This document shows positions 1 to 64,000 of a stretch of 64,000 nucleotides of DNA, piece by piece (position 1 is the stretch's first letter; every line of letters starts with the position of its first letter). Location: contig NZ_JAKQZG010000002.1 of assembly GCF_024359545.1 (NCBI RefSeq), positions 1 to 64,000 of the forward strand, given 5' to 3'. The position numbers and the translations under genes are program-made. This stretch comes from Jiella marina (GTDB lineage: Bacteria; Pseudomonadota; Alphaproteobacteria; Rhizobiales; Rhizobiaceae). The notes under the pieces are model-generated. The model was given only the letters and a program-made list of their open reading frames with translations, was not told the origin of the DNA and did no database searches.

Positions 1-332
1 ACAAACATGTTGTCGTCGGGTGATGCGGGCAAGCCGCCTTCATCATCCCTTTGTCATTCCGACCGAAGTCCGAAAGATCGTTTGATCGGCGTTTTCGGCA
101 ACCTTTAGAGCGAACCGGAGGGCTCGCCGGCGGCGCCGTCGCCGTCGATGGGTGGCTTATAGGCCCTGGCCCTTTTCGAAGTCAACGACTTTTTTCGAGA
201 AAAATTCGAAGCCTTCAAAACCCGCAAAAATCGCCGGAAAACGCAGCATTTTCAGCGTTCCGGGGCGTCATCAGTGCGTCATGGGGGTATCGAATCGAAC
301 GAATCGGCACGCGATTTTTTCGGCCTCGCAAA
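1..332. other. Non-coding stretch at window edge
   Basis: No supportable gene lies between the window edge and the end of the manganese transporter gene. Open frames here are read antisense from the transporter and have no family signature. I see no tRNA and no clear terminator. Confidence 0.5.
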
Positions 333-1781
333 TCAGATTCCCCCATTGCCGGCGAGAAAGTCCCAAACGAGCTTCGTATTGAGAACGACGATCAGCACCG
401 CGATGATCGCCGCGAGCGCAAGGAGCCATCTGGAGGGGCGCAACTTGCCCATCTTCTCGCTCTGGCTGGAGAACAGCACGAGTGGAATCACCGCAAAGGG
501 CAGCTGCAGCGACAGGACGACCTGGGAAAGGACGAGAAGTTCGGCCGCGCCCGTCTCGCCATAGGAAATGATGGCAAAGGCGGCGGGCACGATCGCCAGT
601 CCGCGCGTGATCAGTCGCCGGAGAACGACCGGCAGCCGCATCCGCAGGAAGCCCTGCATGACGATCTGCCCCGCCATGGTGGCGGTCACGGTCGAGGAAA
701 GGCCCGAGGCCAGAAGCGCGACCGCAAAGAGAATCGGGGCAAGCGCCGAGCCCAGCAGCGGCTCGAGAAGCGCATGCGCATCGGTGAGATCCTCGACCTT
801 TCCGGCGCCCGATCCCTGGAAGGCGGCCGCGGCCAGAATCAGGATCGCCGCATTCACGAGAAAGGCAAAAGCGAGCGCCACAGAGGAATCGATCGTGGCG
901 AATCGGATCGCTGCACGACGCCCGCCCTTTTCCTGGTCATAGGCGCGCGTGTGGAGAACGCCCGTATGAAGATAGAGATTGTGAGGCATCACCGTCGCGC
1001 CGAGGATACCGAGCGCGATGTAAAGCATCGCCCCGTTCGTCACGATCTCGGGCGAGGGGAACAGGCCTGCGGCGATCTCGGCGATCGCGGGCTGGGCGAG
1101 GATCAGCTCGCCGACGAAACAGACGGCGATGATCAGGATCATCGTCGCCACGAAGGCCTCGATATAGCGGAAACCGCGATTCTGGAGATAGAGAATCAGG
1201 AAGACGTCGAGCGCGGTGACGACCACGCCCCAGACCAGCGGCAGGCCGAACAGAAGCTGCAGGCCAATCGCGGTTCCGATCACCTCGGCAAGATCGGTGG
1301 CGATGATGGCAAGTTCGGCCAGCACCCAGAGGGGCAGCGAGACCCAGCGAGGGAAATACTCCCGGCAGGCCTGGGCAAGGTCGAGACCGGTGGCGATGGC
1401 GAAGCGCGCACAGAGCGCCTGCAGGAGAATCGCCATCAACGAGGATAGAAGCACCGCGGCGAGAAGCGTGTAGCCGAATTGCGAGCCGCCGGCGATCGAG
1501 GTCGCCCAGTTGCCGGGATCCATGTAGCCGACCGCCACGAGAAAGCCGGGGCCGACAAAGGCAAGGAAGCGCCGAAAGACTCCGCCGGAACCGACCGCCA
1601 CCGAGCGATGGGATTCGTCGAGAGAGGCGACATGCCCGCTTCCCCCCAGGGGGCCGCCCTCCGATTGCGGTTCTTCGGTCCGTTTTGCCGTAATTGTCTT
1701 TTGTCCCTGCCTGGCCGTTCTGTGGGTCGCGTCAAGGCTGAACTCACGGGCCCTGCAAAGGATGCGGCCTTCCTTTTGCAT
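333..1781 (-). CDS. mntH: Nramp-family Mn2+/H+ transporter MntH
   Basis: Inner-membrane proton-coupled divalent metal importer, most likely for Mn2+. After a variable N-terminus it shows the Nramp signature in the first membrane segment ([11 protein letters not shown], with the metal-binding D-P-G-N) and the second signature MPHNLYLH in the middle of the protein. About eleven hydrophobic segments follow and the C-terminus is intact. The start is unresolved: the only upstream ATG, at 1781, touches a palindrome that looks like an operator and has no ribosome site. The segment [13 protein letters not shown] still resembles the N-termini of rhizobial MntH proteins, so translation begins upstream of about 1630. 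It is divergent from a Fur-family gene, which fits Mn-responsive repression. Confidence 0.93.
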
Positions 1782-1797
1782 TGCAAATCATTTGCAA
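1781..1797. promoter_or_regulatory. Perfect palindrome, candidate Mur/Fur operator
   Basis: TTGCAAATCATTTGCAA is a perfect 17-bp palindrome with 8-bp arms around a central C. It lies at the 5' end of mntH and about 150 bp from the divergent Fur-family gene. Palindromic metal-regulator sites of this AT-rich type are expected in front of Mn transporters in rhizobia. Assignment to the neighbouring regulator is inference. Confidence 0.6.
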
Positions 1798-1948
1798 AGA
1801 AGCGCTCTGGATGATTTGCAGGATCTGGTGCCTTCCGGCGCGACGACCCATGGTCGGGTCCTTGTCCGAGAATGGGGCCGGCAGACGAGCGGGCGCGGTC
1901 TGACGATCAACGTCGAAGATCATGGGTGACGGAAACAGCGGAACGGCC

Positions 1949-2356
1949 ATGGACTACGAGACCGTGTTGCGGGCGGCGGGTCTGCGCATCACCCGCCAGC
2001 GCCGGACGATCCTCGCCATTCTGGCCGAGGACGACGATCACCCCGACGCCCTGGCGCTTTATCGCCGCGCTTCGCGGATCGACCCGTCGATCTCGCTTTC
2101 CACGGTCTATCGGACCATGAAGGTTCTGGAGGAAAAGGGCGCGATCCAGCGTCACACCTTCGAAGGCGGGCCAGCCCGGTTCGAGCAGGCCGGAGGCCGA
2201 CACCACGATCATCTCATCGACATCGAGACCGGCGAGGTGGTCGAGTTCCGGTCCGACCGGATCGAGCGGTTGCAGGAAATGATCGCCGAGGAACTCGGCT
2301 ATGAGATCGTGTCCCACCGCCTGGAGCTCTATGGCCGTCGGCGGAAAGCGGATTGA
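1949..2356 (+). CDS. mur: Fur-family metalloregulator (Mur-like)
   Basis: Metal-dependent transcriptional repressor of 135 residues with an N-terminal winged helix ([15 protein letters not shown], then [12 protein letters not shown] as recognition helix) and a dimerisation domain carrying the metal motif [19 protein letters not shown]. It lacks the C-terminal Cys-X2-Cys pair of enterobacterial Fur, as usual for alphaproteobacterial Fur/Mur. ATG at 1949 is preferred because family members begin just before this segment; an in-frame ATG at 1922 would add nine residues. Divergence from mntH and the palindrome between them suggest it is the manganese regulator Mur, but Fur cannot be excluded on sequence alone. 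Confidence 0.88.
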
Positions 2357-2462
2357 GCGGGGCGGCGTCCGTCTCGAGGGCCGCGCACAGCCCTCCGCTT
2401 CCGAACTCGACGGCGGACCCCTATGAATTCGGACCTGTGCCATCGAACCCGGGGAGTCCGCC

Positions 2463-3167
2463 ATGACGCTCATTCCGTTCGGTCCGGATCTCTGGATCGC
2501 AGACGGCCCGGTCGTCGAAGCGGCCGCAGGGTTTCATTATCCGACGCGCATGGTCCTGGTGCGGCTTGAGAGTGGCGATCTCTTCGTCTGGTCACCGGTC
2601 CGAATCTCGCATGCCCTCCAGGCGGAGGTCGATGCGATCGGACCGGTGCGGCATCTGATTGCTCCGAATGGATTGCACCACGTCTTTCTGGCCGACTGGC
2701 TGGCCGTCTATCCGCAGGCGCGGGCTCATGCAGCGCCCGGCTTGCGCCAGAAGCGTCCCGACATCGCCTTCGCCACTGACCTCGGGGACGTCGCGGATGA
2801 AGGATGGAGCGATGAGATCGAGCAGGTCGTGGTGGCGAACCGCATCACCACCGAGGTCGTCTTCTTCCATCGGCGCAGCCGGACGGTCCTGATTACCGAT
2901 CTCCTGCAGCAATTTCCGTCGAACTGGTTCTCGGGATGGCGTGCCGCGGTAGCCTGGATGGACGGCATGATCGCGTCAGAACCGTGCATGCCGGCCAAGT
3001 TCCGTCTGGCCTTTCTGGGCCGTCCCGCCGGGCGCACGGCGCTTTCCCGCATCCTCGCCTGGCCGACGGACAAAATCGTCATGGCCCATGCTCCGCTCGT
3101 CGAACGGGGCGGTCGTGCGCTCTTGTCACGGGCCTTTGCCAGACTGTCCGAACCCGCCGGGGAATGA
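2463..3167 (+). CDS. DUF4336 protein (metallo-hydrolase-like)
   Basis: Protein of 234 residues without signal peptide, matching the DUF4336 family by overall layout: an N-terminal strand-rich start (IPFGPDLWIADGPV), the segment HLIAPNGLHHVFLADW, a central VVFFHRRSRTVLITDLLQQF block and a C-terminal VMAHAPLVERGG segment. The family resembles a degenerate metallo-beta-lactamase fold and has no established reaction. It is preceded by a GGGGAG ribosome site. It follows the Mur-like gene on the same strand after about 105 bp, so co-transcription is possible but not shown. Confidence 0.75.
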   Translation: MTLIPFGPDLWIADGPVVEAAAGFHYPTRMVLVRLESGDLFVWSPVRISHALQAEVDAIGPVRHLIAPNGLHHVFLADWLAVYPQARAHAAPGLRQKRPDIAFATDLGDVADEGWSDEIEQVVVANRITTEVVFFHRRSRTVLITDLLQQFPSNWFSGWRAAVAWMDGMIASEPCMPAKFRLAFLGRPAGRTALSRILAWPTDKIVMAHAPLVERGGRALLSRAFARLSEPAGE

Positions 3168-3207
3168 TCAATCGGATTTTCTGCGCGAAAATCACCCCTG
3201 CCGAAGG

Positions 3208-3372
3208 TCAGGGCAGCGGTGTCACGACCAGCGCAGCTGCGGTGCCGCCGATCATCATGCCAAGCGTCACATCGTCGAAGGTGACGGCAAAGGCGAAGGC
3301 AAAGAGCGCCGCCATTGCGAGAAGCAGCGGCAGGATGACGAAAAGGGCAGTCTGTCGGATGGTGCGACTCAT
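3208..3372 (-). CDS. Small two-helix membrane protein
   Basis: Predicted 54-residue protein with two hydrophobic stretches (TALFVILPLLLAMAALFAF and GMMIGGTAAALVVTPL) joined by a short acidic VTFDDVT turn, hence probably a small inner-membrane protein with both ends on one side. The start at 3372 is supported by an AGGA element about ten bases upstream. Ninety-five bases upstream is a perfect 18-bp palindrome also found, in variant form, in front of two other small envelope genes in this window. No family is recognised; function unknown. Confidence 0.6.
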   Translation of the reverse strand: MSRTIRQTALFVILPLLLAMAALFAFAFAVTFDDVTLGMMIGGTAAALVVTPLP

Positions 3373-3467
3373 GGGGTATCGTCCTGTTGCGCGCGACGGC
3401 GGCCGATCTTCCGCCGCCGTTCGTTTTCGATGATGACGAAGAGATATTGGAAAAGCCTGAGCGCTCG

Positions 3468-3485
3468 CTGTGACGGCCGTCACAG
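3468..3485. promoter_or_regulatory. CRP-like perfect palindrome CTGTGACGGCCGTCACAG
   Basis: A perfect 18-bp palindrome with the TGTGA-N6-TCACA layout of CRP-type sites. It lies upstream of the small membrane-protein gene at 3208-3372. On the minus strand it is followed by GCGA, as at the sites at 3911-3928 and 59943-59960. The binding protein is unknown. Confidence 0.55.
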
Positions 3486-3537
3486 CCCAAAGCAGACGCG
3501 GTGTCGCGCGAACCGACCACAACGCGGCGCGCAAACG

Positions 3538-3567
3538 AAAAACCCCCGACGTCCGTGACGCCGAGGG
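3538..3567 (-). terminator. Intrinsic terminator after the small secreted-protein gene
   Basis: On the minus strand the segment 3567-3558 pairs with 3552-3543 (ten pairs including two G-U) around a five-base loop and is followed by a run of five T. It lies 32 bases beyond the stop of the gene at 3599-3829. Confidence 0.7.
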
Positions 3568-3598
3568 CTCTCGATCTGCTTCCGAGTCGGGGCGATGC

Positions 3599-3829
3599 TC
3601 AGTGGCAGACCTTGAAGCGCTTCCACTTGAAGATCGGCTTGCCGTAGTAGTCGTAGCCGATGAAGATCTTCTTCTTGATCCAGTTACAGTGCTTCTTGTA
3701 GCCGACGAACTTGTGGAAGCCGTGCGACTTGTGAAAGCCGTGCGACTTGTAGCCGGCATTCGCGGTCGAGGCCGTGGCGGTCGCGACGACGGCGAGGGTG
3801 GCAAGGCCGATCAGGGTCTTCTTGAACAT
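3599..3829 (-). CDS. Small secreted His/Lys-rich protein
   Basis: Predicted 76-residue exported protein. A signal peptide (MFKKTLIGLATLAVVATATA, cleavage near STANA-G) leads to a mature part of about 50 residues. This contains a tandem KSHGFHKSHGFHKF repeat and then a basic aromatic tail with one Cys at HCNWI and one at the end (VCH), about 20 residues apart, which could form a disulfide. The tail layout (Cys, basic residues, IxxGYxx, Cys near the end) resembles the protein at 60073-60381, whose promoter is also alike. The His repeats suggest metal or anion binding, which is inference. No known family. Confidence 0.7.
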   Translation of the reverse strand: MFKKTLIGLATLAVVATATASTANAGYKSHGFHKSHGFHKFVGYKKHCNWIKKKIFIGYDYYGKPIFKWKRFKVCH

Positions 3830-3872
3830 GGTCTCTTCTCCTTGGTTTGGCGGGTGAGGCCTCTTGCCTCGC

Positions 3873-3893
3873 CCGATGAGAAGGACCCTACCG
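3873..3893 (-). promoter_or_regulatory. Conserved promoter core shared with 59978-59997
   Basis: On the minus strand this reads CGGTAGGGTCCTTCTCATCGG, the same as 59978-59997 apart from one extra base. In both places it starts exactly 17 bases after a CRP-like palindrome and precedes a small secreted-protein gene. TAGGGT is a candidate -10 element. Confidence 0.6.
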
Positions 3894-3910
3894 AGACGGT
3901 CGCCCGGTCG

Positions 3911-3928
3911 CTGTGTCGCGTGTCACAG
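3911..3928. promoter_or_regulatory. CRP-like imperfect palindrome upstream of the small secreted-protein gene
   Basis: CTGTGTCGCGTGTCACAG is an imperfect 18-bp palindrome; on the minus strand it reads TGTGA-N6-ACACA followed by GCGA. It is 17 bases from the conserved core at 3873-3893. It also lies about 80 bp before rsmI on the other strand and might influence that gene. Confidence 0.5.
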
Positions 3929-4010
3929 GCCGACACAGGCTTCCAACGGCGTTTTAAGGCGCGCATGAACGCGATTGTCAGGAGCGGGCCGGAGCCGGTA
4001 CAGCGAGACG

Positions 4011-4898
4011 ATGAACGATCCCCACCCCCGTTTCACGCTCTTCGGCCAGACGCGCCCGGCCTCGCGCCCGGAGGCGGCGCTTTATCTCGTTGCGACACCG
4101 ATCGGAAACCTCGGCGACATCACGCTTCGGGCGCTCGAGATCATCGCCGGAGCCGACCGGCTCGCCTGCGAGGACACCCGCGTCACCGGAAAGCTCCTCC
4201 AGCGCTTCGGGATCGAGCGGCGGATGACGCCCTATCACGAGCACAACGCCGCCGAGGCAGGGCCTGCTCTGATCGCCGCGATAGAAGCGGGCGAATCCGT
4301 GGCGCTGGTCTCCGACGCGGGCACGCCGCTCGTCTCCGATCCGGGCTACCGGCTGGTGCAGAGCGCCCATGAGGCCGACGTCAGGGTGGTGCCGATCCCC
4401 GGCGCCTCGGCGGTGACCACGGCGCTTCTGGCGAGTGGCCTGCCGACGGACGCGTTCTTCTTCGCCGGATTTCTGCCGCAGAAGGAAAAGGCCCGGGCCG
4501 AACGGCTGGAGGCCCTGGCCCGGATCCCCGGAACGCTGATCTTCTTCGAAGCGCCGTACCGGATCGCGGCAAGCCTTGCGGCGATGGCGGACGCCTATCC
4601 CGAGCGAGACGCCGCCGTCTGCCGCGAACTCACCAAGATGCACGAGACGGTCTATCGTGGCCCCCTGCCCGAACTCGCGCGGCAGTTTTCGGACATGGGC
4701 GACGTGCGCGGCGAGATCGTCGTGTGCATCGCGCCGCCGCCGGAAGCCGCAAAGGCGGGCGAGGCCGATGCCGACCAGATCCTCGCCGGCCTGCTGGAGG
4801 AGATGAAACCGGCCAAGGCCGCTCAGGAGGCGGCGAAGCTCACCGGCCTTCCCCGCCGTGATCTCTATCAGCGCGCCCTTGAGATCAAAGGAAAATGA
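4011..4898 (+). CDS. rsmI: 16S rRNA (cytidine1402-2'-O)-methyltransferase RsmI
   Basis: SAM-dependent enzyme that 2'-O-methylates C1402 in the decoding centre of 16S rRNA. The tetrapyrrole-methylase fold is visible: an N-terminal [19 protein letters not shown] block, [11 protein letters not shown], the SAM-binding [17 protein letters not shown] segment, [11 protein letters not shown], and FFEAPYRI near the middle. At 295 residues it has the usual length. ATG 4011 is chosen over an upstream in-frame TTG at 3975. The next gene yraN overlaps by 4 bp (ATGA), and the rsmI-yraN pair is common in proteobacteria. Confidence 0.95.
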
Positions 4899-5287
4899 GC
4901 CGGCAGCCGCGCGGCCAGCCGGATGCGAAGGCAGCAAAGCGTCGCCATCTTGGCCGCGGCCATCGCGGCGAGTGGCTTGCCGCCTGGGCGCTGCGGCTGA
5001 AGGGCTACCGAATCCTCGCGCGGCAATTCCGAACCAGGGCGGGCGAGGTCGACATCATCGCCCGGCGCGGCAACCTCGTCGCGGTCGTCGAGGTGAAGGC
5101 CCGGCCGACGCTGACAGCGGCGATGGATGCCGTCGGCCCGATGGCCCAGCGCCGGATCGAGGCCGCCGCCGATCTCTGGCTCACACGCCAGCCGGATTAT
5201 CACAAGCTGTCGCTGCGCTTCGACATCGTCGCCGTCCTTCCGAAGCGCTGGCCGGTGCATGTGAAGGACGCCTGGCGCGGACGCTGA
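4895..5287 (+). CDS. yraN: YraN family protein (UPF0102)
   Basis: Protein of 130 residues with the UPF0102 core: [20 protein letters not shown], then [21 protein letters not shown], whose E-D and E-V-K residues match a PD-(D/E)XK nuclease-like active site. The C-terminal [10 protein letters not shown] segment is also typical. The family is thought to act on DNA but its role is not established. The start codon overlaps the rsmI stop, implying translational coupling. Confidence 0.92.
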
Positions 5288-5314
5288 TCGCAGTTCCGCC
5301 GGCGGTCTTCATCT

Positions 5315-6766
5315 CTACGACGCGGTTTGCACCGACAGGGCTTTCTCGGCTGCTTCGAGGCCCCAGGCGAGAAGCCGCTCGGCTGCTTCTGCGCTCGCCG
5401 CCTCCACATAGCATCTGAGTTCCGGTGCGTTTCCGGAGGCCCGGTAATGGACCGACTCTCCGGAGACGAGCATCACCCGGACACCGTCGAGGCGGTTGTT
5501 TTCGGCGACAGCCCCGACCGGCTCGAAGAAGCCTTCGCGCCAGGTTTCGTCATCGGCAAGACGCCGCAGGAAGGGCGCGCTCTTCTCGGCCGGGACCTCT
5601 TTGAGCCGGTGCGCGGCGGTAAAACCGGCATCGAGACCATCGACGAGCTTTGCGAGCGGAGTGCGGCTGGCTGCGACTTCGCACAGGACCGAAAGGATCG
5701 GCAGGACGCTGTCGCGGGTGGGCAGCGCTTCGAGCCGGCGCCCCTGCAGTTCGACCGCAGAACCGAGCAGCAGGCCGCCATTCGCCTCGAAGCCGACGAT
5801 GCCGGGCTCGCCCGCCCTGGCGGCCTTTTCCATTCCCGCGATGACGAAGGGGCTGCCGACCTTCGTGCGGACGACCTTGGCGGCAATTCCCGAACGCTCG
5901 ATGGCCGAGCTCGACGTGACTGGGGTAATGATGGTGCGAAGCTTCAGGTGATGGGCGGTGAGAAGTCCGATCACGTCGCCCCGCAGAACCGTCCCGGAGG
6001 CGTCCGCGACAAGCGGGCGATCGGCGTCGCCATCGGTCGAGACGAAGGCGTCACAGCGCCCCTCCTCCGCCCAGCCTTTCAGAAGCTTCAGATCCTCCGG
6101 GCGATGGGCTTCGGTGTCGACCGGAATGAAGGCATCTGCCCGGCCATAGGCGATGGTCTCGGCACCGAGCCCTTCGATCACGCGGACGAGAAGATCGCGG
6201 GCGACGGAGGAATGTTGATAGACGCCGATTGTCAGACCCGACAGTGCGTCTGGACCGAAGAATCGCTCATAGCGCGCCACGAAGGGCGTCTGCGCATCAA
6301 GGGCCTCGGCGCGGTGTTCCCACTCGGCCAGCGCCTCGAATTCGAGAAGATCATCTTCGCGAAGCGCGCCGAAGGCTTCCAGAATGCCGGCTTCGTCCGC
6401 CTTGCCGATCTCGCCAGTTGGCGAATAGAACTTCAAACCGTTGCGATCGTCGGGGATATGGCTTCCGGTCACCATGATCGCCGCCGCGTGCCACGCCATA
6501 GCGGCATGGGCGAGGGCCGGCGTCGGCACGGCTCCGCAGTCGATGGGTTCGAAACCCGCCGCTTCGGCGGCTGCGAGAACGAGCCCGGCGATCCGCGGGC
6601 TGCTCGACCTGAGGTCCCGTCCGACCAGAACCTGCCGCGAGGCGGTGGCAAGATTGTTGGCGTCGAGATAGCGCAGAAAGGCCAGACTGTACGCGTAGCA
6701 TGGCCACCCGAGGAGATCGGTGACGAGGCCGCGCAGGCCGCTGGTCCCGAATTTCAGGCTCGACAT
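5315..6766 (-). CDS. manB: Phosphomannomutase / phosphohexomutase family
   Basis: Cytoplasmic enzyme of 483 residues interconverting hexose 6-phosphate and 1-phosphate, most likely mannose given its neighbour. Four family signatures are seen: the N-terminal FGTSGLRG; the active-site phosphoserine loop TGSHIPDDRNG with Ser102; the Mg loop DGDADR at 245-250; and the C-terminal phosphate-binding RASGNAPELR. The start at 6766 has a strong AAGGAA site; the frame stays open a further 33 codons upstream. It lies downstream of manC on the same strand but is separated from it by about 390 bp holding a large inverted repeat, so the two may not share a transcript. Phosphoglucomutase activity cannot be excluded. 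Confidence 0.85.
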   Translation of the reverse strand: MSSLKFGTSGLRGLVTDLLGWPCYAYSLAFLRYLDANNLATASRQVLVGRDLRSSSPRIAGLVLAAAEAAGFEPIDCGAVPTPALAHAAMAWHAAAIMVTGSHIPDDRNGLKFYSPTGEIGKADEAGILEAFGALREDDLLEFEALAEWEHRAEALDAQTPFVARYERFFGPDALSGLTIGVYQHSSVARDLLVRVIEGLGAETIAYGRADAFIPVDTEAHRPEDLKLLKGWAEEGRCDAFVSTDGDADRPLVADASGTVLRGDVIGLLTAHHLKLRTIITPVTSSSAIERSGIAAKVVRTKVGSPFVIAGMEKAARAGEPGIVGFEANGGLLLGSAVELQGRRLEALPTRDSVLPILSVLCEVAASRTPLAKLVDGLDAGFTAAHRLKEVPAEKSAPFLRRLADDETWREGFFEPVGAVAENNRLDGVRVMLVSGESVHYRASGNAPELRCYVEAASAEAAERLLAWGLEAAEKALSVQTAS

Positions 6767-7159
6767 GGGTGGTTCCTTTTTCGCCATGAGACACACGCCG
6801 TGGGAAATGGCCGCGAAGAATGAAGCTTCGTCATTCTCGAGCCCATCCCTACAACATTCACACATTTTCGATGAAACGCTTCACGGGTAGGCGATAGCGA
6901 GACGCGGCAACCCCCAGAAACACATTATCTTCAGGTTGCTAGCCCCCCTATAGGCCGTCATCCTCGGGCTTGTCCCGAGGATCTACCGAAAGGAGTTCGT
7001 AGGGCTCTTCTTGAGCGGAAGGGCATTCGGTGACGATTTTGGCCCTTCGTCGGCAGTAGATCCTCGGGACAAGCCCGAGGATGACGAAGCATCGAGGCGT
7101 GCTTCTTGATTTTCAAGAGGTGGTGTCGGCAATTCCTTGGTCCTTCCGCAGCCCCCTCA
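6767..7159. other. Intergenic region between manC and manB
   Basis: No gene is supported here. The stretch carries the 30-bp inverted repeat annotated separately and, next to manB, a more AT-rich segment (about 6840-6950) that may hold its promoter. Confidence 0.5.
6957..7085. repeat. 30-bp perfect inverted repeat, palindromic intergenic element
   Basis: Positions 6957-6986 and 7056-7085 are exact reverse complements over 30 bp and enclose 69 bp. Each arm itself contains a 7-bp hairpin, CCTCGGG-cttgt-CCCGAGG. The enclosed part has a further GAAGGGC/GCCCTTC pairing. Similar CTCGGGCTTGTCCCGAG palindromes are common between genes in alphaproteobacteria and behave like REP/RIME-type elements. 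It could also fold into a large cruciform or act as transcription attenuator for manC. Confidence 0.85.
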
Positions 7160-8581
7160 TTACCCCCGCGCGTAGATATCCTCGATCCGCACGATGTCGT
7201 CCTCGCCAGTGTAGCTGCCGACCTGCACCTCGATGAGCTTCAGGTCGATCTTGCCGGGATTGTGCAGGCGGTGGACACAGCCGATGGGCAGATAGGCGGC
7301 TTCGTTCTCGTGATAGAACTTCACTTCGCCGTCGATCGTCACCTCGGCCGTCCCGTGAACGACCACCCAGTGCTCGGCGCGGTGATGGTGGCGCTGCAGG
7401 GACAGGCGACCGCCGGGTTTGACGCAGATATGCTTCACCTGGAACCGGTCGCCGATATCGATGCGCTGATACCAGCCCCAGGGCCGGTGCATGCGCAGAT
7501 GCTCGCCGGCCTCCCGGCGGCCGGACTTCTTGAGTTCGGCGACCAGAGTCTTCACTTTCGGCGCCGCCTTCATCGAGGAGACCAGCACCGCGTCATGGGT
7601 GGTCACGACCACCACGTCGTCGAGGCCGACGACAGTTGTCAGCGCTTCTTCCGAGCGCACGAAGCTGTTCTTCGTGTCGAGCGCGACGACGTCACCTTCC
7701 AGCCGGTTGCCGTCCTCGTCCTTGGGCTTCACTGCATAGAGTGAGTCCCAGGAGCCGATGTCCGACCAGCCGAAATCGGCGGCGACGACGCCGCCCACCT
7801 TGGTCTTTTCCATCACAGCATAGTCGATCGAGATCGTCGGCGAGGCCGCAAAGGCCGCAGCATCGAGGCGGACGAAGTCGAGATCGCGCGTAGCCTTTTC
7901 CACCGCCTCGCGGGCCGCCGACAGGACATTCGGAGCGTGGGTCTTCAGCTCCTCCAGCATGATCTCGGTGGAAAAGGCGAAATTGCCGGAATTCCAGACA
8001 TATCCTTCGGCAATGTAGCCCTCGGCCGTCGCCCGGTCGGGCTTTTCGACGAAGCGCTCGATCGAACGGGCGCCTTCGCCGAGGTCGTCGTCGGAAGGGT
8101 GGATGTAGCCATAGGCGGTCGAAGGATGGTCGGGCCGGATGCCGAGGGTCATGATCCGGCCGGTGGCCGCGACCCGAGCGGCCTTTTCGATGGCGCGCCG
8201 GAAGCCTGGCTCGTCGGTGATGACGTGATCCGAGGCGAGAAGCAGGCAGAGGCTGCCGGCCAGTTGCCGTTCGGCGAGCACCGCTCCCACCGCCACCGCA
8301 GGCGCACTGTCGCGGCGTTCCGGCTCGAGCACGATCTCGGCCTCGACCCCGATCCGCGCCAACTGTTCGGCGGTGATGAAACGGAAATCGTTGTTGGTGA
8401 CGACGATGGGCCTCCCGAACCCCTCGCCGACCACTCGGCGGACCGTCGCCTGGAAGGCGGACAGACCGGCATCCAGCAGCTCGATGAACTGCTTCGGCAT
8501 CGTGTCGCGCGAGACCGGCCAGAGCCGCGATCCCGCCCCGCCGGCCATGATGATCGGGACAATGGGAGGCAATTGGGTCAT
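7160..8581 (-). CDS. manC: Mannose-1-phosphate guanylyltransferase / mannose-6-phosphate isomerase
   Basis: Bifunctional cytoplasmic enzyme of 473 residues making GDP-mannose for polysaccharide synthesis. The N-terminal nucleotidyltransferase domain (about 1-285) has the pyrophosphorylase signature GGAGSRLWPVSRDTMPKQF and FVEKPD. The C-terminal cupin domain (about 360-470) has RPWGWYQRID, the metal-binding GGRLSLQRHHHRAEHW and the KIDLKLIEVQVG strand of type II phosphomannose isomerase. The start at 8581 is placed where homology begins; an in-frame ATG at 8623 would add 14 unconserved residues. It is followed on the same strand by manB. Confidence 0.94.
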   Translation of the reverse strand: MTQLPPIVPIIMAGGAGSRLWPVSRDTMPKQFIELLDAGLSAFQATVRRVVGEGFGRPIVVTNNDFRFITAEQLARIGVEAEIVLEPERRDSAPAVAVGAVLAERQLAGSLCLLLASDHVITDEPGFRRAIEKAARVAATGRIMTLGIRPDHPSTAYGYIHPSDDDLGEGARSIERFVEKPDRATAEGYIAEGYVWNSGNFAFSTEIMLEELKTHAPNVLSAAREAVEKATRDLDFVRLDAAAFAASPTISIDYAVMEKTKVGGVVAADFGWSDIGSWDSLYAVKPKDEDGNRLEGDVVALDTKNSFVRSEEALTTVVGLDDVVVVTTHDAVLVSSMKAAPKVKTLVAELKKSGRREAGEHLRMHRPWGWYQRIDIGDRFQVKHICVKPGGRLSLQRHHHRAEHWVVVHGTAEVTIDGEVKFYHENEAAYLPIGCVHRLHNPGKIDLKLIEVQVGSYTGEDDIVRIEDIYARG

Positions 8582-9072
8582 GGGTTTGTCACACCGCTCT
8601 TCGCAGACAACGTCAGGCCGCATTTGCCTTGACCGACGTCTTCTTCGTTGCTTTAGCAGATCGCCGCTTCTGACGGACAGGATGACACGAAAAAACTGGT
8701 CGAATGCCTAACGGCCCGATGCCGGCCTGACGACGTCGTGACGACAGCGCATGAAATTTCCGTTGCGTAAGAATCTGATCCCGCAGTACCATTGCCTTGC
8801 AGGTCTGTCGTCTCTCGGGCGCCACGAGCCCTCATGAACGACAGCAGCGCCAAAAACGCTCTTGGCCTTCCACTGCGGCAGAGGCGAACCGAATGGCTGC
8901 CGCCTCAGAGAAATGGACATGACGGCCGAGATCAAGAAGACGCAGACGTCAGGACTTGCGATCGCGCTGAAATCATTTCCATCGCTCTTTCCTCCCGCCA
9001 TAGTGTTGCGGCGGCACGCCATCAACGAGTCCGCTGAGAAAAACGTCACCCGATTGGGGAGGCCCTGAACCG
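8582..9072. other. Divergent intergenic region, manC to the di-heme gene
   Basis: About 490 bp without a recognisable gene. A 68-codon frame at 8862-9068 has no family features. The region must carry the promoters for manC on one side and for the 9-27 kb cluster on the other; I could not pick out a confident -35/-10 pair. Confidence 0.5.
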
Positions 9073-11217
9073 ATGCCCTCGAACATGATCCGCAACGCCA
9101 TTCTCGCCGGCACGGCCCTGACCGTGCTCGTCGCTGCGGCCACGCCGTTGCACGCCCAGTTGAGCGACGCCATCAACGACGCCATTCTCGGCGGCGGCTC
9201 CCAGCAGACCCAGCCGCCAGCGGCCCAGCCGCCGGCGGCCAACCCCGATCCACAGCCCGCCCCGGCCGCGCCCTCTCCTCCCAATCCGGAGCCGATCCCG
9301 GCGCCGGCAGCCGACGCCCAGCCGGCGCCCGACACGGCCACACCGGCCTATGCCAGCAATCCGACCCCGGTGCCCGGCAACACCGTCCCCGCCGCGACGC
9401 GGCTGCCGAACGGTGACGAGCCTTCGCTTGGTGAAGGCATCCGCCTGTCGCAGGACGAGATCTCGAACGGCAATGTCGGCTTCGCCCATGTGATCGAGAT
9501 CGGACGCCACCTGTTCACCCAGTCCTTCGTTGCGCGCGAAGGCTATGGCGAAGGGCCGACGGGCCCGCGCGAGAAGAAGCGCCGCCAGATGGTCAGCAGC
9601 GGTCTTGGCCCGATGGCACCGTTCGCGCAGATCCCCTGGATGCGCGTCCACGGCCTCGACGCCCAGGCCTGTCTCGAATGCCACAACGTCTCGGGTTTCG
9701 AGGATCTGGAAGGCGGCGTGACGCCGGGTCGCACGGTGCGGCCGGACCGGGTCTCCGGTGCCGGCGCCGTCACCTCGGCCGCGATCATCAATCCGCTTCT
9801 GGAAGATCCCGCGCCGCAATGGGTACTCGACGCCTTCCGCGAGCGCGGTGCCGCCGATCCCGGCAACATGTACGCCGTCTTCCTGCGCAATCCGCCCCAT
9901 GTTCTCGGCGCCGGCTACACCCAGAAACTCGCCGAGGAGATGACCTTCGACCTCCTGTCCCAGCGCCGCGCGGCGATCAGCCAGGCAGACTCGGCACGCG
10001 GCCAGTGGTACGAGATCCGTCTCAATTCCAAGGGCACGAATTTCGGCCGCTATCAGGTCCGCGTCGATCCGAGCGCTCCCTCTCCGGCCGGGCTTCTCCA
10101 GCCCTGCGGCGAGAATCCCGGACTGGTCGAGCGATGCGACGGCATCGAGGGCGTCAGCGAGGATTTCGTCGTGCGTCCCTTCCAGTGGAAGGGAATCGCC
10201 TCGAACATGCGCAATTTCGTTCGTGACGCGCTGAACTTCCACTTCGGCATGGTGCCGGTGGAACTCGCCCCGAACGATGCCGATCCGGATGGCGACGGGA
10301 TTGCCAACGAGGTTTCGGTCGGAGAGGTGACGGCGCTCGCCGCCTTCGCGCTCAGCGCCCGGCCGCCCTCGCAGGCGGCCCCGGCCGGCAACCAGGAGCA
10401 GGCGCAGGTCGCTCGCGGCCGCGAACTTTTCGAAGGCAGCGGTCTGGCGAATTCCGCCGATGCCTGCGTCACCTGTCACCAGGTGTCGAAGACCGTGCTC
10501 AACCCGGTGGTCACCGTGCACGACCCGCGTACCCCGGAAGCCGCCGCCATCGCCTCGCGCGAATCCGCTCGTGGCGGTCCGGCCCTCACGGTCACGGAAA
10601 ACGGTGTCGGCCTCGGTCAGGCGGCTCCGCGCGGCCTGCCGCTGCCGGTCGAACGGGAGTTCCTCGCCGGTGGCCAGACCTCGGCCCGCGAACGGGCGGT
10701 GACCCGGGAAAGCACCCAGGAGACCGGGCGGAACCTGCCGAACGGCGCCGCCTTCGCCTTCAACCTCAACATGAACACGCCGTCCGAGGACCGTGTCTAT
10801 CAGGCGTCTCAGCCGCGGCTGCCGTCCGATTCCACCGGTGCGATCGAGGTGCCGCTGTTTTCGGACCTGAAGCGTCACGCCATGGGCCGGTGCCTCGCCG
10901 ACGTCATCCGCCAGCAGACCGATCGCGAGGGCGTCTTCGTGCCGCGCGACCAGTATGTGACTCGCCCGCTCTGGGGTGTTGCGGATACCGGGCCGTGGCT
11001 GCATGACGGACGCGCGCTCAGCCTGCGCGACGCGATCCTGAAGCACGCCGACAGCGCCTGCCCGGATGACGGTTCCGGCCTCGTCAGCGAGGCGAACGGC
11101 GCGGTCGCCGCGTTCCAGGCCCTGTCGCCGGCCGACCAGGATGCGCTGATCGCCTTCCTGCGCACCCTGCGCCTGCCGCGGGACGCCAGCTTCGACAATG
11201 TCGCCGTGAACCGCTGA
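9073..11217 (+). CDS. Secreted di-heme oxidoreductase (DHOR/DUF1111-like)
   Basis: Predicted periplasmic c-type cytochrome of 714 residues. A signal peptide (to about TPLHA-Q) is followed by SDAINDAILGGG and then a Pro/Ala-rich linker (about 45-105). The catalytic part has two heme motifs, CLECH at 200-204 and CVTCH at 465-469, a DADPDGDGIANE loop typical of Ca sites (about 402-413), and near the C-terminus PLWGVADTGPWLHDGRA, the hallmark of the DHOR family. Substrate and electron partner are unknown. It opens the 9-27 kb cluster, which later encodes a mono-heme and a YceI protein. A hairpin follows the stop. An alternative ATG lies four codons in. Confidence 0.85.
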   Translation: MPSNMIRNAILAGTALTVLVAAATPLHAQLSDAINDAILGGGSQQTQPPAAQPPAANPDPQPAPAAPSPPNPEPIPAPAADAQPAPDTATPAYASNPTPVPGNTVPAATRLPNGDEPSLGEGIRLSQDEISNGNVGFAHVIEIGRHLFTQSFVAREGYGEGPTGPREKKRRQMVSSGLGPMAPFAQIPWMRVHGLDAQACLECHNVSGFEDLEGGVTPGRTVRPDRVSGAGAVTSAAIINPLLEDPAPQWVLDAFRERGAADPGNMYAVFLRNPPHVLGAGYTQKLAEEMTFDLLSQRRAAISQADSARGQWYEIRLNSKGTNFGRYQVRVDPSAPSPAGLLQPCGENPGLVERCDGIEGVSEDFVVRPFQWKGIASNMRNFVRDALNFHFGMVPVELAPNDADPDGDGIANEVSVGEVTALAAFALSARPPSQAAPAGNQEQAQVARGRELFEGSGLANSADACVTCHQVSKTVLNPVVTVHDPRTPEAAAIASRESARGGPALTVTENGVGLGQAAPRGLPLPVEREFLAGGQTSARERAVTRESTQETGRNLPNGAAFAFNLNMNTPSEDRVYQASQPRLPSDSTGAIEVPLFSDLKRHAMGRCLADVIRQQTDREGVFVPRDQYVTRPLWGVADTGPWLHDGRALSLRDAILKHADSACPDDGSGLVSEANGAVAAFQALSPADQDALIAFLRTLRLPRDASFDNVAVNR

Positions 11218-11241
11218 TCCGCACGTTCACGCACAAGCCTT

Positions 11242-11279
11242 CGCTCGCCCCGGTCGGATCTCCCTGGCCGGGGCGAGCG
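11242..11279 (+). terminator. Hairpin after the di-heme oxidoreductase gene
   Basis: CGCTCGCCCCGG (11242-11253) pairs perfectly with 11268-11279 across a 14-base loop, 25 bases after the stop. There is only a short T-rich tail, so termination may be partial. Confidence 0.6.
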
Positions 11280-11411
11280 CGTTTCGATCCCAAAGGGGTG
11301 GTGTGCCGCCTTTGTGGATCCGGACCACAGACTGCTCCCGAAGCTGAATCGATCTGAGCTTTCCACTCACGGCACGGAATGCAGCGAGCATTCGACGTGA
11401 GGAGAACAAAG

Positions 11412-12458
11412 ATGCGTTCGAAACTGACCACTACCGCCCTCTGGTCCACGATGTTCGCGGTCGGCGCAAGCCTGCTGCCGACGACCGCTGGAGCGGACGG
11501 ATATTACGGCCCGCGCGCCAGTGCTGCCCAGATCAACCGGATCATCGGCTCGTCCACCAGCCATGGCGGCTACGGCAGCCATGCGAGCTACAAGTCGCAC
11601 CACACCGGCTATTATGGCGGTTACAGGTCGCATCATCGCGGCTATGGCAGCTATTCCACCCATGTGGGCTACGGCCACTATTCCGGTTCCACCGGCCACG
11701 ATCTCGATGATTTCGATTATGTCGCGCGGCCCTACCGGAACTATGACGGCCGCCTCGTCTACAGCTACCAGACGGTTTCGCCGTTCACGGACACGGTCGA
11801 ATATGTCGAGATCGAAGAGTATTCGCAGCCCGTGAAGCGTTCGGCCTATCAGCCCGCGCCGATGGACGAGCCCGAGGCGCGCACCGATGTCGGACAGCCG
11901 ATCCTGTTCATGACCGGCAGCGAGCTGCTCAGCGAGACGGCCGTCGCCGATCTCGATAAGATCGGCGAGATCCTCGGTGCCTATACGGACACCGATGTGA
12001 AGATCCTACTCTCGGCCTATACCGACGCCTCCGGCACGCGCGAGCAGAACGTCCGGATTTCGACGAAGCGGATCGAGACGGTGAAGACCTATCTCACCGA
12101 GAAGTTCGAGATCCCGGCCGACCGCTTCGTGGAAGCGGCGATCGGCGAAGCGACCGCGCCCGGCGTAGACGACCCCTATGCCCCAGAAAACCGCCGGGTT
12201 GTCGTCTCGCTTCTGGGTGTCGATCTCGATCGCCCGGGCGATACGCCCGTCGCCAGCGCCAAGGGCGACGCCATGATGGACGACGCCGCGCCTCAGCCGA
12301 AGGCGAGCTACCGGGCCGCAGCTTACGAGACCTGCACGGTCCCGGCCTATCCCTATTCGTCGCAGAAGGTTACCGGCCGCCTCGTCGCCGCCGGCTTCCA
12401 GGATCTCGACGATTTCGGCGGCGGACGGCTGATCCAAGTGTGCAAGGTTTCCAACTGA
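11412..12458 (+). CDS. OmpA-domain protein with His/Tyr/Gly-rich N-terminus
   Basis: Predicted envelope protein of 348 residues. After a signal peptide (to about AGA-D) comes AQINRIIGSS (39-48), then a low-complexity region (about 50-95) rich in Tyr, Gly, Ser and His with SHH and YGS repeats. An OmpA-like peptidoglycan-binding domain follows (about 158-270) with TDASGTREQN, the RISTKRIETVKTYL helix and PENRRVVV. A C-terminal tail has two Cys (308, 344). The OmpA domain should bind diaminopimelate in peptidoglycan, anchoring the protein; the His-rich part may bind metal. The start at 11412 has a TGAGGAG site. It is the second gene of the 9-27 kb cluster and is followed by a hairpin. Confidence 0.85.
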   Translation: MRSKLTTTALWSTMFAVGASLLPTTAGADGYYGPRASAAQINRIIGSSTSHGGYGSHASYKSHHTGYYGGYRSHHRGYGSYSTHVGYGHYSGSTGHDLDDFDYVARPYRNYDGRLVYSYQTVSPFTDTVEYVEIEEYSQPVKRSAYQPAPMDEPEARTDVGQPILFMTGSELLSETAVADLDKIGEILGAYTDTDVKILLSAYTDASGTREQNVRISTKRIETVKTYLTEKFEIPADRFVEAAIGEATAPGVDDPYAPENRRVVVSLLGVDLDRPGDTPVASAKGDAMMDDAAPQPKASYRAAAYETCTVPAYPYSSQKVTGRLVAAGFQDLDDFGGGRLIQVCKVSN

Positions 12459-12488
12459 GCACCGGCACAGCCGGCTTCACCCGGTCTT

Positions 12489-12529
12489 GATCGTGGCGTG
12501 CGGACCTTAACCATCCGTTCGCCACGATC
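12489..12529 (+). terminator. Hairpin after the first OmpA-domain gene
   Basis: GATCGTGGCG (12489-12498) pairs perfectly with CGCCACGATC (12520-12529) across a 21-base loop, followed by TCCCTT. This is a possible weak terminator before the caspase gene. Confidence 0.5.
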
Positions 12530-12695
12530 TCCCTTGACGCAGCGTGCGGTCGGTCCCTCTGCCGGTGGCCTGTTCGGACCGCATCCCCGCCACGACAGAC
12601 CCGCGCGAGAGCACGGGAGCGGCCGCCAGGCCCCCGGACCTGTTCCCTGCCGTTAAGTTCATGCTAGAACTCTCTTGGTCATAGAGGATGACACG

Positions 12696-15600
12696 ATGAT
12701 GAGTGGAGTATCGAGCATCGGTTCTATCCTACGGCAAGTTGCGTCTTTCCTCGTCTTTTGTCTTGCGATCAATTTGTCCGTGGCACAGGCGCAGGAAAGC
12801 GAACGCTACGCGCGCGGCCTGCCGATCGCCGATCAGGCGCGCCTGGAGGTCACCTCGGCGATCGCCGGCATCCTGACCTCCAACTGCATCGCCCCTGACG
12901 CGCCACGTCCCTATGATCTGACCTATCTCGGCCTGCCGGCCGGTGACCCGCATGTCAGCGAGAACGTCCGCTCGCGCATCAATGGCGCGCTGCAGGAAGC
13001 GCTGCGCACCTCGGGTCTCGCCATCAACGTCAACACCGCGGAAAACGCCCGGGTACTCGTGCCGATCCTCGGCAGCGGCGCGGAGAGCGGCCGGCGACTG
13101 GAGCAGGTGGTCAACCGGCTCTACGCCTCGACCTTCGCGGTCGCCGTCCAGGCCACGCGGCCGACCGTCGACGTCGCCCGGCTCACCGTTTCGATCTTCG
13201 CGCGCTCGGGCTCGGGCTCCTACACCTGCAATCGCACCGTGACGCTCGACCTGCATCTGCCAAGCTTCACCGTCATCGAGAATTTCCGGGGACCGAGCGC
13301 CGATCTGGTCGAGCTTGCCGGTGCCTATCAGGCGGTTCTCGCCGGCATCGCACCGAAGCTGACCAATGCCAGCGCTCTCGCATTCCGGCCGGAAGTGCGG
13401 GTCGAGGGGATCTGCTCGCTTTCCGAACGCGCCTCCGACACCTTCACCACCGCCTATTTCCAGATGCAGGAAGGCGAACTCGCCGCCTGGCTCGACGGCA
13501 AGTCGCTGCCGGCGCTGAAGACCGGTCCGGTCGGTGACGGCGAGGACGGGATCGTCATGGACGTGACCTACCGCCTGCCGGACACGGCCGCGCGCCTCGT
13601 CGACCTGACCATCACGATCCGCTCCGAAAACACCGTCCTCGCCCGCCGCCGCGCCCTTGCCGTGACCGATGTGGACATGCTCGACGGTTGCCGCCCGGCC
13701 ACGCCCAGGGAGGCGGCCACGGACGAGGACAAGACGACCCGCCTCGCCGCCTCGAGCGACGACGGTGCGACGCCGGCCGGAGAAGAGATCGACACGAACG
13801 GTATCGCCAGCGACGGCAACGACTTCATCGGGGCAGACGATCGCAGTGACGACGGGCAGCCGCAGCGCCACCTCTTCGTCATCGCCAATCACGACTATCG
13901 CTATGCGGAGGGCGTGCGTTACGCCCAGCACGATGCGGCGGCGATCGAGAAGCTGTTCGTCGAGCAGTTCGGCCTCGCGCCCGCCAACATCACCCGCTAC
14001 GACAATTTGACCAAGGCCGAGCTCGAATATCTGTTCGGCGACGCCCGCAGGCCGGGCACGATCGCCAATCAGATCTCCTCGCCCGACGCGGAAGTCTATG
14101 TCTATTTCGTCGGCCACGGCTCGCGCGCCTTCATGGCGGCCCCGGACGACACGACCCCCTATCTTCTCGGCTCGGACAGCCGGGCCGACCGGCTCGACCT
14201 GACGGGTTACAATCTCAACGTCATGATCGAGCAGCTCGCGGCGATGCGCAAACGCATCTTTCCCAAGGGCCGGGCGATCGTGATGCTGGAAAGCTGCTTC
14301 TCCGGCCGCTCCGATGCCGGCGATCTGGTGACCGGCATCAGCGCCCCGAATTCCGGGACGCCGCCGCAGGTGAAGACGCAGGAAGGCGTGACGCTGATCG
14401 CGGCGGCCCATTCCGATCAGGTGGCCGTCTGGGATTCCGACTATCGCCACGGCGTGTTCACCGACGCTCTGGTCTCGGGCCTTTACGGCGAGGCCGACCA
14501 GACCCGCTTCGGCGGCAATGGCGACGGTATCATCACCGTCGGCGAGCTGGAGGATTTCCTGCAAACCCGCGTCTCGCGGCGGATCAAGCAGGTCCGGCCC
14601 GAATTCCGGCAGACGCCGGAAATCGCCGGGGCCACCGCATCCGAAATCCTGTTCCGGCTACCGGAAGACGGCGTCGGCCGGGAAGAGGCCACCGAACGCG
14701 AGCATTACGAGCGGCTGACGGCCCGCGAGATCCTGGAATCGAAGAATCTCGGCGGGGTGCAATCCTATCTGCGCGGCTGCGTCTACTGCCCACTCAAGAA
14801 CGAATTGCGCGAGCTCGTGCAGAACGAGCGCCGCCGCGAGGCGGTCTGCCGGGCCGAGGAGCGGCACGCCGCGGACCTCCTGCGGCGCGGCAGCAAGCTG
14901 GAGATCGGTGCCTATCTGCAAAGCTGCGAATGCTGCCAGAAGCGGCAGGAGCTGGAACAGGAACTCGCCAAGCTGAAGGCGCCCGATCCGGCCGCCCTGA
15001 AGGACGAAGCCCTTTGGACGGCGGCCGAGCGGGACGGTACCATCGATGCCTACTGGTACTATGTCCAGAACTGCGAGGAATGCACGAAAAAGGACGAGGG
15101 CGAAAAGAAGGTCGCCGACATCTGCGAGCGGGCCCAGGCGACGGTCGATTCCCAATGGCCGGTCGACAAGTCCTATGACGGGCTGTTGCGCTATCTCGCC
15201 AGCTGCAACGACATGCCGCCGGTCTGCGGCGCCTGCCGACGGATTTCCGAGGCGATCAATCTTGTCGCCGAGATCGAGAGCCGGCCGGACTTTTCCTCCG
15301 GCGAGGCGGTGCTCGCCTCGCGCGGCGGCCAGCAGCCCGAAATGGCCGCTCCTGCCGATGCCGAGGATCGGCAAGCTTACCGGACGGTGATGCAGTCCTC
15401 GAACTCGGACGATTACGACGCCTTTCTGGAGCGTTTCCCCACCAGCGTCTACGTGCCCGAGATCAAGGAGCGTCTGACCAATCTTCTGGCCGAGGAAGCC
15501 ACCTGGGAAGAGGTCAGCAACGCCCATTCGGTGGAGGCTTATCGCCGCTACGTCTCGCAATATCCGAGCGGAGACCACCTGCGCGAAGCCCGCCGGAGGA

Positions 15601-15749
15601 TCGAGATGCTCGAGGACGAATCGGACTGGCAGGAGGTGCTGATCGAGCGCTCGCGCGACGCGCTCGTGGAGTATCTCGCCAAGCGGCCCAGGGGCCGCTA
15701 CTCCGAACAGGCACGACGGTTGCTGCGCGAGTTCGACCAGAACGGATGA
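12696..15749 (+). CDS. Secreted caspase-like (C14) protein with Cys-rich tandem repeats
   Basis: Predicted exported protein of 1017 residues. Layout: signal peptide (1 to about 33); an N-terminal region of unknown fold (about 35-335) with several Cys; an acidic linker; a caspase-like domain (about 390-655) with the catalytic pair His474 (YFVGHGSR) and Cys534 (IVMLESCFSGR), plus an EF-hand-like loop GNGDGIITVGELEDF; and a C-terminal tandem repeat region. In the first four repeats (about 680-850) a YLxxC motif is followed closely by further Cys (C695/C698, C744/C746/C747, C793/C796, C837/C844/C847). The last repeats (about 905-1010) have instead the FPTS, YPSG and RPRG type found in other bacterial caspase-like proteins. 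The start at 12696 has an AGAGGA site. Substrate unknown; caspase-family proteases usually cut after basic or acidic residues. Confidence 0.88.
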   Translation: MMSGVSSIGSILRQVASFLVFCLAINLSVAQAQESERYARGLPIADQARLEVTSAIAGILTSNCIAPDAPRPYDLTYLGLPAGDPHVSENVRSRINGALQEALRTSGLAINVNTAENARVLVPILGSGAESGRRLEQVVNRLYASTFAVAVQATRPTVDVARLTVSIFARSGSGSYTCNRTVTLDLHLPSFTVIENFRGPSADLVELAGAYQAVLAGIAPKLTNASALAFRPEVRVEGICSLSERASDTFTTAYFQMQEGELAAWLDGKSLPALKTGPVGDGEDGIVMDVTYRLPDTAARLVDLTITIRSENTVLARRRALAVTDVDMLDGCRPATPREAATDEDKTTRLAASSDDGATPAGEEIDTNGIASDGNDFIGADDRSDDGQPQRHLFVIANHDYRYAEGVRYAQHDAAAIEKLFVEQFGLAPANITRYDNLTKAELEYLFGDARRPGTIANQISSPDAEVYVYFVGHGSRAFMAAPDDTTPYLLGSDSRADRLDLTGYNLNVMIEQLAAMRKRIFPKGRAIVMLESCFSGRSDAGDLVTGISAPNSGTPPQVKTQEGVTLIAAAHSDQVAVWDSDYRHGVFTDALVSGLYGEADQTRFGGNGDGIITVGELEDFLQTRVSRRIKQVRPEFRQTPEIAGATASEILFRLPEDGVGREEATEREHYERLTAREILESKNLGGVQSYLRGCVYCPLKNELRELVQNERRREAVCRAEERHAADLLRRGSKLEIGAYLQSCECCQKRQELEQELAKLKAPDPAALKDEALWTAAERDGTIDAYWYYVQNCEECTKKDEGEKKVADICERAQATVDSQWPVDKSYDGLLRYLASCNDMPPVCGACRRISEAINLVAEIESRPDFSSGEAVLASRGGQQPEMAAPADAEDRQAYRTVMQSSNSDDYDAFLERFPTSVYVPEIKERLTNLLAEEATWEEVSNAHSVEAYRRYVSQYPSGDHLREARRRIEMLEDESDWQEVLIERSRDALVEYLAKRPRGRYSEQARRLLREFDQNG

Positions 15750-15769
15750 ACCCGCCGGCAGAACGACAT

Positions 15770-15802
15770 GCGGCGGCGGCCCCAAAAGGTTCGCCGCCGC
15801 AG
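15770..15802 (+). terminator. GC-rich hairpin after the caspase gene
   Basis: TGCGGCGGCG (15770-15779) pairs perfectly with CGCCGCCGCA (15793-15802) over a 13-base loop. There is no T tract, so it may only attenuate transcription or stabilise RNA between the caspase gene and the next gene. Confidence 0.4.
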
Positions 15803-15834
15803 TCTTTGGCAAAGACGCGAGAATGAGGTTCGGC

Positions 15835-17310
15835 ATGGGGCAGCCCGACACGCTCTTCACCTGGTCCGAGACCGCGCAGACGGAGTTCGAGGCGCTGGTC
15901 GATGGGACGGACGCGACGGATCGCTTCCGCCTGGCGCTCGCCCAGACGATCGCCAATGGCTGGGGCTCCAATCGCGACAAGCCGATCTGGGCGCTCGCCT
16001 CGACCCTTGCCCTTCTCGGCGACACGCAAGCCGGCCTCGGCAGCAGTCTCGATCTCCTCTGGGCCCAGCCGACCAAGCTGATCGCCCATCTGCGCGGGTC
16101 GGGCCATCCGGCGGTGGCGGCCAATGACGGCGGTTCGGTGCATCTGAAACTGCCGGGCGGCGCGCTGATGCTGGACCGGTTCCGGCTGCGGCTCCTGCAG
16201 AAATATCTGGAATTCCTGATCTCCTGCAACGGCTTCCAGCATTCCGAAGAGATCACCGTCGGGCTCGATGCCTGTCTGGCCAATGGCCTCGCGGACAAGG
16301 CGACGATCGAGACGACCGTGAAAGCGATCGCACGGATACTCTACCGCTACCGCACCGAACATTTCGACGACGGACACGCCACGTCCGCCTTTTCGATCCT
16401 GCGCGCCTATCTCGCCTCCGCCGGCGACGTGATCGATGACGACACCGTCTTCGCCTTCTGGACCGCCGAGGACAACAAGCACTTCCGCACCTATCAGGCG
16501 AGCTTCTTCGCCCTGAAGGACTATGTCGACGCGCTGGCCGCCGCCCGGGCCCGCTCGGCGATGCGCCGGGCCGGCGAGATCGACGCGCCCGGCATCGCGG
16601 GCGAGCTTTCCGTCGATTTCGTCGACCCGTTCGAAATGGCCGAAGAGGCCGATGAAGAGGATATCGCGGAAGCCGCCGAACAGGCTGCAGCCGCCCGCCA
16701 TGAGGCCGGCGAGGAAGGCACCAGCGCGGCTCTCAAGGCGATCGCCGACGGCGAGGTGAAGATCCTGAAGAAGAAGGAGGAAATGCTGGCCGCCCCGATC
16801 ATCTCCTCGGGCGAGTTCGGCTGCAGCCTGCCGGTGGCGACGGTCCGGCTCCTGGCGTTCCACCCGATTCAATCTGCGCTTTCCAATTCCTTGAGGACAG
16901 GTCGGGCAACGCTCCCCCTCGAACAGCGCGTGACCTGCGTGGAAGCCCGCCGCTATGGCGATCTTCTGGAAGAGGTGGAGAAGCTCGAAACCGCCATGAC
17001 GGAATGGCTCAAGATCGCCTTTGCGGTGCGTTCCGAGGAAGCCTCGGGCAATGCAAGGGCGGATGCGATCCGGGCGGAGGGCGTGGCCCTTCTGAAGAGC
17101 CGGCGCAGCCAGTCCCTGGCACGACCGCGAGAGGAACTCGCCGCAGCCTTCGCTGCCGTCGAGAGAGCGCTCGTCACGGTCGCCCGCGGACTGGGAGCCT
17201 ATCGGACGGCCGCCCGCGGCCGCCTGGGCACCGGCGACACGGTCGACGCCGGCTTCGAATCCGACAGGGCGCGCTTCGCCGAGCATCTGCGCCGGCTGTA
17301 TGTGAACTAA
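15835..17310 (+). CDS. Unknown cytoplasmic protein in the protease cluster
   Basis: No family is recognised. The 491-residue product has no signal peptide or membrane segment and looks largely alpha-helical. The first 240 residues are a compact helical region (RFRLALAQTIANGWG, LMLDRFRLRLLQKYLEFLISCNG, AIARILYRYR). A very acidic segment follows (about 265-290, EEADEEDIAEAAEQ), and then a second helical region with a long amphipathic stretch. The start at 15835 is chosen because GAGG lies six bases upstream; an ATG four codons earlier lacks a site. The next gene begins 41 bp after its stop, and together with the following two genes it forms a block of cytosolic or membrane-tethered components. 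It may be a scaffold or regulator, which is inference. Confidence 0.75.
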   Translation: MGQPDTLFTWSETAQTEFEALVDGTDATDRFRLALAQTIANGWGSNRDKPIWALASTLALLGDTQAGLGSSLDLLWAQPTKLIAHLRGSGHPAVAANDGGSVHLKLPGGALMLDRFRLRLLQKYLEFLISCNGFQHSEEITVGLDACLANGLADKATIETTVKAIARILYRYRTEHFDDGHATSAFSILRAYLASAGDVIDDDTVFAFWTAEDNKHFRTYQASFFALKDYVDALAAARARSAMRRAGEIDAPGIAGELSVDFVDPFEMAEEADEEDIAEAAEQAAAARHEAGEEGTSAALKAIADGEVKILKKKEEMLAAPIISSGEFGCSLPVATVRLLAFHPIQSALSNSLRTGRATLPLEQRVTCVEARRYGDLLEEVEKLETAMTEWLKIAFAVRSEEASGNARADAIRAEGVALLKSRRSQSLARPREELAAAFAAVERALVTVARGLGAYRTAARGRLGTGDTVDAGFESDRARFAEHLRRLYVN

Positions 17311-17351
17311 CGACTGCGTCCGAAAGCGGACCGACAGAAAGGGACCAGGCC

Positions 17352-17888
17352 GTGACCATTCGGCTCGATCAGATCACCTCACCCGACATGCTCGCCGATG
17401 CCGAGCGCCATTTCGTCGATCGTCAGGCCGCACGCACCCTTGCGTCGCCCGACACGGAACGCGCCGCCACCGGCGGCCGGATCGACATCAAGAGTTTCCT
17501 GGAAGGCGCCGCGCCCACGGCCGGACAGCCGATCCCCATCGGCCTGCTGAAGCTCAAGCGCCAGCACATGCGCACCCGCAGCCTGGCCTTCTCGACGGTC
17601 GCCCGCGCCGCCTCGACGGACACGATGGTCGCGCGCACCATCGGCGACTTCCGGATCGAAATCGTCGAAGACGAAGACGCGGTGTTCGTGGTCGTGTCGG
17701 GGCCCGACGGCCGCGATCTGCCCCGTCACCTTACCTTGATCCACGAAGAAAGACGATTGTCACTCGACCTCCCCTTAGGTAACCCTATCGGCGGAATCGT
17801 CCAGATCGGCCTTGATCCGTCTTCGGCCAGCGATCAGACTGTCATCGACATGTTGAAAGATCCGAAAACGGAGATCTACCTGTCGTAA
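17352..17888 (+). CDS. Unknown cytoplasmic protein, 178 residues
   Basis: GTG start with an AAAGGGACC site. No family recognised and no export signal. The N-terminal half is polar and includes GGRIDIKSFLEG. The C-terminal half (about 95-178) alternates strands and turns (FRIEIVEDEDAVFVVVSG, RRLSLDLPLG, GGIVQIGLD) as in a small beta-rich domain. It sits 41 bp after the preceding unknown gene and 13 bp before the Lon-like membrane protein gene, so these three are almost certainly co-transcribed. It may bind one of its neighbours; nothing in the sequence shows an enzyme site. Confidence 0.7.
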   Translation: MTIRLDQITSPDMLADAERHFVDRQAARTLASPDTERAATGGRIDIKSFLEGAAPTAGQPIPIGLLKLKRQHMRTRSLAFSTVARAASTDTMVARTIGDFRIEIVEDEDAVFVVVSGPDGRDLPRHLTLIHEERRLSLDLPLGNPIGGIVQIGLDPSSASDQTVIDMLKDPKTEIYLS

Positions 17889-17901
17889 GTGAGTGGGAGC
17901 G

Positions 17902-19251
17902 ATGCAACTTCATCCGGCAAACAGCGACTTCGTCGGCACGGATGTCGAGCAGGCTCCCGAGACGGACGGGGCGGACACGCTTGAAACCTTTGGGAAGTTC
18001 GCGCACAGTCGCAAGACGATCCCGGTTCCTTCCGTTGCCCGGTCCGCGACGGCTTCCAACACGCAAAGGCGCATGCGTGTCATCATCCCGACGACGGCCA
18101 GACCTGTCGAACTGCGTGCGATCAAGCGGCGGCCACGGGTGCCGGCGAGCTACATGGCGGTCGCCGGCGATTTCCGGCCGCTTGCGCTGTCGGGCGATTA
18201 CCATCGTTTCGTAAACGGGCCGCTGCGCCAGGTCGTCCCCGACCTTCCCTCAGTCGAGCTCAGCCTCGACGACGATCTCGACTGCGGCCGTTCATGGGAA
18301 CTGCCCGTCCTGATCGCCCATCTGCTCGAAGCGTCGGGCCGGGCGGAAGAGGACAAGCCGGATCTCCTCTGGGCGACCGGCATGGTCGACGCCGATCTCA
18401 ATCCGCAATCGGCCAATTACCACCTCCTCACCAAGCTCGAACTGAGCCGCGACCTTTTCGCCGAAAACCTTCAACGCGGCGGCAAGGCGGTCATGGTCAT
18501 CCCCCCGCCGGTGAGCGAGGACGAACGGCAGGCGGTCGAACGATATGCCGGCGAATACGGGATTGCGCTGACCATCGCCGCCTCTGCCGCCGAGGTCTTC
18601 TCCGCCTTTGGCCTCTCTTTCGAACCGGAGGAGAGCGAGGTCCCGCCGCGGCACGATGAGGCGGACAAGGCCCAAACCTCTGAAACGCTGCTTTCGACCG
18701 CGGACGGTGCCGCTACCCTCCCCCCGCAGCCGACCAGCCCGCGCAAGCCGCTCGTCGCGCTTGCCGCAGGCGCTGTCGTCGTAACGGGCATCGCAGTGGC
18801 CGGGTTTGTCCTTTTCTCCTCTGAGCCTTCCACTTCTCCAGACGAAAGAGGCCAGCCCGAACGGGGCCCCGCCCTCGCCGGATCCCGGCTCGCGGTGGAC
18901 GGGCTTTACGCGGAGAACAGAGCGGCATGTCAGGAGACCATCTACACCGGCGGCCAGTTTGCGGTCGAACCTGCCACCCAAGGAGCGGGCAGTCTCAGCC
19001 TGGCTGCCAGGGACGGCCTCTGCGGCCTGCGGCTCAGAAACATCTCCGACACGGCGCAGACGCTCTTCGTGGACACGCGGCTGGCGAGCCGGGCGATTCC
19101 CGGCAGCGCATCGATCCTGTCCGGTGGCGAGCTTTCGGCCGGAGAGGCGACCGTCCTCTACTTTGCCCGTCCGCCGACACCGGTTTCGGCCAATGCGGTA
19201 CTCCGCGATCCAGGTGGCACGGAGAGCAGCATCACGATCGAGATCGACTGA
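17902..19251 (+). CDS. Membrane protein with Lon-like N-terminal region and periplasmic Cys-pair domain
   Basis: Protein of 449 residues with three parts. Residues 1-283 should be cytoplasmic. Within them 120-238 follows the pattern of the Lon (S16) proteolytic domain: CGRSW with Ser131 in place of the Lon G-P-S nucleophile loop, ATGMVD like Lon ATGEI, Lys178 at the position of the Lon catalytic Lys (47 residues on, 43 in E. coli Lon), then AVMVIPP like Lon RVIIP. One membrane helix follows (284-305). The C-terminal 140 residues should be periplasmic and hold Cys343 and Cys374, matching the domain in the next gene product. The start at 17902 has a GGGAG site. The Lon relation is inference from pattern; it may be inactive. 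Confidence 0.72.
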   Translation: MQLHPANSDFVGTDVEQAPETDGADTLETFGKFAHSRKTIPVPSVARSATASNTQRRMRVIIPTTARPVELRAIKRRPRVPASYMAVAGDFRPLALSGDYHRFVNGPLRQVVPDLPSVELSLDDDLDCGRSWELPVLIAHLLEASGRAEEDKPDLLWATGMVDADLNPQSANYHLLTKLELSRDLFAENLQRGGKAVMVIPPPVSEDERQAVERYAGEYGIALTIAASAAEVFSAFGLSFEPEESEVPPRHDEADKAQTSETLLSTADGAATLPPQPTSPRKPLVALAAGAVVVTGIAVAGFVLFSSEPSTSPDERGQPERGPALAGSRLAVDGLYAENRAACQETIYTGGQFAVEPATQGAGSLSLAARDGLCGLRLRNISDTAQTLFVDTRLASRAIPGSASILSGGELSAGEATVLYFARPPTPVSANAVLRDPGGTESSITIEID

Positions 19252-19291
19252 ACACCCCGATTTCCGAATTCGAGCCGAAGGGAGGAAGGCC

Positions 19292-20014
19292 ATGAAGCGG
19301 ATCCACGAAACGAGCCGGTTCTCGTTCGCCCGCCTGCGCGCCTCGGCCGCCGGCCTCGGCTTCGGCCTGCTCTGCGTTGCCGGCACGGCCATTCCCGCGG
19401 CCGCCCAGTCGGACATCAATTCAATTCTCGGCGGCGATGGTGGCAGCGCCGCACCGCTTGGCTCACAGGGCCAGAATGGCGCACCGGCTCCCGCGCTCCA
19501 AAGCGTCCCGCAATCTCTCCAGGGCCAGAGCGGCAATCCATCGGCCTCTTCCCTGGCGAACCCGCAGAAGGAACTCTGGCTGAAGAGCGATCATCCGACC
19601 GAAAACCTTTCGGTGATCTCGGTGCATCCGCTGCCCGGAGAGAAGTGCCAGGACGTCCTGTTCGACATCCGCCCGTCGACCCGCACCCGCCACAGCCCGT
19701 CGGTGCAAGGCACGCTGGACTTCGATCTCGACCAGCTCTGCCTCATCGGCCTGCGCAACGAATCCGACAAGCGCAGCATCGTGATCCGAGTCGGGGAAGA
19801 GCTGCGCACCGTGGCGATCGTCTCCGACAGCCGTCTGAATTCGGGGATCGCGCTTGGTCCAGGCCGCGAGATCGTCACCCCGATCCGCCCGCTCGACATC
19901 AAGGCGCTGACCATCGGCGTCGAGGCCGTCTGGGAAGACGAGCTCACGGCGGCCGATCCGAATGTCGAAGCCTTCAACCTGCGCCTGACCAATCGCAGCA
20001 CCCCCGGAAGCTGA
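19292..20014 (+). CDS. Secreted protein sharing the Cys-pair domain of its neighbour
   Basis: Predicted periplasmic protein of 240 residues with a signal peptide (to about IPAAA-Q), then SDINSILGGD (40-49), then a Gly/Ser/Ala/Gln-rich linker (about 50-92). The folded C-terminal domain (about 95-210) contains CQD at 119 and DQLCLIGLRNESD with Cys150. The preceding gene product has CQE and DGLCGLRLRNISD with its two Cys also exactly 31 residues apart, followed in both by an S-G-x-x-L-x-x-G turn, so the two domains are homologous. A GGAGGA site precedes the start. No outside family recognised. It may pair with the periplasmic tail of the membrane protein. Confidence 0.75.
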   Translation: MKRIHETSRFSFARLRASAAGLGFGLLCVAGTAIPAAAQSDINSILGGDGGSAAPLGSQGQNGAPAPALQSVPQSLQGQSGNPSASSLANPQKELWLKSDHPTENLSVISVHPLPGEKCQDVLFDIRPSTRTRHSPSVQGTLDFDLDQLCLIGLRNESDKRSIVIRVGEELRTVAIVSDSRLNSGIALGPGREIVTPIRPLDIKALTIGVEAVWEDELTAADPNVEAFNLRLTNRSTPGS

Positions 20015-20026
20015 GGACTCACGACC

Positions 20027-21061
20027 ATGGCGATCCAGCCCTCCAAGAAAACCGCCTCTTCCCGCATCGGCCTGTGCGCTCTCTTCGCCGCCGCGCTGAT
20101 GGGAAGCGCCGCTCTGCCCTCGAACGCCGAAGCCTTCGATTTCAAACTGCCGGCAAGCGATTACGGCGAGGTCGTCCTGCCGCTGCGCCAGTCGCTCGGC
20201 GACGCCGCGCGTGACGTCATCGACCGGAAGAACGTCTTCGAGCCGGTCGGCCTCCTGCGGGAAGACGACCCGGTGCGCCAGCTCGCGCGGTCCGTCGGCC
20301 GACTCGACCTCAAGGTCGAGGAGGATGGCCAGCAGTTCCTCTCGACCTGCACCGCCACCATCGTCGAGGGCGGGCTGGTCCTGACCAATTACCACTGCAT
20401 TCCGGGCTTTTCCGGGAAGGTTCTCGAGGCTTCGCTGCTGCTCGACTATTACGGGCCGGACAGCCAGACCACGCGTATTCCCGTGGAGACCACACCGGTC
20501 GAACAGGACCAGACACTCGACTATGCGCTCGCCCGGCTTGCCGGTCCGGTGCCGGAAGGGCTTCAGCCTCCGTCGTTCACCCCCGATCGCTCGCGGCCCC
20601 TCGAACGCCTCCTCGTCATCCATCACCCGGCCGGCCAGCCGAAGATGATGACGCAGTTCCGCTGCTACGCCGCCCAGTCCCAGGACGAAGGGCCGAAGCT
20701 GCGCCATCGCTGCGATACGCTGCCGGGCTCCTCGGGCGCTCCGATCTTCAACACCGAACGCCAGGTGATCGGCATCCACCACAGCGGCGGGCTGAACGAG
20801 AACGATCCGAACAGTTTCAATCAGGGTTCGAACAGCTCCGACATTCTTCTGAAGAGCGCTTTCCTCCATGCCCCCGCTGCCGGCGCTCCGCAGGACGATG
20901 CCACACCCGTGGCCACCGCCCCGAGCAACGGCACCACGCAACCGGCTGCCGCCGAGCAACCGTCGGTCGGCCGCAGCGACGCCGGCGGCCCGGCCCAGAA
21001 CAGCTTCATCAATGGCGGCGTCGACCCGGCGGCAGAATACAACAAGCTGCTGTCGCAATGA
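20027..21061 (+). CDS. Secreted trypsin-like serine protease (S1 fold)
   Basis: Predicted periplasmic protease of 344 residues. The signal peptide ends near SNAEA. The chymotrypsin-fold triad is complete: His123 in LTNYHC, Asp165 in TLDYALARL, Ser236 in LPGSSGAPIF, with VIGIHHSGG following the nucleophile as in trypsin-like enzymes. Further Cys at 108, 124, 213 and 229 could form disulfides. The last 70 residues are Pro/Ala/Gln-rich and end in a short ordered tail (AAEYNKLL). There is no PDZ domain, unlike DegP. It begins 12 bp after the preceding gene. It might be activated by, or activate, the subtilisin and caspase encoded nearby, which is inference. Confidence 0.88.
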   Translation: MAIQPSKKTASSRIGLCALFAAALMGSAALPSNAEAFDFKLPASDYGEVVLPLRQSLGDAARDVIDRKNVFEPVGLLREDDPVRQLARSVGRLDLKVEEDGQQFLSTCTATIVEGGLVLTNYHCIPGFSGKVLEASLLLDYYGPDSQTTRIPVETTPVEQDQTLDYALARLAGPVPEGLQPPSFTPDRSRPLERLLVIHHPAGQPKMMTQFRCYAAQSQDEGPKLRHRCDTLPGSSGAPIFNTERQVIGIHHSGGLNENDPNSFNQGSNSSDILLKSAFLHAPAAGAPQDDATPVATAPSNGTTQPAAAEQPSVGRSDAGGPAQNSFINGGVDPAAEYNKLLSQ

Positions 21062-21141
21062 TCGAGGGCGGCAGCAGAAATCGCTCTGACGATTCCACTG
21101 ACCTGACAAACGAACAACCGCATCAAAAGGCGTAGGAAAAA

Positions 21142-22167
21142 ATGGCGATGATGACGGGTCTGACCTTTCAACCGAAAACGCGGATCGCGGCGAACACGCG
21201 CAAGCAGCGGGTCCTGACGCGCGCCCTGCTTGCGGGTCTCCTGGCCGCCACGGTTCCGGCAACGACCATCTTCGTCTCGCCGGCCGCTGCCCAGGCGACC
21301 CAGAACAGTGGGATGACCGAGCGCGCCGAGCGGATCGTGAAGTCGCTGCGTCCGGCCGCCCAGAGCCGCTATTCCGACGCCGCCTACACCAATCGCATCA
21401 TCCAGATGGAGATCCCACTGCCGCGGCAGAACGGCAGCAAGACCATCGTGCTGAACTACAACCACTCGATCGATCTCGCGGTCTACTACAATTTCGACAG
21501 CTCGAAGATCACAAGGGAGACCGCCGAGGTTCTCGACGATCTGGGCTACGCGCTGCAGGCCAGCGAATTGTCCGGCAGCCAGTTCCTCGTCGCCGGCCAT
21601 ACCGACGCGTCGGGCTCCGACAGCTACAATCAGTGGCTCTCGGAACGCCGCGCCCTCTCCGCCAAGCGCTATCTCGTCGAGAACTTCCGCATCAATCCGG
21701 AGCGCCTGATCGTCGTCGGCTTCGGCGAAACGCGGCTTGCCGATGAGCGCCGGCCGCGCGACGGGATCAACCGCCGCGTCGAGATCACCCTGATCGAAGA
21801 CGCCTATCGCGGCCCCACCGCCGAGCGTTTGACAGCGCCGCGTTCCACCTATCAGGGCGGCGAAGCCGCGACGCCGGAAGAGCTCGGCCTGGTTGAATAT
21901 GGCTCCCGGCCCGCCCCCGCCCCCGTCACCGATTGCGACGGAACGCAGAATATCCGGGACAACCGGCCCGCCAATACCGGGCTCGACGATTTCGGCAATC
22001 GGCCCACGCCGGTCCCCTGCGGCGACCCGGCCCAGGCCGACGATGCGGCAGCCGCCCCGGCCGCTCCGCAGCCGGCGCCTGCGCCACCGGCCTCGAGCAA
22101 CGCGACGCCCGTCGTCCCCGCGCCGGCCAATCCGGCTTCCGGCCAGAACTCGGCCATCACGAACTAG
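21142..22167 (+). CDS. OmpA-domain peptidoglycan-binding protein
   Basis: Predicted envelope protein of 341 residues with an unusually long signal sequence (about 50 residues, ending near SPAAA-Q). The OmpA-like domain (about 108-218) has the YNFDSSKITRET strand, GHTDASGSDSYNQWLSERRA with the conserved Asp and Arg, VVGFGETRL and INRRVEI. The C-terminal 110 residues are a low-complexity Pro/Ala-rich tail with two Cys. It should bind peptidoglycan non-covalently and tether partners in the periplasm. The start has a TAGGA site. It is the second OmpA-domain gene of the cluster; the two are not close paralogues outside this domain. Confidence 0.88.
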   Translation: MAMMTGLTFQPKTRIAANTRKQRVLTRALLAGLLAATVPATTIFVSPAAAQATQNSGMTERAERIVKSLRPAAQSRYSDAAYTNRIIQMEIPLPRQNGSKTIVLNYNHSIDLAVYYNFDSSKITRETAEVLDDLGYALQASELSGSQFLVAGHTDASGSDSYNQWLSERRALSAKRYLVENFRINPERLIVVGFGETRLADERRPRDGINRRVEITLIEDAYRGPTAERLTAPRSTYQGGEAATPEELGLVEYGSRPAPAPVTDCDGTQNIRDNRPANTGLDDFGNRPTPVPCGDPAQADDAAAAPAAPQPAPAPPASSNATPVVPAPANPASGQNSAITN

Positions 22168-22269
22168 GAGGTGCCGCCACGACCCATGCCTCCTTACCCA
22201 TCGGCCGGCCGAACATGCCGTCCAGACATCAAAACCTGAACGCCCCACTCTGAAAACTGGAGAGCCCAC

Positions 22270-23289
22270 ATGAAGACGCTTGCCAAGACTGCCGCCATCG
22301 CCGTTCTCGGCGTTTGCGCCATGGCCACCACCTCCTACGCCGCGACGATCAACGTCATGGTGGTCCAGGAGGACTGGGATCCGGAAAGCCTCGTCCGCAA
22401 CAACCGCATCCAGAACGCGGTTCTTTCGACCTTCAACCAGACGCTCAATTCGCCGGCTTACCAGTCGCGGATCCAGCAGTACGGCATCGACGGCATGGAC
22501 GTCTATGACGAGACCGCCACGACGCTGACCTTCTACCAGCAGGATCGCCAGCGCCGCACCGACGAAGAGCTGATCTCGCTGGTGCGCACGGTCAAGAACC
22601 CGCAGATGGACTACATCGTGCCCTACACGATCTATGCCCGTGCGGTGACCGACCCCTACACGCAGATCGTCTCGCTGCAGATGTCGCTGAACTACCGCGC
22701 TCTCGACGTGCGTAGCGGCCGCTTCGTCGGCGGCGACAATCTCGACATCGACACGGCGGGCGTGCCCTTCCAGGGCTGTGCCGCCGGCCTGAACGGCACC
22801 GCGGCCGACCCGCACTGCGTCAAGGAATTCGTGTCGCGCTATGGCGAGCAGCTGGCCCGCAACGCCGGCAACAAGCTCGCGATCCAGCTCGCCGCCCTTC
22901 TCGGCCGGCAGTATGGCGGCGCCTCGGCGGGCGAGCCGGTGAACGATGCGATCGGCGGCACCGACATCGCCGGCCTGCCTTCGGGCGGCGCGGGCGGCAG
23001 CGTCTGCGACAACCCGCCGACCACCTTCGCGGTCACCTTCCGCGGCTTCGAGCAGCGCCAGATGAACGCGGTCGAAGAGTACATGTCTTACTGGAAGTGC
23101 GCGATCGACCTCGACGTCACCGCTTCGGACTTCTCGGAGATCACCTTCTCCTACAAGACCCGCTCCGACCAGCAGCGCATCCTGCGCAATGTCCGCCTGA
23201 TGCTGGAGCTGATGGGAACGATCGCCGAGCCGCAGACCCAGGGCGCAAACGAGATCGTCGTCGAAGCCCTCGGCATTCGCGAAAACTGA
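22270..23289 (+). CDS. Secreted protein of unknown family
   Basis: Predicted periplasmic protein of 339 residues with a clean signal peptide (MKTLAKTAAIAVLGVCAMAT, cleavage near SYA-A). The mature part begins with an alternating strand/helix layout (ATINVMVVQEDW, RIQNAVLSTFNQTL, MDYIVPYTIYARAV, QIVSLQMSLNYRALDV). This is reminiscent of CsgG/LpoB/TolB-N type envelope domains, but the resemblance is too weak to assign. It has a VNDAIGG segment at 224-230, Cys at 170, 183, 241 and 277, and a C-terminal strand/helix domain. A CTGGAGAG site precedes the start and a strong intrinsic terminator follows, so it closes a transcript. Function unknown. Confidence 0.75.
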   Translation: MKTLAKTAAIAVLGVCAMATTSYAATINVMVVQEDWDPESLVRNNRIQNAVLSTFNQTLNSPAYQSRIQQYGIDGMDVYDETATTLTFYQQDRQRRTDEELISLVRTVKNPQMDYIVPYTIYARAVTDPYTQIVSLQMSLNYRALDVRSGRFVGGDNLDIDTAGVPFQGCAAGLNGTAADPHCVKEFVSRYGEQLARNAGNKLAIQLAALLGRQYGGASAGEPVNDAIGGTDIAGLPSGGAGGSVCDNPPTTFAVTFRGFEQRQMNAVEEYMSYWKCAIDLDVTASDFSEITFSYKTRSDQQRILRNVRLMLELMGTIAEPQTQGANEIVVEALGIREN

Positions 23290-23301
23290 TCCCATGATCC
23301 T

Positions 23302-23337
23302 GGCAGCGCCGGCCGATCGAGCCGGCGCTGCCTTCTT
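23302..23337 (+). terminator. Strong intrinsic terminator inside the 9-27 kb cluster
   Basis: GGCAGCGCCGGC (23302-23313) pairs perfectly with GCCGGCGCTGCC (23321-23332) across a seven-base loop and is followed by TTCTT. It lies 13 bases after the preceding stop and separates the first transcript block from the subtilisin gene. Confidence 0.8.
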
Positions 23338-23396
23338 CGTCGCTGCGGCGCCACCGGCGTCGCAAATTCTGGCCGCCACGAGTGGAGCTTCATGAG

Positions 23397-25166
23397 ATGC
23401 GTCGGTTCATCCTCCCCGCCCCTCGGTCTTCGCGTCGCGGCCCATCATGGCCGATTGGCCTCGGATCTCTGGTGGCAGCCGGCCTCGCCCTTCAGGCCCT
23501 CCCCGCCTCGGCTCAGACCAGTCTCGATCAGGCCGCCAGCCAGATTACTCCCGGCGCCGCTCCAGCCCTCGTTCCGCCGACCTCGCAGCTCTTCGACCGT
23601 AGCCGGGTCCTGCTCACCCTCCGTCCCGGCGAAACGCCCGAGAGCCTGCGCCAGGAAGCGGCACGCCGGCAGCAGGAATCCTCGACCGGCGCGATGGACA
23701 CGACCATGGCGGCCCTCGCCGCGGCCCGTTCCCAGGGCGACAGGGTGATGACGATCTCGCTTCCTTCAGGAGTCCAGGAAAGCGCCAACGGGTCCGCTCC
23801 CCTCGCCATGATGCCTCCCTCCGGGGATTTCGCGGCCTCCCTGTCACCCGAAGCGGCGCGCATCGTCGAGACATTGCGTCAGATGCCACAGGTTGCGACC
23901 GTCGAGCCGAACGGCATGCGCTTTGCCCTGCAACAGCAGGACCCTGCCGACGCCTTCAACCAGTTGCTCGGCACCAGCCAGCCTGCCGCCGGGGGCCGCT
24001 CCCAGCGCGCCACGCCGAGCGCAGGGACGATCGACCAGATCATCGGCGGGGGCACGGTTCGTGGGCCGATCGTCTCGGGCAGCGTGCCAGTCCTGCCCGA
24101 CGATCCGCTTACCCCGATGCAGTGGCACCTCTTCGCGAATGCCCCGACCCAGGCGGCCGATCGTCTGCCGGGCGGCACCGGCTTCCTCGCCTATCGCTCG
24201 GCAGGCCCTCGAGGCACCGGCGCGACCGGCCCGGTCGTTGCGATCATCGACACCGGCCTCGTCGCCCAGCATCAGGATCTTGCGCGCGATCGTATCCTGC
24301 CGGGCTACGACTTCATCACGCTGCCCTTCGTCGGCAATGACGGCGACGGGCGCGACGCCGACCCGACCGATACCGGCGACGGCAACGAGGCCAATGCGTG
24401 CTTCACGGGCTCGCCGCCGCGCGGCAATACCTGGCACGGCTCCCACGTGGCGGGCATTGCCGGCGCCGTGGAATCGGACAATCGGCTGGGCATCACCCTG
24501 CCGGGTGCGCCTGTCCGCATCATGCCGGTGCGAGTCCTCGGTCGCTGCGGCGGCTTCGATTCCGACATTATCGACGCCATGCGCTGGGCCGCAGGCCTAC
24601 CCGTCGAGGGCGTGCCGGCAAATCCCAATCCGGCCAAGGTCGTGAACATGTCTCTCGGCGGACCGGGAACCTGCGCGACCGCCTTTCAGGAAGCGGTGGA
24701 TGCCGTGCTGGCCGCCGGAGCGACGATCGTCGTCGCCGCCGGCAACAGCGCTGAAGACGCGCAGATGGCCTCGCCGGCAAGCTGCACCGGCGTGATCACG
24801 GTCGCAGCCTCCGATGCTCGCGGCGTCATCTCGCCCTTTTCGAATTACGGGCCGCGGATCGACATCATGGCGCCAGGCGGCGACGTTCGCCGGGACGACG
24901 ACCGCAATGGACGGCCGGACGGCATCCTGTCCCTCGTCTCGGGCGGCTACGAATTCAAGGAGGGCACGTCGATGGCAGCGCCCCTCGTCGCTGCCGCTGC
25001 CGCGCTGCTTCTGTCCGATCGCCCCGATCTGGCGCCGAGCGGCGTCCGCTCGGCGCTGATCGCTTCGGCGCTTCCGCGAAACGACCAGCAATGTCCCCGG
25101 GGCTGCGGGGCCGGCCTCCTCCAGATCCCGTCCGACCCGGGCCAGATCTCCGCAGGCCGGCAATGA
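23397..25166 (+). CDS. Secreted subtilisin-like serine protease (S8)
   Basis: Predicted exported protease of 589 residues. A twin-arginine-free signal peptide (to about PASA-Q) is followed by a long pro-region (about 45-235) resembling I9-type inhibitors (RVLLTLRPGE ... VATVEPNG). The pro-region contains IDQIIGGG (212-219) just before the start of the mature enzyme. The S8 triad is intact: Asp285 in VVAIIDTG, His347 in WHGSHVAGIAG, Ser525 in EGTSMAAPLVAA, with the oxyanion Asn450 in AAGNS. Several extra Cys (335, 384, 426, 463, plus two near the C-terminus) suggest disulfides. The start at 23397 has GGAG about ten bases upstream. It is the first gene after an internal terminator. Confidence 0.9.
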   Translation: MRRFILPAPRSSRRGPSWPIGLGSLVAAGLALQALPASAQTSLDQAASQITPGAAPALVPPTSQLFDRSRVLLTLRPGETPESLRQEAARRQQESSTGAMDTTMAALAAARSQGDRVMTISLPSGVQESANGSAPLAMMPPSGDFAASLSPEAARIVETLRQMPQVATVEPNGMRFALQQQDPADAFNQLLGTSQPAAGGRSQRATPSAGTIDQIIGGGTVRGPIVSGSVPVLPDDPLTPMQWHLFANAPTQAADRLPGGTGFLAYRSAGPRGTGATGPVVAIIDTGLVAQHQDLARDRILPGYDFITLPFVGNDGDGRDADPTDTGDGNEANACFTGSPPRGNTWHGSHVAGIAGAVESDNRLGITLPGAPVRIMPVRVLGRCGGFDSDIIDAMRWAAGLPVEGVPANPNPAKVVNMSLGGPGTCATAFQEAVDAVLAAGATIVVAAGNSAEDAQMASPASCTGVITVAASDARGVISPFSNYGPRIDIMAPGGDVRRDDDRNGRPDGILSLVSGGYEFKEGTSMAAPLVAAAAALLLSDRPDLAPSGVRSALIASALPRNDQQCPRGCGAGLLQIPSDPGQISAGRQ

Positions 25167-25225
25167 CGGCAACCCTAAAGCCCCCTTCGCCCCTATCCGT
25201 TCGAGAGTGACGCGAGGTATAACGA

Positions 25226-25888
25226 ATGCCAAGAATCCAACTCTTCTTCGCAATGCTGATCGGCGCGTTGACCTTGTCGGCACCCGCGCTGGCGCAGTCA
25301 TGCGACAATTATCGTGTCGATGCGCGTCTGTTGAACATGCGGGCCGAGCCGAACGTCTTCGGGACGATCCTCGACGTCCTGCGCCAGAACGAACTCGTCT
25401 GCATCTCGCGCAGCCAGAACACCACCGGACAGGACTGGGGCTACGTCGTCTCCAAGAGTAGGCCCGACGGCACGGGAACCCAGACCGTCGAGGGATGGAC
25501 CAGCCTGCGCTATCTGAGCCGAGTCGAAACGCCCAGCGCGCCGACCCCGCCGAGCACGGCCGATGGCGGTCCGTCCGGGCCGACGCCGGTATCTGAACCC
25601 GTGGATCTGAACTTCACCGATCCGGTCCCCTTCGGCCCGTTCCCGGTGCGCGGGCGCAGTCTGGAACAATTGGCCAACAGCCTTCCGCTGTTCTCGCCCA
25701 TCGACGGCCTGCCCGAAGACCGCTGGAAGCAGAAATGCGTGACCTGCCACCAGTGGAACAAGGACCGTCTCTGCGATCAGGGCAAGTCCTATGCGGGCAA
25801 TCCGGTCAACATCATCCGGATCAAGCATCCCTATGGCGGCCCCTACAAGAAGGCGCTCGCCACCTGGTCCGAGAGCGGCTGCCAATAG
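25226..25888 (+). CDS. Secreted SH3-like protein with mono-heme motif
   Basis: Predicted periplasmic protein of 220 residues. Signal peptide to about PALA-Q. An N-terminal bacterial SH3-like domain (about 25-100) has the RLLNMRAEPNVFGTILDVL start and VEGWTSLRYL end. A Pro/Thr/Ser-rich linker follows (about 100-135), then a C-terminal part with one c-type heme motif, CVTCH, and further Cys in RLCDQ and at the end (GCQ). The pairing of an SH3 fold, which often binds peptidoglycan or peptides, with a single heme site is uncommon. It could be an electron carrier held near the cell wall. A GAGG site precedes the start, and the gene is 59 bp after the subtilisin gene and 60 bp before the YceI gene. 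Confidence 0.8.
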   Translation: MPRIQLFFAMLIGALTLSAPALAQSCDNYRVDARLLNMRAEPNVFGTILDVLRQNELVCISRSQNTTGQDWGYVVSKSRPDGTGTQTVEGWTSLRYLSRVETPSAPTPPSTADGGPSGPTPVSEPVDLNFTDPVPFGPFPVRGRSLEQLANSLPLFSPIDGLPEDRWKQKCVTCHQWNKDRLCDQGKSYAGNPVNIIRIKHPYGGPYKKALATWSESGCQ

Positions 25889-25900
25889 ATCGGCCGCCGC

Positions 25901-25918
25901 GCCGCCCCGTGGGGCGGC
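25901..25918 (+). other. GC-rich hairpin between the SH3/heme and YceI genes
   Basis: GCCGCCCCGTGGGGCGGC is a perfect 18-bp palindrome just after the stop codon. It has no T tract. It may stabilise the upstream message or weakly attenuate transcription. Confidence 0.45.
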
Positions 25919-25948
25919 ACGCCAAGATGAAAAGAAGGAGCGCATTCC

Positions 25949-26860
25949 ATGCTGAGGAAACGCATCGCGCTTGCCGCCGGCGCTTTTTCGGTGGCGATGT
26001 CCGTCGGGACAGCAGCCGGGGCTTGCGAGTTCTACAAGGCGATCGACACCCGGTCCGAACTCTTCGACATGCCCGACAGCGGCGCCGGCCTTGCCGTCGC
26101 CATCCTGCCGGAGGCCTCGCAGGCCTGCGTCATGGAGGAGAAGACCGACGGTTCGGGGCAAACATGGTACCGGCTGGCCTTCTACACGGCCGATGACATC
26201 AAGTACAATGTCGATGGCTGGGTTCGCGAGGGTGCGGTCGCCGACGCGCAAACGCCCCCCACCCAGGTCGCCGCCGTCGAAAATGCGCGGCAGGCACAGC
26301 CCGAGCAATCCGGCGGCAAGGAAGCCTTTTTCGCCCGCGACTGGACCCTCGACAAGACCCGTTCTCAGATCAATTTCATCACCATCAAGAAGGGCACGGT
26401 GATCGAGACCCACAGCTTCGGCGATCTCGAAGGATCGGTGAGCGCGGACGGGACGGCCGAACTCAAGATCAAGCTCGAATCCGTCAACACCGGAATCGAC
26501 ATCCGCGACGTCCGGATGCGCTTCCTCCTGTTCAATGTCGATGAATTCCCCGAAGCGGAAGTGACGGCGAAGATCGACCCGGCCGCGATCGACCGGATCT
26601 GGGACGACGCCACGATGAAATATGATCTGCCGATCACGGTTTCGATCCGCGGGCTCAGCCAGGAGTTCACCGTTCCGGTAATCATTTCCCGCCTGAAGGA
26701 CGATATGGTCTCTGTGGTCTCGGCCTCGCCGGTGACGGTGAGCGGGTCCGATTTCGGCATGGAGGACGGCCTGAAGAAGCTCAGCGAGGCGGCGGGCGAC
26801 ATCGCCATCACGCCCTCGGCCCCGGTGACCTTCGATCTCGCCTTTGTTCCGGCGAGTTGA
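25949..26860 (+). CDS. Secreted SH3-like / YceI-domain protein
   Basis: Predicted periplasmic protein of 303 residues. A signal peptide ends near TAAG-A. An SH3-like N-terminal domain (about 25-100) parallels that of the preceding gene (Cys at the start, a second Cys mid-domain, VDGW near the end). A linker leads to a YceI domain (about 130-300) with WTLDKTRSQINFIT, RDVRMRFLLF and the FPEAEVTAKI strand. YceI proteins are lipocalin-like barrels that bind polyprenyl compounds such as ubiquinone, so a link to redox chemistry with the heme proteins of this cluster is plausible. The start has an AAGGAG site. It is the last gene of the cluster. Confidence 0.85.
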   Translation: MLRKRIALAAGAFSVAMSVGTAAGACEFYKAIDTRSELFDMPDSGAGLAVAILPEASQACVMEEKTDGSGQTWYRLAFYTADDIKYNVDGWVREGAVADAQTPPTQVAAVENARQAQPEQSGGKEAFFARDWTLDKTRSQINFITIKKGTVIETHSFGDLEGSVSADGTAELKIKLESVNTGIDIRDVRMRFLLFNVDEFPEAEVTAKIDPAAIDRIWDDATMKYDLPITVSIRGLSQEFTVPVIISRLKDDMVSVVSASPVTVSGSDFGMEDGLKKLSEAAGDIAITPSAPVTFDLAFVPAS

Positions 26861-26901
26861 GAGCAGCGCTCGGCCTCGCGGCGAAGCAAGACACGGACAG
26901 G

Positions 26902-26930
26902 GGCGGCGGCCGCCACGAATGGCCGCCGCC
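26902..26930 (+). terminator. GC-rich hairpin closing the 9-27 kb cluster
   Basis: GGCGGCGGCC (26902-26911) pairs perfectly with GGCCGCCGCC (26921-26930) around a nine-base loop. There is no T tract. It lies directly before an alternative start (26932) of the next gene, which argues that the real start is further on. Confidence 0.45.
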
Positions 26931-26970
26931 AATGGTTGACTTCGCGGGTCTCACCTCGCATCTGCGAGCC

Positions 26971-27534
26971 ATGCGAGTTGCCGAAGCAGACATCCTGATC
27001 ATCCCGGGCTACAAGGGTTCGCCCGAGAACCACTGGCAAAGCCGTTGGGAGCGCAAGCTCTCGACGGCGCAGCGCGTCGCGCAGGCCGAGTGGTCGAAGC
27101 CCGTGCGCGACGATTGGACCGACGCGGTCGCGGAAGCGGTGAACGGCTCAAGGCGGCCGGTGGTGCTGGTCGCCCACTCCCTGGGTGTCGCCGCCGCGGT
27201 ACAGGCCATCCCGAAATTTCAGCGCAAGGTGAATGGCGCCTTCTTTGTCGCGCCACCGGACGTCGCCAGCAATGCCATCCGTCCGAAGCATCTACGGACC
27301 TTCGGCCCTTATCCACGCGATCCGCTGCCCTTCCCGAGCCTCGTCGTGGCGAGCCGCGACGACATGTTCTCATCCTTCGACGCGGCCGAGGACATCGCCG
27401 GCGCCTGGGGCTCGCTTTTCATCGACGCAGGGCAAGCCGGCCACATCAATGCCGAAAGCGGGCATGGTCCCTGGCCGGAAGGGCTTCTGACATTCGGAAA
27501 GTTCATGAGCCACCTGCCCGCGACGACCGGGTGA
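26971..27534 (+). CDS. RBBP9/YdeN family serine hydrolase
   Basis: Small alpha/beta hydrolase of 187 residues. The triad is visible: nucleophile Ser in LVAHSLG, Asp in VASRDDMFS, His in GQAGHINAESGHGPWPEG, the last being the family hallmark. N-terminal ILIIPGYKGSPENHWQSRWE matches the usual start of the family, supporting ATG 26971; ATG 26932 would add 13 residues right behind a hairpin. The substrate is unknown; relatives are esterases or amidases. It is probably cytoplasmic and need not belong to the preceding secreted cluster. Confidence 0.88.
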   Translation: MRVAEADILIIPGYKGSPENHWQSRWERKLSTAQRVAQAEWSKPVRDDWTDAVAEAVNGSRRPVVLVAHSLGVAAAVQAIPKFQRKVNGAFFVAPPDVASNAIRPKHLRTFGPYPRDPLPFPSLVVASRDDMFSSFDAAEDIAGAWGSLFIDAGQAGHINAESGHGPWPEGLLTFGKFMSHLPATTG

Positions 27535-27606
27535 CGGAGTCCTTCGGATGGGGACCGTGCACACGGCACCGCTCCCATCCGGCACTCTCATCGAGCGGGC
27601 GGCGCC

Positions 27607-27924
27607 CTATTCGTCATGGACCTGCTTTTCGGCGTCGGCCAGAAGCTCGGTCATGACACGATTGATCTGGTGATCCGACTGGTCGACATTCGCGGCATCG
27701 AAATCGGCGCGGATCTTCTGAAAGATCCCGTCATCGGCCGGCGTCTGAAACGCCACGGCGATCACCTCCTGCGCGTAACGCTGGGCCTCGTCGCCGGAAA
27801 GCCCGAGCTTCTCGGCCGCCCAAAGCCCGAGCAGCTTGTTGCGCCGCGCTTCGATCCGGAACCGGAGTTCCTGGTCGTGAATGTACCGCGCCTCGAAATC
27901 CCTCTCCCGATCGGTAAAGGACAT
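27607..27924 (-). CDS. F1-ATPase zeta-type inhibitor (DUF1476)
   Basis: Protein of 105 residues matching DUF1476, the zeta subunit that inhibits reverse rotation of F1Fo-ATPase in alphaproteobacteria such as Paracoccus. Signature segments are RERDFEARYIHDQELRFRIEARRNKLLGLWAA at the N-terminus (inhibitory helix region) and SDHQINRVMTELLADAEKQV at the C-terminus. A GAGGAG site lies before ATG 27924. Its divergent position next to purC is typical of Rhizobiales and is a useful lineage marker. Confidence 0.93.
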   Translation of the reverse strand: MSFTDRERDFEARYIHDQELRFRIEARRNKLLGLWAAEKLGLSGDEAQRYAQEVIAVAFQTPADDGIFQKIRADFDAANVDQSDHQINRVMTELLADAEKQVHDE

Positions 27925-28235
27925 ACCGTCTCTCCTCGCTGATCCGCCAACTGGCCATGCGCTTGCGACAAGGGCAAACGCGCTGGCCTCTTGAAGCAGA
28001 TTTCAACTTCATCGGCTACCCGCCTTTCGGCGAGTCTGCCGGTCGACCCGGCCGATGGATCGATGGGCGGCTGGCAATCCGTCGGCTTCGCACCCAAATG
28101 TTCTGCCATGTTTGGTCCCTCTTCCGGTGCGACCGATTGTGATGAGGGGCCATTTGGTCTATTCACGCCGTCAAAAGGCTGTCGACCGCAACGATTCCCG
28201 AAGGTCGCCGCAAGCACCATGATCGAGTATTCATA
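27925..28235. other. Divergent intergenic region, zeta inhibitor to purC
   Basis: No supported gene in 311 bp. An ATG on the minus strand at 28109 has a good GAGGGACC site, but its frame runs into the zeta-inhibitor gene out of frame and encodes nothing recognisable. The region must contain both divergent promoters. Confidence 0.5.
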
Positions 28236-29000
28236 ATGACACGTCGTCGCCGCATCTACGAAGGCAAAGGCAAGATTCTTTACGAGGGCCCCGAGCCCGG
28301 CACTCTGGTTCAGTTTTTCAAGGACGACGCCACCGCCTTCAACAAGAAGAAGCATGAAGTCGTCGACGGCAAGGGCGTCCTGAACAACCGGATTTCCGAG
28401 TACATCTTCTCCCATCTGAACAAGATGGGGATTCCGACGCACTTCATCCGCCGCCTCAACATGCGCGAGCAGCTGATCAAGGAAGTCGAGATCATTCCGC
28501 TCGAAGTCGTGGTTCGCAACGTCGCGGCCGGCTCGCTCGCCAAGCGCCTCGGCATCGAGGAAGGCACGGTCCTGCCGCGCTCGATCATCGAGTTCTACTA
28601 CAAGGCCGACGCGCTGGACGATCCGCTGGTGTCGGAAGAGCACATTACCGCCTTCGGCTGGGCAAGCCCGCAGGAAATCGACGACATCATGGCGCTCGCC
28701 ATCCGCGTCAACGACTTCCTCTCCGGCCTCTTTCTCGGCGTCGGCATCCAGCTCATCGACTTCAAGATCGAGACGGGCCGGCTGTTCGAGGGCGAGATGA
28801 TGCGCATCGTCGTCGCCGACGAGATCTCCCCCGATTCCTGCCGGCTGTGGGACGTGACCACCAGCGACAAGCTCGACAAGGACCGTTTCCGCCGCGACAT
28901 GGGCGGGCTGGTCGAGGCCTATCAGGAAGTCGCCCGCCGGCTCGGCATCATGAACGAAAACGAGCCGCCCCGCCCTTCCGGGCCGGTACTGGTCAAGTGA
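28236..29000 (+). CDS. purC: SAICAR synthetase PurC
   Basis: Phosphoribosylaminoimidazole-succinocarboxamide synthase, 254 residues, adding aspartate to CAIR with ATP in purine synthesis. It has the N-terminal [30 protein letters not shown], the [19 protein letters not shown] block, [34 protein letters not shown] with the catalytic acidic residues, and a C-terminal [18 protein letters not shown]. The length and start match rhizobial homologues. It is the first gene of a purC-purS-(small gene)-purQ operon. Confidence 0.97.
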
Positions 29001-29082
29001 GGCGGAAGCGACCCGCCAAGCAGCCGGTGCCGGCGCTCAAGCTGGTCTACTCCAAGGACAGGCGATCTCGTGACGAGGTTTC

Positions 29083-29331
29083 ATGATTAAGGCCCGCATC
29101 GTCGTGACGCTGAAGACCGGCGTCCTCGACCCCCAAGGCAAGGCGATCGAGTCCGCCCTCGGCAATCTTGGCATCGAGGGCGTCGGGTCGGTCCGCCAGG
29201 GCAAGGTCTTCGACGTCGAACTGAACACCGACGACGCGGCGCACGCCAAGACCCAGCTCGACGCCATGTGCGAACAGCTTCTCGCCAACACGGTGATCGA
29301 GAACTATGCTGTGGAGATCGACCACGGGTAG
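29083..29331 (+). CDS. purS: FGAM synthase subunit PurS
   Basis: Small dimeric subunit (82 residues) of the three-part formylglycinamidine synthase, bridging PurL and the glutaminase PurQ. The pattern is typical: KARIVVTLKTGVLDPQGKAIESALGNLGI, VRQGKVFDVEL and a C-terminal LLANTVIENYAVEI. It is 82 bp after purC and followed after 14 bp by a small coiled-coil gene. Confidence 0.96.
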   Translation: MIKARIVVTLKTGVLDPQGKAIESALGNLGIEGVGSVRQGKVFDVELNTDDAAHAKTQLDAMCEQLLANTVIENYAVEIDHG

Positions 29332-29345
29332 CAGGGAGCCGAGTG

Positions 29346-29603
29346 ATGGCGGAGGTGACGAACGAGCTGATGTATGAGGTCCTGAAGCGTGTCCATCAGG
29401 ACGTGGGCGAGATGCGACAGGACATCAAGGAAGTGAAATCCGAGTTGAATTCGATCCGGGGTCACATGCTGTCCATGCAGCATGACATTCATAATATCTA
29501 CGGCATTCTCGGTCGCCACGACGAGCGCCTCGACCGTATCGAGCGGCGGCTGGAGCTTCGTGAAATGGCCGAGCCCCACACGCCCTTCGAGCACGATCGA
29601 TGA
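29346..29603 (+). CDS. Small coiled-coil protein between purS and purQ
   Basis: Predicted 85-residue protein, almost entirely helical with heptad character ([29 protein letters not shown], then [17 protein letters not shown]). It has no signal peptide and looks like a short coiled-coil dimer. A GGAG site lies nine bases upstream. Its last four bases overlap the purQ start (ATGA), so the two are translationally coupled. No family assigned; a role in the FGAM synthase complex is only suggested by position. Confidence 0.75.
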
Positions 29604-30280
29604 AAACCGCTGTCGTCCTTCTTCCCGGCCTCAATCGCGACCGCGACATGATTGCGGCGCTCACCACGATTACCGGCCAGGCGCCGGCAACGGTCTGGCA
29701 GACCGAGACCTCCTTGCCCGACGTCGACCTCGTGGTCGTGCCGGGCGGCTTCTCCTTCGGCGATTATCTCAGGGCCGGCGCCATTGCCGCGCGCTCGCCG
29801 GTGATGCGCGCCGTCGCCGAAGCGGCCGCCAGGGGCGTGCCGGTGCTCGGCGTGTGCAACGGCTTCCAGATCCTCTGCGAGGCGGGCCTCCTGCCGGGCG
29901 CGCTGATGCGCAACGCGGCGCTGCGCTTCGTCTGCCGCGAGGTGAAGCTCGAAGTTGTCAACGCCGGGACGCGCTTCACCAAGGCCTATTCGCAGGGTCA
30001 GGTGATCCGCTGCCCGGTTGCCCATCACGACGGCAACTATTTCGCCGACGACGAGACATTGAAGCGCATGAACGATGGCGGTCAGATCGTCTTCCGCTAC
30101 GCGGAGGGCACGAACCCCAACGGCGCGATCCACGACATCGCAGGGATCGTCAACGAGGCCGGCAACGTGCTCGGCATGATGCCCCATCCGGAAAACCTCA
30201 TCGAGCCGGAGCATGGCGGCACGGACGGGCGAGGCATCTTCGAGAGCGCGCTCAACATCTCCTCCAGCCTCGCCGCCTGA
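29600..30280 (+). CDS. purQ: FGAM synthase glutaminase subunit PurQ
   Basis: Class I glutamine amidotransferase (226 residues) that supplies ammonia to PurL. The nucleophile is Cys86 in [14 protein letters not shown]; the His/Glu pair is in [11 protein letters not shown] near the C-terminus. N-terminal [14 protein letters not shown] and [20 protein letters not shown] are also diagnostic. It overlaps the upstream coiled-coil gene by 4 bp. Confidence 0.97.
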
Positions 30281-30286
30281 CACACG

Positions 30287-30688
30287 ATGCGCCCCGCGCC
30301 CCTTTTTAGAGGTCTCGTTCCGGCCCTCCTCGTCATCGGGCTTTCGGCCTGCGCGTCTGGTCCCTCGGCGCAAAGTCCGGGCAGCGACACCGGGCTCGAC
30401 CGGATGGAGCGGTTGACGCTGAACGCCAATCGCTGCTGGTTCAAGAGCGGCGACCCGGCCTTTGCGGACTATTCGCTGGCGCCGGAGCTTTCGTCCTTTT
30501 CCGGCAAGCCGCGCTTCCTCCTCGTGCCCAAGGGAAAGCTCGAAGCGCGTCCGCTTCTGGTGGTGGAGGGCCGCAGCGGCTCGGGCCACGTCGACACCTA
30601 CGGTCCGCTCCTGAACGAACCGGTCGGCTCGCGCCTCGGCGCTGACATCCGTCGTTGGTCAGGCGGCGACGACCGTTGCACAGCCTGA
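30287..30688 (+). CDS. Small lipoprotein
   Basis: Predicted outer- or inner-membrane lipoprotein of 133 residues with a type II signal (GLVPALLVIGLSAC, lipobox LSAC). The mature part contains a CWFKSGDPAF segment and YSLAPELSSFSGKPRFLLVPKG. One Cys near residue 50 and one near the end could pair. It begins six bases after purQ, so it is likely read with the operon. No family name; seen widely in Rhizobiales as a hypothetical (from memory). Confidence 0.75.
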   Translation: MRPAPLFRGLVPALLVIGLSACASGPSAQSPGSDTGLDRMERLTLNANRCWFKSGDPAFADYSLAPELSSFSGKPRFLLVPKGKLEARPLLVVEGRSGSGHVDTYGPLLNEPVGSRLGADIRRWSGGDDRCTA

Positions 30689-30693
30689 CGTTC

Positions 30694-31158
30694 ATGGTTC
30701 CAGCGCGCTTCCTGCGACCCACGGTCGTCCTCGCGGCGATGTCTCTGTTGAGCGTCTTTTCGGCCTGCGGCGGCGGCGCCTCTCTCGGCTCAGGCTTCGG
30801 CAATCCGGCCGGAGTATCGCCAAGGGACGAGATCGCCCTCTCCCGCCCCGGCCCGAACGAGCCATTGTCGCCAGTCGAAATCGCCTATGCCAAATCGACG
30901 GCCGCAGCGGTCTTCCGTCGCCGCACTTCGGAGCGTGCCACGACTTTCCTGCCGGGCGATGCCGTGGACGGTTTCGGGATCTGCCTGCGCTCGCCGGCCC
31001 GCACCGCCGAGGGCTACGACTACGCGCTCATCCTTCTGCAAAGGCGGCTTTCCAGCGCTCCGATCTCACAGGTGGACGACGACACGGTCGTCTTTCGCCG
31101 GCAGGCCGATTCGGCTCCCTGCCGCACCGCCAGCCTAGACTACGCATCGGTTCGTTAA
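30694..31158 (+). CDS. Small lipoprotein
   Basis: Predicted 154-residue lipoprotein with signal MVPARFLRPTVVLAAMSLLSVFSAC (lipobox FSAC) followed by a Gly-rich stretch. The mature part has two Cys (GICLRSPAR and APCRTAS) around YDYALILLQRR. ATG 30694 is chosen, six bases after the previous stop; in-frame TTG and GTG codons upstream would lengthen the signal. No family recognised. Its position suggests it was formed or is expressed together with the preceding lipoprotein gene. Confidence 0.7.
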   Translation: MVPARFLRPTVVLAAMSLLSVFSACGGGASLGSGFGNPAGVSPRDEIALSRPGPNEPLSPVEIAYAKSTAAAVFRRRTSERATTFLPGDAVDGFGICLRSPARTAEGYDYALILLQRRLSSAPISQVDDDTVVFRRQADSAPCRTASLDYASVR

Positions 31159-31198
31159 GTCGTCACTCGACTGACGGCACCTACGCGCGGCGAGCGAA

Positions 31199-31738
31199 TT
31201 ACCACTGGCTGGCAACAGGCTTCACAGGCTCGGTGGGGTTCTTTTCGTACGCGGCAATCGCGGTGCTCAGTTCGTGATACTCGCTGCAGCCGTCCTCGAA
31301 ATCTCCGTCGGAGAAAGTGAGCGCCACGCGCCGGCATTCGTCTCTGAGCCGGATCAGCAGGATCTTGGCATCTCGCAACCGGCCGAGTTCAAGATAGGCC
31401 TCGCCCAGATAGGCCATCGCACCGCGGTGGTGCGGGTTGATGGACAGGGCCCGGCCATAGGCGTCGAGCGCACGCTCGTGATTGCCGACCTTGCGCAGGG
31501 AAAAACCCAGCAGCGACCAGGCATTGTCGTGATGCGGCCGCCGTTCGACGACCTTGGCGAAGGCGGTGATCGCCTTTGCCCACTCCTTGGCGTCGAAGGC
31601 CTCGATGCCATCGGCGTAGTCGCTGTCGCCCGAGCGCACTTTGGGGCTCATTTCGCCGGAGAACACCGCATGAGCCGGGAGGGACGGCAGGACGACGACC
31701 GACATGAAGGCCACCACGACCAGGCATTTGAACGTCAT
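31199..31738 (-). CDS. Secreted TPR protein
   Basis: Predicted periplasmic protein of 179 residues with signal peptide (MTFKCLVVVAFMSVVVLPSL, cleavage near AHA-V) and about three TPR units (EAFDAKEWAKAITAFAKVVERRP, AWSLLGFSLRKVGNHERALDAYGRAL, AMAYLGEAYLELGRLRDAK). The C-terminal tail has two Cys (DECRR and EDGCSE). The start at 31738 has a perfect GGGAGG site, although the frame stays open further upstream. TPR units mediate protein contacts; the partner is unknown. Confidence 0.85.
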   Translation of the reverse strand: MTFKCLVVVAFMSVVVLPSLPAHAVFSGEMSPKVRSGDSDYADGIEAFDAKEWAKAITAFAKVVERRPHHDNAWSLLGFSLRKVGNHERALDAYGRALSINPHHRGAMAYLGEAYLELGRLRDAKILLIRLRDECRRVALTFSDGDFEDGCSEYHELSTAIAAYEKNPTEPVKPVASQW

Positions 31739-32028
31739 TGCAGCCTCCCTGAGGGTTGCTTTCACGACCCTTGGCAACGCCATTCCCGTCCATGAGGAAA
31801 CGGACTCACACTTCGAGATTCTACAAGGAGCCACCTCGATGCAAAAGCGCTGCAAAGGCCGCATCAGGGGCGCGAATTGACGCAAGGGGAGCATCGCTCC
31901 GGGCCGGGCCCAACAGGCTCAGCATGCCCATGCGGAAGCGACGATAATTTATATGTCTCTCTTATTTTTGTCCTGGAAATTCAGCATCCCTCACCATAAG
32001 TGTGCGCATTCACACGGATTTCCGGCTT

Positions 32029-32637
32029 ATGCGACATTTCGAAGACACTTCGCTCCCCTTGTCACCCATCCCCCACTGGCTGACGGCATTTCTCATCGGG
32101 GGGGCGCTGATGGCGGCCCTTGCGCTGGGTATGGGTCTGATGCTTTCGCCTCGGGGCCTGGAGCAATGGTTCGCGGAAAATGGCCCTGTCGAATATTTGC
32201 AGGCCGGCATGGTCCTCATTGCCTCTGCGATCTTCGCCTATCTGGCTTCGCGATCCCGGCGAATGCTCTTCGCGCTCGCCCTCGTCGCGGCGTCTCTCCT
32301 TTTCATCGCCGCGCTCCGGGAGACACCACGCTGCGGGAGCGACTACTATCCTGGAGGCCTCTGCCTCGAGGGGAGCTGGAAGCACGGCGCAACGGCATTG
32401 GCCGCCCTTCTCATCCCCATCGGCATTTCTTTCCGCTGGCGCGAGATCCGGGCCGGATTCTCCTTCTCCGCCATCCTGTCGTTCTGGCCACTGGGCCTCT
32501 CTGCCCTGATTCTGGCGCCGGCGGAGCTTTCGGAGAAGTTTGGCTGGGTGGCATTCGAAGAGATCCTTGAACTGATCTCCTATCTTCTGGCGCTCAGCTT
32601 CGCCCTGGTGCTGCTTGGCAAACCGACAGAGGAGTGA
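32029..32637 (+). CDS. Polytopic membrane protein of unknown function
   Basis: Predicted inner-membrane protein of 202 residues with about six hydrophobic segments (WLTAFLIGGALMAALALGMG, YLQAGMVLIASAIFAYLA, MLFALALVAASLLFIAAL, ATALAALLIPIGISF, ILSFWPLGLSALILAP, LISYLLALSFALVLLG). Short loops carry RETPRCGSDYYPGGLCLEGSWKH, where two Cys may form a periplasmic disulfide. No family assigned. ATG 32029 is used; a GTG at 32002 is the alternative, and neither has a clear ribosome site. Confidence 0.7.
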   Translation: MRHFEDTSLPLSPIPHWLTAFLIGGALMAALALGMGLMLSPRGLEQWFAENGPVEYLQAGMVLIASAIFAYLASRSRRMLFALALVAASLLFIAALRETPRCGSDYYPGGLCLEGSWKHGATALAALLIPIGISFRWREIRAGFSFSAILSFWPLGLSALILAPAELSEKFGWVAFEEILELISYLLALSFALVLLGKPTEE

Positions 32638-32739
32638 AGTCGCCCGCTCCCCGCATTCCCATCCGCCCGCCGATCGTCTAGACGGGCAATGACAATGCCC
32701 CTTTGAGGGGAACTTGCCATTTCGCGAGGGCCGTCGCCC

Positions 32740-34986
32740 ATGAACGGCCCGGTGACGGAGACGAGACCCGTGGATACCGAGATCACGCCCGAACTCGTGG
32801 CGGCCCATGGCCTGAAGCCCGACGAATATGAGCGCGTGCTCGCGCTGGTCGGCCGCACGCCGACCCTGACCGAACTCGGTATCTTCTCGGCCATGTGGAA
32901 CGAGCACTGTTCCTACAAATCCTCCAAGCGCTGGCTGCGCACATTGCCGACCAAGGGCGAGCGCGTCATCCAGGGGCCGGGCGAGAATGCCGGCGTCGTC
33001 GATATCGGCGACGGGCTGTGCGTGGTCTTCAAGATGGAGAGCCACAATCATCCCTCCTATATCGAGCCCTATCAGGGCGCGGCCACGGGGGTCGGCGGCA
33101 TCTTGCGCGACGTCTTCACCATGGGCGCGCGGCCGATCGCGGCGATGAACGCCCTGCGCTTTGGCGAACCGAACCACCCCAAGACCCGGCATCTGGTGGC
33201 GGGCGTCGTGGCGGGTGTCGGCGGATACGGCAATTCCTTCGGCGTGCCGACCGTCGGCGGCGAGGTCAATTTCCACAAGCGCTACAACGGCAACTGCCTG
33301 GTGAACGCCTTCGCCGCGGGCCTCGCGAAGACAGACGCGATCTTCTACTCCAAGGCCGAGGGCGTCGGCCTGCCTGTCGTCTATCTCGGCGCCAAGACCG
33401 GCCGCGACGGCGTCGGCGGCGCGACCATGGCCTCGGCCGAGTTCGACGAGAACATCGAGGAAAAGCGCCCGACCGTGCAGGTGGGCGATCCGTTCACAGA
33501 GAAGTGCCTGCTCGAAGCCTGTCTCGAACTGATGCAGACCGGCGCCGTCATCGCGATCCAGGACATGGGCGCGGCGGGCCTCACCTGCTCGGCCGTCGAA
33601 ATGGGCGCCAAGGGCGATCTCGGCGTCGAACTCGACCTCGATACCGTGCCGGTGCGCGAGGCGAAGATGACCGCCTACGAGATGATGCTGTCGGAGAGCC
33701 AGGAGCGCATGCTCATGGTCCTTCGCCCCGAAAAGCGCGATGAGGCTGAGGCGATCTTCGTCAAATGGGGGCTCGACTTCGCCATTGTCGGGCGCACGAC
33801 GGACGACAAGCGTTTCCGCATCCTGTGGGAAGGCCGGGAGGTCGCGAACCTGCCGATCATGGAACTCGGCGACGAGGCGCCGGAATACGACCGGCCCCAT
33901 GTGGCCCCGACGCCGCGACCGGTTCTCGACGCGGCGTCCATCCCCGCCCCGCGCGACTGTGGTGCGGCGCTGCTGAGCCTGCTCGGCTCGCCGGATCTCT
34001 GCTCGCGGCGCTGGGTGTTCGAGCAGTACGACACGCTGATCCAGGGCAATTCGATCCAGCGCCCCGGCGGCGATGCCGGCGTGGTCCGCGTCGACGGCCA
34101 TCCGACCAAGGCGCTCGCCTTTTCCTCCGACGTCACTCCGCGCTATTGCGAGGCCGATCCCTATCTCGGCGGCGCCCAGGCCGTCGCCGAGTGCTGGCGC
34201 AATCTGACGGCGGTGGGCGCCGAGCCGCTGGCGGCGACCGACAACCTCAATTTCGGCAATCCGGAAAAGCCGGAGCTCATGGGCCAGTTCGCCCGTGCCG
34301 TCGAAGGCATTGGGGCCGCCTGCAACGCGCTGTCCTTCCCAATCGTCTCGGGCAATGTCTCGCTCTACAACGAGACGCAGGGCCAGGCGATCCTGCCGAC
34401 GCCCACCATCGGCGGAGTCGGCCTGATCGAGGACCGCCGCCATGTCGCGCGGGTCGATACGCTGACGGAGGGCGACGTCCTCTTCCTCGTCGGGCAGGAC
34501 GGCACCCATCTCGGCGCCTCGGCCTATCTTGCGACCATCGAGGAACGCGAGGAAGGCGCCCCGCCGCCCGTCGATCTGGCCATGGAAAAGCGCCATGGCG
34601 ATTTCGTCCGCACCTTCATCCGCTCCGGCGCGATCCGGACATGCCACGACATTTCCGATGGCGGGCTCGCCGTGGCGCTTGCCGAGATGTGCATCGCGTC
34701 GGACTGTGGCGCAGAGGTGGATGCCGGCGAGGGCGCGGATCACGCGGTTCTGTTCGGCGAGGATCAGGCCCGCTACGTGGTGGCGCTTTGCGAGGCGGAT
34801 GTCGCGGCCTTCGAGGCAGCCGCCGCCGAGACGTCGATTCCTGTGCGCCGGCTCGGCGTAGCCGGCAAGGACCGCCTGGTGATCGCCGGCCGCCTGGATC
34901 TTTCGATCGATGCGATGACGGTCGCCCACGAAAGCTGGTTCCCGAGCTTCATGTCCGGCCGCATCGAGGCCGCGCAAACCGCCTGA
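32740..34986 (+). CDS. purL: FGAM synthase large subunit PurL
   Basis: ATP-dependent synthetase subunit (748 residues) of the small-type PurL, working with PurS and PurQ. The diagnostic segments are present: [17 protein letters not shown] near the N-terminus, [58 protein letters not shown], and in the second half [24 protein letters not shown] and [16 protein letters not shown]. It lies 2.4 kb after purQ, with two lipoprotein genes, a TPR gene on the other strand and a membrane-protein gene between, so it has its own promoter. Confidence 0.97.
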
Positions 34987-35115
34987 TCCCGTTGGCCTTT
35001 CTCGGACGCAGCGAAGCTTTGTCCAAGCGCCCGCCCGAATGTCGCGGATTGCGGTGCGCCGGGTCCGCCACTATCATTTCGGTCCAAGCCGATTCAGCCA
35101 TGCGGGAGCGACGCC

Positions 35116-35349
35116 ATGCCGATGAACGCCCAGGACATCGAGAAGATGATCAAGGAGGAGTTGCCTGACGCGATCGTGACGATACGCGATCTTGCGGGTG
35201 ACGGTGACCACTACGCGGCCGAAATCGTCTCCGAGAGCTTCCGCGGCAAGTCGCGCGTCCAGCAGCATCAGATGGTCTACAAGGCACTGAGAGGGAATAT
35301 GGGCGGAGAGCTGCACGCTCTGGCGCTACAGACCAGCGCGCCGAAATAG
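35116..35349 (+). CDS. BolA family protein
   Basis: BolA-like protein of 77 residues: MIKEELPDAIVTIRDLAGDGDHYAAEIVSESFRGKSRVQQHQMVYKAL has the class II KH-like fold pattern with the conserved SFRGKSRVQQHQ segment. BolA proteins bind monothiol glutaredoxins around a [2Fe-2S] cluster and affect iron handling. In many Rhizobiales the purL-bolA pair is followed by the grxD gene; here the flagellar block follows instead. Confidence 0.93.
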   Translation: MPMNAQDIEKMIKEELPDAIVTIRDLAGDGDHYAAEIVSESFRGKSRVQQHQMVYKALRGNMGGELHALALQTSAPK

Positions 35350-35403
35350 GCCGCACCGCAGGAAGGGGCAGAGTGAAGACGGGGCGCCGGCAGGCGGAAT
35401 TGC

Positions 35404-35832
35404 TCAGGCCGGCGCCTTCAGATGGGCATCTTCGATCGCATGCTGCAGCAGCGCGGATTCGGCATCCGTCGACCCCGGCGGCTCGTCATAGCTGATATAG
35501 GCGATATCGACGGCTGCCGTCGTCGCGCCCAGCTCCAGACGCAGCTGTGCGGTCACACCCAGATGGCGGAACTCGAGGGCCAGAACGATGATCGGCACCT
35601 CGCCCCACTTCAGCCGTACTTCCCCGCCATCCGCAAAGCGCAGGACGCCGGGCTTGAGGTAAAGTTCGGCAGACGACGTAACGATGTCGTCCAGATTGCC
35701 GTAACGTTCCAGCCGGAGAAAGGCGACATAGTCGACCACGTCGACCAGCCGCAACTCCGCCGCGACTTCCTTTATCCCTTCCGCGAGCAGCCGCTCGCGC
35801 GTCATTGCCGATCTTTTCTTGATATCGAGCAT
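35404..35832 (-). CDS. Unknown protein at the end of the flagellar operon
   Basis: Protein of 142 residues, no signal peptide, starting 2 bp after the flhB stop, so it is the last gene of the motA-fliM-fliN-fliG-flhB transcript. The first part is helical (MTRERLLAEGIKEVAAELRLVDVVDYVAFLRLE); the second is strand-rich (ELYLKPGVLRF, VRLKWGEVPIIVLALEFRHLGVTAQLRLELG). No family recognised. Its position suggests a role tied to motility, which is inference. Confidence 0.7.
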   Translation of the reverse strand: MLDIKKRSAMTRERLLAEGIKEVAAELRLVDVVDYVAFLRLERYGNLDDIVTSSAELYLKPGVLRFADGGEVRLKWGEVPIIVLALEFRHLGVTAQLRLELGATTAAVDIAYISYDEPPGSTDAESALLQHAIEDAHLKAPA

Positions 35833-35834
35833 GG

Positions 35835-36923
35835 CTACGCCGTGGCGACTCCCATCTTTGCCCCGGAACGGGTGTAGAGATAATAGATGATTTCAGCGAC
35901 GGCTTTGAAGAACTGAGGCGGTATCATCTGGTCGATTTCGACATGATCGTACATCGACCTTGCCAAGAGCTTGTCCTCGATGATGGGCACCTCGTGTTCT
36001 TCGGCAATCTCGCGGATCTTCAATGCCACGAGGTCGGTGCCCTTGGCCACGACCATGGGCGCACCGCCCTCCTCGCGGGCGTAGCGCAATGCGATGGCGT
36101 AGTGCGTCGGGTTGGCGATCACCAGCGTCGCCTTCGGCACTTCGGCCATCATCCGCCGCTTGACGCGATCGCGGGCGATCTGGCGCTGGCGCGCCTTGAT
36201 CATGGGATCGCCCTCCATCTGCTTGTTCTCGTCCTTGATCTCCTGCTTCGACATCATCAGGTCGCGCTTCCAATGCATGCGGCTGAGGCCGATATCGGCT
36301 GCGACGAGCAGGATCGTGGCGATGGAAACGGCGGACAGGAGCTTCATCGCCATGTCCAGGATGAGCTCGGGCATCAGCACGGGATCGGCATACATGGTGC
36401 GCATCATGGTCGGGAAACCCGACATCAGGATCGAGCCGACGATGATGCCGATGGCGATGAACTTGAACATGGCCTTGCCGAACTCCGTCACGCCCCTGAG
36501 GCCGAATATCCGCTTGAACCCGGAGGACAGCGAAATGTTCGAGGCCTTGGGCCGGATTCGCTCGACATTGATCTGCGGCGCGTTCTGCAGAAGGGACGCC
36601 AGGACCCCGCCGATGACGAGCATGAGCGTCGCCGGCATGATGAAGCGGCCGCATTCGACGGCCAGCATTTGCAAGACATGGAGTGCATCGGCGCCCGTCT
36701 CCAACTCCCACTGAAGTGGGTTTTCCATGGTGGATTTGAGACTGAGCAGCAATTGCGCCGCACTGTCCTTCACCTGGAACGTGAAGAAGGCCATCATCGC
36801 CAGGAAGGACGCCAGGATGGGAGCTTCGCGCGAAACCGGAAGGTTGCCCTTCTCCACGGTGTCGCGGATTTTCTTTTCCGTCGGCTCTTCTGTCTTTGAC
36901 GACTTGTCTTCGCTATCCGCCAA
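35835..36923 (-). CDS. flhB: Flagellar export switch protein FlhB
   Basis: Inner-membrane component of the flagellar type III export gate that switches substrate class from rod/hook to filament. 362 residues: N-terminal cytoplasmic start EDKSSKTEEPTEKKIRD, four membrane helices, and a cytoplasmic domain with the autocleavage motif NPTHYAIALRY, then APMVVAKGTDLVALKIREIA. It lies between fliG (upstream) and an unknown gene in one transcript. Confidence 0.96.
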   Translation of the reverse strand: MADSEDKSSKTEEPTEKKIRDTVEKGNLPVSREAPILASFLAMMAFFTFQVKDSAAQLLLSLKSTMENPLQWELETGADALHVLQMLAVECGRFIMPATLMLVIGGVLASLLQNAPQINVERIRPKASNISLSSGFKRIFGLRGVTEFGKAMFKFIAIGIIVGSILMSGFPTMMRTMYADPVLMPELILDMAMKLLSAVSIATILLVAADIGLSRMHWKRDLMMSKQEIKDENKQMEGDPMIKARQRQIARDRVKRRMMAEVPKATLVIANPTHYAIALRYAREEGGAPMVVAKGTDLVALKIREIAEEHEVPIIEDKLLARSMYDHVEIDQMIPPQFFKAVAEIIYYLYTRSGAKMGVATA

Positions 36924-37038
36924 CGATTACCTCCCCTAAGCCGTTGACGTCGAGTGAACACTCTTGGCGTCGTGCCGATTACGGTTGCGCAGAAGTTACG
37001 GCGGAACGGTCAGACGGGGGCGGCGGAGATGGCCCTGC

Positions 37039-38085
37039 CTACTCCGCCTCCTCGCGCAGCATGATCTTGCCGTCAGCCGCCAGACGCAGCGCCTCCTTGG
37101 CGATCTGGCGCCGCGCACCGTCGATTTCGGCTTTCTGGACGGTGGCCTCCTGGTTGAGCTCGGCCTCGGCCATACGCCGGGCGCGAGCGCCCAGCGAGGA
37201 CAGGACGGTCTCCTTCATCTCGGCGTCGGCAGAGCGCAGCGCCAGGATCAGGACGTCCGGAGCCACCGCGTCGAACAGCGCCAGGCGCGACTTGACCGGC
37301 AGGGACGGGATGTCCTCGAAGGCGAACAGCAGTTTCTCGAGAGCCTCTGCATCCTTCGGTCGGGTCGAGCGGAGGGACTCGATGATCTCTTCCGAGGATT
37401 CCTTGTCGAGACGGTTCACGATCTCGGCCAGGAAGGCGTGGCTTCCACCCTCTTCTCCGCTGTCCTCGACGGCGAGGAAGTTGCGGCGGATCTGGCTTTC
37501 CAGAATGCTCTGCACCTGGTGGCGCAACGGTTTCAGCGTCAGAATCCGGCGCATGATGTCGTTGCGCATGGCGGGCGCGAATTCGCGGATCATCAGCGAA
37601 GCCTTGTCGGCCTCGATCCGCGAGACGATGATCGCCACCATCTGCGGGTGCTCGGCCAGAAGCTTTTGCGCGAGATCCGCAGGCTCGGCCGCCGCGACCG
37701 CCTCCCAGACGTCGCCGTTTTCGTTGCCGCCCACGAGATCGGCAAGAACGGGATCGGCATCCTGCTCGGAAAAGATCGAGACGTACTCGTCTTTCGAGAG
37801 CGCGCTCTCGAGGAGCTCCGCCATCTGCTTTTCCGGCCCCGTCAGCGCCGCGCCCTTCTTGAAGGCATCGCGGAACTCGTCGACCAGTTCGTCGATCTGC
37901 TCGGGCTCGATCATCGGAAGCGAGGCCGCGCTGTCGCGAATCATGCGGATTTCATCCGGCGACAGATGCTTCAGGATCCGACCGGCCCCTTCGGCGCCGA
38001 GCGCGAGCAGGAGAATCGCCGCGCGCGCGCTGCCGTTTTCGGGCAGTCCCTGACCTTCGCCGGAATAGGCTGCGACGATTGACAT
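37039..38085 (-). CDS. fliG: Flagellar motor switch protein FliG
   Basis: Rotor protein (348 residues) linking the MS ring to the C ring and making the torque contacts with MotA. N-terminal region GSARAAILLLALGAEGAGRILKHLSPDEI; middle EHPQMVAIIVSRIEADKASLMIREF with the equivalent of the EHPQ motif; C-terminal torque helix IPSLPVKSRLALFDAVAPDVLILALRSADAEMKETVLSSLGARARRM. Stop and start spacing with fliN (6 bp) supports one operon. Confidence 0.95.
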   Translation of the reverse strand: MSIVAAYSGEGQGLPENGSARAAILLLALGAEGAGRILKHLSPDEIRMIRDSAASLPMIEPEQIDELVDEFRDAFKKGAALTGPEKQMAELLESALSKDEYVSIFSEQDADPVLADLVGGNENGDVWEAVAAAEPADLAQKLLAEHPQMVAIIVSRIEADKASLMIREFAPAMRNDIMRRILTLKPLRHQVQSILESQIRRNFLAVEDSGEEGGSHAFLAEIVNRLDKESSEEIIESLRSTRPKDAEALEKLLFAFEDIPSLPVKSRLALFDAVAPDVLILALRSADAEMKETVLSSLGARARRMAEAELNQEATVQKAEIDGARRQIAKEALRLAADGKIMLREEAE

Positions 38086-38091
38086 GATCTC

Positions 38092-38562
38092 TTATGCAGC
38101 CCTCGAATTGCGGGCCTGAAGCTTCGACCCCGGCTTGGCGACTTCCGTCAGCGTGATGCCGAAGCGCTGCTCTTCCTTGTCGATGACGACGATCTCGCCG
38201 CGCGCGACGATCCGGCCATTGACCACGACGTCCACCGGATCGCCCACCTTGGTGTCGAGCTTCACCACGGCGCCGCGGCCGAGCTTGAGGATGTTGGCGA
38301 CCGGCATGGTCGCGGATCCGAGAACGACCTGCATCGTCACCGGCACGTCCATCACCAGGTCGAGGTCGACATGGTCGGGCGCCTCGGCTTCTTTGGCCTC
38401 GTCGTCACCCTCGGAGTCTTCGTCCTCCTCGTCAACAGCCCCGGCGGCCCCGAAGGCGGCGGCGGGATCGAAACCGGTCGGCATCTCGAAACCGCCCAGT
38501 TCGCTGCCCTCGTCCTCACCGTCGGTGTCGTCGATGTCGAGGTCAAACTCTTTGTCGCTCAT
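38092..38562 (-). CDS. fliN: Flagellar motor switch protein FliN
   Basis: C-ring protein of 156 residues. The first 75 residues are extremely acidic (DLDIDDTDGEDEGSELGG and EEDEDSEGDDEAKEAEA). The SpoA domain follows (about 78-150): LVMDVPVTMQVVLGSATMPVANILKLGRGAVVKLD, PVDVVVNGRIVARGEIVVI, RFGITLTEV. FliN forms the lower C ring and binds CheY and the export apparatus. It lies between the DUF6468 gene and fliG. Confidence 0.95.
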   Translation of the reverse strand: MSDKEFDLDIDDTDGEDEGSELGGFEMPTGFDPAAAFGAAGAVDEEDEDSEGDDEAKEAEAPDHVDLDLVMDVPVTMQVVLGSATMPVANILKLGRGAVVKLDTKVGDPVDVVVNGRIVARGEIVVIDKEEQRFGITLTEVAKPGSKLQARNSRAA

Positions 38563-38628
38563 GAAACTCTCTTTCCAGGAACTCGAAACGTTTAGCGGAA
38601 ACCGATCGACGACACCGCTTTCCGTGGA

Positions 38629-39003
38629 TTAGCGGGCTAGACTGGCGCGAAGCCTGTCATGGGTGGCGGCAAGCGCCTCGCGATAGCTCTCGGGCAGTTC
38701 CGAGGCTTTCGTCCGGCCACCGGCGACATGGAAGTCTGCACGGCGCAGCAGTTCGCCGAGTTCGTCGGCGAGCCTGCGCGCCTCGGTGACCTGGCTCTCC
38801 AGGGCCCGCGTCGTCTCGACGCCTTCGTGGCGCAGCGAGACCACCGCTTCGGCGGCGCGGTTCAGCGCCTTCTCGGCGTCGATGATGGTGGTGGCGAGCT
38901 CGTTGTCGCGCAGGGTGCGGATTTCGCGATACATCCGGCCGCAGCGGATCGCCGTGACCACGAGCGCGATCATCAGAACGAAATCAATCAGATAGGATGT
39001 CAT
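38629..39003 (-). CDS. DUF6468 protein in the flagellar operon
   Basis: Protein of 124 residues with one N-terminal membrane helix (YLIDFVLMIALVVTAIRCG) followed by a long coiled coil (about 30-95; REIRTLRDNELATTIIDAEKALNRAAEAVV). It matches the DUF6468 proteins found beside fliM/fliN in alphaproteobacteria. The ATG at 39003 overlaps the 3' end of fliM by 20 bp, which argues for coupling. The role is unknown; a membrane-tethered coiled coil could bridge basal body and membrane. Confidence 0.78.
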   Translation of the reverse strand: MTSYLIDFVLMIALVVTAIRCGRMYREIRTLRDNELATTIIDAEKALNRAAEAVVSLRHEGVETTRALESQVTEARRLADELGELLRRADFHVAGGRTKASELPESYREALAATHDRLRASLAR

Positions 39004-39922
39004 CGATGAACTCCTGTGCCGGATCGATTCGTTCCTCGACACGCACCACGTAGGAATCACGGGCGCGGCCGACCTGTCCCTTGAACATCGGCCGATCCTC
39101 GCATTCGAGCGGGATCAGGCTTGTGAGGCCGACATCGAGGGAAACGGTTTCGCCCACGCGGAAACGGGCGACTTGCGAGAGCGGGATCTTCTTCTTGCAC
39201 AGAACCGCTTCGATCCGCATTTCGCTGCGCGCAAAGCTCGCCTCGATATCCTTCTTCCAGGCTTCGTCGGCGTCGACCTTGGGGCCTTCCGGAACGCCTG
39301 CGAGAAAACGGCGGTGGGGCGCGAGAAAGCTCAGCGGAATCGCGATCGTCAACGGGGCCGTGTAGCTCCCCATCACGATTTCGAAGCGAAACAGCGCATA
39401 GCGTTCGGGCTCTTCGCCCAGAGTTTCGGCCAGTTCCTCCGCGGTGACGAAATCACCGATCGACAGGCTGACCTCGGCCATGGGCTTGAAGACCCGCATG
39501 GCCGCGTCGAGAGCTTTGGCGAGGCCCAGCCGCAGGAACTGACGGTCGAGCAGCGTCGGTTCGCGCGAGGCGGCCAGATCCGCCGAGGGCTCGCACCCGA
39601 AGAAGCCGGCGACCAGGGCCTCCACCGTCCGACGCTCGACGGCCACGAAGCTCGGCCGCAGGAATCGGTTCGACAGGAGGGTAGCGAGCATGGAGGTGCC
39701 AGAGCCGGCCTCGGACGGGTCCGGTGCGTTCTCCACGTCGCACTGCTGGTACGTCACCTCGATCGGTTTCGTGGCGAGTTCGCCGAGTCTCGCGCCGATC
39801 TCGTCGGCCCAGTCCTCGGCCATCTTGGCCAGGCGCGGAAGCCGGGCCGGGTCGATCTCGGTCGCGCTCTTGAGGCGCGCACCGATCTCGGCGGGATCTG
39901 AGGCGAATGCAACGTCGCTCAT
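38984..39922 (-). CDS. fliM: Flagellar motor switch protein FliM
   Basis: C-ring protein of 312 residues: a divergent N-terminal part, then the CheC-like middle domain (SMLATLLSNRFLRPSFVAVERRTVEALVAGFFG) and a SpoA domain at the C-terminus (MRIEAVLCKKKIPLSQVARFRVGETVSLDVG). The canonical N-terminal CheY-binding LSQDEIDALL motif is not visible, as in other rhizobial FliM. ATG 39922 is used; it is 4 bp after the motA stop. Confidence 0.9.
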   Translation of the reverse strand: MSDVAFASDPAEIGARLKSATEIDPARLPRLAKMAEDWADEIGARLGELATKPIEVTYQQCDVENAPDPSEAGSGTSMLATLLSNRFLRPSFVAVERRTVEALVAGFFGCEPSADLAASREPTLLDRQFLRLGLAKALDAAMRVFKPMAEVSLSIGDFVTAEELAETLGEEPERYALFRFEIVMGSYTAPLTIAIPLSFLAPHRRFLAGVPEGPKVDADEAWKKDIEASFARSEMRIEAVLCKKKIPLSQVARFRVGETVSLDVGLTSLIPLECEDRPMFKGQVGRARDSYVVRVEERIDPAQEFIDDILSD

Positions 39923-39926
39923 GATA

Positions 39927-40790
39927 TCACGCGCCCGAGCCGCCGCCGATGGTCTCGCTCTCGACCTGGTCGATGGTCGGGCGATCGCTGGCGGAAATGG
40001 TCTTGCGGCCATATTCGAGCGCCACCTGCGGCATCGCCCCGTTCATGTAGGCGATCAAGGTCGACTTCACGATCGTGAAGACGCGGGTCTGCTTGTCGCG
40101 GACATATTTCACCTTGGCAGCGATCGGACCGACGATGCCGTAGGAGAAGAACACACCGGCGAAGGTCCCGACCAGCGCCGCGGCGATCAGCCCGCCGAGC
40201 ACTTCCGGCGACTGGTCGAGCGCGCCCATCGCCTTGATGACGCCGAGAACCGCGGCGACGATGCCGAGCGCCGGCAGGCCGTCAGCCATGTCCTGAAGTG
40301 CATGCTTGGGCTTCAGCGCGTCGTGCTGGATGGTGTGGATTTCCTCTTCCATCAGGGCCTCGATCTCATGAGGCCGGGCATTGCCGATGATGATCAGCCG
40401 CGCATAGTCGCAGATGAAGTTCAGCATCGGCGTATCCTTCAGGATGTTCGGATAGGCCTGGAAGATCGTCGACTCCGCGGGATCGTCGATATGGGCTTCG
40501 ACCTCGCTGCGCGACTTCGAACGCATCTCTCGCATCAGCGCGTGCAGGAGACCCAGGACCTCGAGATAGTCCTTCTGCTTCGGGACCTTGTTCTTGAACG
40601 CCTCGCCCATCGCCTTGCCGGTGTCCTTGATCGTCTTGTTGGAGTTGCCGACGAGGAAGGTGCCGAAGGAGGATCCAAGGATGATCACGTATTCGAAGGG
40701 CTGAACGAGCACGTCGAGATGGCCGCCCATCGCCACGTAGCCGCCGAGTAGGCAGCCGAACGTCACGACCATACCAATCAGAATTCCCAT
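39927..40790 (-). CDS. motA: Flagellar stator protein MotA
   Basis: Proton-channel stator subunit, 287 residues, four membrane helices. It begins [19 protein letters not shown], has the long cytoplasmic loop with [15 protein letters not shown] and basic/acidic rotor-contact residues, and the last two helices [22 protein letters not shown] and [25 protein letters not shown] with the conserved Pro residues. It is the first gene of the minus-strand motility operon. No motB lies in this window. Confidence 0.96.
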
Positions 40791-41007
40791 GAGAGCCTCG
40801 AATGCGCGTTATCTACTGCTTCGGGGGTACGGCAGAAGCGCTTGTGCGAGCCTTGCCCTCGCCGCGGCTGGAAACCCTGAAAATTCGGGATTTGTCCCAA
40901 TCAGGCTGAGGCAAGGGTGCCCGGAATAGGGTGCGCCGGTAGATCACAATCGAAGTCGTGGTCCGACCGCACTTCGCCCATCGATACCATTCGGGAGAGA
41001 ACCGATC
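40791..41007. promoter_or_regulatory. Divergent promoter region of the motility operons
   Basis: The 217 bp between motA and flgF contain no gene and must drive both. I could not identify a confident sigma54 or VisNR-dependent element by eye. Confidence 0.4.
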
Positions 41008-41742
41008 ATGGAGGCTTCGCTTCCGGTCGCGCTGTCGGCGCAGCTTGCCATCGAGCGCCGCCTCGACACCGTTGCCCACAATCTCGCCAATCTGCGCACA
41101 GCCGGCTTTCGCTCCGAGGAGATCAGCTTCGAGGAACTCGTCAAACGGGCCGACGCCATCGGCTCCGATCCGGTGAGCCTGGTGGACGAGGGCGAAAGCT
41201 ACATCTCGACCCGTGCGGGCGAATTGACCCAGACCGGCAATCCGCTCGACATGGCTGTCGCGGGCGATGCCTATTTTGCCTATCAGGGGGAAAATGGCCT
41301 CGTCTATACGCGCGACGGGCGCATGCGGATCAACGAGGCCGGCGGCATCGAGACGCTCACCGGCTATCCGCTGGTCGATGTCGGAGGCGCAGGACTTCAG
41401 ATCGATCCCAATGGCGGCGAAGTCATCATCGCCCGGGACGGCATGATCACCCAGGACGGTCGCCAGCTCGGCGCGGTCGGACTCTTCACCATCCCCGCAA
41501 ACGCCAAGCTGACCCGGCTCGACACTTCGGGTGTCATCCCCGACCAGGCCGCGCAGCCCGCCCTCGATTTCTCCCAGGTGGGAGTGATGCAGGGTTTCGT
41601 GGAAGGATCGAACGTCAATCCGATTCTGGAAATGACGCGGCTGATCACCCTGCAACGGACTTTCGAGAGTGCGGCCAATCTGGTGCGCACGAATGAATCG
41701 AGCCTGTCCGACGCCATCAGAACCCTCGGAGGCACGTCATGA
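41008..41742 (+). CDS. flgF: Flagellar basal-body rod protein FlgF
   Basis: Proximal rod protein of 244 residues exported by the flagellar apparatus. It has the rod/hook N-terminal motif (LDTVAHNLANLRTAGFRSE, variant of ANNLANxxTxGFK), a central YTRDGRMRINEAGGIETLTGYPLV segment, and the C-terminal VEGSNVNPILEMTRLITLQRTFE helix. The stop overlaps the fliI start by 4 bp. The pair flgF-fliI facing motA is a rhizobial arrangement. Confidence 0.93.
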   Translation: MEASLPVALSAQLAIERRLDTVAHNLANLRTAGFRSEEISFEELVKRADAIGSDPVSLVDEGESYISTRAGELTQTGNPLDMAVAGDAYFAYQGENGLVYTRDGRMRINEAGGIETLTGYPLVDVGGAGLQIDPNGGEVIIARDGMITQDGRQLGAVGLFTIPANAKLTRLDTSGVIPDQAAQPALDFSQVGVMQGFVEGSNVNPILEMTRLITLQRTFESAANLVRTNESSLSDAIRTLGGTS

Positions 41743-43079
41743 GCCTGACCGCCGAAGCCAGCCCCGACTTTTCCGCGCTCGACGCGCCGCGCATCAATGT
41801 GTCGGGGCGCATCGTCGACGTTTCGCCCCAGGCTTTCCGGGTGGCGGGACTGTCGCCCTTCGTGCGGCTCGGCGACTGCATTGCCTGCCCCGGCACCGCG
41901 GGCGACGAGATCGGCGAAGTGGTGCGGATCGAATCCGACTGCCTGACGGTCAAGCCCTTTGGCATCCGCTCCACCCTCGGCGTCAAGAGCACGGCACGGC
42001 GCATCGGGCCCTATACCGTCGCCCCCACGACGGAATGGAAGGGCCGCGTCGTCAACGCCTTCGGCGAGCCCGTCGATGGCCTCGGTCCGATCGCCAAGGG
42101 CAGCGAGGAGCGCATTGCCGACGGATCGCCGCCACCGGCGCTCAAGCGCGGGCGTGTCGGCAAGCCGGTGCAGACCGGCATCCGCACGATCGACATCTTC
42201 ACGCCCCTCGTCAAAGGCCAGCGCATCGGCATCTTCGCCGGCTCCGGCGTCGGCAAGTCGACGCTGATGGGCATGCTGTCACGGGCCAAGGGCTTCGACA
42301 CCGCCGTCGTGGCGCTGGTCGGCGAGCGCGGCCGCGAAGTGCGCGAATTCCTCGAAGAGACCATGGCCGGCCACCTCGACAAGGTGGTGACGGTGGTGGC
42401 GACGGGCGACGAAAGCCCGATGATGCGCCGCCTCGCCCCGAAGACCGCGACCGCCGTCGCCGAATACTACCGCGACCAGGGGGAGAACGTTCTCCTCATC
42501 ATCGACAGCGTCACCCGCCTCGCCCATGCGGCCCGCGACGTCGCGCTGGCCGCCGGCGAGCCGCCCGTGGCGCGCGGCTATCCGCCATCCGTCTTTTCCG
42601 AACTGCCGCAGCTTCTGGAGCGCGCCGGTCCCGGTTTCGAAGGCTCGGGCACGATCACCGGCGTCTTCTCCGTGCTCGTCGACGGCGACGACCACAATGA
42701 TCCGATCGCCGACGCGATCCGCGGCACGCTCGACGGTCACATCGTCCTCGACCGGGCGATCGCCGAACAGGGCCGGTTCCCGGCCGTCGACGTCCTGAAA
42801 TCCATCTCCCGCCTCGCCGACCGCGCCTGGAACGCCCAGGAACGCGAACTCGTCACGCGGCTGCGGGCGATGACCGCCCGCTTCGAAGACACCCGCGACC
42901 TGCGGCTTCTCGGCGGCTATCAGCGCGGCTCCGACACCACCCTCGACCAGGCCGTCGATCTGGTTCCGCACATCTACGACTATCTCGTGCAGAACCCCGG
43001 CGATCCGGTCACCGACAAGCCCTTCAAGGACCTGTCGAAGAAACTGAAAGAGGCGTTTGCGCCGCCGCCGGCAAAATAG
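41739..43079 (+). CDS. fliI: Flagellum-specific ATPase FliI
   Basis: Hexameric export ATPase (446 residues) related to F1-beta. Walker A is GSGVGKST at about 165-172, Walker B is ENVLLIIDSVTRLAHAAR, and TGIRTIDIFTPLVKGQRIGIFAG and the C-terminal LVPHIYDYLVQNPGDP are typical. It energises export-substrate release at the gate formed with FlhB. A bidirectional terminator follows. No further flagellar genes follow, unlike the larger rhizobial cluster. Confidence 0.96.
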   Translation: MSLTAEASPDFSALDAPRINVSGRIVDVSPQAFRVAGLSPFVRLGDCIACPGTAGDEIGEVVRIESDCLTVKPFGIRSTLGVKSTARRIGPYTVAPTTEWKGRVVNAFGEPVDGLGPIAKGSEERIADGSPPPALKRGRVGKPVQTGIRTIDIFTPLVKGQRIGIFAGSGVGKSTLMGMLSRAKGFDTAVVALVGERGREVREFLEETMAGHLDKVVTVVATGDESPMMRRLAPKTATAVAEYYRDQGENVLLIIDSVTRLAHAARDVALAAGEPPVARGYPPSVFSELPQLLERAGPGFEGSGTITGVFSVLVDGDDHNDPIADAIRGTLDGHIVLDRAIAEQGRFPAVDVLKSISRLADRAWNAQERELVTRLRAMTARFEDTRDLRLLGGYQRGSDTTLDQAVDLVPHIYDYLVQNPGDPVTDKPFKDLSKKLKEAFAPPPAK

Positions 43080-43101
43080 CCGGCCTTCAATCGCCATTGC
43101 A

Positions 43102-43127
43102 AAGGCCCGGCCGATCCGCCGGGCCTT
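43102..43127. terminator. Bidirectional terminator between fliI and dctM
   Basis: AAGGCCCGGC (43102-43111) pairs perfectly with GCCGGGCCTT (43118-43127) over a six-base loop, between two convergent genes. Confidence 0.75.
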
Positions 43128-43141
43128 CTCGTGTTCGCGTC

Positions 43142-44464
43142 TCAGTACAGCCAGCGCACCAGAAACAGTGTGATCGCCGGGAACACGGCGAGGATCGCCG
43201 TGCGGACCACATCCGAGGCGACGAAGGGCGCGGCGCCCTGGAAGGTGCGGATCATCGGCGTGTCCTTCGCCATCGAATTGATGATGAAGAGATTGAGCCC
43301 CACCGGCGGTGTGATCAGCCCGACTTCGACGACGATGAGGATCAGGACGCCGAACCAGATGGCGAACTCGTCCGGCGGCAGGCCGAAATCGAGACCGGTG
43401 ACGATCGGGAAGAAGATCGGCACGGTGAGCAGGATCATCGACAGCGAATCCATCACGCAGCCGAAGACGAGATAGGTCAGAAGGATCACCGTCAGGACGA
43501 GAGCGGGCGAAAAGCCCTGCTCGGTGACCCAGGTCGCGCCCTGCTGCGGCAGCTGGCTGAGGGCCAGGAAGGAATTGTAGACCCCGGCGCCGAGAATGAT
43601 CAGGAAGATCATGCCGGTGGCGATCGCAGTGTCGCGGATGCTCTCGCCGAACGCCCCGTCCTTGAGCCCCCCGTTCAAAAGCGCGATCAGCCCGGTTCCC
43701 GCCGCGCCGACGGCCGCCCCCTCCGTCGGCGTGAACCAGCCGAAATAGATGCCGAAGACCACCAGAAAGAAAACGACGAGCACCGGCCACACGTCGCGGG
43801 TCAGCCGCAACCGTTCGGCCATCGAGGCCCGCTCGCGCACGCCGCTCGCGCCGGGCTTCAGCCGAACATAGATCGCGATGGTCAGCATGTAGCCGAGCAT
43901 CGCCAGGATGCCCGGAACAACGGCCGCCAGAAAGAGCTTGGCGATGTTCTGCTCGGTCAGGATCGCGTAGATCACCAGAATGACCGAGGGCGGAATCAGG
44001 ATGCCGAGGGTGCCGCCGGCGGCGAGCGCCCCCGTCGCCAGCCCACCATCATAGCCGAAGCGCTTCAGTTCCGGCAGCGCCACCTTGCCCATGGTCGCGG
44101 CAGTGGCGATGGACGAGCCGCAGATCGCGCCGAACCCGGCACAGGCGCCCACCGCCGCCATGGCGACGCCGCCCTTGCGGTGACCGATCCAGGCATTGGC
44201 GGCGCGAAACAGCGCCTGGCTCATGCCACCCTTGGCCGCGAACTGCCCCATCAGCAGAAACAAGGGGATGATCGACAGGGAGTAGTTGGAAAAGGTCGTG
44301 AAGGTCAGCGTCTTCAACTGCGCCAGGATCGGCGTGAACCGGTCAAGCACCAGCCAATTGCCGAAGAAGCCGCAGATCAGCATGGCCAGCCCGATCGGAA
44401 CGCGCAGGAAGATCAGGGCGAGGAGAACGGGGAAGGAAAGAAGCGCGATGTCGAGGTTGGACAT
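43142..44464 (-). CDS. dctM: TRAP transporter large permease DctM
   Basis: Twelve-helix membrane subunit (440 residues) of a tripartite ATP-independent periplasmic transporter. Typical segments: LLALIFLRVPIGLAMLICGF at the start, GACAGFGAICGSSIATAATMGKVALPELKRFGYD, AAGGTLGILIPPSVILVIYAILTEQNIAKLF, PTEGAAVGA and EVGLITPPVGLNLFIINSM. It is the last gene of dctP-dctQ-dctM. The substrate cannot be read from the permease. Confidence 0.95.
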   Translation of the reverse strand: MSNLDIALLSFPVLLALIFLRVPIGLAMLICGFFGNWLVLDRFTPILAQLKTLTFTTFSNYSLSIIPLFLLMGQFAAKGGMSQALFRAANAWIGHRKGGVAMAAVGACAGFGAICGSSIATAATMGKVALPELKRFGYDGGLATGALAAGGTLGILIPPSVILVIYAILTEQNIAKLFLAAVVPGILAMLGYMLTIAIYVRLKPGASGVRERASMAERLRLTRDVWPVLVVFFLVVFGIYFGWFTPTEGAAVGAAGTGLIALLNGGLKDGAFGESIRDTAIATGMIFLIILGAGVYNSFLALSQLPQQGATWVTEQGFSPALVLTVILLTYLVFGCVMDSLSMILLTVPIFFPIVTGLDFGLPPDEFAIWFGVLILIVVEVGLITPPVGLNLFIINSMAKDTPMIRTFQGAAPFVASDVVRTAILAVFPAITLFLVRWLY

Positions 44465-44485
44465 GAAAGCTTGCGGCTCGCCGGC

Positions 44486-45049
44486 TCAGTATTCGGGGTG
44501 GTGAGGCTGCGGCGCGGCGGCACTGGCGACCTCGATCACGGAGCGATAGATCGTATAGGCCGAGACGAGGACGAACGCCGCCGCACCGACGATCGAAAGG
44601 GCATAGCCCCACCAGACCGGCAGTCCCAGAATGAAGCTTTCCTCGCCGCTGCGCATCTTGTCCTGCAATCCGAGCGCCATGCGCCAGACGATGATGGCGG
44701 CGGCTCCCGTCATCAGCACATTGCCCACGAGTTCGGTGATCTGGACGCCTCTCGTGCCCATGACGCCGGAGAAGATATCGACCGTCACATGACCGCGCTT
44801 CAGCTGGCAGTAGGGCAGGAACATGAAGACCGCGACGCCCGCGGCGATCTCGACCAGCTCGAAATCGCCCGGAATCGGTCCGCAGCAGATGTCGTAGGTC
44901 AGGAGCAGGCGGCCGGTTATCGAGGCCGTGGTGAGGACGATGATGAAGACGAGGCAGATCCCGCCGAAGAATGCGAGGACGAGGGACAGCCCTTCGACCA
45001 CACGGCCAAGGCCTCCCTCCTCGCGCGGGGTTGCTCCACTCTCGCTCAA
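44486..45049 (-). CDS. dctQ: TRAP transporter small permease DctQ
   Basis: Small membrane subunit of 187 residues with four hydrophobic segments (LSLVLAFFGGICLVFIIVLTT, FELVEIAAGVAVFMFLPYCQL, LVGNVLMTGAAAIIVWRMAL, WWGYALSIVGAAAFVLVSAYT). The GHVTVDIF segment after helix 2 is characteristic of DctQ. It lies between the binding-protein gene and dctM. Confidence 0.9.
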   Translation of the reverse strand: MSESGATPREEGGLGRVVEGLSLVLAFFGGICLVFIIVLTTASITGRLLLTYDICCGPIPGDFELVEIAAGVAVFMFLPYCQLKRGHVTVDIFSGVMGTRGVQITELVGNVLMTGAAAIIVWRMALGLQDKMRSGEESFILGLPVWWGYALSIVGAAAFVLVSAYTIYRSVIEVASAAAPQPHHPEY

Positions 45050-45167
45050 CTCGATCGCCTTGTCTTCGATCCCTGGCCGGCGCCGGACACACTCGCGCCG
45101 GACACGGGGACGGAACCGGACGGACTGGCCCCGTCCCTCGCGATTTTCACCTCAAAATCGCAGCGCG

Positions 45168-46247
45168 CTACTCGCTCTTGGCGGCGTCGGAGGAACTCTC
45201 CGTCATCCCCGCGTCGCTTCCCGCACCATCTTCGGCGGTGTGCTTCGCGATCAGCGCCTTGGCGTCGTTGAGCAGCGCCTGCCGTCCCTCCGCCTCGGCG
45301 ACCCAGTCCTCGATGACCGACTGGGACGCATCCTTGAAGCGCTGCGTCTCGGCCTCGTCGAGCATGATGACGTTGTTGCCCGCATCCTCGGCCTTCTTCA
45401 GGCCAACCGCATCCTGCGCGGCCATCGCCTCGCCGGCCATCCGGGCGAGCTTCATTCCGGAATTGTCGTCGATGATCTTCTTCAGATCGTCGGGCAGACT
45501 CTCATAGGTGTCCTTGTTCATGGCGATGGCGAAGGTCTGGGTGTAGAGGCCGTTCTCGCCGGAAAAGCCGGTGTGGTTGTTCACCAGTTCCGACACGCGC
45601 AGCGGCAGCGTCACTTCCCAGGGAATGGTCGTGCCGTCGATGACGCCCTTCGACAGGGCCTCGGGCACCGCCGGAACCGGCATTCCGACGGGGGTCGCGC
45701 CGAGCTTGGTGAGAAGGTCGTTGATCACCCGCGAACCGCCGCGGATCTTCATGCCCTGAAGATCCCCCAGCTTCTCGATCGGCTCCTTGGTGTGGAAAAG
45801 ACCAGGGCCGTGCGTGTGGACGGCGAGAAGATGAACCTCGTCGAATTCGTCCATCGCGTTCTTCTCGACGAACTCCTGGAACGCCTCGGAGGTCGAGACC
45901 GCATCGGTCATGATGAACGGCAATTCGAAGGTCTCGGCCTTCGGGAAGCGCCCCGGCGTATAGCCGAGCACCGTCCAGATCACGTCGACGACGCCGTCGC
46001 GCGCCTGATCGAACAGCTCCGGCGGAGAACCGCCGAGCTGCATCGAGGGATAGTGCTCGACGGCGATCCGGCCGTCCGATTGTTCCCCGATCGCCTCGCC
46101 CCAGGGCTCGAGCACCTCCTGCGGGATCGTCGCCTGCGGCGGCAGCATCTGGTGGACGCGCAAGGTGACGTCCTGCGCGGCCGCCCCGCTCAATCCTGCG
46201 GCCAACATCGCGCCTGCGAGAGCCGCCTTCACCATGGTCTTCAGCAT
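45168..46247 (-). CDS. dctP: TRAP transporter substrate-binding protein DctP
   Basis: Periplasmic solute receptor of 359 residues. Signal peptide to about SGAAA-Q; then VTLRVHQMLPPQATIPQEVLEPWGEAI, a YPSMQLGGSPPELFDQARDGVVDVIW stretch, and DLQGMKIRGGSRVINDLLTKLGATPVGMP with the Arg that usually pairs with a substrate carboxylate. The C-terminal 25 residues are a low-complexity acidic/Ser-rich tail, unusual for the family. The divergent MetE-like gene is the nearest clue to the ligand but is weak. Confidence 0.92.
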   Translation of the reverse strand: MLKTMVKAALAGAMLAAGLSGAAAQDVTLRVHQMLPPQATIPQEVLEPWGEAIGEQSDGRIAVEHYPSMQLGGSPPELFDQARDGVVDVIWTVLGYTPGRFPKAETFELPFIMTDAVSTSEAFQEFVEKNAMDEFDEVHLLAVHTHGPGLFHTKEPIEKLGDLQGMKIRGGSRVINDLLTKLGATPVGMPVPAVPEALSKGVIDGTTIPWEVTLPLRVSELVNNHTGFSGENGLYTQTFAIAMNKDTYESLPDDLKKIIDDNSGMKLARMAGEAMAAQDAVGLKKAEDAGNNVIMLDEAETQRFKDASQSVIEDWVAEAEGRQALLNDAKALIAKHTAEDGAGSDAGMTESSSDAAKSE

Positions 46248-46574
46248 GAGATCCTCCCCGATCGTCTTCCTGCCACCGCGCCGCGGTGGACACCGCCTGG
46301 TGCGGTTCGTGTCTCAGCGTGGTCGAAACCCGCCGACAAAGCAACGGCCGTCGGCCGTCCACTCCCTGTACGGCCACCTCTCGAAGATGATATGAACATT
46401 AAGCACCGGTAAAATGGTTTTGCCGGGCAGTTTCATAACCTATAGTTCATAATAGAGGCTTTTCGTCGACGGCTGCAGACGCGACTGCGACCTGGCGCTC
46501 CACCATCATCGCTCCAGATCAGCGCTGGCAGAATTCGACCGCTTCTCAACGGGAACGACTGGCAGGAAACGATC
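46248..46574. promoter_or_regulatory. AT-rich divergent control region, dctP / MetE-like gene
   Basis: 327 bp without a gene. The part from about 46385 to 46470 is clearly richer in A/T than its surroundings and contains the inverted pair TATGAAC (46391-46397) and GTTCATA (46445-46451). This layout fits a shared operator/promoter region for the two divergent units; the regulator is not encoded here. Confidence 0.45.
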
Positions 46575-47684
46575 ATGACCACTCCCCCCTTCAAGGCCGA
46601 CCATGTCGGCAGCTTCCTGAGACCTGAACGGCTTCAGACCGCCCGGGCGCAGTTTGCCGACGGCAAGCTCTCGGCCGAGGAACTCCGCGCGATCGAGGAC
46701 GAATGCATCCGCGAGGTGGTCCAGCGCCAGCAGGATGTCGGCCTCAAGGGCATCACCGACGGCGAGTTTCGGCGCACCTTCTTCCATGTGGATTTTCTGG
46801 AGAAGCTCCACGGCGTCAACGTCACCTATGGCGAGTTCAAGACGCATTTTCGGAAAGACGACGGCTCGGAAGTCGGCTTCGCCCCGCCGACCATGCATGT
46901 GGAAGACAAGATCGCCCATGCCGATTCGATCCAGGGTGCGGATTTCGACTTTCTGAAGTCCGTCGTCACCGAGACGCCGAAGGTCTCGATTCCCGCCCCC
47001 TCCATGCTGCATTTCCGCGGCGGGCGCGATGCGATCTCGAAAGATGTCTATCCCGATCTCGAAGCCTTCTACGACGATCTGACGGCCGCCTATCGCGACG
47101 AGATCAAGGATCTGGCCGATCGCGGCTGCCGCTACCTGCAGATGGACGACACGAATCTCGCCTATCTGTGCGATCCGGAAATCCGGGACCGCACGGCCAA
47201 GCGCGGCGACGACCCGGACGATCTGACCCGCCTCTACTGCCGGCTGGTCAACGACGCCATCAAGGACCGCCCCTCCGACATGACGATCTCGGTCCATTTG
47301 TGCCGGGGCAATTTCAAGAGCGCCTGGGTCGCGAAGGGCGGCTACGAGCCGGTCGCCGAGATCCTGTTCAACGAAATGGCGATCGACGGCTTTTTCCTGG
47401 AATATGACGACGAGCGTTCCGGCGACTTCGCGCCGCTGCGCCACATGCCGAAGGGCAAGACCGTGGTGCTCGGGCTGATGTCGTCGAAATCCGGCGATGT
47501 CGAGCCGGCCGACCTGGTCAAAAAGCGCATCGACGAGGCTTCGCAATTCGTCGATCTCGACCAGTGCGCCCTGTCGCACCAGTGCGGCTTCTCGTCGACC
47601 GCCCATGGCAACGACCTCACCGAGGACGACCAGTGGCGCAAGCTCGAACGCTGCGTCGAGGTGGCAAGGGCCGTCTGGGGGTAA
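46575..47684 (+). CDS. MetE-like (cobalamin-independent methionine synthase C-terminal domain) protein
   Basis: Single-domain relative of the MetE catalytic barrel, 369 residues, lacking the N-terminal MetE domain. It starts FKADHVGSFLRP and has GLKGITDGEFRRTFFHVDF, YLQMDDTNLAYLCD, the Zn-ligand segment SVHLCRGN and the late Zn Cys in LSHQCGFSST. It therefore probably uses a Zn-activated thiol as methyl acceptor. Such stand-alone proteins serve varied methyl transfers; true methionine synthesis is not shown. It is divergent from a TRAP transporter and ends at a strong terminator. Confidence 0.85.
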   Translation: MTTPPFKADHVGSFLRPERLQTARAQFADGKLSAEELRAIEDECIREVVQRQQDVGLKGITDGEFRRTFFHVDFLEKLHGVNVTYGEFKTHFRKDDGSEVGFAPPTMHVEDKIAHADSIQGADFDFLKSVVTETPKVSIPAPSMLHFRGGRDAISKDVYPDLEAFYDDLTAAYRDEIKDLADRGCRYLQMDDTNLAYLCDPEIRDRTAKRGDDPDDLTRLYCRLVNDAIKDRPSDMTISVHLCRGNFKSAWVAKGGYEPVAEILFNEMAIDGFFLEYDDERSGDFAPLRHMPKGKTVVLGLMSSKSGDVEPADLVKKRIDEASQFVDLDQCALSHQCGFSSTAHGNDLTEDDQWRKLERCVEVARAVWG

Positions 47685-47723
47685 GGACGCCCTCTTTGGG
47701 TTCAGGGCCATTGGTCCGGACGA

Positions 47724-47763
47724 AAGACAAAGGGGCCAGTCTCTCGACTGGCCCCTTTGTCTT
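47724..47763. terminator. Strong bidirectional terminator
   Basis: AAGACAAAGGGGCCAGT (47724-47740) pairs perfectly over 17 bp with 47747-47763 around the loop CTCTCG. It serves the convergent MetE-like and Old Yellow Enzyme genes, giving a T-rich end in each direction. Confidence 0.9.
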
Positions 47764-47774
47764 GCCGGATCGCT

Positions 47775-48887
47775 CTACGCCGTCGCGACGTAGCGCGTCA
47801 GTTCTTCCGCGCTGAGAGGCGGATAGTCGGTGTAGCCCTCTTCGCCGCCGCCATAGAAGGTCGACTCGTCCCACTCGGCCAGCGGAGCGCCGAGGCCGAT
47901 GCGGGTCACCAGATCGGGGTTGGAAATGAAAGGCCGGCCGAAACAGGCGAGATCGATCTCTCCCTTGGCGATCCGCTCGGCCGCGAGTTCCGGCGTATAG
48001 CCGTTATTGCCCATATAGACGCCGTCGAAATGCTGCTTCAGCGACCATGCCTTGAACTCATGCGGGTCGCGGCTGCCGCGGGTCGCACCCTCGATCACGT
48101 GGAGATAGACCAGCCGGCGCTTCGAAAGCTCCTTCACATAGGCGGTGAAGAGGGTCTCGGGATCGCTGTCGACGAGATCGTTCGCCGGCGAGACCGGCGA
48201 AATGCGGATGCCGGTGCGCTCCGGCCCGAACACCTCGGTCACGGCGTCGACCACCATCAGCGGAAACCGCATGCGGTTTTCGATCGAACCGCCGAATTCG
48301 TCGGTGCGCTTGTTGGCGCCGTCCCGCAGAAACTGGTCGAGGAGATAGCCATTCGCGGAATGGACCTCGACTCCGTCGAATCCGGCCCGCTTGGCGTTCT
48401 CGCTCGCCTTCACGAAATCGTCCACGACCCTCGGCAGCTCCGAGGCTTCGAGCGCCCGCGGCGTGGGGATGTCCTTGAACCCGTCAGCCGTGAAGGCCTT
48501 CATTTCCGGCTTCACGGCCGAGGAGGAGACCGGAAGTGCTCCGCCCGGCTGAAGGTCGGGATGCGACACGCGCCCGACATGCCAGAGCTGCAGGAACATC
48601 TTGCCGCCTTCGGCATGGACGGCATCGTTCACCTTCTGCCAGGCCGCGACCTGCTCGTCCGAGAAGATGCCCGGCGTCCAGGCATATCCGCGGCCTTCCG
48701 GCGAAATGTTCGTCGCCTCGGTGATGATCAGTCCGGCGCTTGCGCGTTGGCGGTAATAGTCCACATGCATGTCGCGGGGCACACCCGCATCGGTCGCGCG
48801 GCTGCGGGTCAGCGGAGCCATGACGACGCGGTTCGAAAGCTGGTTCGGACCGAGGCCGAAGGGCTGGAGGAGGACGTCGTTCGACAT
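47775..48887 (-). CDS. Old Yellow Enzyme family ene-reductase
   Basis: FMN-dependent NADPH ene-reductase of 370 residues (NemA/XenB type). Recognised by NRVVMAPLTRSRA, AGLIITEATNISPEGRGY, MFLQLWHVGRVSHP, the ligand-binding HSANGYLLDQFL pair (His and Asn) and the C-terminal CFGRPFISNPDLVTRI. It reduces activated double bonds of aldehydes, ketones or nitro-compounds; the physiological substrate is unknown. It is convergent with the MetE-like gene. Confidence 0.93.
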   Translation of the reverse strand: MSNDVLLQPFGLGPNQLSNRVVMAPLTRSRATDAGVPRDMHVDYYRQRASAGLIITEATNISPEGRGYAWTPGIFSDEQVAAWQKVNDAVHAEGGKMFLQLWHVGRVSHPDLQPGGALPVSSSAVKPEMKAFTADGFKDIPTPRALEASELPRVVDDFVKASENAKRAGFDGVEVHSANGYLLDQFLRDGANKRTDEFGGSIENRMRFPLMVVDAVTEVFGPERTGIRISPVSPANDLVDSDPETLFTAYVKELSKRRLVYLHVIEGATRGSRDPHEFKAWSLKQHFDGVYMGNNGYTPELAAERIAKGEIDLACFGRPFISNPDLVTRIGLGAPLAEWDESTFYGGGEEGYTDYPPLSAEELTRYVATA

Positions 48888-49053
48888 TCTATCGTCCTTT
48901 CGAGTATGGCCGGCCCCGCATTCATGGGGCAGAAATCGGGGCCGACCGGGGTGGACGCCGATATGGTGCGACGCAACACGGGCCGCCAGCCGCTGAACGC
49001 AGTGTTTGCAGTCCGGAGACCGATCGCCGGGAGGCGCGACGAATGGAGATCGC

Positions 49054-49908
49054 TTGAACTACCGCCATGCCTTTCATGCCGGCAATTTCGCCGATGTCGT
49101 CAAGCACGCGCTGTTGTGCCGGCTGGTGCGCTATCTCCAGCGCAAGGAGGGCGCGATCCGCGTCTACGACACCCATGCCGGCCCTGGTCTCTACGACCTC
49201 GACGGCGAGGCAGCGCGGCGGACGATGGAACATGCCGGAGGCGTCGCGGCGCTGGCTGCTGCTGATCCGGCCCTGCGGGAAGACCCGCTTCTCGCCGATT
49301 ACTGGCAGGCCATCGCGCCGGATGTCGCCGACGGGCGCTATCCGGGCTCGCCGCTGATCGTTCGCCGTCTCCTGCGCCGGCAGGACCGGCTCTCGGCCTA
49401 CGAGCTTCATCCCGAAGACGGGGCGGCGCTGAAGGCCCTGTTTGCCGGGGACAAAGCGGTGAAGGCGATTGCGCTCGACGGCTGGCTGGCGCTCGGGGCG
49501 CATCTGCCGCCGAAGGAAAAGCGCGGCCTCGTGCTCATCGACCCGCCCTTCGAGAAGGTGAGCGAGGTCGACGATCTCGCCGACGCCCTGGAGAAGGCCA
49601 TCGTCCGCTGGCGCGGGGGAACCTATGCCGTGTGGTATCCGGTCAAGAAGCGCGCCACGGTCGAGCGGTTGCATGACCGGCTTTCGGCGCTCGCCCCGGA
49701 CGAGATTGTCTTTGCCGAGTTCTATCGCGAAGCGTGGGAGCCCAGCGAGGCGGGAGCTGCAGAGACTTTCGTCGGCTCGGGCCTCGCCGTCATCAATCCG
49801 CCCTTCGTCTTCGCCGAGGAGGCCGAGCGGATCTTTTCGCGGCTCGCGCCCGTGCTCGTGCGAGGCAAAGCAGCAACATTTTCCATCAAAGACGGCGCCA
49901 AGGGGTGA
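49054..49908 (+). CDS. rlmJ: 23S rRNA (adenine2030-N6)-methyltransferase RlmJ
   Basis: SAM-dependent enzyme, 284 residues, methylating A2030 of 23S rRNA. N-terminal NYRHAFHAGNFADVVKHALL is diagnostic; YDTHAGPGLYDL follows, and the catalytic motif is DPPFE in RGLVLIDPPFEKVSE. Translation starts at TTG 49054, because the family begins exactly with this M-N-Y-R-H-A segment and a GGAG site lies eight bases upstream. Non-ATG start noted. Confidence 0.94.
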   Translation: MNYRHAFHAGNFADVVKHALLCRLVRYLQRKEGAIRVYDTHAGPGLYDLDGEAARRTMEHAGGVAALAAADPALREDPLLADYWQAIAPDVADGRYPGSPLIVRRLLRRQDRLSAYELHPEDGAALKALFAGDKAVKAIALDGWLALGAHLPPKEKRGLVLIDPPFEKVSEVDDLADALEKAIVRWRGGTYAVWYPVKKRATVERLHDRLSALAPDEIVFAEFYREAWEPSEAGAAETFVGSGLAVINPPFVFAEEAERIFSRLAPVLVRGKAATFSIKDGAKG

Positions 49909-49999
49909 TAAGAAACCCCTTCATTTACAAACGGTGCTAGCCTTCGGCGAGTCCGAGAGTACGGCGGCCATTGTGCAGGCCCCGAGGGAGAATGAGATC

Positions 50000-50533
50000 A
50001 TGCGCCGGTTTGCAAGCCTTTGTCTTTCGATCATGACGGCCTCGGTCGCGCTTCCCGCAGCCGCGGCCGACCTGCAGAAGTATCGCCCTGCGCCGATCAA
50101 AACCAACGTCCCGACGTGCGACAATGCCGACGTGCTGGGCGAGGTCGAGGATCAGTTCGAGTACGGCGCGCCGCGCATGCTGGAAGCCAAGCTCGAAATC
50201 CTCGAATTCACCGGCATGTTCGAAAAGGCCTATCTGCCGCCGGTCACGGACGATCCCTATCCTGACCCCAATCCGATCGAGCGGCGCTATTGCCAGGCCA
50301 AAGCCCTGATCTCCGACGGCAAGTGGCGGACGGTCTACTATCTGATCGAATATCCGATGGGCTATGCGGCCGCCGACAGCTATCTCGGCATTTTTTCGCC
50401 GGTGCGCGGCTGGCGTGCGGAGGGCTGCGTGCTCGGTCTTGACGAGTGGCACGTCTACGGCGCCAATTGCCAATCGCTGCGGCGCTACCCGCCCGAAGGC
50501 GCGGTGCTGCCCGACTATGTCTCGAAATACTGA
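50000..50533 (+). CDS. Secreted protein of unknown function
   Basis: Predicted periplasmic protein of 177 residues with signal peptide (MRRFASLCLSIMTASVALPA, cleavage near AAA-D). The mature part includes YCQAKALISDGKWRTVYYLIEYPMGYA and ends GWRAEGCVLGLDEWHVYGANCQSLRRY, with four Cys that could form two disulfides. A GGGAG element lies upstream. It seems related to conserved hypothetical proteins of Rhizobiales, but I cannot name the family. Confidence 0.75.
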   Translation: MRRFASLCLSIMTASVALPAAAADLQKYRPAPIKTNVPTCDNADVLGEVEDQFEYGAPRMLEAKLEILEFTGMFEKAYLPPVTDDPYPDPNPIERRYCQAKALISDGKWRTVYYLIEYPMGYAAADSYLGIFSPVRGWRAEGCVLGLDEWHVYGANCQSLRRYPPEGAVLPDYVSKY

Positions 50534-50550
50534 TCGACGAAACGAGCCCC

Positions 50551-51150
50551 ATGCGCCTTTTCTACAGTCCCGCCTCGCCCTTCGCCGCCAAGGTGCGCAT
50601 GGCGGCCCAACATTGTGACCTCGCCCTCGATGGCGTTCTGGCCGACACCGCGGCCGAGCCCGACGATCTTCTCTCGGCCAATCCGCTCGGCAAGATTCCG
50701 GCGCTCGTCCTCGACGATGGCGGCGTGCTCTATGACAGCGCCGTGATCTGCGACTATTTCGACAAGATGACCGGCGGTCAGCTCGTGCCCCAGGGGATCG
50801 ACGAGTGGCGGGCGGTCAAGCTGGTGGAAGCGACCGCCGACGGCATCGCCGACGCGCTGATCCTCACCGTCTACGAAGACCGCTATCGCCCCGAAGACAA
50901 GCGTCATCAGCCCTGGGTCGACAAGCAGACGCGCAAGGCCGATCGCGGGCTCGAAGTGCTGGAGGCGATGATCGCCGATCTGCCGGACCGGCTGACGACG
51001 GCGCATTTCGCGCTGGCCAGCCTGTTTGGCTGGATGGATATCCGCTTTGCCGGCAAACTCGCGGCCGAACGCCCCGCCCTTGCCAAATGGTACGCTGATT
51101 TCCCGAGCGCGTTTCCCGCCTTTGAGGACCTGCGCCCCAAAGCCGGCTGA
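50551..51150 (+). CDS. Glutathione S-transferase family protein
   Basis: Protein of 199 residues with thioredoxin-fold N-domain (MRLFYSPASPFAAKVRMAAQH, NPLGKIPALVLDDGGVLYDSAVICDYFD, which includes the cis-Pro and the E/D-S glutathione-binding turn) and a helical C-domain (ALASLFGWMDIRF). The Ser in YSPASPF is the likely catalytic position. It starts 17 bp after the preceding gene. Substrate unknown. Confidence 0.9.
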   Translation: MRLFYSPASPFAAKVRMAAQHCDLALDGVLADTAAEPDDLLSANPLGKIPALVLDDGGVLYDSAVICDYFDKMTGGQLVPQGIDEWRAVKLVEATADGIADALILTVYEDRYRPEDKRHQPWVDKQTRKADRGLEVLEAMIADLPDRLTTAHFALASLFGWMDIRFAGKLAAERPALAKWYADFPSAFPAFEDLRPKAG

Positions 51151-51213
51151 GAACGCCGCCCAACCGCCCATCTCCCGATGGTCATGGCTCATGGCCTGTC
51201 TGCCGCCCGCGGG

Positions 51214-52335
51214 TCACACCGGCGGCAGGACCACCGGGAGCATGCGCTTTTCCCGATCCGACACGAAGCAAAGGTCGAGGAGTTTCTGCACTTCGGCGGC
51301 GTGGCGGAAATCCGGCTCGCCATTGACGCCGGACAGGAGCGCCAGGACGAAACGGTCGGCATTGCGCGGCGTCGGCGGGCATTCGACCCGCTTCCAGGTC
51401 TGGGTGTGGATGTCCGGTCCGAGGCACACGTCGAGGCTGGACTCGAAAGTATTCGACCAGATCTTCAAGGCACCCGTAGTGCCATGGATCGTCAGGTCCA
51501 GATCGTTGGCCTTGCCCGTCGCATAGCGGCTCATGTGAACGACGCCGAGCGCGCCATTGTCGAATTCCACCGTCATCGCGCAGGAATCATTGGCGTCGAG
51601 CGTATAGGCGCCGATCGCGCCGCTCTCGGCCTTGTCGAAAGTCTTCAGCCGCGCCTGGAGTGCGCTGATGCCGAGGCCCGTGCCGAAGCAGGCAAAGTCG
51701 AGAATATGGATGCCGATATCGCCGAGAACGCCCTTGGAACCGTGGGCCGAGGACAGGCGCCACAGCCAGCGCTCGTCGGTCTGCCAGTCGCCCCAGTGAT
51801 TGCCCGTGAGCCAGCTCTGGAGATAGCTCGCATCGACATGGCGGACCTCGCCGATCTCGCCGGCCGCCACCATGCGCCGCGCCATCTGGATGGCATGGGC
51901 ATTGCGATAGGTGAGGTTGACCATGTTGATGAGGCCGGCCCGTTCGGCCGCGCCCACCATCTCGAAGGCGTCCTCGGCATTGAGCGCCAGGGGCTTTTCG
52001 CAGAAGATCGCCTTCCCCGCCTCGATCACCTGAAGAGTCGTCGGCTTGTGGGCGGCGTCGGGCGTGGCGTTGACCACCGCGTCGAACTCGCCCCATTCGA
52101 GCGCCCGCGCCAGATCGTCGAAGGCGTGCGGAATCGTATGCATCTCGGCAAAGGTGCGCGCCCGCTCGGCATTGACGTCGCAGGCGCCCACGACCCGGCA
52201 GCCGGGAATCGAGGTGAAGTGCTCGGCATGGCGATGGGCGATCGCGCCTGTGCCGAGGATCATGATGCGCTTTTCGCCGGCCGCACCCGCAGCCATCCCT
52301 TCGCCTGAGGGGGCGTTCGGAGTGTCCTGTGTCAT
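51214..52335 (-). CDS. thuB: Gfo/Idh/MocA oxidoreductase, ThuB-like
   Basis: NAD(P)-dependent sugar oxidoreductase of 373 residues. Rossmann start IMILGTGAIAHRHAEHF; FCEKPLAL with the catalytic Lys; TYRNAHAIQMARR; LGDIGIHILDFA with the conserved His. It sits directly after a ThuA gene on the same strand (16 bp gap), the order of thuA-thuB in Sinorhizobium. There the pair oxidises trehalose to 3-keto-trehalose. The sugar ABC transporter genes thuEFGK are not next to it. Another disaccharide or inositol substrate cannot be excluded. Confidence 0.8.
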   Translation of the reverse strand: MTQDTPNAPSGEGMAAGAAGEKRIMILGTGAIAHRHAEHFTSIPGCRVVGACDVNAERARTFAEMHTIPHAFDDLARALEWGEFDAVVNATPDAAHKPTTLQVIEAGKAIFCEKPLALNAEDAFEMVGAAERAGLINMVNLTYRNAHAIQMARRMVAAGEIGEVRHVDASYLQSWLTGNHWGDWQTDERWLWRLSSAHGSKGVLGDIGIHILDFACFGTGLGISALQARLKTFDKAESGAIGAYTLDANDSCAMTVEFDNGALGVVHMSRYATGKANDLDLTIHGTTGALKIWSNTFESSLDVCLGPDIHTQTWKRVECPPTPRNADRFVLALLSGVNGEPDFRHAAEVQKLLDLCFVSDREKRMLPVVLPPV

Positions 52336-52351
52336 GATCGCTCCCCCCGCC

Positions 52352-53137
52352 CTACCGGTAGCCCTGTTCGCCCGGCTTGTGCAGCGAGCCGCCCTTCTGC
52401 TCGATTCTCTCCGGCGCCTTGTCGACCGGCACGTTCGGCGCAGCCGAGACGTCTTTCCAGGCGGAGACGGGGTTGTAGGCCCAGCGCACGGCGTTGATCA
52501 GCACGCGCTGGATTTCGGGGTTGTGATAGATCGGATAGGTCTCATGACCGGGGCGGAAATAGAAGATCTTGCCCGCGCCGCGCTGATAGGTCAGGCCCGA
52601 ACGGAACACCTCGCCGCCCTCGAACCAGGAGATGAACACCGTTTCCATCGGTTCGGGCACGAGGAAGGGCTCGCCGTACATTTCCGCATTCGGCAGTTCG
52701 ATGGAATGGCCCACCCCTTGCACGATCGGATGCGAGCGATTGACCGCCCAGAGCCGCTCGCGCTCGCCGGCCTCGCGCCAACGCAGCGAACAGGGCGTGC
52801 CCATCAGCCGCTTGAAGGGTTTGGAAAAATGGCCCGAATGCAGGATGATCAGGCCCATGCCCTGATGGACGCGCTCGGCCACCCGGTCGACGATCGCCTC
52901 GTCGACCTGGCCGTGGGCCTTGTGCCCCCACCATAACAGCACGTCGGTCTCGTCGAGGCGTTCTTGCGGCAGGCCGTGCTCGGCCTCCTGGAGCGTCGCG
53001 GTCGACGCCTCGATTCCGTCTTCGGCGCCGAGAAAGCCGGCAATAGCCGCATGGATGCCGTCCGGATAGATCTCCTTGACGACATCATTGTTCTGCTCGT
53101 GGATGAACTCGTTCCAGACGACGGCCCGAATGGTCAT
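52352..53137 (-). CDS. thuA: ThuA-like trehalose-utilization protein
   Basis: Protein of 261 residues of the ThuA family with a glutamine-amidotransferase-like fold: [94 protein letters not shown]. ThuA acts with ThuB in conversion of disaccharides through 3-keto derivatives. It begins 93 bp after treY on the same strand, so breakdown and synthesis genes for trehalose may share a transcript. Confidence 0.9.
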
Positions 53138-53230
53138 GGCACCCTCCCGCGCGGTCCGTTTTGCGGACCTTTCTCGATTTGGCTCGACCAGTCGTTTGAA
53201 GAAGTCTCGCCCGACATCCGGGACGCCGGG

Positions 53231-55936
53231 TCAGATCGCTTCCAGAATGGCCACCGGCAACTCGGCGAAAACCGCATCGAGAGCGAGATCCGATGCGGCG
53301 TCGAGTTCCGCACCGGTAAAGATATTGCGCCAGCTACGGGTCTCCAGCCCATCGCCGAGAGATAGGCGCGTTCCCTCCCAGCCCCGGCAGGCTTCGAGGG
53401 GGTCGTCACCGCCGGCAAGCAGGCCGTAAGTCAGTCGCGGGGCGATCGCGATCACGGTGCGCCCGTCCTCGGAGCGCCGGGCGAAGGCGACCACATGGGC
53501 CGCCCGCTCTCCGCTCGCGACAAGCGGAATGTAGGCGCCTTTGGTGAAGAGGTCCGGGCTGTCCCGGCGAAACGTGAGAGCAGCCCGGGTCATCCGCGCC
53601 TTGACTACGCCGCTTCGCCAGTCGGCCATTGCCTCGGCAAAGGAATTTTCGTCGTCGATGGCCGCGCTTCGGGCGGCGAAGTCGACCGACCGACGATTAT
53701 CGGGATCGACCAGGGAATGGTCGTAGAACTCCGTGCCCTGATAGATATCCGGCACGCCGGGAGCGGCGAGCTTGATCGCGGTCTGGGAGAGTGAGTTGAG
53801 CGCGCCGGCGGCGACATAGGGGCGCGCAACCTCCCAGAACCTTGCGATGAAGGACCCCTCTCCCCCTCCGGCGAGCATCGCCGCCACGAAATCGTGGAGC
53901 GCGGATTCGTAGGCTTCCGCCGGCGATGTCCAGCTCGTCCAGCGCTTGGCCTCGCGCACGGCCTTTTCGGCAAAGGCGGAGAGCCGCTCGGCGATCTCCT
54001 CTCTCAAAGCCTCGTCAGTGGGGTCGAAATCGGCCGGAAGGACGCCGAGGAGAGACTGGTAGAGGCCCCACTCGGTCTCCGGATCGGGCGAATTCAGGCC
54101 CGGCTCGATCTCGATCCGGTAGGGCGCCATCAGATTGGCAAATTCCGCCACCGACGCAGCCCAGGCCTCCGGCGCCTCGGAGAGCGTGTAGACCCGCGCA
54201 CGGGCATCCTCGCCGCGCTTGGTGTCATGGGTGGAGGTCGCGAGCAGGCCTTCGGGCTGATCCTGCAGGCGGATCGCCATCGCCTCGTGAAACGCGTCGA
54301 GATCGGCGCCATAGTGGTCCGGCTCGCCGCCCACTTCATTGAGCGCGATCAGCCGATTGTAGCGGTAGAAGACCGTGTCCTCCACGGCCTTCGCCATGAC
54401 GGCGCCGGTCGTCTGCTGGAAGCGTCGGGTGAAGTTCAGCGCCCCCGCAATGTCCTCGCCGTCCTCGAAGTCGAGTTTCAACAGCCGGCCGATGAACTGG
54501 ATCGGCTCGTCCGCCTCGACCTCGCGGAAGGTCATGGCGAGATCGACAGCCTCTTCGATGATCGCGATGTCGCGGCGCGGCACGCCATCGACGGAGACAT
54601 AGGTGCGATAGACCGGCAGCGCCGCCGCCACCTCGACGATCGCCCGGCCGATCGTGTCCTCGCCGAGATCGCGGGTCGACAGGCCGCGGGCCGCAACGGC
54701 GGAGGCGAGATCCTTCAGTGCCGCCAGTTCGCCGGCGAGGTTTTGCTTGAAGATCGTGCGCTTCTGCCGGTGGATCATCACCCGCAGGTCCTGCTCCTCG
54801 CCGAGGAAGCCGTGATAGGCCTCCGTCATCGCCGTTTCTCTTTCTGCATCGACATAGAGGCCGGACAGTGCGGTGATGAACTCGTAGCCGGTGGTGCCCT
54901 CGATCTCCCAGGTCGTGCGCAGCCTCTCGTCGCCGGTCAGGATCTTCTCGACATGGATCGAAGGCGCGCGACGCACCGACTGGAACGCCTGGCGCAGCTG
55001 TTCGAGATAGCCCTTCGGGTCGGCGAGCCCGTCCACATGGTCGATGCGGATGCCGTCGAGCCGGCGTTCGCGGGCAAGCCGGATGACGGTCTGGTGGGAT
55101 TCGCGGAAGACCCGGCGGGATTCCTGGCGCACGCCGATCAGATCGGCGATCTCGAAGAAGCGGCGATAGGTGAGCTTTTCGCGCGCCGTCCGCCACCAGG
55201 CGAGCCGCCAGGCCTGGGCCTCGTGAAATTCGTGAAGCGCGGCCTTGTCGGCATTGATTTCGGCGAGCGCACGATCGAGGGCCGCACGGAAATCCGGCTC
55301 CTGCAGATGTTCCAGGAAACGCTCGGTCAGATCGTCGGCCTCTGCCGGGGTCGCGACGGAGAAGCGCCGGACGAGCCGGTCCTTTTCGGGATGATCGAGA
55401 AGGCCGAAGACATGACCATAGGTCCGCGGATCGATCGGCAGACCATAGCCGGAAGCGTCGAAGCGCAATGCCGCCGCTCGCTCGTCGAGGCGAACGCTGA
55501 GGTCGCCGGCCTCCAGCGCATCGCCATACGGTTTGGCAAGCACCGGCACCAGGATCTTCTCGGCCTCCCAGGCGATATCGAAGGTCTGGGCGTAGCGGCT
55601 TTCCGCACCCCAGCGCAGGACGTCTTCCCACCAATGGTTCGCCGGAGAGACACCCATGTGGTTGGGCACGAAATCGATGACGAGGCCAAGGTCTGCCGAT
55701 GCCAGCGCATCGCTCATGCCGACGAAATCCGCGATGCCGCCGAGGCCCTCTTCGAGGGCGTTGTAGTCTGTGACGTCGTAGCCATGGGTCGAGCCTTCCG
55801 AGGCCGCGAAGATCGGCGAGGCATAGAGATGGCTGGTTCCGAGTTTGGCGAAATAGGGTGCCAGACCCGTGGCGGTGCGGAAGTCCATGCCCTCGCGAAA
55901 CTGCAGGCGATAGGTGGCGACCAGCGGTCGGCTCAT
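53231..55936 (-). CDS. treY: Maltooligosyltrehalose synthase TreY
   Basis: GH13 enzyme (901 residues) that turns the reducing-end alpha-1,4 bond of maltodextrin into the alpha,alpha-1,1 bond of trehalose. TYRLQFREGMDFRTA starts the barrel; FVPNHMGVS, GIRIDHVDGLADPKGYL (nucleophile Asp), SIHVEKILTGDERL (acid Glu) and TSTHDTKRGEDARARV (third acid) follow, and GVPDIYQGTEFYDHSLVDPDNRR is typical of TreY. ATG 55936 overlaps the malQ stop by 4 bp. An open extension upstream lies within malQ and is not used. Confidence 0.95.
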   Translation of the reverse strand: MSRPLVATYRLQFREGMDFRTATGLAPYFAKLGTSHLYASPIFAASEGSTHGYDVTDYNALEEGLGGIADFVGMSDALASADLGLVIDFVPNHMGVSPANHWWEDVLRWGAESRYAQTFDIAWEAEKILVPVLAKPYGDALEAGDLSVRLDERAAALRFDASGYGLPIDPRTYGHVFGLLDHPEKDRLVRRFSVATPAEADDLTERFLEHLQEPDFRAALDRALAEINADKAALHEFHEAQAWRLAWWRTAREKLTYRRFFEIADLIGVRQESRRVFRESHQTVIRLARERRLDGIRIDHVDGLADPKGYLEQLRQAFQSVRRAPSIHVEKILTGDERLRTTWEIEGTTGYEFITALSGLYVDAERETAMTEAYHGFLGEEQDLRVMIHRQKRTIFKQNLAGELAALKDLASAVAARGLSTRDLGEDTIGRAIVEVAAALPVYRTYVSVDGVPRRDIAIIEEAVDLAMTFREVEADEPIQFIGRLLKLDFEDGEDIAGALNFTRRFQQTTGAVMAKAVEDTVFYRYNRLIALNEVGGEPDHYGADLDAFHEAMAIRLQDQPEGLLATSTHDTKRGEDARARVYTLSEAPEAWAASVAEFANLMAPYRIEIEPGLNSPDPETEWGLYQSLLGVLPADFDPTDEALREEIAERLSAFAEKAVREAKRWTSWTSPAEAYESALHDFVAAMLAGGGEGSFIARFWEVARPYVAAGALNSLSQTAIKLAAPGVPDIYQGTEFYDHSLVDPDNRRSVDFAARSAAIDDENSFAEAMADWRSGVVKARMTRAALTFRRDSPDLFTKGAYIPLVASGERAAHVVAFARRSEDGRTVIAIAPRLTYGLLAGGDDPLEACRGWEGTRLSLGDGLETRSWRNIFTGAELDAASDLALDAVFAELPVAILEAI

Positions 55937-57792
55937 GACGATTTCGGCCTTTCCTCGCGCATGGCGCGTCCGAGCTGAAGGAAGCCTTCGTGATCGGAAA
56001 GCTCTTCCAGCGAGACTGCGCTCTTGATGCGCCAATTGGGATATTGATCGGTGGTTCCCGGCAAGTTGGGCTGCCGTGTCGATCCCACCATGTCGTCGAG
56101 TTGGACCGTCAGAAGCAGCGACGCGCTCTTGGCCAGATGACGGTGGACGGCGACGGCGAGGCCGAAGGGCAGTTCGTCCGGCACTGGCGCCCCGCCGCGG
56201 GCGATCGCGGCATATTCCTCGGGCATGGAGCCGGATTCGGCCAGCGCCTGAAGCAGCATCCAGCGCTCATGCAGGCGGGAGTTCCGGTCGCGCTCCGTCG
56301 CCACCTCGTCCTGGGTGCCGGCTTCGTACCTCAGCAGGATATCGGTGCCGGTCCACCAGCCAGCGAGCGTCGCCAGATCATGGGTGGAGACGCAGGCGAG
56401 CGAGAGGTGCGGATAGGCGCGGGGCGCGATGAACCCGCCATCGTCCAGCCGCTCGAAATAAAGGACGCGGTAGGAGAGCACGTTGGCCGAGGCCATCACG
56501 TCCCGAAAGCCCGGCGGCACCGTGCCCAGATCCTCGCCGATGACGAGGCAGGAGTTCTCCTTTGCGGCGGCGGCCACGGCGTCGACCATCCTGTCGAAAT
56601 GATAGCGCACATAGCCGCCCCCTGCCGACCGCGCGTCGTTCGGGATCCACCACAGGCGGGCAAGCCCCATGGCATGATCGATCCGGACCGCACCGGCGTG
56701 GCGGGTGAGCGACGAAAACGCCTCGAAGAGCGGCTTGTGATCGCGCTCGGCGAGCGCCTTCGGCGACAGGGGCGCCAGGCCCCAGTCCTGGCCCTGGCTG
56801 TTGAACATGTCGGGCGGCGAGCCGACGCGCGCCGCCGCGACGGTCAGCTCCGGATCCGCCCAGGTCTCCGCCCCGTCCGGCGCGACGCCCACGGCCAGGT
56901 CGAGATAGAGCCCGATCTCCATGCCGGCGGTCTTGGCCCGGGCATGGGCGCTCGCCAACTGCTCCTCGGCCTCGAACTGCAGCCAGAGGTGAAAGCGGAC
57001 CGCATCGGCGTTTTCCTCGGCAAAGCGCTGCACCGCGGCCGAGCGATGGTCCTTCAGATCCTCCGGCCAACCGTGCCAACCGGCATGGCCACCGGCTTCG
57101 ACCTGCGCCTCGGAGATCGCCTCGAACAGGGCGAAACCACGCAGGGCTTCCCCGCCATTCTCGAGGAAGCGCTGAAAGGCCTGCTCGTCGCAGATCTCGG
57201 CCTTGCGCTCGAAGAAGATGCGCCGGAACAACCGGTGTTTCAGCCGGCCGACGGCGGGATAGTCAACGAGATCGCCTTCACCGCCTTCGAACAGGTTCGG
57301 CTCCTCGGCCTTCAGCGCTGCGATCGCCTCGCGCCCGCCTTCGAGGTGGTCGACGGCGATGTAGAGTGGGTTGAGGAAGCGCCGCGTCGAGGGCGAATAA
57401 GGGCTGTAGCGGCCGGGATCGGCCAGGAACAGCGCGTGCAGCGGATTGACGCCGACAAAGGCCGCGCCCTGCGCCGCCGCGATGCCGGCGAGGGTCGCCA
57501 GATCCTCGAAGTCGCCCATGCCGAGATTGCGCGCCGAGCGCAGCGCATAGAGCTGACAGGCGACGCCCCAGAACCGCTTGTCGGCGATCCCCTCGGGCAG
57601 CGGACAGGCGAGCGTCGGCCGATCGGCCGCCTCGTCGAAGCTGCCGGGAGCGCCGGTCTCGGGATCGACGCCAAGGGCGGCCAAAAGCGCCCGCTTGGCG
57701 TCGTCGTCGATCGATTTCTGCTCGCCGAGCTCGGAAATATAGGTGAGCTGGATGCCATGGCTGGCGGCGAGCCGGTCAAGGTCGGACTGCAT
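55933..57792 (-). CDS. malQ: 4-alpha-glucanotransferase MalQ
   Basis: GH77 amylomaltase, 619 residues, that disproportionates maltodextrins. Catalytic residues are placed in VRIDHAMGLARLWWIP (nucleophile), CLVIGEDLGTVPPGFRD (acid/base) and VSTHDLATLAGWW. N-terminal FWGVACQLYALRSARNLGMGDFEDLA and YSPYSPSTRRFLNPLYI are diagnostic. Placed between treZ and treY with 1- and 4-bp overlaps, it probably lengthens short dextrins so that TreY can use them. Confidence 0.95.
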   Translation of the reverse strand: MQSDLDRLAASHGIQLTYISELGEQKSIDDDAKRALLAALGVDPETGAPGSFDEAADRPTLACPLPEGIADKRFWGVACQLYALRSARNLGMGDFEDLATLAGIAAAQGAAFVGVNPLHALFLADPGRYSPYSPSTRRFLNPLYIAVDHLEGGREAIAALKAEEPNLFEGGEGDLVDYPAVGRLKHRLFRRIFFERKAEICDEQAFQRFLENGGEALRGFALFEAISEAQVEAGGHAGWHGWPEDLKDHRSAAVQRFAEENADAVRFHLWLQFEAEEQLASAHARAKTAGMEIGLYLDLAVGVAPDGAETWADPELTVAAARVGSPPDMFNSQGQDWGLAPLSPKALAERDHKPLFEAFSSLTRHAGAVRIDHAMGLARLWWIPNDARSAGGGYVRYHFDRMVDAVAAAAKENSCLVIGEDLGTVPPGFRDVMASANVLSYRVLYFERLDDGGFIAPRAYPHLSLACVSTHDLATLAGWWTGTDILLRYEAGTQDEVATERDRNSRLHERWMLLQALAESGSMPEEYAAIARGGAPVPDELPFGLAVAVHRHLAKSASLLLTVQLDDMVGSTRQPNLPGTTDQYPNWRIKSAVSLEELSDHEGFLQLGRAMREERPKSS

Positions 57793-59675
57793 CAGCGATT
57801 TCCTGCGATCAGCTTCTGGCTTTCCAGGCGGAAGACGACGGAAGGGCCCGGCAGGGTGCCGGACCGCAAGGCGTCGTCGGCCCCCTTGGGATGGGCATGA
57901 AGAAGATCGCCGGCCGTGAGATCGCCTTTGACCACGTCACTCGGAATCGCCCAGGCCTCGTCGTCGAGATTGGCGAAAAGGTGGAGACAGCCACCGTCCT
58001 TCAGATGCCAGGCGACAACGAAGGCGAGCGTATCGTCCAAGACGTGATATTCGCCGCAGCCCGCCGCCATGTCGCTGGCCAGAAGCGGCACGATCAGGCG
58101 TTGCCGCTTGTCGAGAAGCCGCTTCACCATCTCCAGCCGCCGACGATAGGTCGGTCGTTCGAGCATCGTCCAGTCGAGCTTCGACGCCTCGAAGGTGCTC
58201 AGCGCATTGGGATCGGGGATCAGCTTGCGCGCGTCCTCGTCACGAAAGGCGGCGAATTTCTTGAATTCCGAGCGCCGCCCCTCGCGCACCGCATCGGCCA
58301 ATTCGCCGTCGAAATCGGTGAAGAAGCAGAAGGGATGGGTGTCGCCATACTCCTCCCCCATGAACATCAGCGGGATCTGGGGCGAGAGCAGCAAGATGGC
58401 CTGAAGACACTCAACCACCCGGCGGGAGGCAAGGTCCGTCAGCCGATCGCCAAAAGCGCGGTTGCCGATCTGATCGTGATTCTGAAGGAAATTCACGAAG
58501 GCCGTCGGCGGCAGATGGGCCGACGACACCCCGACCTCCTTGTCGCGATGGCCGGAATAGTCGCCCTGGAAGACGAAACCGGTCGCCAGCGCCTTCGCCA
58601 TCTGCGCGACCGAGCGCCGACAATAGTCGGCATAGTAGCCTTCTTCCTCGTGGGTGGCGATCACATGGGCGGTGTGGTGGAAATCGTCGTTCCATTCGCC
58701 CGAGACGAGGGGCGGCCGACCGTTCTCACGCTCAATGTGCCAGGTGATGTTGCGGTCGTCCTCGGTCGTCAGATGGACATGGCGATTCGGGAAGACCTCG
58801 CGGACCCGCGCCGCCAGCTCCTTCACCAGCGGCGTGTCGGTCGTGTCCTTGATCGAATCGATCGCGTCGAGGCGCAGGCCGTCGATCCGGTATTCCTCGA
58901 GCCAGAAGAGCGCGTTGTCGATCATGAAGTCGCGCACCGGCTGTTCGTCATAGGCGATCGCCGCGCCCCAGGGCGTGTGGATCTCCTCGTGGAAGAACTC
59001 CGGCGCATAGGCGCCGAGATAGTTTCCGTCCGGGCCGAAGTGATTGTAGACCACGTCGAGAAAGACCATCAGCCCGCGCTTGTGCGCTTCATCGACCAGC
59101 CGCTTCAGGCCCGCAACGCCGCCATAGGCTTCATGCGGGCAGTAGAGCAGCACGCCGTCATAGCCCCAGCCCCGCTGGCCCATGAATTGCGCCACCGGCA
59201 GCAGCTCGATCGCGGTGATACCCACCTCTTTCAGATAGTCGAGCTTCTCGATGATGCCGGCGAAGGTGCCGTCGGGCGTGAAGGTGCCGGTGTGGAGTTC
59301 ATAGAAGACGGTCTCTTCCCAGGGCCGGCCGTTCCACTCGGCGCTCTGCCACTCATAGGCCTGAGGATCGACCAGAACCGAGAGGCCGTGAACGTCGCCC
59401 GCCTGCGCCCGCGCCGCCGGATCCGGCACGACGAGTCCGCTCTCCAGCCGAAAGCCATAGGCACCGCCGAACGGGACCTTGTCGGTGGTGACCCGCCACC
59501 AGCCTTCGCCGTCCTTTTCCATCGGCAGGAAATCCGCCGGCTTGCCCGCGTGGTCGCCGATCGCAAGCTCGATCGAAGGGGCGGAGGGCGCCCACAGGCG
59601 AAACTCGGTGCCTGAGCCGGACGGCCGAGGGCCCCATCGGGTCTCGAAAGCGAAGCGATTGCCGGGTGATGCCAT
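57792..59675 (-). CDS. treZ: Maltooligosyltrehalose trehalohydrolase TreZ
   Basis: GH13 enzyme, 627 residues, releasing trehalose from the TreY product. An N-terminal CBM48-like domain (FRLWAPSAPSIELAIGD) precedes the barrel with VFLDVVYNHFGPDGNYL, YRIDGLRLDAIDSI (nucleophile Asp), HLTTEDDRN (acid Glu) and NFLQNHDQIGNRAFGDRL (third acid), and IPLMFMGEEYG. The start at 59675 fits homologue length; upstream extension of 27 codons is unlikely. It is the first gene of treZ-malQ-treY-thuA-thuB. Confidence 0.95.
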   Translation of the reverse strand: MASPGNRFAFETRWGPRPSGSGTEFRLWAPSAPSIELAIGDHAGKPADFLPMEKDGEGWWRVTTDKVPFGGAYGFRLESGLVVPDPAARAQAGDVHGLSVLVDPQAYEWQSAEWNGRPWEETVFYELHTGTFTPDGTFAGIIEKLDYLKEVGITAIELLPVAQFMGQRGWGYDGVLLYCPHEAYGGVAGLKRLVDEAHKRGLMVFLDVVYNHFGPDGNYLGAYAPEFFHEEIHTPWGAAIAYDEQPVRDFMIDNALFWLEEYRIDGLRLDAIDSIKDTTDTPLVKELAARVREVFPNRHVHLTTEDDRNITWHIERENGRPPLVSGEWNDDFHHTAHVIATHEEEGYYADYCRRSVAQMAKALATGFVFQGDYSGHRDKEVGVSSAHLPPTAFVNFLQNHDQIGNRAFGDRLTDLASRRVVECLQAILLLSPQIPLMFMGEEYGDTHPFCFFTDFDGELADAVREGRRSEFKKFAAFRDEDARKLIPDPNALSTFEASKLDWTMLERPTYRRRLEMVKRLLDKRQRLIVPLLASDMAAGCGEYHVLDDTLAFVVAWHLKDGGCLHLFANLDDEAWAIPSDVVKGDLTAGDLLHAHPKGADDALRSGTLPGPSVVFRLESQKLIAGNR

Positions 59676-59942
59676 GACGAATGTTCTGTCCCTGTTCAAA
59701 GCATTGGGGCGAGGCGACCCTGCCGGCGACCGCTGAACCGCCATGCGGACATCCACGGAAGAGCAGCCTGCGAGCCCGGCTCAGCCGCCACCATGCTCCT
59801 TCGCAATTTGGAGCAGCGGCGGTTGGTTCCAGTCCGGTCTTTGATGAAATTTGTTTGTCCGGGCTTGGAGGCGGGCCCGGGCAACCCTTGCGGGCCTGTC
59901 GGGCGGCAAGAATGCCCGACCCGAAGACAACGCTCGTTCGCC

Positions 59943-59960
59943 CTGTGACGGGCATCACAG
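59943..59960. promoter_or_regulatory. CRP-like site CTGTGACGGGCATCACAG
   Basis: TGTGA (59944-59948), six bases, TCACA (59955-59959), i.e. a full CRP-type consensus half-site pair, followed by GCGA-type sequence as at 3468 and 3911. It is 17 bases before the conserved core at 59978. Confidence 0.6.
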
Positions 59961-59977
59961 CGATCGGCGGAGAGGAT

Positions 59978-59997
59978 CGGTAGGGTCTTCTCATCGG
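59978..59997 (+). promoter_or_regulatory. Conserved promoter core shared with 3873-3893
   Basis: CGGTAGGGTCTTCTCATCGG matches the minus-strand sequence at 3893-3873 with one base deleted. TAGGGT (59981-59986) is a candidate -10 element and transcription would begin near TCATC. Confidence 0.6.
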
Positions 59998-60072
59998 CGG
60001 ACGGAACGAGCCGCCAGAAAGCAGAAAGAGACTGACCCCCGCAGCAACTCAACCGATCAGAAGGAAGCCCCG

Positions 60073-60381
60073 ATGTTCAGGAAGACCATCCTCTCCACCG
60101 TCGCCGCCGCCATCCTCGCCACCTCGGCGGTCTCCGTCTCCACCACCACCGCTTCGGCCCGCGACCGGGATCGCGACCGTGCCGTCATCGGCGCCGTGAT
60201 CGGCCTCGTCGGCGCAATCGCCGGGGTCAAGGCCGAACGCCCCCGCGGCCACGGCTATCCCCGCGGCGGCCACCACATCGACCGCCATGACGACGCCGAA
60301 TGCTTCGAAAGGCCGATCAAGCGCTACAGCCGCCGCCACGGCCACCGCATCATCGTCGGCTACAAGACCATCTGCCGCTGA
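60073..60381 (+). CDS. Small secreted Arg/His-rich protein
   Basis: Predicted 102-residue exported protein. Signal peptide MFRKTILSTVAAAILATSAV with cleavage near ASA-R. The mature protein starts with a charged DRDRDRD run, then a hydrophobic AVIGAVIGLVGAIAG glycine-zipper-like helix, then a His/Gly/Arg-rich part (GHGYPRGGHHIDRHD). Its C-terminal Cys-containing tail (ECFERPIKRYSRRHGHRIIVGYKTICR) is similar in layout to that of the protein at 3599-3829: two Cys about 22 residues apart and an IxxGYxx segment. The promoter is shared too. Function unknown. Confidence 0.72.
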   Translation: MFRKTILSTVAAAILATSAVSVSTTTASARDRDRDRAVIGAVIGLVGAIAGVKAERPRGHGYPRGGHHIDRHDDAECFERPIKRYSRRHGHRIIVGYKTICR

Positions 60382-60405
60382 CCGCTTCCTTCCAGCGGCA
60401 GAGGA

Positions 60406-60441
60406 CGAAAACCCCCGGCTCGCCCCCACCGGGGGTTTTCG
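60406..60441. terminator. Intrinsic terminator, small secreted-protein gene / uppP
   Basis: CGAAAACCCCCGG (60406-60418) pairs perfectly with CCGGGGGTTTTCG (60429-60441) over a ten-base loop, giving T-runs in both directions between convergent genes. Confidence 0.85.
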
Positions 60442-60460
60442 CGTTCTCCCTCGCGGAGTC

Positions 60461-61387
60461 CTACTGCGCCGGCTTGAAGCGCGGACCCTTCTCGGCGATC
60501 TCGTGGCCAGCAACGGATTGTCCCGACCCGTCAAGCATGTCCGCCCGCGCATCGATCGAAGACGCCGACGGGGACTGGGCCGGCGCCACCGTCATCAGAA
60601 GAATGATCCCGACCGTCCCCACCCCGATCCGCCACCAGGCGAACGGCGCGAAGCCGTGCCGCGAGACGAAGTCGAGGAGCGTTCGCACGACGAGTAGCGC
60701 GGAAACGAAGGCGAGGACGAAGCCGACCGCGATCAGCCCGAAATCGTCCATGGAAAGCGCGTCGCGGTTCTTCAAAAGATCGTAAGTGAAGGCGCCGACC
60801 ATGGTCGGCATCGCCAGAAAGAAGGAGAACTCGGCGGCCGAGCGCTTGTCGGTGCCCATCAGCAGCGACCCGGCGATCGTCGCGCCCGAGCGAGAGGTGC
60901 CGGGGATCAGCGCCAGACACTGGAAGAGGCCGATCTTCAGGCACAGCGACAGCGGGTAATCCATCACGTCCCTGTAGAACACCTTGCGCGGCACGCGGTC
61001 GATGACGAGGAGCAGCACGCCGCCGACGATGAGTGCGATGCAGATCACCATCGGCGTTTCGAACAGGACGCGCTTGATGAAGTCGTGGGCGATCACCCCC
61101 GCCACCGCAGCCGGCAGGAAGGCGATGAGGATGCCAAGGACGAAGCGCCGGCTCTTCGGGTCGCTCGGCAGCGTGATGAAGAGCTGCCAGAGGCGGGTGA
61201 AGTAGACGATCAGGATCGCCAGGATCGCGCCGAGCTGGATCACCACCTCGAAGGTCCGGGCGGTCGACTGAAAGCCGAGGAAATGGCCGAGAAGCAGGAT
61301 ATGCCCGGTTGAGGAGACCGGCAGGAACTCCGTCAGACCTTCGACAATCCCGAGAATCGCCGCGTCGACATATGCAGCCCAGTCCAT
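60461..61387 (-). CDS. uppP: Undecaprenyl-diphosphatase UppP (BacA)
   Basis: Inner-membrane phosphatase of 308 residues that recycles undecaprenyl pyrophosphate for peptidoglycan and polysaccharide synthesis. It has both BacA motifs, [20 protein letters not shown] near the N-terminus and [20 protein letters not shown] in the second half, and about eight membrane segments. The C-terminal 35 residues are a polar extension. ATG 61387 with a GAGGGGG site is chosen over in-frame upstream codons. Confidence 0.95.
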
Positions 61388-61726
61388 CGATACACCCCCT
61401 CGCAGCGGGCCCGTGCGCTGCTCGATCTGTGTCGGACCTTCCCCTGCGTCTCGATAGCCCCTCTGGCTGATGCGACGCTGTTCGGCAAGCGAAACCTTGT
61501 CTTGCAAGCCCTCATCTGGCCGCAATTCGGAACCAGTTGCGCTGTCGTGCGATTTCTTCGCCTGAGCACAGCGATTGGAAAATCAGGCATTTCCGATCTG
61601 TTGACGAATTTCTGCGAGGCTCGTCGGGACGTGTCGGCCCTTCAACCCCAGGGGGAGGAGAGCCGGTCTTTCACCGAGCCAGAGGCGGGCATGACCGTCC
61701 GTCTTTAACCTCCGAATCCAGACTGT
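61388..61726. other. Divergent intergenic region, uppP to GST gene
   Basis: No gene is supported in 339 bp and I see no clear repeat or RNA structure. It should hold the two divergent promoters. Confidence 0.5.
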
Positions 61727-62419
61727 ATGCTCAAGCTTCACCATCATCCGATGTCCCCCGCCTCCCGCTTCGTCCGGCTCGTGCTCGGGGAGTATGGCGA
61801 GCGCTGCGAACTGGTGGAGGAACGGCCCTGGGAGCGGCGCCGGGAATTTCTCGCACTCAATCCCGCGGCGACACTGCCGGTTCTGATCGAGGACAACGGG
61901 CCGCCGATCGTCGGCGGCATCGTCTGCGGCGAGTATCTCGACGAGACCCGCGGCGCCTTCCAGCGCGACAAGCGGCTGATGTCGGAAAAGCCGTTGGAGC
62001 GCGCCGAGGCGCGACGCCTGACCGAGTGGTTCCTCTACAAGATGGACAATGAGGTCACGCGCTATCTCATCCGCGAGCGCGTCTTCAAGCTCGAGATGCG
62101 GCCCGATCAGGGCGGCGGCGCCCCGGACGCCTCCGCCATCCGCGCGGCACGCGCCAATCTGAAGCACCATCTGCGCTATCTCGGCTGGCTCGTGGAAAGC
62201 CGGGACTGGCTGGCGGGGACGCGCCTGTCCTATGCCGACATCGCGGCCGCGGCCGCCCTCTCGACGCTCGACTATATCGGCGAGATCTCCTGGGACGAGG
62301 AGCCTCTGGTCAAGGACTGGTATATGCGGCTGAAGTCGCGGCCCTCCTTCCGGGCTCTGCTTGCCGAACGCGTGCGCGGCCTGCCGCCCTCGCTCAACTA
62401 CGCCGAACTCGATTTCTGA
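61727..62419 (+). CDS. Glutathione S-transferase family protein
   Basis: Protein of 230 residues with N-terminal thioredoxin fold (MLKLHHHPMSPASRFVRLVLGEYG, LNPAATLPVLIEDNGPPIVGG) and helical C-domain (WLAGTRLSYADIAAAAALSTLDYIGEI, with the conserved N-capping motif). In several Rhizobiales a GST gene next to uppP precedes queG (from memory); queG is absent here. Substrate unknown. Confidence 0.88.
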   Translation: MLKLHHHPMSPASRFVRLVLGEYGERCELVEERPWERRREFLALNPAATLPVLIEDNGPPIVGGIVCGEYLDETRGAFQRDKRLMSEKPLERAEARRLTEWFLYKMDNEVTRYLIRERVFKLEMRPDQGGGAPDASAIRAARANLKHHLRYLGWLVESRDWLAGTRLSYADIAAAAALSTLDYIGEISWDEEPLVKDWYMRLKSRPSFRALLAERVRGLPPSLNYAELDF

Positions 62420-62473
62420 TCGCCGCCGCGAAGGTTCTCGTCGCGAGTCGGATTGTCATGCGGCGAGCGACGA

Positions 62474-63358
62474 TCAGCTTCTGTAATGCTCGATGAAGGC
62501 ACGGAGCGCCGGGCGCATCTGGCGGCGCGACGGATAATAGATGCCGAAACCGTCGAACTCGGGGCAATGGTCGGCAAGAAGCCGCACGAGCCGTCCCGTC
62601 TCGATATGCTCGGCGACCTGCGGCAACAGCGCCACGGCGATGCCTAGTCCTTCGAGTGCCGCGGCAACTCCTGCCTGGGTGTCGTTGACGATGACCGCAG
62701 GCTTGGGGAGCGCGACCATGGGCTGCCCGTCGATCTGAAACTCCCACCGATAGATCGGTCCGGAATCGAAGCGGCGGACGATTCCGGCATGCCCGGCGAG
62801 ATCGGCGGGTGTCACGGGCCTGCCGTGACGGGCGAGATAATCGGGGCTCGCAATGATCGCGAGCGCCATGGCCGGCCCGGTCGGCACGCGAATCATGTCC
62901 CGCTCGATCGATTCGCGCAGGCGGATTCCGGCGTCGAATCCTCTCGAAGTGACGTCGGCGAAGTCATCGTCCAAGGTGAAATCGAGGATGATGTGAGGAT
63001 GGGTCTCGCGGAAGGCCGCGATCTTCCGCAAGATCACGATCTCATAGGCCGAACGGGAGAGGTTGACCTTCAAGGTCCCGCTCGGTTCGCCGCGCGCCGC
63101 ACCCGCCGCGACGAGGGCCTCCGCAATCTCTCCGAAGGCCGGGCCGAGCCGCGAAAGCAGCGCCTCGCCATCGGGCGTCGGCGAGACCGAGCGCGTGGTC
63201 CGGTTCAACAATCTCAAGCCGAGCGCGGTCTCCAGCGAGGCGATCGCATGGCTGACCGCCGAGGGCGACAGCCCGACTTCACGTCCGGTTGCACGAAACG
63301 AGCGCAGCCGCGCGACGGTCACGAAAAGGGCGAGCGGAGATAGCAGCGAACGATCCAT
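62474..63358 (-). CDS. LysR-family transcriptional regulator
   Basis: Regulator of 294 residues: winged-helix domain MDRSLLSPLALFVTVARLRSFRATGREVGLSPSAVSHAIASLE, then the effector domain (GTLKVNLSRSAYEIVILRKIAAF ... DAGIRLRESIERDMIRVP). It resembles the AaeR/DsdC-like group that acts beside oxidoreductase genes. Start 63358 is the family start. It is divergent from an aldo/keto reductase gene 100 bp away, its likely target. Confidence 0.93.
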   Translation of the reverse strand: MDRSLLSPLALFVTVARLRSFRATGREVGLSPSAVSHAIASLETALGLRLLNRTTRSVSPTPDGEALLSRLGPAFGEIAEALVAAGAARGEPSGTLKVNLSRSAYEIVILRKIAAFRETHPHIILDFTLDDDFADVTSRGFDAGIRLRESIERDMIRVPTGPAMALAIIASPDYLARHGRPVTPADLAGHAGIVRRFDSGPIYRWEFQIDGQPMVALPKPAVIVNDTQAGVAAALEGLGIAVALLPQVAEHIETGRLVRLLADHCPEFDGFGIYYPSRRQMRPALRAFIEHYRS

Positions 63359-63458
63359 TGGTGCACCGTATCGAACAAGCTGTGAAATTGGCATGGGCTT
63401 TTGAAAGCCACCGCGCGGCCCACTTTCGGCTCACCACCCAAGAGAAGGACCAGAGACG

Positions 63459-64000
<542 letters not shown>

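Follow-up and report, generated by a model that had tools for sequence, protein, structure and literature searches.

The known systems that come nearest to the locus analyzed here include ternary conflict systems, Tol-Pal and outer-membrane ring proteins, Lon-type proteases and bacterial orthocaspases. The vWA-MoxR-iSTAND ternary conflict systems are described, in the passages of Kaur et al. (2020, PMC7159879) concerned with them, as carrying caspase-like and trypsin-like peptidases together with OmpA, PEGA, Sel1 and FGS domains, partly behind a membrane helix, and the FGS domains are given there as sulfatase-modifying. Bacterial orthocaspases with DUF4384 were treated in another report, whose main text nowhere mentions OmpA, periplasm, trypsin or operon (PMC7475262). 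In this work, we analyzed a window of 64,000 nucleotides, meaning the whole stretch of Jiella marina DNA under study, in which 13 plus-strand ORFs fill positions 9073-26860. We consider it about 45% probable that this cassette is one functional unit, encoding a trans-envelope assembly in which a switch with cytosolic and membrane parts sets proteases and a peroxidase held at the wall to work. The features are listed below; Pfam matches were counted above the curated cut-offs, and the signal peptides of exported products were judged by eye.

9073..11217, plus strand: g01, exported di-heme (DHOR-type) peroxidase-like protein (Pfam DHOR 31 bits, cut-off 22; two CxxCH)
9172..9195, plus strand: common motif in g01
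11412..12458, plus strand: g02, exported OmpA-family protein, OmpA1 (Pfam OmpA 38.6 bits, cut-off 27.2, scan from 11379)
11532..11552, plus strand: common motif in g02
12675..15749, plus strand: g03, exported caspase (C14) with fused caspase-partner domain (Pfam Peptidase_C14 42.3 bits, cut-off 21.4); start uncertain, candidates 12675, 12696 and 12699
12909..13544, plus strand: segment of g03 whose homologue in other loci is a separate neighbour (the L016 protein aligns with residues 79-290)
13869..14633, plus strand: C14 domain of g03
15835..17310, plus strand: g04, cytosolic helical protein of unrecognised family, core signature gene (alternative start 15823)
17352..17888, plus strand: g05, cytosolic protein of unrecognised family, core; after g04 in 40 of 44 mapped loci
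17902..19251, plus strand: g06, single-pass membrane protein, core (AlphaFold2 model; 38 of 44 mapped loci)
18064..18627, plus strand: Lon-protease-fold domain of g06, residues 55-242
18292..18294, plus strand: Ser131 of g06, invariant in 28/28 sequences
18433..18435, plus strand: Lys178 of g06, invariant in 28/28, aligned with the Lys of the archaeal Lon PVGGVTQK segment
18766..18819, plus strand: predicted membrane helix of g06, about residues 289-306 (model helix, hydrophobicity by eye)
18889..19248, plus strand: C-terminal domain of g06, presumably periplasmic, related to g07 (model; invariant Cys 343 and 374)
19292..20014, plus strand: g07, exported relative of the g06 C-terminal domain (hhalign E 6.8e-6)
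19415..19435, plus strand: common motif in g07
20027..21061, plus strand: g08, exported trypsin-like (S1) protease (Pfam Trypsin_2 63.1 bits, cut-off 27.6; His, Asp, Ser)
21142..22167, plus strand: g09, exported OmpA-family protein, OmpA2, whose position in the layout is like that of Pal (Pfam OmpA 71.9 bits, cut-off 27.2)
22270..23289, plus strand: g10, exported, with a predicted TolB-N/FlgT/CsgG-like fold (residues 25-211) and a second alpha/beta domain (residues 247-336)
23382..25166, plus strand: g11, exported subtilase (S8) with prodomain (Pfam Peptidase_S8 177.2 bits, cut-off 21.8); start uncertain, 23382 or later
24030..24050, plus strand: common motif in g11, ahead of the protease domain
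25226..25888, plus strand: g12, exported SH3-like protein with one CxxCH (SH3_3 17.2 bits, E 0.0059, below the cut-off of 27)
25949..26860, plus strand: g13, exported YceI protein (Pfam YceI 53.8 bits, cut-off 23.7)

The ORFs and Pfam matches bear out the earlier note on this DNA, which had described thirteen consecutive plus-strand genes for these proteins, and its di-heme and mono-heme proteins are recognisable as g01 and g12 by their CxxCH motifs. The catalytic residues that it reported for the C14, S1 and S8 proteases were all seen in the window copies of g03, g08 and g11. In the case of g03, membership in the C14 caspase family was indicated by both the Pfam match and the His/Cys dyad, carried by GHG and SCF motifs; g08 also matches Pfam Trypsin above the cut-off. 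No Pfam family matched g04, g05, g06, g07 or g10 at E 0.1, and g04 had no match in Pfam, NCBIfam, PHROGs or PADLOC. The profile of g04 gave PDB rows only at E 0.017 or worse, mostly designed helical proteins. The hairpins that had been taken to mark at least two or three transcripts did not hold up, as terminator-like sites numbered 7 versus 11.9 in shuffled sequences. One strong intergenic hairpin lies at 23302-23332, at the border of g10 and g11, and its T tail is poor.

All 13 genes were found in the same order in Jiella endophytica, J. sonneratiae, Aurantimonas sp. 22II-16-19i and Aurantimonas sp. VKM B-3413, in the last of these beside flanking genes that match none of those in the window. 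A Fulvimarina MAG also has all 13, spread over two contigs, and a Rhodobacteraceae MAG has 12 of them, with S8 missing. The 13 genes are thus a real conserved unit. The site is empty in one genome of the same genus (G566), which is more likely a loss, since the cassette and its flanks are common to relatives. A mobile origin was considered and rejected: the Pfam matches of the 13 genes included no integrase or transposase, g04 had no match in 72,556 plasmid records, the N-terminal part of g06 had none in 50,697 phage records, and the flanks are shared with relatives.

The g04-g05-g06 core is spread more widely than the 13-gene cassette. Of 385 class genomes, 20 carry g04, and among 398 genomes of the phylum it was found in 6 that lie outside the class. 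At E < 1e-40, g06 was present in 19 of the 385 class genomes, all within the 20 that have g04; in two genomes (G672 and G768) the strong g06 match lies on a different contig from g04. The g10 gene was detected in 16 of the 20 class genomes bearing g04 versus 6 of the 365 others. Among the 44 mapped g04 loci, g05 was present in 40, g06 in 38, g10 in 31, OmpA in 19, C14 in 15, an S1-type protease in 15 and S8 in 8. These counts are without a false S8 match (L086) and without L062 (on the contig that also carries L017), L056 (lacking g04; its MAG still enters via L058), L018 and L021 (flank pieces), while L026 (G088) lies outside the mapped set by its weak g04 match (E 4e-4). Two genomes contribute two loci each, namely G203 (L048, L054) and G822 (L093, L098).

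The earlier note had proposed a neighbourhood search with its proteins of unknown family, to see whether the proteases come back as well. The core does recur, and any of C14, S1 and S8 lies within about 10 kb of g04 in only 19 of the 44 loci, some of which are cut by contig ends, so that homologues scattered without the proteases, which the note held to speak against its proposal, are seen in part. Because of this count, the proteases seem to be effectors that can be swapped on a conserved core, not obligatory components. The place of the peroxidase is taken by two unrelated families, DHOR in the window and an animal-type enzyme in L016, the latter found also in L017 and L025 with a profile built in this analysis. 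Signalling would agree with two further layouts, namely L052, where g06 is fused to a kinase or TonB_C, and L051, where an FHA protein has a kinase as its neighbour. The wide version of the locus also encodes two membrane proteins, tm196 and a small one-helix protein whose helix starts with a conserved Thr-Glu; by eye the two resembled TolQ/ExbB and TolR/ExbD. This candidate pair was dropped as unsupported: Pfam MotA_ExbB matched 1 of 11 tm196 members, at E 0.8 only, a PDB profile search gave nothing relevant, and comparison of the tm196 profile with four MotA/ExbB-type proteins of its own genome gave a probability of 0.2%. In a search of 13 genomes, tm196 was missing from the 11 of window type. 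The one-helix protein was checked in Pfam, NCBIfam and PADLOC with one member only.

Lon and Lon-like (S16) proteases include ATPase-less and membrane-bound forms. The predicted model of g06 contains the fold of the Lon proteolytic domain according to the VIA structure comparison; in plain Foldseek output non-Lon chains came top and the Lon-type RadA stood at row 22, so that the Lon fold is prominent only in the VIA comparison. Profile matches of g06 to Lon in the PDB were sub-threshold (E 0.2-0.8), with 13 of the 15 rows of Lon type and a designed protein as the best row (E 0.06). The invariant Ser and Lys of g06 may correspond to the catalytic Ser-Lys dyad of Lon, and the Lon alignment covers the Lys178 segment, not Ser131. 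It differs from Lon in its serine site, GxSW instead of GPSAG, in its one membrane helix followed by a presumably periplasmic domain, and in the lack of the AAA+ ATPase domain of LonA and LonB: its 449 residues have no Pfam domain, and the model consists of the Lon domain, a helix and the C-terminal domain only. The earlier label of a Lon-like membrane protein is therefore correct by fold, though no Pfam model matches. The g10 protein, earlier counted among exported unknowns, has a fold that can be recognised: structure matches of the predicted model assign its N-domain to the common alpha/beta fold of TolB-N/CsgG/FlgT-type ring proteins. At the level of sequence, none of 25 g10 members matched the Pfam models TolB, CsgG or FlgO at E 1, and the g10 profile gave no PDB row at E 10.

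Shared domains and motifs, also named in the earlier note, were confirmed. The C-terminus of g06 and g07 share a domain (hhalign probability 85%), and the motif [IVL][ND]x(A)[ILV][ILVF]G[GSD] is common to g01, g02, g07 and g11. Among the family-labelled proteins of the loci, 18 of 281 carry it, versus 4 of 547 others (Fisher P 4e-6; 1e-4 without the window rows), for a pattern picked after viewing the window and orthologues that are not independent. At least one of the 18 motif-bearing proteins (L088 g10) resembles a chance match. The motif was also compared with double-glycine processing sites, and this identity was rejected, given the partial likeness, the variable spacing and the lack of a C39 peptidase match when the 13 genes were compared with Pfam. 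The g03 caspase is fused to a protein that stands as a separate neighbour in other loci, and DUF4384 was found in 5 of 13 scanned partner-type proteins. The C14 His/Cys, S1 His/Asp/Ser and S8 Asp/His/Ser residues are kept in every aligned relative with residues at those columns; partial copies have gaps there.

The anatomy of the proposed assembly is well supported by the gene composition, order and co-inheritance, the folds predicted for g06 and g10, the domain and motif sharing and the catalytic residues. The function is inferred, and with it complex formation, the direction of signalling, protease activation, its stimulus and any cleavage by the Lon-fold domain. In the cytosol, g04 and g05 would act together with the Lon-fold domain of g06, which would span the inner membrane once and place in the periplasm a domain common to g07. 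The OmpA proteins, as peptidoglycan anchors, and g10, expected at the outer membrane and perhaps as a ring, would make up the outer part. The caspase, trypsin-like protease, subtilase, di-heme peroxidase, mono-heme protein and YceI protein would serve as periplasmic effectors or accessories, several exported products bearing the common, possibly docking-type motif. In the most likely working, an envelope or cytosolic stimulus would change the g04-g05-g06 switch, and the enzymes held at the wall would then be licensed in response to envelope stress, contact or attack. The earlier proposal, a proteolytic and redox assembly of the periplasm that is anchored to peptidoglycan and connected to the cytosol through a single-pass protein, agrees with the tests that were possible and is supported in this form.

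The genes might instead serve structural upkeep of the envelope, of the Tol-Pal or flagellar H/T-ring kind, with g10, OmpA, g07 and g06 bridging the envelope and the proteases and peroxidase acting as untriggered quality control. The fold that g10 has in common with TolB-N and FlgT, the adjoining OmpA gene and the wide version with SLT transglycosylases (18 of 44 loci) and a lipoprotein (15 of 44) agree with this. We nevertheless hold it unlikely, as the patchy presence and the absence within the genus are unusual for upkeep and no relative of TolQ, TolR or TolA could be demonstrated. Export or surface assembly at the outer membrane, where g10 and OmpA would form a conduit or its collar in the manner of CsgG and PelC and the proteases would mature or police the product, is a doubtful explanation. 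It draws on CsgG and PelC, which are among the structural matches of g10, and on the serine hydrolase and, where the left flank is visible, the sugar-nucleotide gene manC that the cassette adjoins in the window and four relatives; yet the manC neighbourhood is not kept at the cassette of Aurantimonas VKM B-3413, and by Pfam none of the 13 genes encodes an export ATPase, usher or glycosyltransferase or is a polymer gene.

That envelope genes adjoin by chance or common regulation, with no joint task, seems very improbable. Effector content does differ from locus to locus, and gaps of 80-215 bases at several gene borders permit several transcripts; against this stand the 13-gene order, kept even beside unmatched flanks, the co-occurrence of core genes over 385 genomes, the caspase lying about 10 kb or less from g04 in 9 of 36 g04-bearing genomes versus 0.6 expected, and the fusion, the shared domain and the shared motif. 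Going beyond the switch-controlled assembly that we prefer, we suggest only tentatively that it represents a new class of extracytoplasmic execution system in Pseudomonadota. Its Lon-type switch, ATPase-less, anchored in the membrane and joined by two cytosolic partners, might control a wall-anchored set of caspase, trypsin, subtilase and peroxidase, which the common linear motif would hold on an outer ring of TolB/FlgT-like kind. Such a system could conceivably be a periplasmic counterpart of cell-death or immunity protease cascades.

If the preferred reading is true, a widespread bacterial envelope-spanning system couples the cytosol to exported caspases, serine proteases and heme peroxidases. 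Exported bacterial caspases would gain a physical setting, and a single unit of 13 genes would allow direct tests of their role. An ATPase-less membrane Lon domain would be added, together with two core families, g04 and g05, for which no relatives are recognised.

The PADLOC defence models gave no match to g04, g05, g06, g07 or g10 and the rows for g03, g08, g09 and g11 were all generic (caspase, trypsin-type, OmpA/MotB-type and subtilase), in a scan without g01, g02, g12 and g13. A full-text search, with bioRxiv and most subscription papers outside its scope, gave no description of such a system in titles or abstract starts among the matches listed; the combination of three kinds of protease with a heme peroxidase in an envelope-reaching machine appears not to be described in the literature searched. 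With the Tol-Pal/FlgT/CsgG/PelC ring proteins, g10 shares the N-domain fold, and an OmpA-family gene directly precedes it, but it lacks a beta-propeller, and TolQ, TolR and TolA are not among the 13 genes by Pfam. The orthocaspases, as far as that main text presents them (PMC7475262), likewise have a C14 domain with His and Cys, and DUF4384 recurs here in partner-type proteins, whereas the present caspase is exported, as judged by eye, and lies within a multi-protease envelope cassette. The ternary conflict systems, in the passages cited (PMC7159879), are similar in repertoire, and one L051 protein joins kinase, PEGA and FGE-sulfatase domains. Pfam finds none of their defining MoxR, vWA and iSTAND components in the 13 genes; the present cassette has g04-g05-g06 as its core, and its products are mostly exported.

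The window covers the first 64 kb of its contig, in a genome of 5.08 Mb. It includes the following features:

3599-3829, minus strand: small exported peptide, rich in His and Lys, with repeated units
9073-26860, plus strand: cluster of 13 genes
35835-43079, downstream of the cluster: flagellar genes (FlhB, FliG, and MotA-type by eye)
40086-40388: MotA_ExbB match, among the flagellar genes

In the cluster, matches above the Pfam cut-off were obtained for DHOR, OmpA (two genes), C14, trypsin, subtilase, and YceI. No Pfam family was matched by g04 and g05 (cytosolic proteins), g06 (single-pass membrane protein), g07 (related to the C-terminus of g06), or g10 (TolB-N/FlgT/CsgG-like). PADLOC and PHROGs gave no family for these five proteins, and NCBIfam returned a single marginal row, for g05. 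For all three protease classes the catalytic residues were present in the window copies, and likewise in aligned relatives having residues at those positions. The Pfam matches and catalytic residues bear out the gene content described in the earlier note; its division of the cluster into at least two or three transcripts, drawn from hairpins, was weak.

The 13 genes are one unit. Named genomes were scanned with a g10 profile, which gave eight loci, a set that may exclude the record of the window itself and those very close to it; DHOR was present in all six genomes searched behind such loci. The gene order of relatives' stretches was compared with the window by BLASTP. Jiella endophytica, J. 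sonneratiae, and Aurantimonas sp. 22II-16-19i each have all 13 genes in order, and the serine-hydrolase and DUF1476 genes that come next are also those of the window. The opposite flank in J. endophytica and Aurantimonas 22II is formed by PGM and manC; the J. sonneratiae contig stops about 1 kb beyond g01 and has one unmatched gene there. In a Fulvimarina MAG the 13 genes are spread across two contigs, one carrying g01-g10 with manC and PGM adjoining, the other a partial S1, OmpA2, g10, and g11-g13, then the hydrolase. Aurantimonas sp. VKM B-3413 holds 13/13 in order, with flanks that match no window flank gene. A Rhodobacteraceae MAG has 12 genes (without S8) at 34-68% identity, its left flank unmatched and its right one a contig end. 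In the same-genus genome G566 the cassette is absent, and the hydrolase directly adjoins manC and PGM (identified by reading the sequence), with about 300 bases between. Since the order is kept in relatives and G566 has an empty site, the borders first proposed from the sequence are right and are those of a cassette kept whole and able to be absent.

Beyond these relatives, the system has a conserved core and variable partners. The signature gene g04 was found in 10 of 199 genomes of the order (own genome counted; one match weak), 20 of 385 of the class, and 12 of 398 of the phylum, six of the 12 lying outside the class, in three families. At E <1e-40, g06 was found in 19 of the 385 class genomes, all within the 20 with g04; 12 further genomes of this set gave only weak matches (E 5e-13 or worse). 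In G672 and G768, g04 and the strong g06 match are on different contigs. Stops break the g04 and g06 frames at locus L099 (G840); related genomes have both whole. The g10 gene was present in 22 class genomes (16/20 with g04, 6/365 others). The own genome also carries two distant g10 relatives, G000:C40:94128-95048 (E 1.5e-22) and G000:C3:166637-167032 (E 2.9e-15, with a stop codon within the match).

With home-made profiles, 44 g04 loci were mapped up to about 10 kb each side; because contig ends cut several loci and many are related, the counts are descriptive. The core genes g05 and g06 were present in 40 and 38 loci, and g10 in 31. Among the partners, OmpA was found in 19, SLT transglycosylase in 18, the caspase-partner protein in 16, and C14, S1-type, and S8 proteases in 15, 15, and 8 (any of the three in 19). 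As a control, C14 gave 126 matches in ~159 Mb over 36 g04-bearing genomes; it was near g04 in 9 of the 36, versus 0.6 expected by chance (P ~3e-9). Outside the window, the own genome has another C14 gene (G000:C13:30168-30821, minus) with a MotA_ExbB gene (33051-33422, plus; whole stretch 30168-33422) some 2 kb away.

Two versions were distinguished. In that of the window, the core is surrounded by OmpA, g10, proteases, heme proteins, and YceI; Jiella, Aurantimonas, and Fulvimarina have this version, and modified forms of it occur elsewhere in the order. The wide version comes from class members that do not belong to the order and from the three families beyond the class. In it (L048-L053, L085-L102), g04-g05-g06 is joined by a small protein with one helix, by SLT transglycosylases and a lipoprotein, and by a further five families, exported or in the membrane, that have no Pfam name; many loci arrange these genes nearly alike. 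At L051 one protein with kinase, PEGA, and FGE-sulfatase domains adjoins an FHA protein and g04; at L052:12124-14745 the g06 relative joins a Lon-like N-terminus, a Ser/Thr kinase, and TonB_C. These arrangements fit g06 as a signalling membrane protein. At some 5-15 kb beyond the cluster of another genome (L021:824-10100, G196) lie genes that by eye resemble an SPFH/MoxR/DUF5682/WGR group of the kind present in other conflict-type clusters.

Over residues 79-290 the caspase g03 shows homology to a protein that other loci encode separately, close to g04, so the window caspase is a fusion of two system members. Among 13 scanned proteins of this caspase-partner kind, DUF4384 was found in five and CsgG in one. 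The peroxidase also varies: the window has DHOR, whereas L016 has an animal-type heme peroxidase (Pfam), as do L017 and L025 (home-made profile). Several products share the motif Ile/Val-Asn/Asp-x-(Ala)-Ile/Leu-Ile/Leu-Gly-Gly or a close variant. In g01, g02, and g07 it lies shortly past the apparent signal peptide, whereas in g11 it separates the prodomain from the protease domain; in relatives, it is also carried by an S1 protease and by a peroxidase of animal type. It was enriched (18/281 versus 4/547; P 4e-6, or 1e-4 without the window rows), the pattern having been picked after the fact. Our guess is that it serves for docking.

In the proposed working, g04, g05, and the Lon-fold domain of g06 would form a cytosolic switch, and OmpA, g10, and g07 a scaffold in the wall and outer layer; the enzymes would sit on this scaffold and be released or activated by a signal. 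The outcome may be repair, attack, or self-destruction. We favour a role in stress or conflict over upkeep because the system is patchily distributed, a sister genome has probably lost it, and peptidases occur together with peroxidases.

The nearest published theme found is that of the conflict systems described by Kaur et al. 2020 (PMC7159879), in whose iSTAND branch caspase, trypsin, OmpA, PEGA, and sulfatase-modifying domains occur together. Unlike those systems, the 13 window genes include no MoxR or vWA protein. Within the literature searched, we call the present system categorically new, built of known folds and two families without recognised relatives.
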